From Tribonema minus (Eukaryota > Sar > Xanthophyceae > Tribonematales > Tribonemataceae): a stretch of 64,000 nt of DNA. How positions within the stretch are numbered: position 1 is the stretch's first letter; every line of letters starts with the position of its first letter. Location of the stretch: the NCBI GenBank assembly GCA_017506865.1, contig JAFCMP010000101.1, positions 558,001 to 622,000 of the forward strand, given 5' to 3'. The notes under the pieces are model-generated. The model ran no database searches. It worked only from the letters and a program-made list of their open reading frames with translations, and was not told the origin of the DNA. Shown piece by piece: positions 1-64,000 of the stretch. Both the position numbers and the translations under genes were made by a program.

Positions 1-726
1 GCTTGAAGTCGCCGTCAGGGTAGTCATCCATTTGTCCTGCTGCATGCTTCTGTGAAGTGTCATACACTGGCAACGCAAAGTGCCAGTGGCGACGCGCATG
101 ACGACCGGCAAGGCCTTCCTGAACCCAATCATTAATCCCATATTCCTTGGTGTGCGGCAGGTGACTTGATAATCAATACACAATGTCATAAGGGAGACAG
201 CACATGCGGTTCACCGTACGTGTGGTGCCAGATCATTAAGCATCTTGAGGATAGCACACCACCAGTCATTCACGGAGGTTAGTACTCGCTTTAATAAATG
301 CACCTAGTAGTACTACAAAAAAGTAACCGAAACATTATCAGCCTTTTAGGTAATTGTGTAGAATGTTTCAAAAGAATATCTCAAAGGACATAGAGGGCTT
401 CATTTTGTGCTTCCACCAGCAGGCACCTGCAGATCTGTTGAGGGGGGTGAAACTCGAAAGGCCATGTCTCTCAGCTTTTTTTTCCACAAACAATGATCAG
501 TACATGGAGACAGTGGCATGGCGTACTCTCAGAAAGTGTTTTTCCCGGGTACTTGAAAGGCAACGACTCCCTGGACTTCACATAGCATGGAAGCGCCTAA
601 TCACAGGCTCACTTCCACTTCAAGGCTGCAAAGCGGCTGTCACTCTCGACATTTCATTTTTTATTCCACAGCAATTTTCCCCCACCAGCGTCAACATCTA
701 GTACATTAAAATTTAGTGTTACGCAC
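1..726. other. left edge, no gene recognised
   Basis: I see no convincing exon here. The part from about 395 onward belongs to the first unit of a two-copy tandem duplication. If gene 3 continues beyond the exon ending at 727, its next exon is either in this stretch and unrecognised or left of the window. Confidence 0.4.
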
Positions 727-879
727 CTCTTCATTGAGCTCAGATGCCACTGGATTTGAATGCAGCTGCACCGGTGTCTTCGCTGGCTGCAGCTTCGTCT
801 CCTTTGCCAGCTGCTCTTGCATGCATGCCTCCTGCGCCAAGGCGTCGTGAAGCGCCCATGGAGTTGCGAACTTCCCTGG
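727..879 (-). CDS. gene 3, duplicated exon (copy a)
   Basis: This is a 51-codon, phase 0-0 exon bounded by acceptor TGTGCAG and donor GAG|GTGCGT. It encodes FATPWALHDALAQEACMQEQ followed by a Lys/Pro-rich tail ending ELNEE. The AQEACMQEQLAKE stretch resembles the AEEAAFMRNFAAS helix of the x2 exons in genes 1 and 2, so it may be a further diverged AP2-like piece; that link is inference. It differs from copy b only by substitutions and in-frame indels, which suggests the frame has been kept. Confidence 0.6.
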
Positions 880-1474
880 CTGCACAGTTCAGCCGCATAA
901 AGCAAAGAAGTAGACGGCGTCATACACATATGCCTGTTGCGCAACGGAGGTATCCGAGATGGCACACCACCACTTATGCACGGAGGTCGGAAGTCGCTTG
1001 AATGACGCACCTATGTACAAGGCTTCATTGCATGCTTGCACCAGCAGGCACCTGCAGATCTATAGAACGGAGGTTCAATCATATGATCACATAATAGTTA
1101 TCCATCTCTGAGCTCTCTTTTTGACAAAGACTGACACAAACAGACAGTGGTGTGGCGTACTCTCATGAAGTAAGTTTCGCGAATGCTTCAAGCACAGTGA
1201 GGCCTTGGACTTCACGTACTACAGAACTACTAGCCTACTAGCATTGATTCTGAAGCAGCCTAATCACATACTTGCTTCTGCTGTGAGGCTGCAATGCTAA
1301 CACTCTCGACTGGGAGCAATTCATGTTCCATTCGCTGTTTGCTCACTTCTAGGCTGGTGGCAAAGTTTATTGAGCACTGCAGGTGCCCTTTCATTCCGTG
1401 GCAACGGTCTTGAGAAGCGTCAACATCTAGTACAGTAGTATGTTCATCTTGCCAATGGTCTTAATAATACGCAC

Positions 1475-1636
1475 CTGTTCATTGAGTTCAGAGGCCACTG
1501 CTGGCTTCGAATGCAGCTGCACCGGTGTCTTCGCCAGTGGCAGTTTCGTCTCCTTTGCCAGCTGATTGCACATGTGCATGCATGCCTTCTGCGCCAAAGC
1601 GTCGTGAAGCGCCCATGGAGTTGCGAACATCCTTGG
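1475..1636 (-). CDS. gene 3, duplicated exon (copy b)
   Basis: This is a 54-codon, phase 0-0 exon with acceptor TGTGCAG and donor CAG|GTGCGT. It is the tandem duplicate of the exon at 727-879 and shares FATPWALHDALAQ, LAKETKL, AKTPVQLHS and ASELNE. The three-codon length difference preserves the frame. It would splice in phase to the acidic exon upstream (2288-2497) and to copy a downstream. Confidence 0.6.
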
Positions 1637-2287
1637 CTGCACAGTTCAGATGCATGGAGCAAAGGGACAAAGAGCATCATACACATACGCCTTTGAGGTA
1701 TTGCCTTTGAGGTGTAAACAACCCAAATCCTGCTGACATGGGTTGTTGATGATCACATATCCAGCAGCTGGAAGCAGTTGAAGGTATAGACCATTGAAAC
1801 TGGAGGTGACGTTGGAACTGCAACTTCAAAACGACTTCAGCCCATTGGCAAGTAGCACGGCTGCTTTTGGCAGCTGAACATGCTGCTTCTGAGCCAGTCA
1901 GGCGGTTCTGAAAGCAAGCACCTGAGCATAAGTTTGCATGTTCCACTGGCTGTCAGTGGCACATGAATCACTCACGAGTGTTGCAAGGGTCGTCATGCCC
2001 GCTTCCAGCAGTTTCATAATTCCGCATGATTAAATCATGCGGAACTGTAATTTAGTAGAACACCTCAGAAAGCGTGGACATCATTGTAAGCACTGCAGCA
2101 TCGCTCAGCAGCTGAGCACCACTGAGCGCGCATCAGGCACCATGTGCACGCCCACGTCAACACCGGCAGTACTTCAGGATTTGAGGTCAGCGCAGAGCGG
2201 CATTTTTTTTTGCAGCAAACGAGTTAAGTCTTCCGACTCTTGATCAAATGGCATCGACATGATATATAATGAAACCCTACCAATTAC

Positions 2288-2497
2288 CTCAGATCTGCTG
2301 ATTCCGCTGTCTGGGTCATCAGCGCCCTCGCTGCTAGCTCCGGCGCCATGTGTGTAGCTGCCTTCGAGGTCACTTGCGTAAGCGTCTCCAGGCTCTGCAA
2401 CGGAGCCCGCGTCCATGCCATCAGCTGCAGCATGATCGTCATCAGAAAGGTCCTCCTCAATGTCCGAGCGGATTGACTGATCGGAGTAGTCCTGGTC
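2288..2497 (-). CDS. gene 3, acidic exon
   Basis: This is a 70-codon exon in phase 0-0, acceptor TTACCAG, donor GAG|GTAATT. It encodes an acidic Ser/Asp/Glu-rich stretch beginning DQDYSDQSIRSDIEEDLSDD. The start aligns with the acidic exon of gene 2 at 23414-23575 (VPSDQEIYSDFEDD), which is the main reason to treat this as the N-terminal part of a third paralogue. No catalytic domain is visible. Acidic regions of this kind can act in transcriptional activation, but that is inference. The upstream first exon was not found. Confidence 0.6.
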
Positions 2498-4409
2498 CTG
2501 GTAATGCCACAGGTGGGGCAGGGAGCAGCACCTGGAGTAGGTAAGCTTAACTTCACCATGACAATGACACAACAGAAGTAGTACTCATCTATCACCAGTG
2601 AGAATTAGAGTCTAGACAAAGCAAGTCATCAAGCATTTACTTTGAAGGACGTCGTCTAAGATTGCGTCACATGCAGATGTGCAATGACACAACATGTTGC
2701 ACTGCGGTTGCAGCAGCAAGTCTTTGGAACTCCCCACATCAGATTCTGTCACTTCCAATCAAGCCTCTGCGAATCCCCCTTGTTGTGTCCATCATCTTGT
2801 GCCTGGCCTCTGGCAGATGGCATTAGCTTTAGCGATGTGCAACTCTTTCGTCAACTGCTGCTTAGGGAATTGGTAGGCTAAGCTTAAAAACAATTGGCAC
2901 AGATTATGTAAGCTCGCTAAAGTGACTTCACGCACACAAGCCAGACCTGCCAGTAGCATTTGTGCTTTGTGAAACAATAGAGCATGGTTCACTGCCGTTC
3001 GGTTGCTCTTTCAATGTGAATAAGTGTGACATCCGGGTCATACATGTTTTGTGTTTTGTATGCTTCGAAAGTGCTTCAGTTTGCATCCATTGAAGGGACG
3101 GAAACCCTACAGTACATACTTGCATACGGCACATCTGCTCATGCGGCCTATGTCACAGAGTCGCAGGCAAACAAGGTTTGAACATTACAGAAGAGTTCCA
3201 AGGGTCACCTCTGCATTTGCCCCCTACACCAGTTCTTCCTCAGAAAGCCCCCAATAACCTGCTACGAGCGTGAAATGTGGCCCTGGCGGTACGCCAAGAC
3301 ACAATGCGACAAGCCTATGTGTAGCAACGTGGACAGCACAGCCCTACTTCTAGCTACAGCGACGCAACTAGGAGCCGCTGCGCCGGGCCAAAGTCGCACT
3401 GCTCGCGTGCCGCGTACTGAACTGCTTCGCTGTTGCATCAACCAGAGCGTGCGCCTCGCTACCCGGCACACCAAATTAGGTAAATGCCGCCGACGCGGGT
3501 GTGGAGCAAATCAAGTCAGCGTCCCTCACAAAGTGGATCCGCTTGTTGTACTGGTGCGTCGTGCTAAAGGCCGCCGGCTCCTCCGCAGCCCGGTTCACGT
3601 GGGTGCCACAACTTAACATTACTCTCAGTTTCGAGTATGAGCTGCATCACTAGTTCGGCAAAGCTGCTTAATGGTCCATTGCTTGCCGTCCGACATATTA
3701 TCCTGAACTTCTGCTGCTCTGGCATTAATGCTTTCCGCAATCTCCCCTATTTATGTTGCGGCAAGCAATGATTGTCACGGTGCCTGCGGTCTGTCTGTAC
3801 CAACGCATAGGAGGAACCAATTGTTGATCACCAATTGTACCCACCGAGAATGATACGCTCCCTGCTTTGCAAACGGCAGCACCGCCTTCCTCCATGTGTT
3901 TGCAGTGGGATACCTCCTCAGCACCGCCTCTCTCCATGTGTTCGCAGTGGATGACCTCCTGGAGAGGCCGCCTTGCAAACCAACAAATGAGATCCTATGA
4001 TCAACGAGAGGAACACGAGCATAGAGAAGTGGGCGTCAAAATGAAAGTATCGATACTGGGTATAAGGCAGCGAGGCAGCCTGGAGGCAGCGGCAGCGGCA
4101 GCAGCAGCCGCAGCAGCAGCAGCAGCATGCAGCACACAACCTGATTTCCTCTCATGCCACTGCACATGCACGGGGACGACGACGACCTCTGTTGTCGCAC
4201 TCACCTGTCCAGCACTCAACAGTGCAGCATTGAAGAATAACCATGCTGCCGCCCTGAAAGAGGTTCGCAAAGCACACAGCGGCAGCCAAGCCCCGGAAAA
4301 TCTTTTCTCGCTTTCTTCAACTTCAACATGAAACTTGAACTTGCGCCAGGAAAACCTCGAGAAAATGGCTGCGTTGAACTGCAACGACCAGGAATGCGCA
4401 CTCACGCCG
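2498..4409. other. no gene recognised; low-complexity tracts
   Basis: The stretch holds a GC-rich 113-codon plus-strand ORF (3275-3616) with no recognisable domain, a 37-bp tandem duplication (3886-3960) and a (GCN)n tract at about 4084-4128 that reads as poly-Ala on both strands. The 5' exons of gene 3 should lie somewhere between here and 8.4 kb but I cannot pick them out. Confidence 0.4.
3886..3960. repeat. tandem duplication, about 37 bp x2
   Basis: AGCACCGCCTTCCTCCATGT and AGCACCGCCTCTCTCCATGT begin two adjacent near-identical units, each containing a GCAGTGG core and ending in ACCTCCT. Confidence 0.85.
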
Positions 4410-5658
4410 AAGCGCGCCGCGTTAGCCCGGCTTAGTCCAGGCCCCCCCGGCCACCGTGCTGCCGCGGCGTCAAGCGGCGCTCTCGCGGGTGCTAGACGCC
4501 GCCACGCATCTGGAGGTCACGAGCTCACTGAAAGCAGTCGCGGCGTGGCGCAGCAGCGCCTTTGAGGGGGGCATGGGTTTCTTGGCGCAATTGCCAATCA
4601 CTGACTCAGCGGAAAACTGTCGCCAGATTCAGCGAGACGCTGCGGCGCCACCTGGGGCAGCGCCCTGCCCTAACCCTAATACTACTCAGTGACTGCCGCG
4701 CGGTGCCCCAAGTGCCATAGGCCAATGAAGTCAGGCGTGCGCCTGCGCCGCCGCACACATGGGCATCAAGTTGACATCACGCGGCACAACTCGCTCATGG
4801 ACGCGCTCTCTAAGTTAGACCATCAGCTGCTCAAGCGGGTGGCCCACTTAAGTTTGCGGTCTCGACCGGGACACCCTTGCCCCCTTCCGCCGCTACGCAG
4901 CGCGGCACGGGTTCAACAAGCTTATGAACATTGTTTTGAGCAGCAACCAGGTCTACCTCCCGGTCCCAAAAATGCAGCCGAGCGCGGAAGCGGTAGCGGC
5001 AGGGCGGTGCTCTAGACTGCGCGGCTTTGAACTAGTAGCCTGTTGCACAGACATCACCATACGTGACGGTTATATATCGCCCTTTCCCCCGGGGCCTCCA
5101 TCAGGCTCAGGGGGGCGCGCACGATGTGCAGCGCATACTTAATATGGCTTCACAGGACATGGTGGACACATATGTATATATATATATACAAAGTCTCAGC
5201 GGCCTTGGATTCCACTGGCACTACCACATGACTGAGTGTGACACATATGATACCCTCAGGCTATTTTCCGCAGCCTTTGACCACTTGGGCGTATGTCATG
5301 CGACACCCAGGCGCTGCTACGCGCACTGACCGAGCAGAGCTCATAGGGCAGCAATATTTTGGCGCAGCGCATTGCCTTCTGGCACCGCCAGACCTTCCTC
5401 GCGCTGCAGTGCGCATGCGCGCTCACTCAGCGGCACATGCGTCATGATTGACAACTGGAACGCAGTCATAGCCCCTGATGGCGACGTCAGCGCCTATCGC
5501 CGAATCGCACTGTTGCAGGTGCTCTGGGCCTTGACAGCCAGCGCCGCTGTCTCCCGTGTACTACTAGTAGTTATAGTAATCGCATAGCCCGTTTTATCGT
5601 GACACTGTGCAGTGCTGAGCCTTGCCGCAGCGGTCCAGGACATAATACTTCTACAACA
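4410..5658 (+). mobile_element. decayed 5'-truncated copy of LINE-B
   Basis: On the plus strand this matches the C-terminal third and 3' end of the LINE-B ORF2 at 45298-49470. Recognisable pieces are AVLPRRQAALSRVLDAA (4458-4505 region), GFLAQLP (about 4577), the CPKCH...H zinc-binding stretch (about 4702), the ITRHN motif (about 4780), the FNK...PVPKMQPSA segment (about 4910-4985), the DITIRD motif (about 5050) and the DNWNAVIAPDGDVSAYRRIA end (about 5452-5512). The 3' tail GGTCCAGGACATAATA near 5633 also matches the other copies. Many stops and indels break the frame, and a CCCTAACCCTAAT tract sits at 4668-4680. Confidence 0.88.
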
Positions 5659-5689
5659 TGTTCACTTCAGCTCAGCTCTAAGTTCGCTT

Positions 5690-6235
5690 TGCTCAGGCCA
5701 GTATTTCGGCCACAGTGTAACCGGCGTGGTCACTTCACTCGTGGTCTACAGTCCAGCCCCTCAAACTTGAAGTCAAAATCCTACCTTAGAAAGTGATCTG
5801 CGGCGGCTCCGGATCTCGTGATTCAGGAACAGCAACAGGGGCGGCTGTCAACTGCCGGCCTGTACGCCTGGCCAGTGCGGTGACGATCGCCGCCATCAAG
5901 CAGCTAGCGCACGGGTCATGGTGCAGCTGCGCAGCCAGGGGGCGCATGGGGCCATCAGCACGATCACATTTGTGGACACAAACCTTCCAGCGGCGCAATG
6001 CATTTGGGGCACAAACTAGTCAGCGAAGCAATGCCTTGTCCAGGAGCCGGTTGAGGCACGTGCCGCAGTGCCTCCGCGCATTCTGAGGCAGCATCATGTC
6101 TCACTCATCCGCAGCGAGGATGCCAGCGGTTTCATCGTGCGAGTGTCAGGCAAACACAGTCATCGATCCTCCGGAGTGTCTGTACTTCAGCCGTGCCTAT
6201 CGCATCAAAGGCATAGTGCCACGTGCGGCGATGCC
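5690..6235 (+). mobile_element. decayed fragment of LINE-A
   Basis: Plus-strand translation gives RRGHFTRGLQ (about 5720), matching RRGHFTHGLQ of the LINE-A ORF, then ILRQHHVSLIRSEDAS (about 6080-6125), matching ILRQHHVSIVRNEDAS in the C-terminal RLE-like region. Stops and internal deletions show it is dead. It lies just downstream of, and in the same orientation as, the decayed LINE-B copy. Confidence 0.8.
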
Positions 6236-7297
6236 AAGCCCCTTTCCTCCCACAAAGTAATGCCTTGAATCTCACTTCTACCTGAACCTTGACTAATGTG
6301 GATCCACTGTGCAGGCCTATGCCGCCCTCTTTGTAGTGACAACATTCCCCCAATACGACGCGATCACTGAAGAACACACTGCTGCCATGGCCACAGCAAC
6401 ATTCAATAAATATTATCAAGTTGGCCAGATTCGATCAGAGATCGCCGATCAGAGATCGCCAGGAAAGGCTGTGGATTCCACGTGGTACCCTGCTGATTGC
6501 TGAGTGAGTGCTGCGTTGGCACTGCATACGCAAGTTGCAAGCGGCCCCTGGGGGGAGCAGCCTGATCTTGAGACATGCACTCAATCAACAATGGTCATAC
6601 TTCTGAATCTCTGCAGACATGACTATACTATAATGACGGCTGCACCGGGGTGTGCTTGTGTCACAATGTTTGATCTTGCTTTGGTGGGCGAAAGCTTGTG
6701 CCGCAGTGTTTCATGGCAAGCTTTTTACCAGAGTACGTATTTCTTGTCACACAAAGCGTCTCAATGCTCAATGCGACGCCGCACATACGTAACCAACAGG
6801 TTGATAAGCAGCCGAGGGAGCTGAGAACGATGTCACCACTGCGGTTTTTGCATTTTGCCAATGCCTTCGTTGTGTTACTGTTATCACCACCCTGATCCGG
6901 CCGTAAGTGCTGGCAGCTTCTCAGGCCGGGCGCAAGGTCTGCAAGTGACAAGAGAAGCAACTGCTTGTTGCAAAGAAGGTCACAATGTAGGAGCTCTAGA
7001 GCTTGATGTACGTGCAATCTGTCGCCTGGACATGCAGAGATCTAGGTGCTGCTTGGGCCTGACTGCATTTCTATCCTTTTTACTCATTGCTCACATCCAA
7101 AATCAGAATCATTGCATGTATGGCAGTTTCAACTTGTGTGATCATGGATCCTTCACTACCGTGTGACACAAAGTACCTGAGGGGCAAGGACCTGCAGGCC
7201 GTCCACGTCGTCATGCCAACGCGTCACATGCAACAATTCAAGCATGCAAATGTAACCTGTTCGGACACGCACATCATCTGATGTACTGCTGCTACTA
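6236..7297. other. no gene recognised
   Basis: I find no exon with plausible splice sites and no repeat of note between the decayed LINE-A fragment and the short repeat R1. Confidence 0.4.
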
Positions 7298-7308
7298 GTA
7301 CATGGTTT

Positions 7309-7400
7309 CAAAAGTCGCACGACATGCAGATTCCGTACAGCAGCATTAAGTTAGACCATCATCTGGGCTTCTTCGCGCCCTGAGCGAGAATTAATAAAAA
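7309..7400 (+). mobile_element. R1, short 3' fragment of a LINE-like element
   Basis: This 92-bp sequence recurs on the opposite strand at about 37421-37510 with about 95% identity over the core from CGACATGCAGATTCCGTACA to GAATTAATAAAAA. It reads as the end of an ORF (DMQIPYSSIKLDHHLGFFAP then TGA) plus a short A-rich tail. It is flanked by GTACATGGTTT (7298-7308) and GTACATGTTT (7401-7410), an imperfect target-site duplication, which supports insertion by retrotransposition. Confidence 0.65.
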
Positions 7401-7410
7401 GTACATGTTT

Positions 7411-8486
7411 GTACACTGTGCGAATACTTCTACTTCGAAATTCAGAGAAATCACGAAGAGGCACACATGCACTTGTTTCAGAAGTGTGTATACACAAGAC
7501 ATACTGCACTATAGACAATAATGGCATTGATATCCGCAGAGTTTGTATGCGTCGTGATGCACCGTGAGTCCAGCCAACACAGCATGCATAATGATTAAAT
7601 GACAACTGCAGACGCCAGGCACACACAAAGCATTTGTACAGCACGATGGCCAAGTTGACAAAAGCAGATGCTCGCGCGCGTAGTGGATAAAGACGCAGTG
7701 CATGTATATCTTGACGTACGTACTTGACTGAACATGTAGATTTTTTTCCCCACGTGTCATGTGCATCTATATGTATAATACACATTTAGCTCACTAACTC
7801 AGCTGACCACTGCTGCAGAGCCACAGGCTTGTCAAGTGTGACGCAGAGTGGGAGCCTAGGCTGCTTGCTGCTTGAAGCCGCAACTCTGCATATGGGCAAC
7901 AGTTTGCAAGCCTTGCGTCTGCTGTTGCTACAGTTAGCGTCGTGCAATACGCAAGGTGACTGGCAAAGCCAGGAAAAGCCGCATTGACAAGAACGACCTC
8001 CATCAAGAGAAAACGCCATCAAGTCCTGCCCTATCTGAAACGCGTGGCGTCGCGTGCTGGTGTCAGACCAAGTGCTGGTGTCAGCCTGGGTGCTTGGTAG
8101 TGACCCATTGGCAAGGTCGCTGTACTGTAATGCACATCAACCTCATGGAATAGAGAGCCAGCGGCCTGCTCAAGGCCTGCATGTACTACATATAGTATAA
8201 GTATACACTCCCAGACCGCAGCTCCCTCATTTGCGCGCCACATAGTATGCTACTTGAAGGGGAATGCACGGATATCCAAATGCACAATGTCATGTGCACT
8301 CATGCATGTAGACCGCCACTCTGGGGCCTACAAAAGCTGCTGAGTTGTACAAGAGGCTGCTGTCATAGGCAGGGTGCTGCGATGTAGCCATGGGGTTTAG
8401 GCGGCGTCTGATCAGGGCGGCGTGGCATGCATAATCTTGCTGATGACTGCCTGAGCAAGCGCTGTTCAGGCCAATCTGGCGACACT
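7411..8486. other. no gene recognised; 3' flank of gene 2
   Basis: Contains the 3' flank of gene 2 (minus strand). No second coding region is supported, although several 70-140 codon open frames occur by chance. Confidence 0.4.
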
Positions 8487-8972
8487 TCAGAGCCCTTCCA
8501 GCTGCTGCTCAACAAGAGTAATGATGCGCTCGGCGAATGCTGCAGGGGCATCAGAAATGCACTGTGCAGGGCTTAACAACTGCAGTGCGCTCTCGCCTCG
8601 GACCTGCATCTCAAGAGCGCGCTGCTGCAGCGCCGCCAACTGGGCCTTGAGCTGCTCGTGATGCACCGGCTGTTGTTGGTTGCGCTGCGGCTGCTGTGAA
8701 GCGCCCGGCATTGCTTGCTGTGTCAGCTGCCGCTCCGCAAGTGTCATCACGTGCATCATGAGTTGGTCTGCTGAGTCATGACCTGACGCAGCTGATGCAG
8801 CAGTGCTCAACAGCTGCAGCGCATTTTTGCCGCGCACCTGGAACTGAAGCGCGCGCCGCTGTAAACCCGCTAGCTGCACATCTGCAGAGGTTGCTGACAC
8901 CAGCTGCTGCTGCTCTTCTTGTGGCTGAGTGTTGTGGCTGAGCTGCATGTGCTGCGTTGTCGTCGCGTCAGG

Positions 8973-9009
<37 letters not shown>

Positions 9010-10181
9010 GACTGATGCTGGTGCGGCTCAACTCCTGCATCCTTCCCAAGCTTCGCGAACTGTGCTAATGTGAGCTTTTGTACCGCCGTCCGTCGGTCCG
9101 GTACCTGCTGCCTTAGGCTATCTCCAGTGTCACAGTGCAGAGCCTCCTCCTGCACGGGCTCTGGTACTGCAGCTGCCTGAACCTAGGATTCAATTTGTCC
9201 TACCGGCTTCTTTGGCATCTGCAAGGACGGTGTGACAGCTTGTGGCTCTGTGCCACTGGGCAGTAGCGGCGATACTGAGGTGTGTTGCTGCACAGCAAGT
9301 GCGTCACGGTGCTGTTCTTCTGATGTGTGCTGTGGTTGTGCCAGGAGAGGGGCTGGTGACATTGGCGTTGTGGCTGCAACTACTAGTACTGATGGCTGAC
9401 TCGGCTGGCGAACAGGGGCAGCTTTCAGGCTGGTCACGTGCTTTGAAGCAGATTTCTCCTTGACTGCAGGTTGGTGCCTCTGCCGTTTGCTGGACAGCAT
9501 TGTACTGTTGGCTGTGTTGGAGGAGAGGGGCGGTTCGTTGTTGTCATCATCGGATGGCTCAGAGTCCAGCACATTGATGACTTCATGCATCGACCCCGTA
9601 GCACCAGGTCCTGCAGCTGCTATGCCACCACTGACGTGGCCGCCATTGCCGCTGGTGCCCTGAAAGTCGCTGGTGGCGTTGGTGCTGGGGGTACGCATGC
9701 TGGCCGTTGTAGTGCCGCTGCTGGAAGAGCGCTTGGCCCCTCTCGTGCGTGAATCTGCTGCGAGCCTATCGCTGGTGCTGCGACCGCTGGCACTGGCAAC
9801 GCTGGCGGGTTTGCAGCAGCTGCTGCTGCTGCTGTTGTGCTTACCGGCAACTGTGCAGTTGCCACTCGGAGTCCTGGTTTGCTTGCCACGGTGAACATCA
9901 TGGTGAAGGCTCCCGCCGCTTTTAGTGCTGCCTGCACCGCTGTTGTAGTCCTGGCGGTGGTGCTCTGAAGCTGCATCATCCAGGTGCTGCTGATGCCTTG
10001 AAGTTCCAGCATCACCGCTGTGGCCCTCGCTGGCAGGGGTAGCTGTGACTGCATGGACAGTCTTTGCTTTTGACACCAGCTGGTGGTAGTGCCTTGCCAT
10101 GTGCTGCTGCATGGTTGCGCTCAATGCTTCCTGCTGTCGGCGGGAGAAGTGCTGCTGCCAGCCCACCTGTGCCCGCTTTGA
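8487..10181 (-). CDS. gene 2 last exon: x3 motif plus Gln-rich C-terminal repeats
   Basis: Acceptor ATGCAG at 10182, then SKRAQVGWQQHFSRRQQEAL, the degenerate counterpart of the x3 start. A Ser/Thr-rich stretch with VINVLDSEPSDDD and a KRQRHQP basic patch follows. The frame is open for 332 codons, meets TAG at 9183-9185, and then continues open in the same frame to TGA at 8487. The second half has a (CAG)n poly-Gln run (about 8980-9007) and two copies of a motif of the form LQxRALxxQVRGxxALQLLS...LxExQL. It ends EQQLEGL, like the gene 1 last exon (EEQLRGL), which argues that the post-TAG part is ancestral coding sequence. Confidence 0.7.
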
Positions 10182-13100
10182 CTGCATGATGCAGGCAACA
10201 GAGCGGCAATGGTATTGTATGATTGAAGTGGATGCACCACAGTGACTTGGAATATTGATCTCAATGAGCCTTTAAGTTAGATATACACTTCGAAGTATCA
10301 AAGTCGCAAGTGTATGGCACACTATGGTAGCCAGATTGTTTGGCAAGTGAATGTTACATGATGAGTTAAGAATACGATGATTGTGTTAATATCGTCAAAA
10401 AGAGGTCGTTGATTCATTGACAAGCTCGGATACTAAATGTGCAATGCTGGTACATGTAGGCCTGGGGGACCCTGCACATTGCATCTTGCAGCATCATGCA
10501 GTTTTATGTGCATTGAGTTATCCAGTTGACATGATATCACTACCAGTGTACCTGCACTTGTGATGCAAAATGTACGGCGTGACGTGGACCGCACCTCATG
10601 CTATGTATATGTATAGTATGCGGTGCACAACTTTATCACTTTGCATCACAATGTACTTCTCAAGTACTACCAGAAAGCGCGCACAAAGTCCCTGTTTGCT
10701 GTTCCATTCAGCGTATGACAGCAAATGTGCTACTGTAACGGCAGTCACACAGTGGGTGTTAGAATTGACAATTTAAAAGTCCAAAGCACATGAGCATAGC
10801 GAACCCGGTCATCATTGCGGGCAAGGCATAATAGACGTCAAGTCTTTGTGGAAGTGAAATCTGTGCACATTCTTCCGCCCACTCAGGTGAGCAGATGTCT
10901 GCAATTAAGCAGCCATGCATACATTAGACCTCTGCACAATAAAAGTCCACCACATCAGGCACTGGGGAGGGGGTCATGTCAGTCATCTGCTGGTTGTTGA
11001 ACTTCGAGTCTGCTGTGACAATAATTTCCTAAAGTACCGGTAACTGACAGGCGCATCAAAAGCATGTACCTACGCTTCCACAACAGCACACATGTAATCA
11101 GCATGTCATTTGCAGACTGGCATCACTAAGGCATCATTTCTCATGGCATTGCATACCTCATCATCTGGGTAGATGGCTTGGACAGCTACCTCTCTCATGT
11201 ATGCCGCTTGCTCTGCGGTCCTGCAGCACGGGGTGCGTAGTTCTGCATGCGGCTCAGGCCCAAATACACCTGGTGGCATGGCTCTGCCGGCACCCAACAT
11301 ATGCGAAGGCCACAGTAAGTGAACAGCACCAGCAGCAGCAAATGTGGCAAGCGTGCGCGCGACAGTAAGGTACAGTGCATGTTCTGCAAACTTCACAATA
11401 CAAGATCCTGCTGAAGGCAGCACAGCTGGACAAATTGCAATACATCGAGCATTTTGAAAAACAGGCGTATTGCTTTTCCTACTGGCTGCCATCTATGGCG
11501 TAGCACTAAAAGTGCGGCACCCAACAACGCAGCAGTAGTTTGACAGCATTAGCAAATGCAGCAAGCGTGCATTGTAATGTAAGTTACTGAATGTCTTTGC
11601 ACACTACAAAACATACGTTCCTCAAAATAGACAGCCAACTGAAGTCAGCGCAGCTTGCGCTGAGCTGTAAAATGCACTGGCCGCCATCTATGCCTGCTTG
11701 CAAGTGCCATGGCGCGCACAGATCGATCTGGCATAAAGTTTGGACCTCTGTTATGCACACCCAGTGGCACATTGACTTCAAACAGCAGCTGTGCTGCTTT
11801 CTGCATAGCATTGCGCATGAAGCTCCTGGCATGCTGTGCTGTTTTCACTGCTGCGTGGGTCATGTGGCCTGCATACTAAAGTGAGCACTTCAGGTAACAT
11901 GAAGTCGAGGCAAGAGTGTCTGCCATTGCAGGGCAAATAAGGGTTGGAACCTGTACTGTCACAAGGTCTCACTGGGACAAATGAGGGCAAGGTAAAAAGT
12001 TACTTAAAAGTATTAAAGCACACTGTACATATCCCTGAGACTGAGTCAGTAAGGCAGCGAGGTACATCAGGCATATATAAAGTTTTTGTTTATTTCGCCC
12101 AGGGCGTGAAAAGTCCAGATGGTGGATGTCCATGGACTTACAACCAGAATTCACACATGTCTTTGTACACCCCTTGGAAGTGTCTCAATGCGCATTGCCG
12201 GTCACTTTTAAACGACATCATATAGTGCACATAGATATAATTCAATGTACATGTACTGCTCGTGTGCCATATGTGCATGCCTACACGTGCCTGCACACAG
12301 GGGTATCTGCAACAACTTCGACTACCGCTTTTGAAAGACTGCATGTTCACAATGACATGGAAGTACGTATGGACTTGTATTTATAAAGGCCCAAGGGAGG
12401 CCGGGTTGCCTATGCAATCGAAAAGCTTGCGTCAACGCAGCAGCCTAGTCTGCGCTGTGCCCTAGGAGCTTGGATACCGGCGCCGCAACACAGCCCAGCA
12501 TTCGCGCTCCACGTGTGTACGCCATAACGCGCTCCGCCAACTCCCGCGCCAGCGATATGCTCAGCTCAATGAGGATCTGACGCTTAGCTAACCCGGCCTT
12601 GCGTAACACATCTGCCTTCCCCCCCCCTGAGCACAGTGCTGAGTGCATTGCCAACTCCTTAACAAAAAGGCTTGTCTGCTTGCCCAGCCGTCCGTACGAC
12701 TCCTGCACGAATGGCACAAAAGCCCAAGATGACGTCAAGGTGCCGGTGTGGTGCTTGACCTTCGCGTCCTCCCCCACCCCAGCAGCATAGCCGTCCGTGT
12801 TCGAGGCATTTGTTCTGCCTGTCAGGTTCGAGCTCGCTGTGGGCGCGCGCACACTTGTGTCTAGCACTATTCCCTTGTTACGGTATGCACTGCTAAAGTG
12901 CAGACACCCTGGGTCAATGACTGTGTCCGCCCGATACCCCGGTACCTTGAAGACGCTAGCGTCCTCATTGCGGACAATAGAGACATGGTGCTGTCTCAAG
13001 ATGCGCTGCAGGCACCGCTTTTGGGCAGTGTGTGTCGCGTTGTGCCCCCGTATGTGCTGGCTGGGGCAGCTGATCGCATGCGTGGAGGTGGGGCTCACAT

Positions 13101-16100
13101 CACTGCACCGCCATGGGCACACCTCGCCCTGTATGCCCCACCCGTCTATGAAGATCGCAATCAAAATCATCGTGGCTGCTGCCATACTGGACATGGGCGC
13201 CGCACCCGGGCGGTCATTGGCAGTGGGTGGCACGCTCATCCACGCCATTGCCCCGGACGCACGCTGGCTGCGCAGCTGCGCCAGGACCCGTGCGCTAGCC
13301 TGTTGGCGGCGGCGGCTGGTGTCGCGCGAGTCACCAATAGGTGCAGCCTGCGTCGGCTTGCCCACGGCACCAGCCGAGGCAGCCTCTAGGTCCTCCACCA
13401 GGCAATCCTCGTATTGACGTCGAAGAACATTTGAAAGGCCGGCTTGTAGTCCGTGCGTGAAGTGACCGCGCCGGCGGCGGGGCACTACCTTCCTGCAGAT
13501 CTCATCAGCATAGGCCTCCCAGTCGTCGTCGTCGTCCTCCTGCCCGCCGCTGCAGCTGCTTTCTTCCGCGCTAGTTTGTGTTTTAGCGGGCGTGGAAGGG
13601 GCAGCCGCGGCAGCGGCTTGAGGGCCAGGTACGGTCGCCGCCGCAGCGGCCGCCTCGGCGCCAGGCACAATGCCGTGGGTGTGTGGGGCTGGCTCAGTGG
13701 TCACTGTCTCCGTGACGGCAGTTGCGGCGTAGATCGCTTGCACCGCAGTGGGGAGCGTCGACGCTGCGGCCGTCGTATCTGCTGCCCACCGTAGCAACGA
13801 TGCTGGGAGCTGCTCGGCCACAGCTGTGCGTGATTTTTCGCCGCCATCAGCTGTCAGCGCTCGCGTAGAGCGTCGCACGGCCTCGATGATTGGCGGCAGT
13901 CCCTGGTCCTCGCGTATTGCGCATGAGTGCTGCGCGAACCAGGTGACTGCGCCGTGTTCGTCAGTGCCGAGCCTCAGGGCCCCTGCTGCCACAGTGGCAT
14001 GAATTATTGCCGGCCTCAGTGTTGTGCATGCCTGGGCCGTGTATGCGGCTGGTGCCAGTAGCCCCAAAAGCGGCATGCCCAGACCGCCTCGTCGCTCCGG
14101 CAACCGTGACGCCCGCAGTGGCACTGCGATGTCCGTGAGTTCTGGCGGGCCCAAGCGCGGCAATACCAGCACGCTGCCACTGCTGGCTTCCTCATTGTCA
14201 CCAGCAGTGCAGGCGGCCAGCAGGTGTGACTTCATGGCTGCCGCGGTAGAGCAGCCGTGCAGATGCAGCATGCGTTCGAGCGTCCATGCACAGAACCCGT
14301 CAAACGCGTGCAACCATGTCTCACTCAAAGCCGTGTCAACGACCCGAGCTAAGAAGCCCATGCGCTTCGTCAGTGACCTGCGTAGAATGAACTGTGCTGC
14401 CTGTAGGTGATGCCGCGCCATTCCAGCTAGCTGCCACGACAATCGCCATGTCCCTGCGTCGACAAGATGCTTGCTCATGGCAGCGTGCACATAGGCTGGG
14501 TGCCCTACCGGTACCCCGACCGATGTAAAGCCCTGACTGGATTCTGGCATGGTGGTGTCCACAAACGGTATGTCAAGGGCGCGCAGGCGTGCTCTGGCCG
14601 CTTCATCAAACACTGTGCCGCGCATGGCGATGGCCAGCGACTTGTCTGGTCGAACGCGTAGGCCCCCTGCCGCCAGCCGGCGGATCACCTCTGCCACCCC
14701 AGCGGCCGCTGCATCGTCGAAGTAGGCAGCTTGCAGCACGTTGAGGTCATCCAGGAAAGCGCAGTGCGGGGCTGGCGGTTCCGCTGTGCTGTGGCCGTAG
14801 GCCGGCATACTGCCGGGCGTCGCATTCACTCCATCAGGGTAGAAGAGTAGGAAGGCCGCTGCCACTGCAAAGTACAGCGGCCCTAGAGGGTCCCCTTGCT
14901 GGCACCCTAGGTGGGAGCAGATAATGCGAGCTTCACCGTTCACCTCCACCCGCATCTCTGGGGCAGTGTCACCACAGTATACGGACTCAAAGTGCGGGAG
15001 CAGCTCCGGACAGAAGAGCATAAGCCCCCGCACAATGGCGGCGCGATCCACACTGTTAAATGCGTTCTCACAGTCCAGTTGGATAGTGGTGCCATACAGC
15101 TCGTGCCACACGCGCGCGCGCGCTGCCACATGCTCGACGCCAGACCGGTATCCTACGCCAAACTGCGACATGGAGGCCAGCAGCCCCGATATCTTGCCCT
15201 TGACACTCCGTGCCGCTGTGGACCCGAGGAGTCTGCGCCAGACACTGGAGCAGGCGATCGGACGCCGCTTCTGTCCTATGCCTGAGAGGGCCGCGGCGCG
15301 GAGAAGCCGTTGCGATTGCTCCGGCAGCAGTTCGGGCTCAACAAGCAGCGTCGTGAACACCTTGGCCAGGTGATGAGCGAATGCCGGTTCCATCACATCT
15401 GATTCTGAATCACCAGCTAGTCCTGGCGAGGCACTGCTCACGGGGCGGGTGGCTGCTTTCACTGGTGCACCAGGCCCAGCGGCCATCAAGAGGTGTTCAT
15501 AGCGTAGGCCGTCCAGCCCTCCTGCCTTCCCCGCCCCTGCTGCGGACAAGGTCGACAGTATGTCTGCCGCCTCCACCTCGAGGCGCCGTCCGGCTGCGCT
15601 GGCAGCATCCTCAGGCCTATCGCTGTGATCATGTGCCTGACCCGATTCGAAGACAGGACTGCCGCTGCCAGCTGGCCCGGTGGTCGTTGCCACCCCTGCG
15701 CTGTGTAAGCAGTGCCGCCGGGCGTCGCGTACCAGGCCGCGCACTTGCTCCATTGGCGTATCGACTACCCCCGGCCGGGTGCCAGTTTCAGGGTGCTTTG
15801 CTGCCAGCACCTGTGCCGTGACCTCGTCTGCTGGGGCGCATGCTTCACGCGCCTCTAGTCGTGCGGCAGCCAAGCCTACCCCCCGTCGCTTGCCTGAGAG
15901 GGCAGCGCATGCTGTTTGCTGCCTGGAGTCAGCCTCCGTCCAGTCGGCATCGAAGTTCGTTTGTGCCGACGCCATAGCTGCGTTGTTTGGTTTGGGGGCC
16001 CGCAGCGCCGCTGCTGCTGACAGCGTCTTTCTCAGTAGCTCCGCGAAGTCGCCAGACAGCAACGCTGCCAGCCGGGCCGCAGGCGGCATACCGGTTCCCT

Positions 16101-19100
16101 CCGGTTGCCTACCAAAGGCCATCGCTGCTAGCAGGTGCAGCAGCCTGTAGCCGCGCTGCACTAGAGTCTGAGAAACCTGATGAGCAAACGCCATGGAAGT
16201 ACTTATTTATGTAGGGTGAAAGTATGTACAGCTTCAGGGGATGAGGTGCGGAATGTAACGGGGGCCATGACTTGGGGGTCAAAAGTCTGAGTGATTGCTA
16301 ATCAGGGCTCTGCACTACAGCATTCAAGTACTATAGTGACTGCCCGAGGCTAGCACTACGTGCATTGTACGGCAAATTGTAACTATGATATGGCACTCAC
16401 GTGGTGCAGTGCAGGATACCGTAAAAGCTGCCCGGCGCTGTGCTGACAACTCCATGGTACCCTGTGCGCTGGCTGTATATTTCGAGCTTGGTGCTATCAT
16501 CGCCATGCCGCCTTTTCTTCCTGCCACAAGTGGCGGGATTTGTTGCAACACGTGGCTGGCCTGCCGTGTTTTGTCCTCCTGGCTCTTTGGTGTCACAGGC
16601 GCCGCTTTCGGCAGATGTGTCCTGCAGGTATATATTGACAGCATGCATATGTGGACTATAGGCACAGAGCTTGTCATAGCGCTGACTTTGACACTAGCCA
16701 TCATGCGGTGCAGAGTTTGTGTCAGTGCACCACTCAAGACAACCGCAATCAACTGCTTTGACTGTGCACAGGCTCACTTGAGCAACCACTGCAATTGCAT
16801 GTACTTGTATGCTGCAAACGTATCAAGCGTGACAAACTGCCTGCTGCATGACATTTGTGATATTATGGGCCAGAGGGTAATTGCCTCTTTGGACTCATAA
16901 CTTATGCTTATTGCCGATGAATGTTTCGTACAAACACACATTCATGGGCAGCTTTCAGAAGGCTCTGTGCATCTCAAAGCACTTTATAAGGAGATGGAAG
17001 CTTGCAGCCACAGCAAACCTCCAGGTCATGCACTCAATGACTGAGCACCACACTGTTGAGCGTGAACAACTTACATAGCCGTGAATGAAGCTTCATGGGT
17101 CAGCACTGCAAAAGTGTTGCCTGAATTTGTATACTCACCTCATTGACTCACTGTGCAGCTTGTTTGTTTACAGCTTTCAGCAAGTGCGCACACAATGCAT
17201 ACCAGATTTCAGCTGTAGAAATCCGTAGCAGGAAACCGACTGCTGCCCAGTTCTGAAGACTGCATGATGCATCTGTTAAGAAGTAATCAATGGGCTGCCT
17301 CCGTGCAACAAGCAGATGAGTGCAACAAGTTGCTGCTGGCACATGTTCATTACTACAGGAGAGAAGCATGATGCTGGGAATATACACAGGTAGTGCTTGT
17401 GTAAGTCAAATGTGAATAGCGCTCGTTGTACAAGAAGCTGCAACAGCACACAGATACAACATTTGTGCTGAAGTCAAGTGTGTAACTTGACATTCTGGGT
17501 ACCAAGACTTCGGGAATATTTGTAGAAGGTGGGTGTCTGCTGCTAGGTTGTCAATGACTGGCTGTACAGCATCAGTCAATTCACGCAATCCGTTGACGCA
17601 AGGATTCAGCTTGGGTCAACTTCAACAATCTTCAGCGCATGTACCTTGTTGTCTTTGGCAGGAAGCACGGGGCAGAGGCCACGTCGCTCGATCTTCTGGA
17701 GCATGCTGTTGCGCAGCTTTGCCTCTTCCTCCGGTGAGAAGCGGAAGCCTTCCGGTACATCCGTGAGCATTGACTGCAAAAAAACAACAAAATTGGCATT
17801 ACAAGGGGCCAGCATAATGCAAATATGCGGGCTCTGCAGTACGGTGAGGCAGAAAAAATGCCGAGTTCATAGGAATGATCTTGTAGTGTAGCAGAGAGTT
17901 CTTGAAAATGAGCTTGATCAAGTCAAATATACGGTGAGATGCCGGCAGCATTGACGTGGCCACCGCTTCCAATGCGCCGAAAATGGCACGTTTTGAACAG
18001 AGATGATGCACTTGTGCACGCAGTACAGAGGGATAAAACTCTAAGGTAGAACTGCCACAAGCCGCCCGCAGGCGCCAGCGGAGGCGCCATGCCAGGCCAG
18101 AACAGCCAACTGCAAGTAGAAGAAGTATTTACTGGATATCAAAGATGAGGGCACTGTATTGTAGGTAAATGCCATTATCAACAGGTATTCACAAATACTA
18201 CTTCGAAGTACATCATTACATACCATGCAATGGATGCGTGCTGATACTGTAGTACACTAAATCATACACTGAAATTTGAGTGAGGTCCCACATTTGCTGG
18301 ATGTGTGCAAGATGAGTGCACTGTATTGGAAATACCATTGTCAAAAGGTATTCACAAATATTACATCATTACATACTTCGACGTACCATGCAATGGATGA
18401 GTGCTGATACTACCTTGAATCATACACTGGAATTCGAGCAAGGTCCCACACTTGGTTTGTCAGCAAGAGAAACAAAAATGGCCCAACACCAAAGAAACGG
18501 AGTGTCTCGAGAGATCTGATCCGCTTCCAGAACAGCTGCAGCATGTTGAAGCGCCATCGTTGCAGCGGTGTCTACTCATGCTGCTCAGTTTTTAACATGT
18601 CCAATTATGCACGCACTAGCAGGCTTGCACCCGAATTAGAGTGAAACCTGGACAGTCAAGGTGAGTGCGCGTACCAAATACTCCAGTACTTGCCACTCTC
18701 AGCGACAATGAGAATCTAGATTGCTTCAAAGGTGTAGGAATTGCAAGCAGGGGTTTGCGATAGTCGTCATTGATGCAACTGCAGTGTGTAGAAATATGAC
18801 AGGCACACGTGGCGATGCTGAGCGTAACGCGTACCATTCAGGGGCAATGAAAACATGTTGTAGTTGCTGTGGCCTACCTTGTCAGCGGGGTAGAATTTCT
18901 CAACAGCAACATTCCTCATGAAAGCCGCCTGCTGCAAGGTGCTGCACTGAGGGGTTTTTAAGCAGACTCTCCTGTCACTGCGACAGCCAGCACATGGAGG
19001 GATAGTCAATGCGAGGGTCAACAGCAGCTATAAGAGAGAAGTATGGCCAAAAAGGCAATTTGATGCTACAGCACCAGCACATGGAGGGATAGCAAATACA

Positions 19101-22100
19101 AGGGTTAACAGCAGCTAAAAGGTATGGGCAAAAGGCAGCTTGTTGCTGAACCGGCGTGTGAAAGCGTCTGCAGCATGCACTTGTTTTCAAAGACCTTCAG
19201 CATGGACGTTCAAGTGCTTGCATTACACCAGAGCTTGCGCGGATGATACTGTGCAATAGAGTGGAAGCCACGGGTGGAAGCACAGATTAAAATATGAGTA
19301 CACATCAGGACCATTATCAAATGAACGCATCGATTGATTGCCTTTGAAACCATTTCGACGACCAGTCTCATGTTGTCGCTTCCTTCTCGTAAGACCCGTT
19401 CTGCCAGTTTGCGCCGTGAATCCAAGCGTGCATTCTAAACCGCGTTCTGTACAGCGCCCTAGATTTCACATACGTGGCCAACGCGACGTCACTCGCAGCG
19501 CTAGCGACCAGCGCAGGTACAGCCCTTCAGCACACCGCTCGTGGCGCAGGCAGCAGCGGCGCGGTATCTAGTAGTCATGGCGCAGCACAGCCACTCTCGC
19601 CATAGGTGGGCGTGCTGAGTGACACACGGTCAGCGACCCTCATCACCAGCTGGGCGATGTCTGATTGGCTGGTTTCAAAGTTTGAAGTTCCTATTCATTC
19701 ACTTAACTGTTCTTCACAGCCCTCCAAAGGGCGCTGTGAATGCATCTGCAATATGCCACAACATTTGCGTGTTTTTCATCCATGTTTACGCAAAAAGCCT
19801 CAGCGCAGAACGGCCCTAATGCATTAACACTGATCAGACCTTGATGAATCAAAAACGCAAACAAACAGCTCACGCTATTGGTACTTGCTGACCCGCACAT
19901 TCGAGCCAGGTTTTCACAGGTGATGTGCATACTCAGGGTTCACGCCGCCTGCACTGGACTTCACAGACAATCTCATGAGGCAGACATTAGCAAGGGTTGC
20001 GCAGGTTGGGGAACGACATGCAGAGGTCATGTCCAATCAGCTGTTGTGGATGTTGGTCCTTCAAGAATCCACTCCTTAGATGATGCTCTGCTATAGTATA
20101 CATAGAGCGCACAGAGGCGTTGACATTGTAGGCACCGAAAAGCAACAAATTGAATGTTGATTGTGCTTCGCTGGTAAAATGGCGACATTTAGAAGCTGGC
20201 CTGGCTGCGCAGTGGCCGCATGATTGTCAGTAAATGTGCTTCAAGTGTGCAGCCGTCAGCATGCTGCGTAAGTTCAGAACGCAAGCAACTGCTCCCTTCG
20301 CAACTTGAAGCTGCAACTCACCCTTCGCGTATGGGGACTTGACCGTAGTACATCTCCCCGTGAAGAAGTACTCCACACAACCCTGATTTGCCAGGACCGC
20401 GGCCATGACGACGCTTAATGTGTTGACCCCGAGGTTGCGTGGATGCTACTGCAGGGCAGCGAGCACCTGCCTGAGCACTGCTGGTCTTGATGCTGCTTCG
20501 GTTTCCCTGCATGCACAGCAGAGCCAACGAATGCCACATGAAGATACAAACGAAAATTATGATGCTGCCAGTAAGCAGTGCGAGCAGGCAATTGCAAAGT
20601 TATTGCCAACAGCCCGACGTGACCATTCAAGCGGCAGGCATCTAAGAAGAACAAAAAGCAGCGGTTTTGCTATGGCCCAGGCTTCTGAACACCAAATAAC
20701 GTCATATGCTCTGAGCTCAGCCGTCTTCAACGCTTTCGACAGTAGTGTGCATGTTGCTTCAAGCCTCAATCGGTTCACAGACACGCGTTACCGGTCCATG
20801 TAGGAACGCAGTGGACCGCTGCATGTGCTGATACTTTTGAGTGCCCACATTTGCGTGTATCCGGTACGTATGGACTTGTATTTATAAAGGCCCAAGGGAG
20901 GCCGGGTTGCCTATGCAATCGAAAAGCTTGCGTCAACGCAGCAGCCTAGTCTGCGCTGTGCCCTAGGAGCTTGGATACCGGCGCCGCAACACAGCCCAGC
21001 ATTCGCGCTCCACGTGTGTACGCCATGACGCGCTCCGCCAACTCCCGCGCCAGCGATATGCTCAGCTCAATGAGGATCTGACGCTTAGCTAACCCGGCCT
21101 TGCGTAACACATCTGCCTTCCCCCCCCCTGAGCACAGTGCTGAGTGCATTGCCAACTCCTTAACAAAAAGGCTTGTCTGCTTGCCCAGCCGTCCGTACGA
21201 CTCCTGCACGAATGGCACAAAAGCCCAAGATGACGTCAAGGTGCCGGTGTGGTGCTTGACCTTCGCGTCCTCCCCCACCCCAGCAGCATAGCCGTCCGTG
21301 TTCGAGGCATTTGTTTTGCCTGTCAGGTACGAGCTCGCTGTGGGCGCGCGCACACTTGTGTCTAGCACTATTCCCTTGTTACGGTATGCACTGCTAAAGT
21401 GCAGACACCCTGGGTCAATGACTGTGTCCGCCCGATACCCCGGTACCTTGAAGACGCTAGCGTCCTCATTGCGGACAATAGAGACATGGTGCTGTCTCAA
21501 GATGCGCTGCAGGCACCGCTTTTGGGCAGTGTGTGTCGCGTTGTGCCCCCGTATGTGCTGGCTGGGGCAGCTGATCGCATGCGTGGAGGTGGGGCTCACA
21601 TCACTGCACCGCCATGGGCACACCTCGCCCTGTATGCCCCACCCGTCTATGAAGATCGCAATCAAAATCATCGTGGCTGCTGCCATACTGGACATGGGCG
21701 CCGCACCCGGGCGGTCATTGGCAGTGGGTGGCACGCTCATCCACGCCATTGCCCCGGACGCACGCTGGCTGCGCAGCTGCGCCAGGACCCGTGCGCTAGC
21801 CTGTTGGCGGCGGCGGCTGGTGTCGCGCGAGTCACCAATAGGTGCAGCCTGCGTCGGCTTGCCCACGGCACCAGCCGAGGCAGCCTCTAGGTCCTCCACC
21901 AGGCAATCCTCGTATTGACGTCGAAGAACATTTGAAAGGCCGGCTTGTAGTCCGTGCGTGAAGTGACCGCGCCGGCGGCGGGGCACTACCTTCCTGCAGA
22001 TCTCGTCAGCATAGGCCTCCCAGTCGTCGTCGTCGTCCTCCTGCCCGCCGCTGCAGCTGCTTTCTTCCGCGCTAGTTTGTGTTTTAGCGGGCGTGGAAGG

Positions 22101-23575
22101 GGCAGCCGCGGCAGCGGCTTGAGGGCCAGGTACGGTCGCCGCCGCAGCGGCCGCCTCGGCGCCAGGCACAATGCCGTGGGTGTGTGGGGCTGGCTCAGTG
22201 GTCACTGTCTCCGTGACGGCAGTTGCGGCGTAGATCGCTTGCACCGCAGTGGGGAGCGTCGACGCTGCGGCCGTCGTATCTGCTGCCCACCGTAGCAACG
22301 ATGCTGGGAGCTGCTCGGCCACAGCGGTGCGTGATTTTTCGCCGTGTATCCGGTACTAGCCAAAACTTGGCGTCCATGGTGACCGCCTAGGGTTTAGGAT
22401 AAGCAACACTTCAAGTTCTTGAAAAGGGTAGGACTGTTGCAATCAGGCGCAGAGATAACACAAAATTAGGCGCCAGGCAACACACAAAAAATGCTGATGC
22501 CACAATGATTGGTGATGTGTGCTGTCTTGGAAGCGCAAGGCACACCATCCAGAGCAAGTAAAACCAATCCGATGACTCTGTACGAAAAATGCACCTTGCT
22601 GTAAGGGCATCTAGTAGGAGTGCAAGTGCTTTGAGTGTCATTTGGTGATAAGTTGGAAGCACGACCCATTGCGCGCATTGCACAACAAACCCAAGTGGAC
22701 ATGAAGACTTGCTGTCGCAGAGAGGACCTGCACGTCACATTGGCCAACAAGGAAACGCACAGTTGCTGCATTTAAGCAAATCGTGGAAGGCTTCACGCCT
22801 GGCTGCTGCCACAAAAATTAGGCAACGAGCAATTGCTCCTTGCTGAGAGACATTTTGGCTAACCAGCATTGGCATGGTTGTAGTGCTGATGGCATGCGCC
22901 ATGCCCTGCCCTGTTGCCAATGGCTGCTTGCTCACCACCAGCACTTGCAAGATTAGGTCGTGGCTGCAGCTCCGAAGCTGTCCAGGCCTTACTTCCACGC
23001 CTTCACGCACAAAATCGTCGTTAAGGAAGGCAACAAAGAGGTATGCCGCTAGCTGGGTCCTGGAGTACCCTGAGTGCTAGGGCTAGGGTCATGAAACCCA
23101 GGTGCTAGCCTAGGGGGTTCAACAGCAATACTGCAATGGTCCAATGTTGATGTACTCCCTTATCAGCGCCCTTGTACGTGGGTACCGCTAGTGATGTCAA
23201 TGTCCAAGTTGACGACGAGTACACAGTGTCACCTGAAGCATCATTGTGTGCCGAGTTGGACATGACCATCATGCAGTACCTAGTCACCTTGGTCAGACTG
23301 CATTCAGTTTGTGTCAGTGCATGTGGCTGCCAGCTGATGGAAAATCCGTTCACCAGCACATGTGCATAATTCATGCCCCCACAAGGGGGCAAAGCCGAGA
23401 GAAGGTGTGTTACGTGAGTCACAGCGCTGTCGGCCTCGCCACCCATTGCAGCGCCAGCAGCATCACTGGTAGTACAGCCACCTTCAGCTGTAGTGTTGGT
23501 CGTACCTCCCTGGCCAGTGTCGGCAGCAGCTCCATCGTCTTCAAAATCTGAGTAGATTTCCTGGTCAGAGGGCAC
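8487..23575 (-). CDS. gene 2: multi-module AP2-like protein (exon-intron gene)
   Basis: I assemble seven minus-strand exons: 23575-23414 (acidic), 20506-20322 (x1), 18971-18878 (x2), 17773-17645 (x3), 16621-16401 (x1), 11283-11157 (x2) and 10181-8487 (x3 plus C-terminus). All use GT-AG sites and the phases fit at each junction (0-0, 0-2, 1-0, 0-0, 0-2, 1-0, 0). Two divergent AP2/ERF-like domains result, each preceded by a KRRHG basic motif that could be a nuclear signal and followed by an FSPEEEAKLRxxM-like helix. The role as a DNA-binding regulator is inferred from the AP2 resemblance (GV..., TAEQAA, G..AKL positions). Two LINE-A copies lie in its introns. The last exon has an in-frame TAG at 9183-9185, so it may be a pseudogene or a shorter protein. 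First exon not found. Confidence 0.65.
11157..11283 (-). CDS. gene 2, x2 exon (module 2)
   Basis: 127-bp exon, phase 1-0, acceptor GCCGGCAG, donor GAG|GTATGC. It encodes ...LRTPCCRTAEQAAYMREVAV then QAIYPDDE. RTAEQAAYMREVA aligns with the TAEEAAxAYDxAA helix of AP2 domains. Its phase matches the x1 exon at 16401-16621, giving a Thr codon across the junction. Confidence 0.75.
12080..12140 (-). repeat. R1-like degenerate copy
   Basis: Read on the minus strand, CCACCATCTGGACTTTTCAC then GCCCTGGGCGAAATAAACAA resembles the R1 core at 7350-7400. It is more diverged and no target-site duplication is visible. Confidence 0.4.
12356..12366. repeat. target-site duplication of LINE-A copy 1 (left)
   Basis: CATGGAAGTAC, identical to 16192-16202 at the other end of the element. 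Confidence 0.88.
12367..16191 (-). mobile_element. LINE-A copy 1, 5'-truncated non-LTR retrotransposon
   Basis: The insert is bounded by an 11-bp direct repeat CATGGAAGTAC (12356-12366 and 16192-16202). Its 3' end on the minus strand is AAATACAAGTCCATAC with no poly-A tail, shared exactly with the copy at 20868. It sits in the large intron of gene 2 between the exons at 16401 and 11283, in the same orientation as the gene. Because the ORF is open right to the 5' junction and has no upstream gag-like ORF, the copy is probably 5'-truncated. Confidence 0.9.
12445..16194 (-). CDS. LINE-A reverse transcriptase / endonuclease ORF
   Basis: A 1249-residue uninterrupted frame. RT motif A is LDCENAFNSVDR (about residue 375), motif B CQQGDPLGPLYF (about 433) and motif C AFLDDLNV (about 480). 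An acidic-basic linker EDDDDDWEAY...PRRRRGHFTHG lies near 895. The C-terminus has a CxxxC...H...C zinc-binding-like stretch (about 1035) and YRADTVIDPG...GIVLDTSVRAP (about 1090-1115), which resembles the D...DV core of restriction-like endonucleases in R2/NeSL-type elements. That assignment is by eye. The apparent start Met is formed by the CATGG of the flanking target duplication, so it is not the native start. The stop is TAG. Confidence 0.9.
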   Translation of the reverse strand: MAFAHQVSQTLVQRGYRLLHLLAAMAFGRQPEGTGMPPAARLAALLSGDFAELLRKTLSAAAALRAPKPNNAAMASAQTNFDADWTEADSRQQTACAALSGKRRGVGLAAARLEAREACAPADEVTAQVLAAKHPETGTRPGVVDTPMEQVRGLVRDARRHCLHSAGVATTTGPAGSGSPVFESGQAHDHSDRPEDAASAAGRRLEVEAADILSTLSAAGAGKAGGLDGLRYEHLLMAAGPGAPVKAATRPVSSASPGLAGDSESDVMEPAFAHHLAKVFTTLLVEPELLPEQSQRLLRAAALSGIGQKRRPIACSSVWRRLLGSTAARSVKGKISGLLASMSQFGVGYRSGVEHVAARARVWHELYGTTIQLDCENAFNSVDRAAIVRGLMLFCPELLPHFESVYCGDTAPEMRVEVNGEARIICSHLGCQQGDPLGPLYFAVAAAFLLFYPDGVNATPGSMPAYGHSTAEPPAPHCAFLDDLNVLQAAYFDDAAAAGVAEVIRRLAAGGLRVRPDKSLAIAMRGTVFDEAARARLRALDIPFVDTTMPESSQGFTSVGVPVGHPAYVHAAMSKHLVDAGTWRLSWQLAGMARHHLQAAQFILRRSLTKRMGFLARVVDTALSETWLHAFDGFCAWTLERMLHLHGCSTAAAMKSHLLAACTAGDNEEASSGSVLVLPRLGPPELTDIAVPLRASRLPERRGGLGMPLLGLLAPAAYTAQACTTLRPAIIHATVAAGALRLGTDEHGAVTWFAQHSCAIREDQGLPPIIEAVRRSTRALTADGGEKSRTAVAEQLPASLLRWAADTTAAASTLPTAVQAIYAATAVTETVTTEPAPHTHGIVPGAEAAAAAATVPGPQAAAAAAPSTPAKTQTSAEESSCSGGQEDDDDDWEAYADEICRKVVPRRRRGHFTHGLQAGLSNVLRRQYEDCLVEDLEAASAGAVGKPTQAAPIGDSRDTSRRRQQASARVLAQLRSQRASGAMAWMSVPPTANDRPGAAPMSSMAAATMILIAIFIDGWGIQGEVCPWRCSDVSPTSTHAISCPSQHIRGHNATHTAQKRCLQRILRQHHVSIVRNEDASVFKVPGYRADTVIDPGCLHFSSAYRNKGIVLDTSVRAPTASSNLTGRTNASNTDGYAAGVGEDAKVKHHTGTLTSSWAFVPFVQESYGRLGKQTSLFVKELAMHSALCSGGGKADVLRKAGLAKRQILIELSISLARELAERVMAYTRGARMLGCVAAPVSKLLGHSAD
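16192..16202. repeat. target-site duplication of LINE-A copy 1 (right)
   Basis: CATGGAAGTAC, identical to 12356-12366. On the minus strand its CAT supplies the ATG used by the RT frame. Confidence 0.88.
16401..16621 (-). CDS. gene 2, x1 exon (module 2)
   Basis: 221-bp exon, phase 0-2, acceptor ACCTGCAG, donor CAC|GTGAGT. It encodes a low-complexity start, the basic patch GRKKRRHGDD, then TGYHGVVSTAPGSFYGILHC. The last part matches the YxGVxxxxxGxWxAxI beginning of AP2 domains, with Phe-Tyr in place of Trp. Confidence 0.75.
17645..17773 (-). CDS. gene 2, x3 exon (module 1)
   Basis: 43-codon exon, phase 0-0, acceptor TTTTTTTGCAG, donor AAG|GTACAT. It encodes SMLTDVPEGFRFSPEEEAKL then RNSMLQKIERRGLCP. 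The SMLTDVP start sits where AP2 domains end (G..A.LNFP), and the FSPEEEAKLRNSM part is the shared motif following each module. Confidence 0.75.
18145..18456. repeat. tandem duplication, about 160 bp x2
   Basis: Two adjacent units share GCACTGTATTG, AGGTATTCACAAATA, CATCATTACATAC, CCATGCAATGGATG and AGGTCCCACA in order, with small indels. The whole repeat lies in the gene 2 intron between the 17.8 and 18.9 kb exons. Confidence 0.88.
18878..18971 (-). CDS. gene 2, x2 exon (module 1)
   Basis: 94-bp exon, phase 1-0, acceptor GTGACAG, donor AAG|GTAGGC. It encodes RVCLKTPQCSTLQQAAFMRN then VAVEKFYPADK. It is the direct counterpart of the x2 exons at 34614 and 31495. Confidence 0.78.
18983..19155. 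repeat. tandem duplication, about 86 bp x2
   Basis: CAGCACATGGAGGGATAG begins each unit, followed by CAACAGCAGCTA / TAACAGCAGCTA and a related AAAAGGCA block. Confidence 0.85.
19380..19720 (+). other. GC-rich, Ala-rich open stretch of unknown origin
   Basis: Base composition rises sharply here inside the gene 2 intron. The plus strand reads TYVANATSLAALATSAGTAL over about 19468-19530 before a stop. It may be a remnant of a retroelement ORF, but it does not match the LINE copies in the window. Confidence 0.3.
20322..20506 (-). CDS. gene 2, x1 exon (module 1)
   Basis: 185-bp exon, phase 0-2, acceptor GCATGCAG, donor AGG|GTGAGT. It encodes a Ser/Ala-rich start, HIKRRHGRGPGKSG, then LCGVLLHGEMYYGQVPIREG. 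The KRRHG and GV...YYG features match the x1 exon at 16401-16621. Confidence 0.75.
20854..20867. repeat. target-site duplication of LINE-A copy 2 (left)
   Basis: CGTGTATCCGGTAC, identical to 22343-22356. Confidence 0.92.
20868..22342 (-). mobile_element. LINE-A copy 2, 5'-truncated
   Basis: About 1.48 kb, bounded by a 14-bp perfect direct repeat (20854-20867 and 22343-22356). It matches LINE-A copy 1 from its 3' end to position 13848, with about five single-base differences that I could find by eye, so insertion was recent. It lies in the gene 2 intron between the 20.5 and 23.4 kb exons, same orientation as the gene. Confidence 0.92.
20946..22322 (-). pseudogene. truncated LINE-A ORF (C-terminal 458 codons)
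   Basis: It contains only the part downstream of the RT motifs: the acidic linker, zinc-binding-like stretch and RLE-like end. The frame is open, but without RT the product could not mobilise itself. Confidence 0.9.
22343..22356. repeat. target-site duplication of LINE-A copy 2 (right)
   Basis: CGTGTATCCGGTAC, identical to 20854-20867. Confidence 0.92.
23414..23575 (-). CDS. gene 2, acidic N-terminal exon
   Basis: 54-codon, phase 0-0 exon, acceptor ATGAACAG, donor CAC|GTAACA (weak). It begins VPSDQEIYSDFEDDGAAADT and continues Thr/Ala/Gly-rich. It is the counterpart of the gene 3 exon at 2288-2497. The next exon upstream, which should hold the start codon, was not identified. Confidence 0.6.
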
Positions 23576-23700
23576 CTGTTCATGAAGAGACATTGCCGCA
23601 TACATAAAGAGTCGCATGACATCGACACGTGGTGGTTTGCTATCGACATTTCATGCGTAGACGAGTAGATTCCCTGGTCAGAGGGCATCTATTCATCAGT
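23545..23700. repeat. tandem duplication around the acidic exon
   Basis: GTAGATTYCCTGGTCAGAGG occurs at 23552 and again near 23650, each followed by GCAYCTRTTCAT and a GCCGC block. The second unit duplicates the acceptor and first codons of the acidic exon (MPSDQGIYS) but then meets a stop. Confidence 0.8.
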
Positions 23701-26700
23701 AGTCACTGCCGCCAATGAAGAGCTGGTATGGCATCAAGGCCTGGTGGGGATGCACTGTCGGCATTTCACGCGTCATGTACTGTAAACATGGAGGTGGTCA
23801 AACCGACTGACTTTGAACTGCCAAGCATCGTTCAGTGCATACGCTGAAGGCTCTGCCAACTTCTAAAGACGATCAAAACTGCAAGTTTATGGAAATTGCT
23901 GCTGTAGAGTTGACGCCTCATACCTCAGTATCAGTACATGAAGCAAACTGAGATTGAAAGCTTCGCATTTTGATCACCATGGTGCACCTCACGCATTGCA
24001 CTCCTGTGCAACGAAGAAGTGCACAGGTGTGTACCTCACTTTTATGTGTACACGCATATCATCTACCCGTAGGTCTGAAAGAAACCTAGGAAAGCAACGG
24101 TCCTCTGTACACTCACTGGCGTGATGAAGCGGTAGCAAAGTCAACTGCGGCCGCTTATAGAGTATACTGTATTAGTGTTCACACAGCATTGCCACGGGCT
24201 ATACTACTGGCACCTACCGCATCATCTTCGCCCCCGCTTTCCATGGTGTCCGAGCGCGCGCCCGCCCTGGCGCCTGATCAACAGCAAAATGCAAATTAGC
24301 CTCTGTGAGAACGGCAGCACGCTTATGAGCACCGCTTTCAATCTCAAGCATCCTTCACGCTAGCGCGCTCTTTGAACAGATGGATGAGTCTGCAAAACTT
24401 TAGCAACTTCAACCAACTGAAGTGTAGAGCACTAGAGGAGGACGCTGGTGGTGCATGACGCTCACCTTCACTTATGATTCTCGCTTCCAATCAGATGCAG
24501 TCAAACGCAGGATTACATTGCGTGCTTGAGACGGCTCCAGAGTTCAGCTTCGAAAAAAAAAAATCACTGCATGGCGAGTCACCAGGGAAGAAGGGGATTT
24601 TTATTGTCCTGCACCCCCCCATCATCCCCCTACATGATGTGCAAAAGGGGGGGAAGGCCTGGGCCCGGCAACAGAGTGTGACAAAGACCAGAGGCAAATA
24701 CGAAGACTCAAGGCGAATTGCATCATTGTTGTCGACCTCCAATGGGACAGTTTGCAGAGACAACTCCGATGGGACCAGTTTGCAGAGACACGGGAGATGT
24801 CAATGTGAAGGAAAAGAAAGGCACCACTGTAGCTACTTTATGTACTTGGCCGTCGCCTTGACATTGTTGAGGCATTACATGAGGTTTACGTTAGCCAATT
24901 AGTACTGCCAGTAGATGATGTGAAGTCAAGTTGCTTTGGTCTTCTGACAGTGTGAAATCTGATCCAGGCGTTTGCAGGACAGGACAGTGCGCGACTGTGC
25001 AATGTCGACCCGCCGTCATCAGAGGTGACTGCCTTGCCTTCCGATTCTAATGTGTTTTTTGTGGCTGCTAACCCTAGTCCTTGCTCACACCCAAATCCTA
25101 ACCCTGAGCACCTGCTAAAGGAGGCAAAATAATTTATTGCGTGCCGTTTTGTGTGAGTGAAGTCAACCTCAACTCAAGGCATGGTCTTGCGCTGCTGCCT
25201 GCTGCTGCTGCTGCTGCGCCTCCCTCCCGCCTCCCAATAGATTTGTAGAACCTCAGCCCCTACCTTTACGAGGACCGCCTATCACCTTTTTTTGAAACTC
25301 TAACCGGGCCCCCCCCTTTCTGCGAGGCGAAGACTGAGCATCATGGCTGGACAACAGGCCTGCACTACAATGGTTAGTTGCGTGAGGCATGACTGCGTAT
25401 GATCAAAAATGTTGGTGTGTCTTTCGGTGCAGCTGGTGCAATGCGCGCTCACGCGGCGTGCCTTAACCCTACACAGCTGAGGTCGCCCTAGACCGCATTT
25501 TGCTGGCTGGTTGTGCAATGCTCCGACAACCACAACGGCCCAATCCTGGTGTTGTGATTAGCTTTGCAGGCAGTTGCCAAGCCCTGATGAAGACCTGTAA
25601 ACACTTTACCGTGCACGAAGGGTGTGCACGCTGGCTTCCTCATTGCGCGGGGCGTGGATCGCAGCAAGCGCTGACATGAAAGTCGTCGATATCAAACGGT
25701 AGCTTAGTGTCTTTCAAGTCTGCTTGACATATGAGCGACGATGGTCGCCAGTACCGCCAATGATTGTAGTTTTTTGCACTCTTGTCCAACGAATCAAGCC
25801 CACCTTGGGGCTGCTATGATATGTATACGAGATTATTAGTACCGCCAATGACATGCATACGTACTGCATGGCTGTAGACATGTCTTGAGTGTCACTTCGT
25901 AGTTGCAATTTCAAAGTTTTCGCTGAAGATTCGAATGTTGCTGCAAGTGATGTGACATGTATATGACTGCTGCGTGCAAGCCAGACAACTTCGGACAATA
26001 AGCAACTATATATAAGTACAAGTCCTTAAGTGCATCAAGTGCAAGGCAAACAACAGACACATTGTGCTCGGAATTCATTGTATGATGCATGTTCACAGAT
26101 GCCATGTAATCATAAACCTGAAATGTATATATGCACTTTTCTCGATGATGTCCACTGATGTTTTGGTGCGCAAAGTGTCTTGACAGTGGCATGCAGGGGC
26201 AAAGTTTCGCATGAAATGCGGCAATATGCCCGTGTAACATGAATGGTGCGAGGCCAAAAAGACCGCATTGTGAAATTGCCTTGCAAGCTGCTACTGCATG
26301 TGCTGCTGGCGCCGCCTCAGACGTGTTGCTAGCACTAATGTGGAGAGCTATGGTGGCAGCGTCATCGGCAGTTACTGTACTCAATGACGCTGATGTATAT
26401 CTGCGCGTGGACAACAGATCATGCATGTGTATGGCAGAGGACCTGGGGGGCGCCCTGTACTAGCACCATAAGATCCTATCGTGCCTCCCTGCCTCGTGAT
26501 GTTAAACAGCTTTGAACGCACAGTGACCGTCAATCTGATCGTGGCAGGCAGCACCGTGCAGCACCGCCATTGTCGAACATGTGCTTCCAAGTAAGTACAC
26601 GCAGCATGAAGGAAGTTCACCTTGAGCGTGAGCATGTGGTGCACCTAAGAGCTCGCCATCGCTGCAAGTCGGTGTGCAATCTGAACGTACTCTGCCAACT

Positions 26701-26774
26701 GCATTGTGCCGCATCAAAGTCAGACCGCTGCTGTTTTGTGCGTGAGCGGCACAGCCGCAAAAGGCGGTTGTGCA
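23576..26774. other. region between genes 1 and 2; no gene assigned
   Basis: This should contain the promoter and first exon(s) of gene 2. A minus-strand Ala/Ser-rich stretch at about 26240-26420 (TSEAAPAAHAVAACKAISQC then GLFGLAPF) looks coding but I cannot place splice sites. A 30-bp tandem duplication with TTTGCAGAGACA lies at about 24735-24792. Confidence 0.35.
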
Positions 26775-27519
26775 TCAGAGTCCACGCAGCTGCTCCTCGA
26801 CAAGAGCCACCAGGCGCTGCGTAAACCCTTCAGGTGCAGTGATGCACTGATCGGGGCTCAACAGCTGGAGCGCACTCACCGCGCAGCTGCAGCTCCAGAG
26901 CGCGCCGCTGCAGCGCCAAAAGCTGTGCCTTAAGCTGCTCGCGTGACGCCGGCTGCTGCTGCTGAGCAGCGTCCTGTTGCTGCTGCGCTGGCTCCAGCAA
27001 TGTTTGTTTGGTAAGTTGCTGCTGCACCAAGCCCATGACGCGCGCCATAAACGCATCGGATTCCGACTCAGCAGCGCTCAGAAGCTGGAGAGCGCTCTCG
27101 CTGCATGCCTGTGCCTGCCGTGCGCGTCGCTGTAGGTCTGCAATGTGCAGGTCCGTCAGTGCCGCGCTGTCTGCCATACGCGGGTTGCCCTCGTCCTGCT
27201 GCGATGCAACCTCCACCTCCTGGTCGCGCCAAGTGCGTGCAGTTGCAGGCTGCTCTGCTGCAGCTCCAGCCTCAGCATCCACAGCTGCCCGTCTCTGGCG
27301 TTTACGAGGGGATGCCACAGGTGCGGAGGCGCCGGGGTGGCCACCTTCACTACGGTCGCTACCATCTGACAAATGCACAGCTGTGTTGGTGCCCTCATTA
27401 GCTGTGCCGATAAGTGCCTCCAGATCCATTGCATAGATCCTCTCAGTCATCGCCCTGCGCATTGCTGCTTCCTGCTCTGGAGAGAACTGAAGCCTGCCTG
27501 AGGTGGCTGTTTGCTTCGC
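26775..27519 (-). CDS. gene 1 last exon: x3 motif plus C-terminal repeats, frame-broken
   Basis: Acceptor TGTGCAG, then AKQTATSGRLQFSPEQEAAM (x3 type). A basic patch SPRKRQRRA and two ALQLLS repeats follow. In the second repeat the reading frame breaks at about 26884, where the sequence reads CGCGGTGAGTGCGC: the first frame runs to a stop at 26830, while the expected continuation SALQLLSPDQCIT...LVEEQLRGL is in another frame and ends at 26775. Compared with gene 2, this looks like loss of two bases. The same spot is also a good-looking 5' splice site (GGTGAGT), so an alternative end cannot be excluded. Confidence 0.65.
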
Positions 27520-30500
27520 CTGCACAGCAATGCAACAAGCAGAGAGGACTTTGAAAGGTCAGCGATGCACATTGAGGCAAGGAGCGTGTCTAATTGCACA
27601 TGTCATTGAATTTTCAGAAGTTCATTGGGAGTGCGAGGGCTTGTGTGACCACACCAACATATTGTGGAGCATGCATCTTAACTTGCACCACACCAAATTT
27701 CTACGAGCCCAAGCAGAAAACAGCCACCGTGAAATGAGTTGTGTTGGTTCTTCAGCTTTTGCCTGGACAACGCATAGATGCTAGTTCTGAGGTGTAAGCT
27801 AGTAGCTACCGAGACCAAGCAAGCAAAGCACCTTGCAACATGCACCTGAACATGCACTCACAGGAGTAGGAACATGCACTGGCATTACAACTGCCAGCAA
27901 GTACGTGTCTGTACATTGGACATTTATGCAGTGCAAGCAATGATGCAGTGATCGGTGAGATGGTTCAGGCACATGCTTAATCATTATGAAGGGGTGACGA
28001 GACGTAGATATTAGCTGCCTTACTCTAGCCAGCGCACAGTCTACTGAGCAGTGCACTTGGAGTGAGGTGGAAGATGCTCACTGAACATGTTTAGCAATTC
28101 GTTGTGCTGCTTCAAGTATATAGGTGTGCTCATTGAAATCGTGTTGCATCCATACATAGTGAACGCCAACCTCGACACCAGGGTGGACTCCTCGGAGGGC
28201 AGCAGCTGCCAATTTCTGCATGAATGCTGCCTCCTGCACCTCCTTGCACGCCGGGTTGTTCACCTGCGTCCGTGTGCCGCTGCGTGATATGACATGCGTG
28301 GCAATGGTGGCAGCGGCAGTGGTGCATTACCGTCACTGCCATATGTGAAATACCGTCACTGCCATATGTGAAATACTGGTGGCAACACCGGCATATTGTT
28401 CGGAAACAAAATGGTGTGTGCTTGGTTGTTAAAATCAGCAAGGGCGCTCATGGACTGGCATGATCGAGCTTGCCACATCAGCAACCACTCGGTGCACCAA
28501 CTGTAGGGTTGGTATGGCAGTCATGGGGCGACTTCAGTTAGGTCACTGCTGACACAATTGCCACTTAACAATTGCCACATAACAATGACACAATTGCCAC
28601 TTAACAAAATTGTTGGTGTTTGAAAGCCTGCATGTGTGATGGCCCCATGGTAGGACAATGCAAGCTTGGTATGCGCTACCTACAGCACTACATCATCAAC
28701 CAGTGGATTATTTTCCAATCACTGCAGCTGCGTGTCACGTGTAGGGTCAGCACTAATGCTACTTCAAGTCAGGTTGTACTTAAATGTTAGCTTGTTGCAA
28801 GCGGGCGACACAAGGAGGGCACACAGCAATGATAAGTGAGCACTGGTGTGATCTGTAATGCAGAGCATGCTAAGGTCATGGAAGTTTCTTGCCGTCCAGG
28901 GCGTATCTGGCATCCTTCAAGTTGTTTGCATCTCAGCATGAGCACTAGTAGTATGGCGATTGCGCCTTTTGTGAGTGGACTTTTGCATGCTCACCCAATA
29001 GTGCTGTTCTCGCGGTCGTTGTACGTGCTGCCCCCATTGTCTTGAGTTTTGTTGCCATGCAGGCGCCGTGTCAGGTTGCACTGGTTTTTGTTGCTGTTGT
29101 CGTTGTTGTGACTGTCTGGTCCGGGAGTTGCCGCTGCCGCTGCCGCCGCCGCCGCTGCTGCTGCTGCTGCCTCCTCAGCAGACACAACCTCGTCTCGTGT
29201 GTCGTCATGACCTCCGTTATTGTTCTGCAGCACAAGGTGTATGCATGCAACGCGGTATTGGCAGATGACCTCTGGTGCAGACGAAATATCGGGCTTCGTC
29301 GTGTTCCTTGGTGACGAAATAGCGGGCTTCCTTGTGTTCTTTGATGTGCAAAGCTCCATATCCCCGTGCGCCTTGCGTTTAGGTTGCTTTTGTGGGATAG
29401 ATCGCATGCCGTCTTACTTTGCACCATTGCTGCTGCCACTCAAGGGCCATCAAGACCATCACTTCTTCTTGTCAATACCAACAAAGGATGGCGCTCATTT
29501 GCCAAGCACCAGGAAACTCAGGCGACATATAATCTGCAGAAAGAAGGAAGTAGCTGGAAAATGATCAAATTGTGCGTGCACACCGCAAAGCATTCCTGGC
29601 ACAACAAGTGACCGGCAGTAATGGCTCACAACAAGTGACCGGCAGTAATGGCTAGCACCAAGTGTAGAGGAGGAAAATACATCGATGGCTCTGGCCGTAC
29701 TCGCCAGTGTATCTGTCCAGGTGACAGGTTGTCACAGCGGCGGCGGTTTTGGCAGTCAAAGTGCCACTGCTGACATTACTTAAATGAGTCATCATCATCT
29801 GATGATTCATGATTCCTGGACCTCCGGCCAGCATTAGACCAGTGCACTGCAGCTGCGTTTACAGGTGATAGAGCGCTTGATTGTCGTCCACTTTCCACAA
29901 CCTATTTAGAGCAAACTGCACAAACATACCTCACCAGTTTATGGCACTATCTACTGCAAATTTCAAACTCATAATGGTACTGTCCAGCCATTAATGAAAG
30001 GTTACAGTACTATGACGTCTTCAAGCAGCCCCTATCTGCATTGCTCAAGCAGTCAATTTACCAAGTGCTGCAGGCGTTCAGTTGACAATCTTGCTATTCA
30101 GTACCTGGTGATCAGACACGTCAGCCAGCACATCCAACCCCAGCAAAGCAAACTTAGCGGCCATACTCTTGCGCATGGCATCCTGTGGCTCTGGAGAGAA
30201 GGCCGCCATCCCACCTGGAACAACGGTCAGCTTTGCCTGCATGGCAAACACCAAGCACCAAAGGGATGATGAAGGGGTAAGCACATTGACAACAGGCATG
30301 CATGAGCCGCAGTAGATGAAAAGAGCGAGGATTAGTTGAATCTGCATATGCAGCAGCAGCGTTTGAGCACCTAGTAGACTCTGCTAACTGAAATGATGCA
30401 CAACTAATCTGCATATGCAGCAGCAGTGTTTAGGCATCTAGTAGACTCTGGTAACTGAAATGATATTGCATATGCGGTTCAGCTGTTGACGTGTAAAGTG

Positions 30501-33500
30501 GCACTGAAGCCTCTGATACTATCTTGAGCGCATTTTCTGCTTGCACAGTCCTGTGTTGCTACTGCACGACAAACTTCATAAGCTTATGCTTCCTTGCATT
30601 GAATGCGCTTACCGATAATTGCATCCCATAGCAGGCCAGTGCAGGCATTAATTGCAGATACACGTATGTGCATAGATCGAAGTGTACTATACTGCCTGCA
30701 AGTACAGCATGCAATTGAATGAGCCTCCACAAAATACTGAAATCACCTATGCAACCATACAGCTTTCAAAAGCTGGTAGAATTCATTTTATTCCTCCGTC
30801 TACAAATTGCTGAGGTCTAATTTCACTCAGCAGGATCTGCCAATCACCAAGTGCCACTCCAGCTGCTTGCCATGACTCACGCTGAACATGGATTTTCAAG
30901 CTGACAGGCAGAATAAATACTTCAACATTCATAAACCTGCACTTCAGTAGAGATACAGGCGTCACCGACACGCCGTTGACACTACTTGCCAGCCACCAGA
31001 CAGCCTTTGGCTGCGTGCAGTGCTGACAGCCATTGTACAGAACGCACATGACAAGAGATGGCGCAAACCGGCCATCACGGCCCACATGCGCACTTACATC
31101 ACATGTTACTGGACACACATGTCATAAGCGCACGCACGCAGAGAGTCACCAGCAAAGACACAAGACACTTATCGTAACATCATGTAAGGGCAATACATGC
31201 TGACGTAGGTGAGTGACAGGTGCCTTGCTCCAACAGTGGCACTTGAAGCATCCTATTATTCTTCTGGCGCAGCACCGGAGTGCAGGTTTCAAAATGCACT
31301 CTTGTGGATGTGGAGCACACTTTCACATGCTGGCCTCAAACCGACATATACGTGCACTGCGAGATGCTGTTTGCTCATAGTACATGACTGTACATGCCAG
31401 GTGCGTGTGCTGCCATTCTCCGTTCAATTCTGCGCAACAGCGTTGGTCACAATCTCAGGAAGGAAAGTTGGTGGTCACAAATGAATGGTCTGACCTGATC
31501 ACCCGGGAAGAGAATTGAAGCCGCAAAGTTCCTCATGAATGCTGCCTCCTCTGCAGTGCTGCACTTTGGTGTATCGATTGCCCTGCAGTGCACAACCAGC
31601 CGCAATGGAGAAATGGCTGACATTGGACATGAAGGGTGGCAGTGACAATGGCAGCAGCATCGCCTTACTGCAAAGACATCACCTCAGGCGACACCTGTAA
31701 GATAATCGAGCTCATGTCGATGACATAGTTATTCAGTGCCTTGGCAGACTGAGTGCAGTGGCATCAGCAACGGTGGCTGCTGCAGGCCATGAGGCAATGA
31801 GGTCAGGTCAGACGTACTCAGCATTGGCAGTAATTATTGATATTGTCCAGCATCACAGTGCCATCACACAAAAATGTACTTCAGTACAAGTCATTATGAT
31901 TTGTCATGGTTTGAAGTGCTCAGGACTATGCAATCATAAGAGATCAATGATGCTATACTCATCTACTGCTGGACAAGCATGGCATAGGACATCTGCTGCA
32001 TTGCCTGCAAAACTGCAAGCATCAATTGGTTCACTTCGAACGCATCGGCTTCAAAGGGAGCGAACATACATCCTGCAACGCCTTCATGTGCTCACGGTTG
32101 AGTGCAGACGCACTCACTGCTTGCTGTCATTGTAGAGAAGCCGGCCTCTCCACGCATTCGCGGACAAACGCTGCACGCCATAAAGCCGCTGCTCAGATGG
32201 CGGCTCGATGTGAGCCCTTTTCTTGCCATGGCGTTCAGTGGGTGCTGCAGACGGCGCAGTAGATGTTGCTTTGGCAGCAGTCGTGGTGACTCTCCGTGGC
32301 TTGCGAGAAACATTGGCGCCAGCCTGCAAACGCGTTGCACACACAGTGAAGCTGAGGTTATGGGAGCGCATAGTCAGGCGCGCAGCACTGTAAATAGCCC
32401 AAGGGCCGCCAAACATCATGAGTCATCATGGATTGACAACAAGACGCCAGCGCTGAGTGATTTAAGAGGCTCAGTTTGTGGCGATGCTGCGGCTCAACCA
32501 GCATCCGGATTGCGTTGCATCAAGGGGAGGCGGCCAGCATCTTGTCAACATGATACAGCAGATGCTCACTCTCAATGTAGCACAGCGCTATTGAGCCAGC
32601 ATTGACAGGTTGCTAGGTACCTGGCACCATCTGTTGAGTGTCAACGCAGCAAGAGGTGCATGTGTGCTCGCAGGCACCACATGGGAGCAGTATGCATGCT
32701 GCACTTGAACTACCGTAGCATTTCGGGCTCAATACCACAGGACGAATCAGTAGTATGTATGGCGACAAAGGGGGGGGGGGGGGGGGGGCTCGGATGCAAG
32801 GTATCAGGGCGTAACCCCATGCAATGAGTGATTGCAGTAAGTGGTATTGGGGGGGGGGGAAAGAGGGGAGCTGACTCACAATATGCATTTGCAGTTTGTC
32901 AGTGAAGTACATTATGCGCACGTACTTGCAAAACAGGCAAGGCCTGATTGAAGTGGAAGTGTGTGAGCACATATACACGCCCACAATACCACTGGACCAT
33001 TAATTATGTTACATTATCAGTGTATGGAGTCATTGTGAATCTGACAAGGAAACTACAATTCAGGCGCAAAAGTGGATAAATTCGGCCTACCTCTCAGGAG
33101 GCATTGGTGCATACATGCTGTACTGCAAAAGGACTGTGCGCCTTTCAGCTATTACGTTCTTTCAGCCTTGTTTTGCCAATACTGCAGATTAGGCATGCGC
33201 ATGCTAGTGCATGCTAGTGCATGCTTTGAGTGAGGGTGTGCGCTGTGGCGTGGTTTGTTGGAATGTCAACAACAGCAACATGATGTCATGCCGCGGCACA
33301 AATGTTTATGCCGGTGGACGTGATGTCATGCCGCGGCACAAACGTTCATGCCTGTGGCCTGCGGCACAAGCGGTATTCATATTTGCTATGTGTTGAACGT
33401 GCTTCTTGGCAGGAGGAGATTACCAGAAACTGGCGTCAAAGCGTGCTGCCAAGTGATACGCGGCGAGAAAAATGTCCTGCAGCCAGTGCCCTGAAGTATG

Positions 33501-36500
33501 GATTATTGTTCACTACATCAGTCCCCGCACATTACGGCGTGCTGGCCAGGCATAATGCTTGGTCATGACAATGTGTATCCCGCTTCTCAACAGGCCCTTG
33601 TTTGCGCAGACTCCTGATGACTGTAATAGAAATCGCCCAGCACTTGAAGTCCACTTGCACCAGCACGCGAACACATGACCTAAGACATTGTATACTCAAG
33701 CAGACTTGGGGTTCTCTCTACCACTATAGTACGCATGTGGACACACCTGAGCAGTAGATGATGCGGCCGCTGTTGCTGCAGGCGCTGGGCGCAGATCATC
33801 ATCCTGTTCGAGCTTTTGCATCATGGTGGTGCGCATCGTGGCTTCTTGCTCTGGTGTGAAGTGAAAGCCTCCAGGAACCGTGGTGAGCTTCGACTGCAGA
33901 GGAGAATCACACCAGCCATGTGCGCGCTACAGAAATCAAAGGCTGTCAAGGGTGCAGAGCAGAGATTATTACAAGATTACCCTGACAAGGAAATGACCAC
34001 AAAGGCTCTAGAAGTACTACTTTCTACTACTTTCATTCTTACACAATTGAGAAATTGAGCCCACTGCAGACAAACGATGCGCCTCCTCGCTCAACCGCAC
34101 GCGCAATATTGCAGCTGTGGCGAGCATAGTCACCGGTCTTTCACGAATTATTGCTTAGTATCAATAGTAATCAGAGAATATAACGCAGACATAATACAGC
34201 AGATTCATCACGCTGAATGGGACTTTGCGCATGAAACCACAGTCAATGCACTTTGGTCAGTGCATGCTAGCATCACGAGCCTTTGATGGTGAAACCAAGA
34301 TGCTTTGACATCGACATCATTTCCATCAAATGCAGTAGACTATATAAATGAGCGTGGCGCCCATGTGCCGCACTCAACACGGTCTTTTGCTAGTGCTCAA
34401 TTGCATGTCCGGTTTCAAAGATTTGCTGCCGAATTCAAAGTTCGGTGCTGAAATCCTTTAGTGCACATTCCTGATAGGATGCATCTGCTCGGGTGCAACG
34501 CACAAGAGGCCGTGACAGTGAATGATATTGAAGCTACTTGGAAGTGACATGTTCATAGACCTGCTGAAAGCCACAGTGCATGTATTCTAGTCAGCCACCA
34601 AGGCTGCGCGTACCTCATTGCCGGGGAAGTGGAATGCGGCAGCAATGTTCCTCATGAATGCTGCCTGCTGCAAAGTTTTGCATGTCGGAGTGCGTACGTA
34701 GCCGTGTGTGCCCCTGTGATGACAGAAGAACCAGCAGCAGTTGTAGCGGTTTGCATGCTTTGAAAGTGCCATGCGGCACACACACGCCAATTCAATTTGC
34801 AACTCAATAGTAACTTCAGACTCCAGAGTATGCACATGCGCAGACTGCTCTCCATGCAAATGGTTCAAACTCAACACCATGGCATCGATGCTGCTTTTGG
34901 CATATCCACTTCCATGTTCCCCACGCTGGGCAACTGCATTACCAGTGTGGCCGCCTGATGTGTGTTTGCGAAAAAAAAACTTGCTCCTGGCCTACCTGGC
35001 TTGCCAAGTACAGCAGCCCCAGGTACTGGTGTTGCCCGCACCTTGCTGCAGTTGCAAGTCATCAGTGTTTTTTTTTGGCGTGTACCATCTCATGGAAATA
35101 GTTTGTTTAACATTGACTGCAACATCCAGAAAGTGCAGTGGTCCCCAATTTGATGTGATCATCAAGAGGGCCTTGCATAGAGTCCGTGTTGAAGTGCAGC
35201 GCAATTTTATTAAACCACATCACATTGACAGAGAATGAAATTTCGGTCTGGCTACACATAACGCTTTGTCACCGGAGGCAGCGAGCCTCAATTTCGCATA
35301 ATGAACTACAACCTGTGCAAATGCTAGACTAGAGCTTAATATACTTGACACACAACATGAGCGTAATGCAGCAGTCAGGGCATGATGACTGGAGGTTGAG
35401 GGGCAGCCTGGAATGTCACCATGACTTTGTGTGCTTCAGCCAAGAAAGATCAACTTCGAGGTATATGCTCTCTATTCACTGTATGTTGGAGCATATGGCA
35501 GTTACATGCTCATTGCCGTTTGCACGCTTGACGGTTACGGCAGTTACACTTGGCGGCAGACAGACTACAATACATTCACTTCTAGCAGCTTACGACTGGC
35601 GTCGGTCTTCTGTTACCTTGATGCCTAGCTCTGCTGGTGTGGTGCAACAGAGTAGTGAGCTGCAGCTCTCTACGTTGCAACACTGTACAATCCGCTCCCA
35701 GCAACTTGCCAGGTACGCATCCTTGAGAGCACAATGACTGCACTCAGTCGACATGATCATCAATGATTATGGTATGGTCAAGTCTCCGCTGTATTTGAGC
35801 CTCTGAAACGCCTAGCGTGTTTGCTCTTCCCAGTGCGTCGCAGCTCAAACGACGCAGCTTGTCCACCGTGCAACTCTTACACGTACTTGCAGCTGCCACG
35901 TGGCTGACTCCATTTCACTTGCTCTATCCAAAAGGGTTTTACAGTGCACTCACCCTGGTCGCTGGATGCACAACCTGCCGATGAATGAGTCGTGTGCAGT
36001 CTGCGAGACGTCATACACTCCTGTTTTAGACTCATTACTTCCCGCTGTCCGGCTTTCTTCTTGATCACAAACAGGGTTTGGTGCTGCAGCTGGTGCAGGT
36101 CGGGCAGGGGGCGGCAGGCTGCTCACTGCATCGTCCAAGGAGGTTGCCTGCAAATGCGGCGCAGCCACAGAGTACAACATTGCAAATGGGCCAGCATGCG
36201 TGGGCTTTTTGCCTTCAATCTTGAGAGGCTTGCAAGCAACACTCAGCACTCAGGCATCATGCGCCTGAAGCTACCTCCTAGTTTAACGTACCTGGCACCT
36301 CAAGCAGAAACGGGTACGCTGAAACAAAGCATGACGCCGACAAAATGTCAACAATTGCGGTGAGCAATTGTTCAGCGAAAGGCTTGTTTTTCAGAGTCAG
36401 ACTGAGCTGCAGATAGTGCACTTTACGCAACCCATCTGTGCGTGATGGTAGCCGCATTGACACAACAACATTTATCATGCACATGTCGCCGCTGTGGAAT

Positions 36501-37366
36501 CAAACCATACATAGCGTGAGATAAAACAGCTGTGATCTCAGCAAAAGTGCTGATTCAGCGGACAGACACAGCTGTGAATGCTCCGCGGCAGCACTATTTT
36601 GGGTGTCACAGCAGACGAATGTATTGCATTTTCATGCACCAGAGCTATCGTAGTGCAGAATCCCTGGACTCATGCAACAGCGTGTCGGTTCGAGTTTTGC
36701 AGCTCAAACGGTGGTCTGTAGCCCCCCAAACAATCGAGGGATGCCTTAAGCGAACCGCCTGTGATGTGAGCCTGTCACACACACAAAGTTTTCAATGGTA
36801 CAGAACTTTGATGGGGGATGTCCCTCAACTAGAAATTTCAAGTCTGGACAACAGTTAGGGCAGGCGGCCTCCTGGGAGTAAATGGTCAGCTACTGCACTG
36901 TGGCTGCATGCATCACAGACATGAATGCTACCCTGAGTCTCAGCACCCGCTGGATGCCATGAGCGCAGTGGTGGGTATTTCATGAACCCGGCGACATTAT
37001 ATTTCTTCCCCCCGTTTGAGCTGCCAAAAGTCTTGCATCGCGAATATCCAGCAGAACCGATGCTCAAAGAATAAACGGTGCACACCAGTGTGGCATTTGT
37101 AAGACGTTGTACAAGTCATGTCGACGCTGTCCACATGTTGATTTGTGCAGCAGCACATGTATGTGTTGTTTCAAATGCAGGTCCAGTGTTCCCCTGAGCT
37201 GTAAAGCGCTAGTACGTACCACATCATCTTCCTCCTCATCAGCCTGCATGATGTGCAGTCGTGCCGCTGGCTGCGTGTTCTTGTGTCGTGTGTATGTGAG
37301 CTCCGTTGTCACACTTCGACAAATGCAGGCTGTGACGACATCCCCGGCTCTACTACGCTCCAACAC
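26775..37366 (-). CDS. gene 1: multi-module AP2-like protein (exon-intron gene)
   Basis: Minus-strand exons assigned: 37366-37220 (possible N-terminal exon), 36147-35954 (x1), 34713-34614 (x2), 33893-33747 (x3), 32323-32118 (x1), 31582-31495 (x2), 30236-30105 (x3), about 29400-28995 (x1), 28279-28171 (x2) and 27519-26775 (x3 plus C-terminus). From 36147 on the phases fit throughout in the repeating pattern 0-2, 1-0, 0-0. This yields three divergent AP2/ERF-like domains, each followed by a VPGGFxFTPEQEAxMR motif. AP2 assignment rests on the STAEEAAFMRNFAA and Gxx[AS]KLT positions and a YGV...AWRGRL start; canonical RAYD is replaced by FMRN, so DNA binding may differ or be lost. The last exon has a frame break near 26884. 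It ends about 3.2 kb upstream of gene 2, head-to-tail. Confidence 0.65.
28171..28279 (-). CDS. gene 1, x2 exon (module 3)
   Basis: 109-bp exon, phase 1-0, acceptor CACGCAG, donor GAG|GTTGGC. It encodes GTRTQVNNPACKEVQEAAFM then QKLAAAALRGVHPGVE. It aligns with the module 1 exon (GTHGYVRTPTCKT...). Confidence 0.72.
28328..28377. repeat. tandem duplication, 23 bp x2
   Basis: TACCGTCACTGCCATATGTG occurs twice back to back in the intron upstream of the x2 exon. Confidence 0.9.
28548..28612. repeat. short tandem repeats
   Basis: ACACAATTGCCACTTAACAA occurs twice with a shorter CAATTGCCACATAACAA between. Confidence 0.85.
28995..29400 (-). CDS. gene 1, x1 exon (module 3), Ala-rich
   Basis: Donor AGC ACT ATT GG|GTGAGC leaves the same 2-nt phase as other x1 exons and fits the x2 exon at 28279. 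The exon contains PKRKAHGD, matching the KKRAH/KRRHG patch, then two short AISSPRNT / DISSAPEV repeats and a run of 15 Ala. The AP2-like GV...W start is poorly conserved here (RRLHGNKTQDNGGSTYND). The 5' limit is uncertain; possible acceptors lie at 29360-29400. Confidence 0.5.
29599..29653. repeat. tandem duplication, 27 bp x2
   Basis: CACAACAAGTGACCGGCAGT then AATGGCT, twice in direct succession. Confidence 0.92.
30105..30236 (-). CDS. gene 1, x3 exon (module 2)
   Basis: 44-codon exon, phase 0-0, acceptor GCCATGCAG, donor CAG|GTACTG. It encodes AKLTVVPGGMAAFSPEPQDA then MRKSMAAKFALLGLD. Confidence 0.78.
30331..30470. repeat. tandem duplication, about 70 bp x2
   Basis: AATCTGCATATGCAGCAGCA begins both units and CTAGTAGACTCTG then TAACTGAAATGAT ends both. 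Confidence 0.9.
30783..31118 (-). other. unexplained 111-codon ORF inside a gene 1 intron
   Basis: An ATG-to-stop frame with varied composition (for example WLASSVNGVSVTPVSLLKCR and GVALGDWQILLSEIRPQQF) lies between the x2 (31495) and x3 (30236) exons. It has no recognised domain and is not needed to keep phase between its neighbours. It could be chance, an alternative exon or a decayed element. Confidence 0.25.
31495..31582 (-). CDS. gene 1, x2 exon (module 2)
   Basis: 88-bp exon, phase 1-0, acceptor CACTGCAG, donor CAG|GTCAGA. It encodes AIDTPKCSTAEEAAFMRNFA then ASILFPGDQ. This is the best AP2-like helix of the set: STAEEAA at the canonical position and a Gly before the conserved [A]KLT of the next exon. 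Confidence 0.8.
32118..32323 (-). CDS. gene 1, x1 exon (module 2)
   Basis: 206-bp exon, phase 0-2, acceptor TTTGCAG, donor GCA|GTGAGT. It encodes AGANVSRKPRRV..., the basic patch HGKKRAHIEPP, then LYGVQRLSANAWRGRLLYND. YGV...AWRGRL is the closest match in the window to the YRGVR...GKWVAEI start of an AP2 domain and retains the Trp. Confidence 0.8.
32770..32788 (+). repeat. poly-G run (19 G)
   Basis: A homopolymer in an intron of gene 1, followed by a second run of about 10 G near 32850. Length may be unreliable in the assembly. Confidence 0.9.
33277..33352. repeat. tandem duplication, about 40 bp x2, with palindrome
   Basis: GATGTCATGCCGCGGCACAA occurs at 33281 and 33321, each followed by AYGTTYATGCC. 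TGCCGCGGCA is a perfect 10-bp palindrome. Confidence 0.9.
33747..33893 (-). CDS. gene 1, x3 exon (module 1)
   Basis: 49-codon exon, phase 0-0, acceptor CTCTGCAG, donor CAG|GTGTGT. It encodes SKLTTVPGGFHFTPEQEATM then RTTMMQKLEQDDDL. It is the clearest representative of the x3 motif. Confidence 0.8.
34614..34713 (-). CDS. gene 1, x2 exon (module 1)
   Basis: 100-bp exon, phase 1-0, acceptor ATCACAG, donor GAG|GTACGC. It encodes GTHGYVRTPTCKTLQQAAFM then RNIAAAFHFPGNE. Confidence 0.8.
35954..36147 (-). CDS. gene 1, x1 exon (module 1)
   Basis: 194-bp exon, phase 0-2, acceptor TTTGCAG, donor AGG|GTGAGT. It encodes an Ala/Pro-rich start, then TGVYDVSQTAHDSFIGRLCI. The GVYDV...SFIGRL part is the AP2-like start. 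Unlike the other x1 exons it lacks the KRRHG basic patch. Confidence 0.72.
36295..36484 (-). other. possible exon of gene 1
   Basis: The minus strand reads VHYLQLSLTLKNKPFAEQLL then TAIVDILSASCFVSAYPFLL up to a possible donor CCAG|GTACGT at about 36290. Composition looks coding, but the phase (1) does not fit the exon at 36147 directly, so another exon or a different gene would be needed. Confidence 0.3.
37220..37366 (-). CDS. gene 1, possible N-terminal exon
   Basis: 49-codon, phase 0-0 exon between acceptor TTGGCAG and donor GTG|GTACGT. It encodes VLERSRAGDVVTACICRSVT and ends with an acidic MQADEEEDDV. The acidic end recalls the acidic exons of genes 2 and 3, but there is no clear alignment. 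Upstream of the acceptor the frame stays open to an ATG at 37408, so it could also be a first exon starting there. Confidence 0.45.
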
Positions 37367-37420
37367 CTGCCAAGCCACAAGGGAGAGAGGATGCAGGTGA
37401 GGAATCATGTGGCAGTGTAC

Positions 37421-37665
37421 TTTTTATTAATTCTCGCTCAGGGCGCGAAAAAGCCCAGATGATGGTCTAACTTGATGCTGCTGTACGGAATCTGCATGTC
37501 GTGTACTTTCACAAATCTGCCGGCGCAGTCATTCGTGCTGATGATGCAACAGCCTTCAGATTTGCAGATGTGAGAGTACGTATCATCAATGCTGATCTTC
37601 GAAGTGCAGAGTGGACTTTCGAAAAGGACATTCGGACCAGGCGCATCAGCTCAAAAGCATTGGGC
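37421..37665 (-). mobile_element. R1, longer copy of a LINE-like 3' end
   Basis: The 3' 90 bp match the R1 fragment at 7309-7400 and end AATAAAAA followed by GTAC. Reading up the minus strand, an open frame gives ADAPGPNVLFESPLCTSKIS, IDDTYSHICKSEGCCIISTN, DCAGRFVKVHDMQIPYSS and ends at the shared TGA. In-frame stops occur above about 37665, so the 5' part is decayed or starts there. The element family is not recognised. Confidence 0.5.
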
Positions 37666-38523
37666 CGAGTCTCAAAGAGCATGCCACAGCACAAAGTACG
37701 GCACGCACCCTCTGGCAGGCAAGCCACTACTCTCACAGCGCCGATCTTGAACGTGGTCAGTTGTCATCTCCTGACTTGACCGCTGATGCGTTGTGGTCAA
37801 GCAGAAGAAAGTGAAGATGGCAGCACGCGTATTCGTAGCATCACATCGCGCGAGCCTCCAGGGACGCCGCCGTCAGCATAATTGTCGAAAAGCCCGCGGC
37901 ATCGGCAACTTCAAACCATCGACAGATCAACTCACCTGTGGTTGGTTTCTCAGAGCTGATGCAGCCGCGAGGTCAAGCAACAAATGTCAGCCCCTGCTTG
38001 CTGGTAATTACAATGTGTCTCGCTGCTCAAACGTGCAAAAAAAGTCAACTTCAAGTTGCGTACCTCAAGCTGTAGTGTGTGTGACGCGCCACCGTCATAA
38101 CGTTGAATGGCGCTGTCCAGCACCTACTGCCAGTGGCAGTAACCTGAAGGATGAGCACCAAGGTCCAACCCATGAGAGCTTTTCTTCATGCAATGGCCAA
38201 AGTATACACACAGCTAGCGTGTAGAGGCACTTGCTATCAGTTGAAGACTACTTGAAGTCATTCTGTTGGAAAGCTGGACCGCGCACGCCACCATACAGTG
38301 CACAGGCATTACAGCAGACACAGAGAGCATAACATCAGAAAGTCATGTATCAGCATGCAGGCTCATCTCTGTTACAAATGCCACCACAACAGAATAAACA
38401 CCTACGTTCTGCCGTACTTGACCCACTATACTTGTGCCGTAACTCAAGACAAAAACAGATTGGAAATCTCGCAAGGGTGCGCCGTCACTTGCGAAATGAT
38501 ACATACGCCGGCAAACCTCAACA
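37666..38523. other. no gene recognised
   Basis: May hold decayed 5' sequence of the R1 element (minus strand LFDNYADGGVPGGSRDVML near 37850-37900). Otherwise it is the 3' flank of the Ala-rich gene. Confidence 0.35.
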
Positions 38524-41500
38524 TCAACCCGCAGCAAAGCTGCCTGCCTCAGCGGACAACGACGCCTCCAGCGGCTGCCGCCAGCGCTCCGCGCGGTCGT
38601 GCTCGTAAGTATCGAAAAAGCACATGGAGTCCACGAGAGTGGTGCCGACGCCCTCATAGTCAGCGTCCTGCGCGCGCTGCTGCGCGTGCGCCTGCGCCTG
38701 CAGCAGCGCCGCGCCCCACAGCAGCAGCTCGCGCACGGTGCGCGGCGCTATGTGCACTGTCTGGCGGTGGCCGGCGGCGCTGGTGGAGTCGATGGCGTGC
38801 ACGGCCAGCGCCACGCCGCAGGGCGCGTCCTGGCACAGGGCCAGGTGCACCGCCGTCTGCAGCAGCGGGGACCAATGCGGGGCATTCAGTAGCTGGAGTC
38901 TAGGCATGCTGCGCGCTTGAAATTGTTCAAGTGTGATGGCGATCGCGATGGATCCACCGTGCACATGGTAGTCCTGGCGCAGCAGCAGGTCGTATAGAGT
39001 GGCCAGAACAGGGCTGGCACAAGGCAAGCATTCACTCATGCTGCCAGCAACAGGTGTGGCTTGGCACCTGAGGAACTACAGGGAGGACGCTGCTATGACG
39101 CAGAACACTATGTGCCAACTCATGTGTGCCCTATGGCAGCATGTGCGCAGCACGCGGATACAATGGATGTCTACACCAGCAGGTGACAGGCAGATGTTGA
39201 AATTGCTATCAGAGTATATACGTGCAGCGGGGGACTGAATGTCATTTGGTGAAGTGTGAGCACAAAGTGAGCACAAATCATGGCACAGCTACACACTCTT
39301 AAAGCTGACAGCGTAGAAACGTGTGAGCGTGCCATCATGTACGGCAGCATTTGCCTGCATTGGATGCATGAAAACACGTCGACAAGCTAGCTCAGTGACA
39401 TGATGTGCATTTGCACGCACAGTTAACGTAGAGCACAATCTGATGAAGCCGAAGTGAAGTGGGCCACCACACCAAGACCGTTGTTGCAGCGACACAGACT
39501 GCAAGTGCATTCAACACTGTAGACTCCACAGCACACGCTGTCATGACCTCCCGTACAGTCGTCTGACCTGGAACACCTACGTCAACGCATACTCCTGCAA
39601 GCATGACAAGGGCAAGCAAGCAAGCAGCGGCACAGTAAGTTCACCTGCTTGGCGCTCATGTCCGACACGACGTGCTCCCAGCCGCTGGCAGAGTCCGCGC
39701 CAAGCACTGGCAACGGCTTCGCAGCCCACAGCACTCCTGCCGACAGCAGCAACTGTCGCTCCGCCCACCCCCCACAGCTGCACGCCTCAGGTTCAGGACA
39801 GGCGTTGCCGCCGCAGCCTCCATCGCCTTCGCCGCAGCCTCCACCGCCGCCGCCGCCGCCGCCGCATGCAAGCACTCTATCAGTGCTGCCGCCTTCACTG
39901 CCGCTTTGGTCCTTGCCGCCAGCGCCAACGCCACTGCATGCATTGGCGCCATGCGTGCTGCCAGCGCCTTGACCGCCATCGCTCCCGGTGCCGTCAGCGC
40001 AGAAGCAGCGGCAGCGGCAGCTGCGCAGCCTGACGACGCCGCGTCGCACAGGCGGCAGCCCCCGCTTGTCCCGCCGCCGCGCCAAAACGCCTATGTCCGA
40101 CCACACGCGGTCCAGAGAGACCCACTTGTCCTCAGCGGTAGCAGCAGTGTGTTCCGCGGTAGTGGTGGCAGCGGCAGCGGCGGCAGAAGAGGCGGCTGCT
40201 GTCGGTGCTGCAGCAGCAGCAGCAGCCGCGAGCGCGCTGGTGGTAGAGTGTGCGATGGGGGAGTCAGCGCTGCCGCCCTCGGGTGCTGTCGCGCTGGCAG
40301 CAGCACCGACACTCATCGCAAGCGGAGTCGCAGCAACGGGGTTGACTGCAATGCTGTCTGCTGCTGCCGTGTCGACATCACCTTGTGGTGACTCCGCCGC
40401 ACTGCCATCTCCGGCGTCGCTGCTGGCAGCAACATCAGCAGAGCGTTCTGCCGCTGCAGTGGCCTCCTTCGTCGTCGCCATTGCTGGTGCAGCAGTGACG
40501 TCCGGTAATACTGTCTCCGCCGCCGCAGCAGCAGCAGCAGCAGAGGCAGATACGCCAGCGCCATGTGTGCTGATAGCATCAGGCGCAGCCGCTGCTGCCG
40601 GCGCCGCTGCAGAAGAAGGAGCAGCAGCTGCGGCGCATACAGCATCGCTGGTGCAGGCAGTCACCGCAGCAACAGCAGCTGCGATGGCGCCGTGCACAAC
40701 AGCTGTTGCTGCGGCAGCAGCATCGTTCATAGCTGCTTCTGTCGGTGTGCCCAAGCTGGCTGCCGCATCGTCAGCTCTTGAGCCATCAGCGGCGCAGACC
40801 GCGGCGGGCGCATCGACGGCTGCGGCGATGTCCGGTGCGCCCCCCACTGCACCAACAGCGCTACTCAGAGTGCCACAGTCAGCAGCAGCAGCAGCAGCAG
40901 CAGCGGCGGCAGCAGCAGCAGCGGCGGCAGCAGCAGCAGCGGCGGTGGCGGCGTTGGCGGTGGCGGCAGCAGCGGCAGCCGTGGCAACACTGTCTTCGTT
41001 GCCCACGCCCCCGGTAGATGCGTCCGCAGGGCTGACCGCGCCTTGTGCAGCAGCTTCTGCTGCCTCTGCGTCAGCAGCGTAGCTGTCAGCAGCCGCCAAT
41101 GCGCCAGCGAATGTGCTGCTGTTGAGACCTTCCGCAGCTGGTGGCGCAGCGGCCGCAGCAGCAGCGTCGCCAGTCTCGCCACCGCCAGCTTCTGCATCCA
41201 CAGCATCGTCCACGATGGCTGTGCTTTCGGCTCCCGCTACCGCAGCAATGCCACCTTCTGCCCCAACAGCAGTGTCCATGACAAGGACTGAGGCATCCTC
41301 ACCAGCAGCGGCAGCAGCAGCAGCTGCAGGCGCATCGCTATGATGCACCGCCACAGCAGCGGCTGGAGCAGCAGCGGCAGAAGTGCTAGTCCTCGCAGCA
41401 GCCGCGGCGGCGGCAGCGGCAGCAGCAGCGGGATTGCTCGTGTTGGCCCGATCGCGGGGCCGGCGCGGCACCGGCGGCGGCGGCGACCGCGCCACAGCTG

Positions 41501-43826
41501 CTACTGGCGACAGCGGCGACATCTCGCTGTTGCAAACACTCGCCTCCGAGCTGAAGGGCTGCTGGGAAAGTTCTTCCAGCATTTCGAGGGTCGGCGGCAG
41601 CGTCGCCGCCGGGTGCGGCAGCCGCGCTGCCGCGCCGTCCTCCGCCGGCGCTGCTGCCGTGGCTGCGCGCTCCGTGTGTGCGGCAAGTACCGCCAGCGCT
41701 GAGGCTGCCGCCGCCGCTGCCGTTGCCGGCGGCTCGCTGTGCCGCCGATGCTGTGACTGAGCCTGCCACTCCTGCGGCCCATGAGGCGACGCTGCTGCGC
41801 GCTGCGCTGGCGTGCCCTGCGCTGCGGCCACTGCTGGTGGCGCAGCTGCCGCCGACGCCGCCGCCGCCGTCGCTGCTGCCGCTGTCGGCTCGCTGCAGCG
41901 CCGGTGCTGCGACTGCTGCTGCCACGGCACGCGCGGCGGCCACTCCGCGCCCGCCTCGAACGGCACCGCCGCCGCGGTCGCGCGCAGCGCCCTCTCCAGC
42001 GCCCCCGCCGCAAGCAGCAGCATCGCGCCCTGCCTCTCGCGCCGCGCGGCGGCGGCAGCGCGCGGCAGCTCGTACGCGGCGCTCGCCGACTCGTCGCCCG
42101 CCGCCGCGCGCTCCTCCACCGCCGCCGCCGCCGCCTCTAGCGCCGCCGCCTCCGCAACGTGGTCCGGCTCCAGCGGCGCCGCCGCCGCCGCCTCCGCCGC
42201 GCGCTCCAGAGCCTCCGTCACCTCCCTGATCGCTGCGTCGAGCGCTGATGCCGTGAGTGCCACGGACTCCAGCGCCGCCGCGTCCTCCGTGTCCTCGGCG
42301 CCGCCGCTGCGCGCGGTCGCGTTCGCCGCGGCGCGCGCCGCCGCCGCCAGCGCCGCCGCGTGCTCCTCTGCTGCGTCTATATCGGCGATCGCTGTGAAAG
42401 CGGCGTCTTCTTCGTCGGCTGTGTGCTCTGCTGCTGTCGAGTTTGCCGCCACTGCAGCTGCGTGTTCCTCCGCCTCCGCGACTGTTTCCGCCGCCAATTG
42501 CGCCGCAGCTCCAGTGCCTGTGTCGGGCGCCTCAGTCTGCGTTGCTTCGAGTGCGACCCCGCCCTCCTCCTGTGCGCCGGTACCAGGAGCTGCAGTGACC
42601 GCGTCGCCGGCAGGAGTGAGAAGTTCCTCCGCTGCCTGGACGAATGGTGCCGTTACGCCCGCCTCGTCCTGCTCTTCGCCGCCTGCTGCAGCGGCGCCAC
42701 CACTGTTCGCAGCATCGCTCAGGAGATCTGCTGCTGCTGAGCGCTCCTGCGCCTGCGCATCGTCGGCTGCAGCAGCGGTAGCGCAGGGGCTGTGGACGTG
42801 GACCGAATCTGCGTCATGCACTTGTGGTGCAGCCGCTGCCGCCGCGCCTGCTGCTGCAGCGCCGCCGCTTGTATCACCATTCGCCGCCGCCGTCAACAGC
42901 GCAGCCTCCGCCGCCTCAGAAGCCGCTGCTGCGGGCAGAACTGTGCAACGCGCAGCTGCGCATTCCGCGTGCGCCGTCACTGCCGCCGTCCCATCACAAC
43001 CCCCCGCTCCTGGCAGAGGCAGCATTGCATCAACCGCTGCCGCTGCCGCCATGTCGGTCGCACCAGCCTCGGCTGCAGCGCGCGCCTGTGTTGTCGCAGC
43101 TGCCGCCGCCTCCTCTTCCGCCGCCGCCGCCGCGCTGGGGCGCCGCCGGCCCGCCCACGGCGCCGGCTGCACCGTCATCGCCGTCAGCCGCACCTGCTTG
43201 ACCTGCTGCAGCACATGCAGCGACGAGCGGTGGTGGCCCAACTGCCTGCCGCCGTCGCCCGCCGCGCCGCCGCCGTCGCCCCCCGCTGCGCGCGCGCCGC
43301 TCCCGCCCGGGGTGGCGCCGCCGCCGGCGCACGCCGCCGGAGCGCTGCCCCTGCGGTCGCAGCAGCGCTCGGCGAGGGGGTTATCCACGAGCTGCGAGGA
43401 GCGGCGGTGGCCGGGGCGCGACGCCGCATCGGCGCTGCGCGTGTGGCGCGCCGCCGCCGCCGCCGCGGAGGAGGACTGCGCGGGGGCGCTGCTGCGGCGG
43501 TCGGGGCGCGCGACGAGAACCTCCTCGATGTCGAAGGCGAGCACCTTGTGGCGCACGTGGAGGGGCGCCTTGTGCTGCTGCGTGTGGTGGTGGTGTTGCG
43601 GCGCCTGCGGAGCACGCGGTTGCGAACGAACGAGCGCAGGAGTGCGAGATCGGTGAATGCGGCGGCTGCTGTGCAGCAGGGGGTGGTGGCGGCGCGCGCC
43701 CGTAAAGTGCAATTGGCGTCTTGAGCGGCTGACTGAAACCGGGAAATGAGCGCGCGCACAATTACGGGTTTGAAGCTCACGGCGTGTGCTATCGCTTGCA
43801 TGCTTGCCGCTTGGCCCGCAGCACAC
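38524..43826 (-). CDS. giant Ala-rich protein with repeated RRxSxP motifs
   Basis: The main exon is an uninterrupted minus-strand frame of about 1390 codons from 43826 to a donor CAG|GTGAAC at 39645. A second exon, about 39013-38524, encodes VLATLYDLLLRQDYHVHGGS...MPRLQLLNAPHWSPLLQTAV and ends EAGSFAAG-stop. The phases of these two pieces do not match directly, so a small exon between them is likely. Most of the protein is Ala-rich disorder, but RRxSxP-type motifs recur at about residues 107, 158, 640 and 697 (RRSSAP, RRGSAP, RRCSEP, RRHSEP), with related HRRSS, HHRSS and RRRPS sites near 140, 199 and 227. A Cys-rich CRCRCFC patch precedes the globular C-terminus. Function unknown. The true start may be downstream of 43826, for example after an acceptor near 43680. 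Confidence 0.6.
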
Positions 43827-45226
43827 CGCAAACTTCCGGCAATAAGCATACTTTCGAGTGTAACAGCGCGCTGCTCCCCTCTCTGGCGACTTCTATCTTG
43901 CAGCCCATCAGCGATGCGCACCTGGTCCTAGCGCCGACCCGAGCGCGTTGCTGCCAAAAGCATTTTTGTTTGCAAGGACTTGTTGAGGATTTTTCCAAGG
44001 GCTTCGCTTTGAAAATTGATCAGTTCATCACACACTCGCGCGCATAGTTTTAACCCTCAAAGCCTGAAGCAGCTGCCAATTGTTGATGTTGTGAATGTCA
44101 TTATTATCAAAATCAAGGCATGAGTCTGTGAGCTGAGCATAGTAAATGACATGAGAGTCAAGGACATTCTAATGATCAAGAAGTGAACAAAATTATAAAT
44201 ATCATGTACTGCAAGGGACACAATAATACAAATAATGCCAGCGGAGCGTTATCGACATGAGCAAAGCGGCCCTCGTGCCGGCTTTTGCATTTTCATAAAG
44301 TTACTGTGGCAAGCACATCATTTCTGCATAAGCGCCAATTTCTGTACCGCTTGATGCATCCCGAATGTGTGCTATAGCAAAACCACCAAATACTATGGGC
44401 AAATAGGTCATGCGTGTGCTTATGAGCCTTTGACGCCATTGCCTTCGCGTCAGCAGGTAATGTTTGAGGTCTGACACCATCACTGGTTGCCGCCTTACAA
44501 CAGCTGACAACACCAGAAACCTGGCACCGTGGACTGAACTGAAAGGTCATATTTTTAGGCACAAGCCACACCAAGACACCACCGCCAGCACCTCAATGAG
44601 TCTGCATGTGTTTAATACAGTGGCGATTCAAACGTGTTCAAGCACTAGTTTCATACAAGCTTTCGCCAGTACATGCAGCGCTACGTTCGCGTGCCTGCCG
44701 CTGCAGCATGAAACATCATCGCCGGCACCTGGACGAGCCTGCATGAGATTGATACCGTGGCGATTCATATACTTTTGAGTGCTAGTCTCATACAAAAGTT
44801 CTCGCCGGTACATGCAGCGCTTTATATCGCAGCCCTACCGCTGCAGCATGGAACATATTGACAAAGGCTTTTTATGTGAACGCATTAATCGACCTGCACA
44901 CCCTCACCTGCTCGCATCCATCGTCATTATCGTGTAGCATAGGCTCCATACTGCAATGCTGAGTCGAGGCCGTAGCCACGCTGTCCGACCTCGAGGCCTT
45001 CCTGATGCCCGGTCCGGAGAGCCAGAAGTCCAGGATCGAGCCGCTGGCAGCAGTCTTCGAATCGCTGTCAAGCCTCTGCTGTATTGGCTCTCTCAGGCCA
45101 CTCATGCCGCTCCGTTTGACCCGTCGCCGCTCCCAGCAGCATTGATCCCTCCTATAGAGAAGTGCATCACGCAGACACCGCTCTTTGAGCTCTCGATTCG
45201 GGAGTTTCAGAATCCTGTTGAAGTTG
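43827..45226. other. between Ala-rich gene and LINE-B; coding-like end
   Basis: The first part is probably the promoter and 5' end of the Ala-rich gene. The last part, about 44956-45233, has plus-strand coding character in two overlapping frames (VEAVATLSDLEAFLMPGPES and FELSIREFQNPVEVALEV), and abuts the LINE-B insertion. It may be the 3' end of a gene upstream of kaptin. Confidence 0.35.
44580..44852. repeat. tandem duplication, about 137 bp x2
   Basis: Both units share GCCRGCACCT, GTGGCGATTCA, GCACTAG/GCTAGT then TCATACA, CCGGTACATGCAGCGCT-like and CCGCTGCAGCATG blocks in the same order. Confidence 0.85.
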
Positions 45227-45233
45227 CGCTTGA
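45227..45233. repeat. target-site duplication of LINE-B copy 1 (left)
   Basis: CGCTTGA, repeated at 52200-52206; the identity extends to CGCTTGAAGTT, with AGTT also being the element's terminal bases. Confidence 0.75.
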
Positions 45234-45297
45234 AGTTGTATATTATGTCCTGGACCGCATGGGGGTTGAGCACACGATAATCGGGCGATAACTAAAT

Positions 45298-48200
45298 CTA
45301 CGGAGGGGCCGGCGGTTCGGCGCTGGCCGGCGAGGGCCGCGGCACTTGCAACAGTGCGATGCGGCGGTAAGCACTGACGTCGCCATCAGGGGCAATGACT
45401 GCGTTCCAGTTGTCGATCACGACACGTGTGAGCGCGCGCTGTAGCGCGAGGGAGGCGCGGCGGCGCCAGAAGGCAACGCGCTGCGCGAGATTGTAGCTGC
45501 CCTGCGAGCTCTGCTCGGCGAGTGCGTGTAGCAGCGCTTGGGTGTCGCGTGACATAGCGCCGAAGTGGTCAAAGGCTGCGGAAAATAGGGTGTGTGTAGT
45601 GGGGTCCAGGGCCCCTGAGACTACGTATGTGTCTATCTTTTCCTGCGAAGCCGATTCAAGCACGCGCTGCACATCGCGCGCGCCCCCCTGAGCCTGACGG
45701 AGGCGGGAGGGACATGAGCTGTCACGTATGGTGACGTCTATGCAACAAGCTACTTCAAAGCCGCCGCGCAGTTTAGTGCACCGGCCTGCCGCTACCGCGT
45801 CGGCGCTCGGCTGCACTTTAGGGACTGGAAGGCAGATCTGGTTGCTGCCGAAGACGATGTCCATGAACTTGTTGAACCCGTGGCGCGCCGCGTAGCGGCG
45901 GAAGGGGGCAAGGGTGTCCCGGTCGAGACCGCGGAGGTGGGCCACCTGCTTGAGCATCTGAAAAAGCGCGTCTGCGAGCAAGTTGTGTCGCGTGACGTTG
46001 AGCCCTTGTGTGCAGCGGCGCAGGTGGGCACCTGACTCCACTGTTTTATGGCACTTGGGGCACCGCGCCGCAGCGGAGGCGGGGCGCTCCACGCCCAGGT
46101 GGCGCCGCAGCGTCTCGCGGAATTCCGGCGGCGACATGGTCTCCGCTGGGTCAGTGCTCGGCAGTTGCGCCAAGAAACCCATGGCCCCCTTAGAGGCACC
46201 GCTGCGCCACGCCGCGACTGCTTCCAACGCATTTGCTGCTTCAAGCCGGCGCAGCTGCGTGGCGGCGAGCGCTGCGTCTAGCACCCGTGATAGCGCGGCT
46301 TGACGCCGCGGCAGCACGGCGGCAGGCGGGGCCTGGGCGGAGCCTGGCTCGCGCGCCGCCGCTGGCGCAGCGCGGCGCGCGCCGGCGCGAGTACGCATGC
46401 CCAGCCCCGCAGCTCCGCCTGCCCGTTGCAGCAGATCGCGCAGTGCCCGCCACGCGCCGTCGTCCTGGCGCCAGTCCTGGTACCAGATCGAGGGCAGGAG
46501 CAGTGCGAGGGCCGCTGCGGCATCATCGCTGCCGCTGCGCAGCTGCTGCAGGCAGGTAGCTATCTGAGTGAAGGTGAAGCCGTAGCGGGCGTGCTCCAGG
46601 ATGCGGCTGCGTGCCGCCACTGGAAACGCCGCCAGTGCCGGTCCCATGCACTCGAGGGTACGCGCAGCAAATGCGGCACATGCACGCGGCGCCGCGCCCA
46701 GCACGCCAAAGCCGCCGCTCCCCAGCCGCAGATGCACGCGTACCTGCTGATGTGCTAGTAGCGTCACCGGGGCCTCGCCACCCCAGTCTGCGCCGCGTAC
46801 CCATGCCACTGCCACCGCCCACAGAGAGGGCGGTGCCGCCGCCGCCGCAACCGCCGGCGGGCTGCGGCAATCGCCACCAGCCGCCGGCACGCCATCGTGG
46901 GCCAGCGGCGTAAGGCCCGCCGATGGCTCCTGCGCCAGCGCAGCCACGGCCGCCAGCGTGATGGCGTCGAAGCGCCGTAGCTCCTCGTGCGTGAGGGATG
47001 GCGCCGTGTTGCGCGCGACATGCCCTGCGCGGGCGGGGACAGCAAGACGCAGAATCGAGAAGGCAGCCTGCACATCCTCCATCTGCACCAGCTCCGCCAC
47101 CAGGCGGTCGGTGCCGGGGGCACGAAGGGTCGCCGCTACGTGTGTGCGCACGAAGTCCTCGGTGCCCACCGGCACCCCCATCAGCGTGACGCCGTCGTCA
47201 CATACTGGTACGGGGACATCGGCGGCGGCGAAGACGGCGGCGGCGCGCTCGCGAGCGCCGCCTGAGGCCGGCACCAGCGCTGCGCATTTCGTGACATTGA
47301 CCTGAATGTTCAGCTCGCTCAGCGCCTGTTGTAAGAAGCAGAAAGCGCGGCCAACGTGGCCGAGCACTGGCGCGTCACAGCTGGGCGTCATGATGGTGAG
47401 GTCATCGAGGTAGCCCGGAAGCGCCAGCTGCGGGAACTTGGCGCGGGCAGCCACCATGGTGCCGCGCAGTGCCAGCGCGAACAGCAGCGGCCCCAATGGG
47501 TCGCCCTGCTGCACGCCCTGTTGGGAGAGGATGATGGCGGCGTCGGCGTGCCCATCTAGGCCAAATTGTAGCCAAGGGGCCCGCCCGGGGCCGTAGATAT
47601 GCTCGACGTAGCCGTACAGGCCAGGCAGATGCTCGGCCACCGCAGTGAGGACTGCCGAGCGCGACAGCGCGTTGAAGGCATTACTGCCGTCAATGGCAAG
47701 GAGCACGCCGCCGCACTCATGCGTGAGCTGCGCCATGAGCGCCACCCTCTCCGCGCCCCCCCGCGCGCCGACCCCAAACTGGCCAATGGGTTCTAGCAGC
47801 GCGGAGACACGGTCTCGGGTGTCCGTGCAAAAGGTGCGGGCGAACAGGCGGCGGATGGTGTCGCCGCACGCGATGGGGCGCGCCTTCGCGCCCACAGCGC
47901 TGAGGCGCGCGGCTGCATGGAGGCGCCAAAAGGGGGCGGGCAGCGTGGCGGGGGTGGAGTACGCCGTGGTACCCAGCCACGCCAGTAGCTCAAGGAGCCA
48001 GTCAACCATGCGCCCCGACGTGTGCGCCGTGTGCCGGACGCACTGCTGGAGGTGGGAGTTGCGCAGCCCAGAGGGACCGGCGGCCGAGCCAGGGTTGGCG
48101 GCGAGGATGGCCTCACGTAGCCCGTCCGCTGTGAACGAAGCGCAGTTGAGTGGTGCCGGCGCCGCCAGCGCCGCCGCCGCCACTGAGCTGCGCGCCCGCG

Positions 48201-49470
48201 ATGCCGCGGCATCCAGCTTCGCAGGCGCATCGCCAGCTGGGTGTTTAGCCTGCAGTTTATGCAAGGTAGCGGAGTCGCGGGGGGCAGATGTGTCAGTGCC
48301 CTCCGCCAGCAGCCGCGCGGCGCGCCCGACGCCGCCCGGCTGCCGCGCCGTCGCCGCCGCGCGCTCGCGGACTGCCGCCGCCGCCTCCGTCATGGACCTA
48401 GCGCGACGCGCGCACGCACGGGCGGCGCCACGGCGGCAGAAGGCCAGCGCTGTGCGCGTGAGTAGCTCCAGCTCGCCTGCCGCGAAGGCCGCGAAACGGT
48501 GCGCCCGCGGCAGGGAGCCGTCGGGCACTAGCAGCAGGCACGGCAGCAGATGCAGCAGCTTGCACCATGCACTCGCTGTAGCGGACGCCTGCGCCGCTGC
48601 CTCGGCACCGTGCGCCTGCGCTACCGCCGTTTGCGCCTCCCGGAGGCCCGCCAGCGTGGCCGTCAAAGCGGCCGTGAAGTCCGAGCGGTGCTCCAGGCGA
48701 ATGCGGCGGCCAACCACCAGTTGCTGCTGCAGTACGTAGTCAAAGGAGAGTTCGTCCAGCGCTGCGCGCGCGGGCGAGAGCGGCGCGAGCGTCCAGAGCG
48801 GAAGCGCGCTGCGCCACGTTGGCCCTGCCGCAGCCACCGCGGCAGCTGCGCGGGCGCCGTGGCCCTGCGTGCCGCCACTGGCTGTAGGGAGGGGGAGAAT
48901 GGGGGGCAGAGGCGCGACGCCGCGAGGCCCGCGCGGCCGCTGCGTTGTGCTCGCGGGCCGGGATTTGTCGAGGTGCTTGCGCAGGTGCAACTTCGTGAGC
49001 ACGCACCCTGGCTCGCCGCACGAGACGCATGCGCAGAGTACCAGCTCAGGTTCCACGGCGCGGTAGGTGCCCTCGCCAGCGCGGTGGAGGGTCAGACACT
49101 CGGCGTCAATCACCTGCACACGCGTGAGGAAATCTGCAGGCATATCCGGATGCTCGCGGCGCTGGTGATCCGCCAGCGCCGTGGCGATGCGGCGCGCCAG
49201 CGCCGGCGACGCTGATGTCTGCGCGGTGAGCGTGTGCGCCTCCCCGTTCCTGCGAAGGCGCGGTTTGGGCACTGGCACCCGAAAGAGGCAGCCAGTGTCA
49301 TGTAAAGGGCAGCGCGGATAAATGGCAGCCGTTGCAGGCTGAGCGGGCGCCTGCACTGCCTCGGGCTGCGCCGCCGGCGGATCTGTGCCCGCCGCGGCAG
49401 CCGCTGCTGCAGCAGCAGCTGCCGCAAAGGCCGCTGGTGCGGCTCCCCCTGAAGTAGAGTCGAACATCAT
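45298..49470 (-). CDS. LINE-B ORF2: zinc fingers, reverse transcriptase, CCHC, RLE-like
   Basis: An intact 1390-codon frame. N-terminal zinc-finger-like patterns are present (CPLHDTGC...HQRREH near residues 54-105, and CVSCGEPGC...HLRKH near 150-170), as in RLE-type elements. RT motif A is AIDGSNAFN (about 590), B GVQQGDPLGPLLF (about 653), C PGYLDDLTI (about 686). The C-terminus has CPKC...H...C (about 1137), TRHN (about 1160) and ...PSADAV...IDVTIRD (about 1225-1245), which fits the RLE layout of R2/NeSL-related families. The frame is preserved, so the copy could be active or recently active. It starts 33 bp after the end of ORF1 and ends with TAG. Confidence 0.92.
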   Translation of the reverse strand: MMFDSTSGGAAPAAFAAAAAAAAAAAAGTDPPAAQPEAVQAPAQPATAAIYPRCPLHDTGCLFRVPVPKPRLRRNGEAHTLTAQTSASPALARRIATALADHQRREHPDMPADFLTRVQVIDAECLTLHRAGEGTYRAVEPELVLCACVSCGEPGCVLTKLHLRKHLDKSRPASTTQRPRGPRGVAPLPPILPLPTASGGTQGHGARAAAAVAAAGPTWRSALPLWTLAPLSPARAALDELSFDYVLQQQLVVGRRIRLEHRSDFTAALTATLAGLREAQTAVAQAHGAEAAAQASATASAWCKLLHLLPCLLLVPDGSLPRAHRFAAFAAGELELLTRTALAFCRRGAARACARRARSMTEAAAAVRERAAATARQPGGVGRAARLLAEGTDTSAPRDSATLHKLQAKHPAGDAPAKLDAAASRARSSVAAAALAAPAPLNCASFTADGLREAILAANPGSAAGPSGLRNSHLQQCVRHTAHTSGRMVDWLLELLAWLGTTAYSTPATLPAPFWRLHAAARLSAVGAKARPIACGDTIRRLFARTFCTDTRDRVSALLEPIGQFGVGARGGAERVALMAQLTHECGGVLLAIDGSNAFNALSRSAVLTAVAEHLPGLYGYVEHIYGPGRAPWLQFGLDGHADAAIILSQQGVQQGDPLGPLLFALALRGTMVAARAKFPQLALPGYLDDLTIMTPSCDAPVLGHVGRAFCFLQQALSELNIQVNVTKCAALVPASGGARERAAAVFAAADVPVPVCDDGVTLMGVPVGTEDFVRTHVAATLRAPGTDRLVAELVQMEDVQAAFSILRLAVPARAGHVARNTAPSLTHEELRRFDAITLAAVAALAQEPSAGLTPLAHDGVPAAGGDCRSPPAVAAAAAPPSLWAVAVAWVRGADWGGEAPVTLLAHQQVRVHLRLGSGGFGVLGAAPRACAAFAARTLECMGPALAAFPVAARSRILEHARYGFTFTQIATCLQQLRSGSDDAAAALALLLPSIWYQDWRQDDGAWRALRDLLQRAGGAAGLGMRTRAGARRAAPAAAREPGSAQAPPAAVLPRRQAALSRVLDAALAATQLRRLEAANALEAVAAWRSGASKGAMGFLAQLPSTDPAETMSPPEFRETLRRHLGVERPASAAARCPKCHKTVESGAHLRRCTQGLNVTRHNLLADALFQMLKQVAHLRGLDRDTLAPFRRYAARHGFNKFMDIVFGSNQICLPVPKVQPSADAVAAGRCTKLRGGFEVACCIDVTIRDSSCPSRLRQAQGGARDVQRVLESASQEKIDTYVVSGALDPTTHTLFSAAFDHFGAMSRDTQALLHALAEQSSQGSYNLAQRVAFWRRRASLALQRALTRVVIDNWNAVIAPDGDVSAYRRIALLQVPRPSPASAEPPAPP

Positions 49471-49503
49471 TACGATGAATGAGGGGAGCGCCGCACCGGC
49501 GGC

Positions 49504-52162
49504 TTACAGGCCCGAGGCGCCGCCGCCTCCCTCCGGTGCCGGCGGCGGCGCCGTCAAGGTGCAGAGGAAGCGGTCGGCGGCGGACTGACCCTGAGGCAGC
49601 CCGCGCGAAGGGCGTGCAGCGGGGGGTTCCGCCGCCGAGCCCGGCGTGCGCTCAGCAGCCGTGCGCTTGCGGCTGGGGCGGGGTGTGCCACTGTCGGACA
49701 TAAGCGCGCTGCTGTCACTGGCAGGCATGGGGGGCTGCCCGCTGCGCGAGGGGGAGGCGCTGCAGCCGCTGCCGTGCCGAGCCGCTGGCGACGATGCGCG
49801 CCGACACCGCGAGCGCCCGCGTGAGCAGGAGCGCGGCGGCTGCCGCGGCGCCGCCGCTGCCTCCGGTGCCACCGCGGGGTCTGCTGCCGCACATGCGGCC
49901 GCTCCCGCTGCCGCGCCGGCAGCACCTACAGCAGGCGGCGGCGCGCCCGCAGCCTCCGCCGCGGCGGCGCCCGCCGGCGCCGCGCCCGCCGCCTCCGCCG
50001 CGGCGGCGCCCGCCGCCGCCGCGCCTGCCGCCTCCGCGCCCGCCGCCGCCGTTGCCCCGTCCGCCGCCACTGCGGCCGCCGCGCCAGCCGCTTCAGAGCT
50101 AGCCTCAAGGTCTCCCGCCACGGGCATGGTGGCCACCGCGCCGGCGGCGTCCGCCGCCGGCACCGCCACGCGCGCAGCGCGCGCCGCTTCCGCTGTCAGC
50201 TGCGCCTCGAGTCGAGCGGTCGCTGCAGCGTTGCGCACCTGCTCTCCTTCGCGCAGGCTCCGTTGCTGCGACGCCAGCCGTTCCGCACGAACTTGCTCTG
50301 CCAGAGACCGGTCACAATCGGCCTCAGCAGCCCGCTTTCCCGCCTCGGCGGCTGCCAGCCGTATTGTCAGTGCCTTGACCTGCTGCTGCAGCCCCTTCCG
50401 CACGGTCCTCCCCTCCATGATGGCCCCCTGCAGCTGCTGAATGCGCTGCTCCTGGCCCAGCTGCGCAGGGTCCGCGTCGGCCGGCCGGCGGCGGCGGCGA
50501 GGCGCCCGGCGACGCGCTCGCCCGCGCGGGTGTCGAGGCGGCGGCAGCGTCCGTCGCGGCGGCGCCGGTCGCCGCCGGCGCTGGGGGCTGCGAGGCGGCG
50601 GCGCCGGTGGGCGCACGCTGCGTCGCGGCGGCTGCCGCCGCGGCTGGAGCCGCGGCTACCGCAGGGTCACCGGCCGCTGTGCCAGCGGCGGCAGCTGGCG
50701 TGGTGCAGATGGCGGGGAGCGTGGTGTGTGCGCAACGCGCTGCCCGGCACTGCTGACCTGGGCGCGTGAAGTGCCGTCGCAGGCAGGACGGGCACGCCGT
50801 CAGATTATCTGGGCCCAGCAGCCGCAGCGCTACTTCCGTGCCGTCCACTGTGCATAGGACCGAGTGCGCGAGTTGCCGCGCCACGCCGCGGGCCACTGTG
50901 AGCTCCCAAACACCAGCGGCGCCTGGCGATGCCGCCGACGCCGGCGCCGCGGATAAGGCCGCACCGCCAATGCCCACGCCACAGGTCTTCAGAGCGCTGG
51001 CCAGCAGCAGAAAGGCGGCGGAAGTACCGCCGCCGCCCGCCCGCAAGCGCACCGGCGCGATGGGCACGCCAGGAGCTGCGAGTGCGGGCGCAAGCAGCAT
51101 TGCAAGCTGCGCTGCAGACCACGCAGCCGGCGCGCCGCGCACAGTCACCGTGACCGGGGCGCTCATGTCACCAGCGCGGGCGATGCGCAAGCGGAAGCCG
51201 CTGTAGCTGAAGTCAGCGGAGTCGCCGGCCGCGCCGAGAGCCGCGTCAACGAGCGCAGCCGGCGCACGCAAGCATAGCACGCAGAAGTCATCGCGAGGCG
51301 ACAGCGGCGCCAGCGTCTCTGCACCCTTGAGCAAGGATGCAAGCGAGGCAGCGTCTACGGCGCCCGCCCTCGCCGCCTCATGCATGTACGTGAGCGCCGT
51401 CGCTAGCAGCTGCTGGCGCCCCCGCGTGAGTCGGGCGCGGCGCTGGGCGGCCGCCGCTGGGGTGCTGCGCTCGCGTTCGTGAGGCTGACGGGCCGGCGCG
51501 AGCTCCGCTAACAGTGCGCGGACACTGGCCGGCAAGGCAGCCAAGTGCTCCTGGTTGTAGCAGGAGACAGAATCCACCGTAAAGGATGTGTAGTCCGCGC
51601 CAGCTGCCGCAGCAGGTGGTACAAACGGCTGTCCTTCTACTGTCTGGCGGCCCTGCAGGCGCGCTGCCGCTGCCATGAGGCGACCCGCAGCGGCTCCGCC
51701 CTTGCGCCCCGCCGCCGCTACAGCGGGGGGAACGAAGAAGTACTGCTCCTGATCAGCAGCCTGAAACATCGCGCGTGCCTGCTGGTCCAGTTGCTCCCGC
51801 GTGAAGGCGGACGAGGCAGCAGTGTAGCTGCCTCGGGGAGTGAAGTAGGCTGCATCGTGGCCGTGCAGCAGCCGTGCCTCCTCCCGAAGCAGGTTGCTCT
51901 TCGCTGTAAGCGACGGGACTGTTGTCGCAATTTTGGCGGCTTTGGCCGCCCACGAGGCAGCAGCGGCGGGAGGGGTGGTCGCACGACCAGTTGGACCAGC
52001 TGGCGTGTCGCCAGTCGCCGCTGGCAGCACCACCTCCATCGCTTCAGATGCCATGAAACGACTTGAAGTTGAAAGTGGGGCGGGCCCCTGCCCCGCCCCT
52101 GAGACACTGTGGCGGCTGCCCCTCGCTGAGGGTGCCGAGCGTTGGCTGAACAGCAGGCACAC
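49504..52162 (-). CDS. LINE-B ORF1: gag-like protein, one frame break
   Basis: From ATG at 52162 the frame encodes an Ala-rich protein with a CPSCLRRHFTRPGQQCRAARC zinc-binding-like cluster at about 50740-50800. Near 50485, within a CCG-rich run, the natural continuation (PADADPAQLGQEQRIQQLQ, a likely coiled coil to about 50200) lies in the +1 frame and ends at 49504. This is either a one-base indel or a slippage site. The original frame runs on to a stop at 50324 with no structured sequence. ORF1 products of LINEs bind element RNA; here that role is inferred from position and the Cys/His cluster. Confidence 0.72.
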
Positions 52163-52199
52163 AGGGTGGGATTCACCAACGTGGCGTCAGCAAAATCCA

Positions 52200-52206
52200 C
52201 GCTTGA
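52200..52206. repeat. target-site duplication of LINE-B copy 1 (right)
   Basis: CGCTTGA, repeated at 45227-45233. Confidence 0.75.
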
Positions 52207-52242
52207 AGTTCCATTTGATTTTGAGAGGTGCGCACGCTGTTG

Positions 52243-55200
52243 ATGAGCGGGCGCGCCAGCCCGCTGTACGTGGAGGTGGAGCACTTCGCATTCCCTGAGG
52301 GACAACGCAATGCCTCCAAAGGCAATGCTCTCTACACCGACAGCAGAGGTTTGGAAGGACTCATCATTGGCAATTCCAGGCAAGCTCTGGAGCTGGTGTG
52401 CGACAGCACTACAGGGCGCTATACGATGAATCAGCTTCCTGTAGAGGTGCCTTCGAGAGGAGAGCTGCTGGCGTGTACAGTCGTGCCTGGAGCACAGCCA
52501 GGATCAGGAGACCTACAGGATCCGCTGCAGCAATCTGTCCTCTGCGTGGCGCTGGCGGAGCGCGAAAGCTCAGATTCAGCAGAAGGTGAGCCGCCTACAA
52601 AGAGGCTAGTGACATACAGTGTGAAAGATTGCCATGCGCAGGTCACTGCGTCATGCGACGCATTGTGCATTGAATGCGGCGAGCTCATGGAATGGCCAAC
52701 CAAGGTGAACACCTTGTTCTGGACCGAGTGCGTGCATATTGGGCCATGCATAGTGCAGCCTTGTGGCATCCGGCGTGCATGATCGTTATCAGGTTTTTTG
52801 GCTGTTAGGCTTTCTGTCGGCACGTAATGTGCAAATGATGATGCTGCGTTGCTGCGAGCAAGTACGTGGACCTTCAGAGGTATCTGCAGCAGCATCATAG
52901 ACATCGAATACTTCCTGCGTGTGTCCGCATGTGCACCTTCCAGATAAGTCGGCATCAGCTATTCTTGACCTACGCAAACTATATCAGAAACACAAACAGG
53001 CACAAGAAGTGCTTAGAAACTAATAATTCATCTTGCGAAATGAGCACCCAGATCAACAGGGCACACTCCGTCTACCACTGTGCACCAATCGTCATGCTGC
53101 TGCTGCGGCTGGTATCTGTCCGCAATGTCTCATAAAGTACCTAAATTTTAAATAATTATCAAACAATGGTATGCAGCACGGCGGGCAGCGTTGCTGCGGC
53201 TTGCAGATCCATTGCGCCTGATTGCCGTATATGGCTGAGCGTTGATAAAGACGAAGCAGAAAACCACAAGAAAAGCCAGGTTTGGCAGGATTCATGTACA
53301 GTCATACAAAACAACTGGCACTGAGAATCAGGGCATGGTGTGGCTCGGTCTGCTGTTGCTGTCAGCATCGCATCCTCCCCGCAACGATCTCTAACTTGTG
53401 ATCTCAGCTGCATCTATGCACTGTTGCTACGCTGAAGCATCAGAGCGCACACATGCACACTTACACAACCTCCATTTCAAACATCAACAAAACGCCGTTT
53501 ACTGTTTGGTCTGCAGATGCGCAGCAGCAGTGGCAGCTGCCGTCGCTCTCATTCTACACATTCGCGTCGCCGGCAGCGGTCGCCGGGTCCCTGGCGCCGT
53601 CGCTGCTGCGGCCGCACACCACCGCTGTAGCTGCGTCCGCCACCACCCTCGGCCGCGTCACCCTGTACCCGAGCGATGATGACGAACGCGCCAGCAGCAG
53701 CGGCAGAGGCGCAGGCGCCACCACCACCGGCAGCGGAGGTGGCGGCGTAGTTGGCGGCACCAAGGCTGCTGCTGACTCCGGCAATGGCAGCAGCGGCGAG
53801 GGCGGCAGCGGCGCTGGCGGCAGCAGCGGCAGCGGCAGCAGCAGTGGCGGCAGCGGCCGCGGGGGCGTGCCCGCGCTGCTGCTGTGCGGCGACGACCGCA
53901 CCGTCACCGCCTACGCTCGTGGTCACGCGGAAAGCGAAACGGGCGCGCCGCTGTCGAAAGTGACCGCAGCGGGTGACGGCAGCGGCGGCGGCGGCGGAGC
54001 TCTGCGCGAGCTGCTGCTAGCGATGCTCTCGCCGCCGCCGCCCGCAGCAGCGGTACTGTGCGTGGCGGAGGGGGCAGAGGGGGCGATGGCGGTGGGGTGC
54101 GCGGATGGGAGCGTGAGACTTGGGTGGCACGCCTCAGCGGGGGCTCCGGTGTGGGAGTGCTTTCTGCTGGACTCGCCAGTCGTGGGCATTGAGGTAAGAA
54201 TCGGCTCACGGTCGTGTGATATGAATATATGCGCTGTGCGGCTGCTGCTCCGATCACGGCAATGATCTGCTGCCCGGTACATCCAGAAGGTTGGCACCAC
54301 CTGGCACAGCTGCTGCGGGTCGGTGACCAAACTATTGATATGGCAAACATTTTGCTTGGTGGACTGCTGGACGTGCACGCAAGCACACGCACTGCGTCAG
54401 AGGTTTACTGATGCTCTATCAGGCCATGCATGATCAGACAAAGGTCTCGATGGCTCGCAAGCAGGTACGCTGATGTGTAGTGCATGTATGCAGGCGCCAG
54501 CCGACTTCCACTTCAATCTGACCCCAACCTCACCCTATTCCTGACCCTAAACCAAAACATTGTCATGCCACGGAGACATGTTTCACACGCCAGATGTGAC
54601 ACGGTGCATTGCTGCACCTGTGGTCTTGGTGGAATGGCCCATGCTGGTCCCGATCAGGCCAGGACTGTGTTGCGCCGACGGCTTCGTGTCAGGTCACGAG
54701 GCGCAGAGCTTGCTGTTGCTGACATGGGGTCTGTTGAGCACTGCCGCCAGATTCTGTTCAAATGGCAACTGCGCAGCATGATTCTGTAAATTTACTGAGG
54801 ATGCTCTAGAGAGTGTGCAGCTCATGAACTGCTGTGTGTGGCAGCTAGTGCTGACCACCTGCTGGGAGAAACCTCATGTGCTGCAAGTGCGTGAGCATCA
54901 CACATATCGCTGCGCATGTATGCAAGTTGCTGCACCAGCGCTGCTCAACTCTAGGGTTGCCGTAGGTTCAGAGCCACCCGTCTTTATTCTCATGTGCAGT
55001 TCCCATCTCCGCCATCAAGTCAACTGTTTTTATTCTCGTCTGCAGTTTCCCACCTCCTCACGTCTTTGACTCTTGCTCCCACTTCTGCAGGTTGTGAGTC
55101 GCATGCAACGCCAAAGCCGCGATGGCGCTGCTCTAGATGTTATGGCATGCTCTGCCCTGGGATTAGTCTGTGCGGCGCGGCTGTCACGCGACGGAGCGCT

Positions 55201-56687
55201 GCACATGGCCACCGCACGCGTGCCCGATCTGGACCCTGGAGATGCTGTGCTCAGTATCAGGTGCGCATACGCATCCTATACCCTTTGGAGGCAGCTGCGT
55301 AGCGATTCGACGGGTTAGTGGTGTTGGGTCCGCTCCAACGTTTGTCCCATATTTATGTTGGCAATGTGCTTGCAATCCTTCCAGGTATGTGGCGGCGGCA
55401 TCACAGAGCTAGCATATAGAAGTATGATACTTCTACTCTCTAACAGCGAGCATGTGTAACAACATCGCTAGCCGCGGTACCTGTATAGCGACATCACACG
55501 CTCTGCGTGTGCACAGTCGACTGCGCAACTTGTAAGCGCGCAGTTTGCAAGTATTTATCTGACCACTTGTCCCGTTGCGGCCACTGTGTTCACTGCTCTG
55601 GGTGTAACTGCCGGCCTTCCTGTGAGGGGTACGGGAGTGCTGCGCTTCTAACCACCAACCCCTCCCACGCGCGGCAGGTGCGGCAGCTTCACGGGCGGCG
55701 GCGCTGACGAAGTGGCAGTTGGGACATTCTTTGGCCGCCTGCTCCTGCTGCGCGCCCGCCTCGACGGGCGCCTGCGCCCCGCAAAGGGCCTGTCTGGCCG
55801 CTTCAACGCTGCTGCCGCCGCTGCCGGCAGCGCAAAGGAGGGCGCCGCAGCGGGCGACCCGAAGCTGCTGCAGAGCTTGCTGGGGTGCCTTGTGCGCGAT
55901 GCGGTCGCTGAGCAGCAGCGGTCAGCACTTGCAGAAGACGAGAAAGATAAGCAGCAGTCAGTGCTTGATGAGGACGTGCCCAGTGCGCCGGTGGACTCTC
56001 GTGGCAGCGTGGAAGGTGCCGACCTGGAGCTGATCTGGGCGCGGAACTTTCCCAATCCGGTGTACCACGTTGCGCTTGGCGACTTCAGCTTTGATGGTCT
56101 GCTGGTGAGTGGGGCGCTGCCGAGCGGCGTTTGCTATTGAGGGCTGTCCGCGCTGATGTTGAAGTTTAGGTCCAACATTGCTCTTGAAGTGCAATGCGCT
56201 TGGAAACCTTAGGGTGTGCTGAAGAAACCGCAGGGTGCTCTGCACGGCATACCCCCCTGGCGTCGGAATTGCCTGCTGAAGCCAATGCAGTTGGAACAGT
56301 CGCACAGCAGAAGACGCATCCGCACGCCAGGCAGCGGCGCCATCGTGGTGCTCCTGGCCTGGCAATGTGCAGCCAGAACGCAAACGACAGCGAACCTCGA
56401 GTGCCACAAATGACGTTGCCCTCCTCCCCTTGCCAGTGACTACTCAGTTGACACATTGTCCACATCCATCCACCCGTTGTTGTATACATTGCAGGCACAG
56501 CGATTACTCAGTTGACACACTATCTGTTCCCGCCCACCCGTTATTGCACTCATCGCAGGAGCTGGTGGTGACGACATCGCAGAGCGTGCACGTCCTGCAC
56601 AGGGCTGACGCCGGGCGTGCTGCGGCGGCGCGGCTGCACGACACGCTGGCGGCGCTGGCCGCGCTTTCCATCGATGCGCCGGCGTGA
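52243..56687 (+). CDS. KPTN: kaptin (KPTN) homologue, five exons
   Basis: Exons: 52243-52618 (or 52585), 53517-54193, 55091-55260, 55678-56104 and 56559-56687, all GT-AG with matching phases (1/2, 0, 2/1, 0), giving about 592 residues. Blocks correspond in order to animal kaptin: an N-terminal VEHFAFPEGQ...GLIIGN strand pair, LPSLSFYTF, PALLLCGDDRTVTAY, GAMAVGCADGSVRLG, DEVAVGTFFGRLLLLRARL, LELIWARNFPNPVYHVALGD then FSFDGL, and ELVVTTSQSVHVLH near the end. Kaptin is a beta-propeller-like subunit of the animal KICSTOR complex, which tethers GATOR1 to lysosomes in amino-acid control of TORC1; it was first described as an actin-associated protein. The algal protein is longer because of a Gly/Ser-rich insert (53695-53870). 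The role here is inferred from homology only. A LINE-B copy ends 43 bp before the ATG. Confidence 0.75.
54975..55070. repeat. duplicated acceptor-like segment in kaptin intron 2
   Basis: CTTTATTCTCATGTGCAGTT and TTTTATTCTCGTCTGCAGTT lie about 48 bp apart, each followed by CCCAYCTCC. Both look like 3' splice sites ahead of the one I use at 55091. Confidence 0.75.
56437..56558. repeat. duplicated 3' splice region in kaptin intron 4
   Basis: GACTACTCAGTTGACACA and GATTACTCAGTTGACACA start two units of about 62-65 bp, each with CCACCCGTTRTTG and ending in TTGCAG or TCGCAG. The second acceptor (56558) keeps the kaptin frame. Confidence 0.85.
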
Positions 56688-58535
56688 CCACTCGCTTGTT
56701 GATGTACTGGCTACCGCCAATATTGGCAGCAGCTCTTGGCACCTCGTTGACGCCTTGGCCACTGTCAACATCAGCATCAGCTCTCGGCGCACGTGTATGG
56801 GCTCTTTAAAACAGCGCAGCGGAAAGGGTGGACGGCACGCTGGCGCCGCTGGCCACTTGCACGTCTTGGATAGACGCAGCTCGCGCGCGCGTGCGTGCCT
56901 TTGCAAACGCGAACATCAGCATCAGCACCCCAAGTCCTGCTGGCTACACGCTTTTAACGGACGCATCGTTATGACTGCAAGCGCCAACACATTGTGCAGC
57001 CACAACTCTCGGCATCGGCACTGTGTTACAGCCATCAGAAAACAGCGGTGACCATGCTCTCACGGGATGCGCCGCTGTTCGTCACGACCAGCGCGACAAT
57101 CATAGCATCAGCATGACTGCCTCGCGGCTGCCAAATGGCACAAGCAGTAGTTTTTGGTTGCGGAGGCGGTGAGCCTGCATGACACTGGCACGCTGCACCG
57201 GCAGCGCTCACTGCAGAAGCGCGGTCAATAGTGCGTGGTGCAGGGGTTGGCATCAGCACCACATGGCAGCCATGACCAGTTAACATCTCTGGCTCCGGAT
57301 GCCATGCTCGCTGCGCTGGCAGTGCTCTCTACAGGCATGCTGCCAGGACCCCAATCTCTAGCAGTGCACAACACCTGACACGTGGTGACTATGGAAGGTC
57401 ACATCGAATGATATCCACAAGATGATTTTCCACAATTGTGTCATGCTATGGTGCCCATGCGCTGTGACCATGATCTCTTGCGTTGCTGCACACAACAATC
57501 CAGCACTGGTGCCAATGATCACATTGCCTCCATTGTACGTTCAGCATCCACTTATGCGACCCTTGTTTCAATGAACATCAGCCTCTGATGCCCTTCAGAA
57601 CTATGCTGCGCGCATGCCATGCATCGTGCTTGCAACTATATTGCGCCCTTGCGCCCAGGGGCAAAGGGCGCAACGTCAACAAACGGTGCACAGCACAGGG
57701 CGCAATCCCACTTTTGCTGCTGTCCGCACATTGCGCAAGCTTGCAGGAGTGGATGAGCCTACTTTGGACTGCGGCTGTGTTGTCGCAGCGCGCATCCGTG
57801 GCCACTGAGCAATGAATGGTGAGTGACCAGCATGCATGCCATTTTGAGTCGTTCGTGCTTGTTGTGTGTCTCTCTCCTGCCTGGCCAGTGATAACTTAGC
57901 ACTGGGCACTGAATCTAACCCTTGCGCTTGCGCGAGGGCTCATGAGTGATAACGGCTTCACCAAAGCCTGCCGCTGAGGCCTGCAGGAGAGAGTTATTTG
58001 AGGGTTGTTTGGTTACGTTGACCACGAGCTGCTAGTGTTTCTCGCTGGAGTGTTTACATCGTTGTGCGGTTGACCTCGCTTACGATGGCGTTGCATGAGT
58101 AGACCTGGCAGCCTGTGGATCGTGGCATGTTTGCAATTAGTCGCTGTGGCCCTGAGATCTTGTTGGTAACACAAGTTTTGTAGCCTGCCCTGACCTTACA
58201 GCAACTGCGACCGTGCTTTCGCTGCTCATTGCATCGTAGCGGGCTGTGATGACACTAGTCCAATTAGGAAGTGCCGGCTGATGGGCAAAAGGCCCGTTAA
58301 TGCTGATTTTGGAGTTTCCCTGAGCCTCGCTACCTGCGTCAGCACTTGCAATAGTTTTCGCTGTGTGGCAGCTGCGGTCCTGGCGGTATTTCAATTCCAA
58401 CCTGATCAATGCTGCTTGTTGCGCGCTGCAATGCCCGTGCCCTCTGTCGTGCACCCTGTGCTGCTCTAATCAGCGCGTGTGCCACCAGTCAGCCAGGTAA
58501 GAGGCGTGATGTCTTGCTCACGCGCCGCGTGGGCA

Positions 58536-58555
58536 AGGGTTAGGGTTAGGGTTAG
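58536..58555 (+). repeat. interstitial telomere-type repeat (TTAGGG)3
   Basis: AGGGTTAGGGTTAGGGTTAG, three and a third perfect 6-bp units, flanked by unrelated sequence on both sides. Confidence 0.92.
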
Positions 58556-58593
58556 ACAATTTGAAATTGCCGTGCTCTCGTGCCGCGAGCGCA

Positions 58594-58686
58594 AACCGTT
58601 GCAGCACATTATTGTGGTGTATGCTATGCAAAATCTATTTTGGCACATATTGCAGCACATTATTGTAGTGTATGCTATGCAAAAAT
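58594..58686. repeat. tandem duplication, about 52 bp x2
   Basis: TTGCAGCACATTATTGTGGT and TTGCAGCACATTATTGTAGT start two units that continue GTATGCTATGCAAAA. Confidence 0.92.
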
Positions 58687-59626
58687 GTCACATCATCACG
58701 CCTCGGCGATGCCTGTTGTGGAGCATTGTCTGGCACCCAGGTCCTCAGTGCCTGTTGCGCTTTCTATATGCACTTGTATCAATTGCCTTTCCGTCCTGTT
58801 CCAGGCACTTGACAGTGTGTCATGTGCTTGCACGCACTAGCAGCAGCTGACAGCAGCCACGCGAGTGTTACCCGTTGGATCTTACTAGCTTTGCTGCATG
58901 TCGTCAATGTGTCTTCAGCATTGGGATATGATTGGCGCTCGCGCAATCTTGTGTCAGTGGTGTCTCGTTCATCAGCAGAGCGGCTCGCTGCATTGAGTCA
59001 GCCGCAAGGAAGGCGGACGGAGCGTCAGGACCTGGCCCTCTGCACGCAAATGATCATGCCACATAGGAGTCTGCCGCTCGTTGCGGACAACACGTGATTG
59101 GTTGCAGCATCAGCCTGAGTTGCGGTTGCACCGGTCATGCACTCTGTAGATCCAGCTATAGCGTGATCTTATCTGCAGCAGCCCTTTGCCGCTGAACTCT
59201 CAGCAGCCGCCACTCGCAATCGCGGCAGTTGTAGTACTGCATCAGCAATTGCGGTGGCGACTAAGAAGCAAAAATGCATTTTGTTTCCTGTGGGTCTGGC
59301 TGCTGTCGGCTTTGTGTTCTGCTGTTGTCTGCTGCCATGCAACTGCCATGTGTTTGAAATGTGGGCATTCGCCATGTGAAAGATCAACAGTCTGTTTGCG
59401 TGTGATGCTCTCATGCAGATTGCCAGTGTGCACGTTCAACATGTGTCAGTATGTCGCAACGTGACCGCAGCGTGATGCCTCATACGCGGCTTGCATACCC
59501 AGTCGATGAATCGCTTGAGAGTGCTTGGGAGGTGATGGCCCCACTCAAAAGTGCTGTCTTCATCTCATGCCTCGCAATGGTTCGGGAATGAGGTTGTTGT
59601 TCACTGAATGCTGCATGAGGCTTTAC

Positions 59627-60729
59627 TAGAGTTCCGAGTCGGTTCCGACTTTGAAGAACCGACTCCGACTAGTCGGAGCAGTTGAAAAGTCGGGATTTCA
59701 GATGACCGACTTTTCCGACTTTCTCATAAACGCGCTCAAAACACTGTTTGAACGGGCTGTGGTGGTGTTCAGACGAGTGTAGTGCTATGGCGGATACCGT
59801 AGAGGGCAGTAATGGCGATGGGGAGCTACCGTAGATCACGGAGTATAAACCCCCCTCTTGTATGAGACCCCCCATCGTGTAGTATAAGACCCCCCGTTTC
59901 CCTAGGGAGGTGGAGGTGTGTGTGTGTGCGCAAGACCGGGGGTACGCTGTATAAGACCGGGATAAGCACGTGGTTGTTAAGACCGGGGTTTCTGTAGGCA
60001 AACAACATGGCAAAGCATGACAGTTACGCAAACTTCAAGTCGTTTCGGCATAATTCAGCGCGAGGACAAGTTGTGGTGCAGCCAAAGCAGGTGGTGCGAA
60101 CTGCGTTGCTGCGCAATGCCTCTGCAGCCGTGAGTTTGTAGTGTTAAGGGCGTGTTTGAACCAGGCGTGCTAGAATAGGAGCTGCAGAACGTTCATTTAG
60201 GCCCGCTGCTTGCAGTAAGTGTGTGCTGCTGTGTATGTCATGCGATACCATGCTACCCCAGCCACACACGCGCGTGCAAGACGGGGGGGTACGTCGTATA
60301 AGACCCCCCCGTACAAGACCCCCCGTCTTCCGAACACGGGCCTCGCAGCGTGCGCTAAGACGGGGGGGGTTTATTCTCCGTGATCTACGGCATTGAGGTG
60401 CTGGACACGACGACGCAGACACTGCCGCAGCACCAGTGCTAGCCGAGGTGTTTGTTGCTGCTAGCAGCCAGAAGGCTTAGCTTGTGTGCGCTGAGTCATT
60501 GACCATGTGCATGTCATTGCAATGCACGTGTGTATATGATGTGCTCAGGACTCTACACAGACCTGCAAATTGGCGTAGTGCTCTGCTGCAGGGCCAATGC
60601 TGAGCAAAAGTCGGTTAAAGTTGGTCAAAGTCGGTACGGCGGCCAAAAAACTGACTAGTCGGTTTTAGTCGATCACGGGGCTGTTCCGACTGCAATTTAG
60701 TCGGTTTGGACGATCGACTCGGAACTCTA
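59627..60729. mobile_element. non-autonomous hAT element
   Basis: 1103 bp with perfect 15-bp terminal inverted repeats TAGAGTTCCGAGTCG and an 8-bp direct repeat GGCTTTAC on both sides (59619-59626 and 60730-60737). TIRs starting TAGAG with 8-bp duplications are the signature of the hAT superfamily. The subterminal regions are packed with GTCGG/CCGAC motifs in both orientations, which in hAT elements are typical transposase-binding repeats. No transposase ORF is present. Confidence 0.9.
59829..60390. repeat. fold-back sequence nested in the hAT element
   Basis: CCGTAGATCACGGAGTATAA (59829 onward, continuing ACCCCCC) is inverted at 60364-60390 with one mismatch over 27 bp. Between them, ATAAGACCCCCCGT-like units and their complements recur at least five times. 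I could not find a target duplication, so it may be a nested MITE or an internal part of the hAT element. Confidence 0.7.
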
Positions 60730-61015
60730 GGCTTTACACTATGGATATGTGCTGTCGCTACACAGCTTTCGTCTATTCTGCGTTCGCCATTTACTGTTTG
60801 CTGTCAGCATACTTTGAGCTACGTTTACTTGGTATGCATGCTGGTGGCAATGTTGTCAGACCCACACATTGCCGGCTCGTATCTGGACCCAGCTCTCACA
60901 TGAGGTTTGCCACGTGGGACTTGAGCAATTGCTTCCTTTGCTGAAGTTGCTGACCACTGAGACACCGAGAAGCCACCTCTCAAAGTTCAGTTGAGAATGT
61001 TCAAGTTGAAGATCT

Positions 61016-61023
61016 TGTGGTGA
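61016..61023. repeat. target-site duplication of LINE-B copy 2 (left)
   Basis: TGTGGTGA, repeated at 62308-62315. Confidence 0.82.
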
Positions 61024-62307
61024 AGTTGTATATTATGTCCTGGACCGCATGGGCTGCGCGCACGATAAATCGGGCTTGCAATAACTAAATCTACGGAGGA
61101 GCCGGCGGTTCGGCGCTGGCCGGCGAGGGCCGCGGCACTTGCAACAGTGCGATGCGGCGGTAAGCGCTGACGTCGCCATCAGGGGCAATGACTGCGTTCC
61201 AGTTGTCGATCACGACACGTGTGAGCGCGCGCTGTAGCGCGAGGGAGGTGCGGCGGCGCCAGAAGGCAACGCGCTGCGCGAGATTGTAGCTGCCCTGCGA
61301 GCTCTGCTCGGCGAGTGCGTGTAGCAGCGCTTGGGTGTCGCGTGACATAGCGCCGAAGTGGTCAAAGGCTGCGGAAAATAGGGTGTGTGTAGTGGGGTCC
61401 AGGGCCCCTGAGACTACGTATGTGTCTATCTTTTCCTGCGAAGCCGATTCAAGCACGCGCTGCACATCGCGCGCGCCCCCCTGAGCCTGACGGAGGCGGG
61501 AGGGGCATGAGCTGTCACGTATGGTGACGTCTATGCAACAAGCTACTTCAAAGCCGCCGCGCAGTTTAGTGCACCGGCCTGCTGCTACCGCGTCGGCGCT
61601 CGGCTGCACTTTAGGGACTGGAAGGCAGACCTGGTTGCTGCCAAAGACGATGTCCATGAACTTGTTGAACCCGTGGCGCGCCGCGTAGCGGCGGAAGGGG
61701 GCAAGGGTGTCCCGGTCGAGACCGCGGAGGTGGGCCACCTGCTTGAGCATCTGAAAGAGCGCGTCTGCGAGCAAGTTGTGTCGCGTGACGTTAAGCCCTT
61801 GTGTGCAGCGGCGCAGGTGGGCACCCGAGTCCACTGGTCTATGGCACTTGGGGCACCGCGCCGCAGCGGGGGCGGGGCGCTCCACGCCCAGGTGGCGCCG
61901 CAGCGTCTCGCGGAATTCCGGCGGGGACATGGTCTCCGCTGGGTCAGTGCTCGGCAATTGCGCCAAGAAACCCATGGCCCCCTTAGAGGCGCCGCTGCGC
62001 CACGCCGCGACTGCTTCCAACGCATTTGCTGCTTCAAGCCGACGCAGCTGCGTGGCGGCGAGCGCTGCGTCTAGCACCCGTGATAGCGCCGCTTGACGCC
62101 GCGGCAGCACGGCGGCCGGCGGGGCCTGGGCAGAGCCTGGCTCGCGCGCCACCGCTGGCGCAGCAGCGCGGCGCGCGCCGGCGCGAGTCCGCATGCCCGG
62201 CCCCGCAGCTCCGCCTGCCCGTTGCAGCAGATCGCGCAGCGCCCGCCATGCGCCGTCGTCCTGGCGCCAGTCCTGGTACCAGACCGTGGGCAGGAGCAGT
62301 GCGAGGG
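61024..62307 (-). mobile_element. LINE-B copy 2, 5'-truncated
   Basis: 1284 bp, nearly identical to the 3' end of LINE-B copy 1 and bounded by an 8-bp direct repeat TGTGGTGA. It was truncated at a point equivalent to about 46515 in copy 1. Confidence 0.9.
61091..62307 (-). pseudogene. truncated LINE-B ORF2 (zinc-binding and RLE-like end only)
   Basis: The frame is open and keeps CPKC...H...C, TRHN, PSADAV and DVTIRD, but RT and everything upstream are missing. Small differences from copy 1 include KTVESGAH to RPVDSGAH. Confidence 0.9.
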
Positions 62308-62575
62308 TGTGGTGACACTGGATGTTGGAGTGTCACCTGTAACTGTTACGGTTGGCAGTTACGAGTTGTTCGTTGTTGTTTGTTTGGCTCAGACAAGAGC
62401 AGCAGCCCCAGAATACACATAGCACAGTTCGGTCAGCTGTGTTGTGTGTGGGTGTCTTCTCTGCATTGTTCCCTGCACTTGCTGAAGTGTAGTACGGAGA
62501 CTAGTTGTTTCATCAGTTGGTTCCCGAGTACGAAAAGACGACCTTTGACCAAATCCACCAGGCGATAGCGGTACG
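62308..62575 (+). other. 5' flank of the right-edge ORF; possible element end
   Basis: Contains a perfect 8-bp inverted repeat GGTGACAC...GTGTCACC (62311-62337) and then about 240 bp without coding potential leading to the ATG at 62576. It may be the 5' untranslated part or long terminal repeat of a retroelement, but the window ends before a second copy could be seen. Confidence 0.35.
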
Positions 62576-64000
62576 ATGGCGCACGAGCAGGACTCGGCGC
62601 GTGCTGCATCAGGAGTAAACTCTCGCGCAACGCGGAGCTCTGGAGTTGTGTTGGCCAAGCTGCCCTATGGCCACAACCCGGAGCCGAGGCGTGTGCAGAG
62701 GTCACGGAGTTTGTCCGTGGGACGCGCAGCATCACTGGCAGATGCTGTTGCGATCAAGGCTGGAGGCGCTGCTGGTGGCGCAGTCGTACCAGCCCAGAGT
62801 GCGAACGAGCTAGCAAGCGGCAGCGCAGTGAGAACAGAGCCTGTGCCAGGGCCTGCAACTGACGCTGCTGCGGCGGCTCCGCACCACTTGTCCACCATCG
62901 GGAGCAGCGACACCACTTCAGGTCCAGTATCTGTCGCTGACCACGCTTTGGTGGAGTGGGCAGACAGTGCTGCTGCCGACTGGGGGCACGAGTCTGGCGG
63001 CAAGCCTTCTGGACCCACAGGACTTCTTGGCGCCCTCGCCGACAACCCGAAGCACCTGGTCATCCGCCCGATGGGATCTGGGCCCGCAATGGACGCGGTG
63101 CCCTCTCCTAGGGAGCGTGAAATGGAGCAGGAGGAGCAGCGAAAGGAAGCTGCGATGGTGGGGCATATGACTGCCGAGGAGGACTTGGACTTGCAGCTCA
63201 ACATGGAGTTGCAGTACCTGCAGTCCGAGGTAACCAGCCTCAAAGGGGGGCTCGCAGGGGTGGCCAACACCACCTCTCTCATGGGGCAGGATCTGTGCAT
63301 GGTAATTACGCACAACTTGCCCGGTATCGACACATCGCTGCGCAGGCACCAGATGCAGCTGGCGGAGCACGCTAGTGCACTGGCGCAGATGGGGAGTGGC
63401 CCCACCATCGCAGGCGGTGCAGCATCACAGCGCGACATGGACGCGCTGGTACAGGATGTGATTCCTGTCATACAAGGAGACATGGCGGCCATCGCGGAGA
63501 GCATCGCGGAGGTCGGTGAGAGGGTCGCGACTGCGGAGTTGCGGCTGATCCACATGGGTGAGCGCCTGTCAGGAGTGGCAGCGGAGGTTGCGCAGGGGCA
63601 AAAGCGCATGGAGGAGGTGATCGCGCGGCACGAGGATCTGCTGCGGCGGCACAACAACGCTGCAGCGGGCGTGGGGGACATGCGGCGCCAGCTATTTGAG
63701 GTGGGCACTAAAGTTGCGATGCTTGATGCGCAGCGTCGTACCACAACGGCGTATGAGACATCCTTCCACTCTGTGGGTAGCAACTTTGGCAGCGCAGCAC
63801 CCAGTGTGGCTCCCGAGGACAGCGTGTCAGTAGCAGACTTCAGCACCAGCGGCCCGGCAGTGCCGCTTAGTACGATCCGCAGCAGCAGCTGGCACGACCG
63901 CCCATTGCGCCATACGCTGCACCATTGGCTGGGCCTGGAAAGCACGTGTCGCCGAGCGCATCGGCGGCGCCGACCATTCCTGCTGGCGGCGCTGACGCCC
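62576..64000 (+). CDS. gag-like coiled-coil protein, runs off the right edge
   Basis: From ATG at 62576 the plus strand is open for 475 codons to the last base. Residues 1-165 are low complexity (Ala/Gly/Ser/Pro). Residues about 180-400 have heptad-like patterns without Pro, for example MDALVQDVIPVIQGDMAAIA and GERLSGVAAEVAQGQKRMEE, so a long coiled coil is likely. The region after about 63870 reads more naturally one frame over (PPIAPYAAPLAGPGKHV), hinting at a one-base indel. It resembles gag proteins of retroelements in layout, but no zinc knuckle or polymerase is visible before the edge, so the assignment is tentative. A 426-codon antisense frame covers the same DNA. Confidence 0.55.
   Translation, partial: MAHEQDSARAASGVNSRATRSSGVVLAKLPYGHNPEPRRVQRSRSLSVGRAASLADAVAIKAGGAAGGAVVPAQSANELASGSAVRTEPVPGPATDAAAAAPHHLSTIGSSDTTSGPVSVADHALVEWADSAAADWGHESGGKPSGPTGLLGALADNPKHLVIRPMGSGPAMDAVPSPREREMEQEEQRKEAAMVGHMTAEEDLDLQLNMELQYLQSEVTSLKGGLAGVANTTSLMGQDLCMVITHNLPGIDTSLRRHQMQLAEHASALAQMGSGPTIAGGAASQRDMDALVQDVIPVIQGDMAAIAESIAEVGERVATAELRLIHMGERLSGVAAEVAQGQKRMEEVIARHEDLLRRHNNAAAGVGDMRRQLFEVGTKVAMLDAQRRTTTAYETSFHSVGSNFGSAAPSVAPEDSVSVADFSTSGPAVPLSTIRSSSWHDRPLRHTLHHWLGLESTCRRAHRRRRPFLLAALTP

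Follow-up and report, generated by a model that had tools for sequence, protein, structure and literature searches.

Organization of the array in the window

The window analyzed here is a stretch of 64,000 nucleotides of the Tribonema minus genome, located at C101:558001–622000 in the 158.18 Mb assembly. Its minus strand carries five units (modules a–e) with common sequence and phase, each of which is comprised of three exons, x1, x2 and x3, with GT–AG ends. The exon phases are 0–2, 2–0 and 0–0, respectively, and the module as a whole starts and ends in phase 0, which makes in-frame duplication possible. An earlier note on this DNA had described five such three-exon units on one strand, and these are indeed present, with fitting splice sites and phases; the phases it gave for x2 (1–0) are the same split as ours, counted from the exon start. 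The same note listed 15 exon starts, 14 of which stand; for x1 of unit c, the third, the transcript relative places the start at 29224, not at 29.4k. Its count of three genes was close: two genes with more than one module lie in the window, A (modules a, b and c) and B (modules d and e), while the third is represented in the window only by an apparent first exon at about 2497–2285. The parts of gene A are as follows:

37220..37249, minus strand: first exon of gene A, coding part (MQADEEEDDV); the relative P0004 begins MQADQEEDDA
35954..36147, minus strand: module a, exon x1, phase 0–2
34614..34713, minus strand: module a, exon x2 (TPTCKTLQQAAFMRN)
33747..33893, minus strand: module a, exon x3
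32118..32323, minus strand: module b, exon x1 (YGV...AWRGRL); the equivalent module of P0004 is AlphaFold model 2
31495..31582, minus strand: module b, exon x2 (CSTAEEAAFMRNFAA)
30105..30236, minus strand: module b, exon x3
28995..29224, minus strand: exon x1 of module c, with the start given by the transcript relative; strand motif degenerate
28171..28279, minus strand: module c, exon x2
26775..27519, minus strand: module c, exon x3, with the C-terminal tail of gene A

Modulo 3, the exon lengths in gene A are 2 for x1 (a, b and c), 1 for x2, and 0 for x3 where it is internal (a and b); x3 of module c is the last exon of the gene and falls outside this count. Units d and e, read by eye, match the same scheme of lengths and phases. 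When x2 of unit b was used as query, its four counterparts in the window were found at E-values from 6e-9 to 1e-4, with the next match at 0.31, and, as judged from these sequences, chance likeness among the five units is excluded. The gene A tail contains a KRQRR cluster and two LQRRAL...SALQLLS repeats, the C-terminal repeat having been found by self-match. In this assembly the tail has a frame change near 26870, through which the transcript relative P0004 continues. The parts of gene B, and two retroelement sequences associated with it, are:

20864..22344, minus strand: shorter copy of the LINE element below, 99.7% identical, upstream of module d
20322..20506, minus strand: module d, exon x1, ends read by eye
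18878..18971, minus strand: module d, exon x2
17645..17773, minus strand: module d, exon x3
16401..16621, minus strand: module e, exon x1, ends read by eye
12448..16206, minus strand: LINE-type retroelement ORF (RVT_1), in the x1–x2 intron of module e; the element spans 12201–16400
11157..11283, minus strand: module e, exon x2
8487..10181, minus strand: module e, exon x3, with the C-terminal tail of gene B

For the first exon of gene B there was only a weak hint, near 23569–23534 (E = 0.93), and its tail has an in-frame TAG at 9183–9185. This TAG and the frame change in gene A are an allele, an assembly error or decay. Elsewhere in the window, similar stretches on the plus strand at 45958–46080 and 61751–61873 (LKKRVCEQVVSRDV and LKERVCEQVVSRDV) suggest a repeat, and on the minus strand 39585–43892 and 45301–49503 are stop-free frames of 1436 and 1401 codons, in a zone with largely 70–74% GC.

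Extension of the array beyond the window

A search of the whole assembly with modules a and b gave more same-strand matches to the left of the window. The left-hand 53 kb was joined to the window, and the resulting 117 kb was searched with iterated profiles, which by then include their own members, a fact to be borne in mind for the E-values: 12 x2 exons were detected at ≤2e-15 and 11 x3 exons at ≤3e-14, the next matches being at 0.13 and 0.54, respectively. The x1 exons of the array were located by phase and motif. The array consists of 12 modules in five same-strand units, A (a, b, c), B (d, e), E (f), C (g, h, i) and D (j, k, l), which occupy ≈65 kb and reach about C101:528k. The only part of unit E that lies in the window is:

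2285..2497, minus strand: acidic stretch from the first exon of unit E, matching the N-termini of P0003 and P0006 in tblastn (E = 2e-12)

Module f, the sole module detected for unit E, is located just left of the window; its x2 runs into a LINE copy, and its x3 was not found in the 117 kb with the iterated profile. Five copies of the LINE element lie in the 117 kb; measured against the window copy they are 94.6–100% identical, and four are shorter (the others are at C101:508298–509170, 550238–550385 and 555990–556637), and one copy starts within x2 of module f. A seeming loss of the splice donor in module k was ruled out by a phase-2 GT donor, found on closer inspection.

Identities between paired modules are 52% for g–j, 70% for h–k, 68% for i–l and 61% for f–j, so that C and D appear to be duplicates of one gene with three modules, and E a broken one. 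A tree of 11 modules, omitting the truncated f, was mostly unresolved, with strong support for h + k only. The dN/dS ratio between C and D was 0.39–0.52 in four comparisons, and by this measure the two genes are under constraint, though not a tight one.

Transcribed relatives

Two candidates out of 3163 passed in one protein search (P0001 and P0002) and 5 of 7996 in another (P0001 and P0003–P0006). The five assembled EukProt transcripts, P0001 and P0003–P0006, are spliced relatives of the array genes; four carry the Trinity cluster name DN811. P0004 (656 aa) spans gene A from start to end. Spliced to its frame change, gene A has 558 of 623 aligned residues in common with P0004, and all nine of its junctions fall within ungapped blocks of the alignment. 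P0003 and P0001 match gene D, and P0005 and the first part of P0006 match gene C; P0006 is assigned by its first 281 residues, its later exons fitting gene D slightly better. The x1 part of P0001 is read in a different frame from that of gene D. Transcripts of genes B and E were not among the matches listed. The relatives preserve the junctions that had been read from the genomic sequence. A DUF4218 match in the acidic repeats of P0006 was set aside as sub-threshold (20.3 bits against a cut-off of 27).

A protein query with 289 aa of gene A had no match at E ≤ 10 in 7995 candidates, although relatives were present in the database; low-complexity words may have crowded them out. P0002 is the Tribonema minus protein JKP88DRAFT_244054, the public model for gene C, from which x2 of module i is left out. 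The omission of this diagnostic helix exon may explain why the domain went unseen.

Fold of the module

In predicted models, the module forms a three-stranded antiparallel sheet packed on one helix. In AlphaFold model 1, strands 2 and 3 and the helix are visible, and strand 1 lies within a low-confidence stretch; for AlphaFold model 2, P0001 was trimmed to begin inside strand 2, owing to the frame difference in x1. In a Foldseek search of 350,542 PDB chains, AP2 domains took ranks 1–6 with one model and 1–7 with the other, and one predicted module matched plant AP2 domains to 2.1–2.2 Å over 58–59 residues. Profile–profile comparison of the modules with AP2 in hhalign gave the correct register, and column-shuffled controls scored as high in 0/200, 0/200 and 0/300 cases; against five plant domains alone the margin was small (20.5 vs. 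a shuffled maximum of 19.1). A phage sample of 19 loci was reduced by three near-duplicates and by eight loci with domains of <40 aa, leaving 8 domains that were used.

With the AP2 profile, single modules did not outscore shuffled decoys, Pfam scans of them gave no matches, and PF00847 matched above cut-off in none of the 12 modules, five transcripts or two spliced relatives. The earlier note had read the units as a divergent AP2/ERF domain and proposed HHpred, Pfam and AlphaFold as a check. Structure search and profile–profile comparison both hit AP2, in support of that reading, while the match to PF00847 failed to appear. Because the array modules lie outside PF00847 as modelled, we file them as an AP2-fold relative rather than as a member of AP2/ERF. 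A divergent AP2-fold domain as the repeated unit is supported, on predicted models and sequence.

On the basis of the structural match, AtERF1 numbering was moved by hand onto 14 rows. Framework positions are retained: G148 in 12/14 rows, the aromatic residue at 157 in 13/14, and A182, A183 and A189 in all 14. Changes are found at G174 (P in 13/14), F176 (C in 13/14), Y186 (R in 13/14) and D187 (N in 12/14). In the array modules, WLG is thereby replaced by TPxC and the AYD of the helix by MRN, with the AP2 core retained. The contrast drawn previously between RAYD in plant helices and FMRN here was well seen and agrees with these residues. The YRG and RAYD elements and the WLG motif, hallmarks of AP2/ERF, are not preserved in the modules (positions 186, 187 and 174 being replaced). 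At each of ten positions that presumably make the base and backbone contacts in AtERF1, the AtERF1 residue was found in at most two of the 14 rows, and position 147 is a gap in 10. The net charge of the sheet segment ranges from −1 to +7, compared to +5 in AtERF1; in most of the 12 modules it is slightly basic.

Dispersed relatives and ordinary AP2 genes

Further x2-like exons, with a donor at the equivalent place, are scattered on C70, C445, C423, C513 and C16, the last being weak in a single-sequence search (E = 2.0). An x3-like exon lies downstream on C16 (E = 0.0048), C423 (0.16) and C513 (6.8); only that on C16 beats chance alone. C445 and C423 also have an x1 exon ending GG|GTGAG in phase 2. 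The joined exons read PYMGV..AWVAQLHVGK..GCGNLSLPRCDSPEEAAYMRN for C445 and PYLGV..AWYAQLFVGK..GCGTLYLPRGETAEEAAYMRN for C423. As read, these two loci are intermediate, nearer to ordinary AP2 than the array modules are.

PF00847 had no matches over the whole genome at E = 0.001 and three weak ones at E up to 10. A query made from one weak locus found more AP2 genes, so the genome search with PF00847 is no proof of absence. Two ordinary AP2 genes that were scanned had PF00847 E-values of 3.5e-7 (C103) and 2.9e-6, both under cut-off. As in the modules, the intron of C103 is located at the turn between strands 2 and 3 and is in phase 2; it splits a glycine codon. That of C246 is apparently in phase 1 nearby, and the genes on C146 and at C101:873k have no intron in the domain. 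The domains at C101:873484–873651 and C146:509391–509558 are of the ordinary AP2 type, have YRGV and LGVF and are almost identical to each other; the former lies ≈280 kb from the array.

Origin and probable role of the array

The explanation that we favor, and consider fairly probable, is that a three-exon divergent AP2-fold domain was serially duplicated to give nuclear, probably DNA-binding regulators. Recombination within introns would copy the phase-0 module in frame, yielding three modules (A, C and D) or two (B), and duplication of whole genes would then have given the five-unit cluster in Tribonema minus. Each module would form the AP2 fold, a three-stranded sheet and helix, followed by a second helix from the third exon. 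The first 100 residues contain 20 acidic residues in P0003 and 28 in P0006, and KRQRR clusters are found in the tails of P0001, P0004 and P0005. Together with the modules and the C-terminal repeat, these features suggest a nuclear regulator; from sequence, the proteins are probably nuclear regulators with AP2-fold modules in series. The KRQRR in the tail would make them nuclear, the acidic N-terminus is possibly activating, and the two-copy C-terminal repeat may dimerise. The serial sheets would bind nucleic acid, most likely DNA, and since the known contact residues are gone, we propose a specificity unlike that of the GCC-box binders.

The same loss of nearly all presumed DNA-contact positions, with the core of the fold kept, would also be expected if the AP2 fold were real but repurposed, the proteins serving as RNA- or protein-binding scaffolds and not as DNA readers. 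The first structural match after the plant AP2 domains was a Toxoplasma mitoribosome chain (AP2 or otherwise), and one study describes four proteins of that mitoribosome with ApiAP2-like domains, mainly scaffolds for rRNA contacts (PMC11742926). We nevertheless regard repurposing, the main alternative, as unlikely: the KRQRR clusters and the acidic N-termini suggest a nuclear protein, and a series of similar sheets would be suited to reading composite sites. That the domain is instead an independent small α/β domain with a chance likeness to AP2 is very improbable, given that two models agree, that AP2 domains alone head the search of the PDB chains, that all 700 shuffles, in three tests, scored below the real profiles, and that intermediates and a common intron phase are found in the same genome.

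The frame change in the gene A tail, the in-frame TAG in gene B, the running of unit E into a LINE copy and the five element copies in 117 kb could all point to a pseudogene cluster with little present function. Against this, the compared module and tail exons of C and D read open with the dN/dS ratios given above, and there are transcripts elsewhere for relatives of A, C and D, so that we give decay very little credence.

Going further, we tentatively suggest, as a possibility somewhat short of probable, that the TPxC–MRN domain forms a separate and so far unrecognised class of nucleic-acid-binding domains, derived from AP2 and with its own contact surface, in yellow-green algae and perhaps in stramenopiles more widely. 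In-frame module duplication would have turned it into triple-reader proteins for long composite sites, while single-module ancestors survive elsewhere in the genome. The cluster would provide a clear example of a domain of DNA-binding type that multiplied exon by exon without loss of phase, and with dispersed intermediates still in the genome the route from ordinary AP2 to the altered domain can be traced and tested. AP2 proteins are known from stramenopiles (PMC4827209, PMC12629598). Few AP2 factors are counted in stramenopile algae, a survey table giving AP2/ERF counts of two for Phaeodactylum and four for Nannochloropsis gaditana (PMC4827209). If AP2 domains invisible to the profile are common in stramenopile algae, such counts are too low. 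Papers on the array genes, or on this form or layout of the domain, were not among the matches listed in a literature search far from exhaustive, which within that scope leaves uncontradicted the earlier note's remark that no multi-module family of this kind had been described.

Comparison with known systems

We know of no phase-symmetric three-exon array among ApiAP2 or AP2-derived mitoribosomal proteins, and the searches made here found no sequence link to ApiAP2. The resemblance to these ApiAP2 regulators and mitoribosomal proteins is in lineage expansion and some non-canonical use (PMC11742926).

Plant AP2/ERF domains (PF00847; AtERF1, TEM1, WRI1) share with the modules the order of the strands and helix, the G–V in strand 1, the aromatic residue in strand 2, and the T-A-E-E-A-A start of the helix with its further alanines. 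In contrast to them, the array has TPxC for WLG, MRN for AYD, replaced contacts, a second helix added by the third exon, and no Pfam match. Proteins of the plant AP2 subfamily, such as WRI1, have two AP2 domains. Both systems place more than one AP2-fold domain in a protein, whereas the array has three modules (A, C and D) or two (B); each of these is split over three exons, and the proteins also have linkers and a C-terminal repeat that is conserved. LGTF or LGVF has been kept in the ordinary AP2 genes of Tribonema minus (C103, C146, C101:873k and C246), with YRGV in C103, C146 and C101:873k, and C103 is like the array modules in the phase of its intron and in the turn at which it lies.
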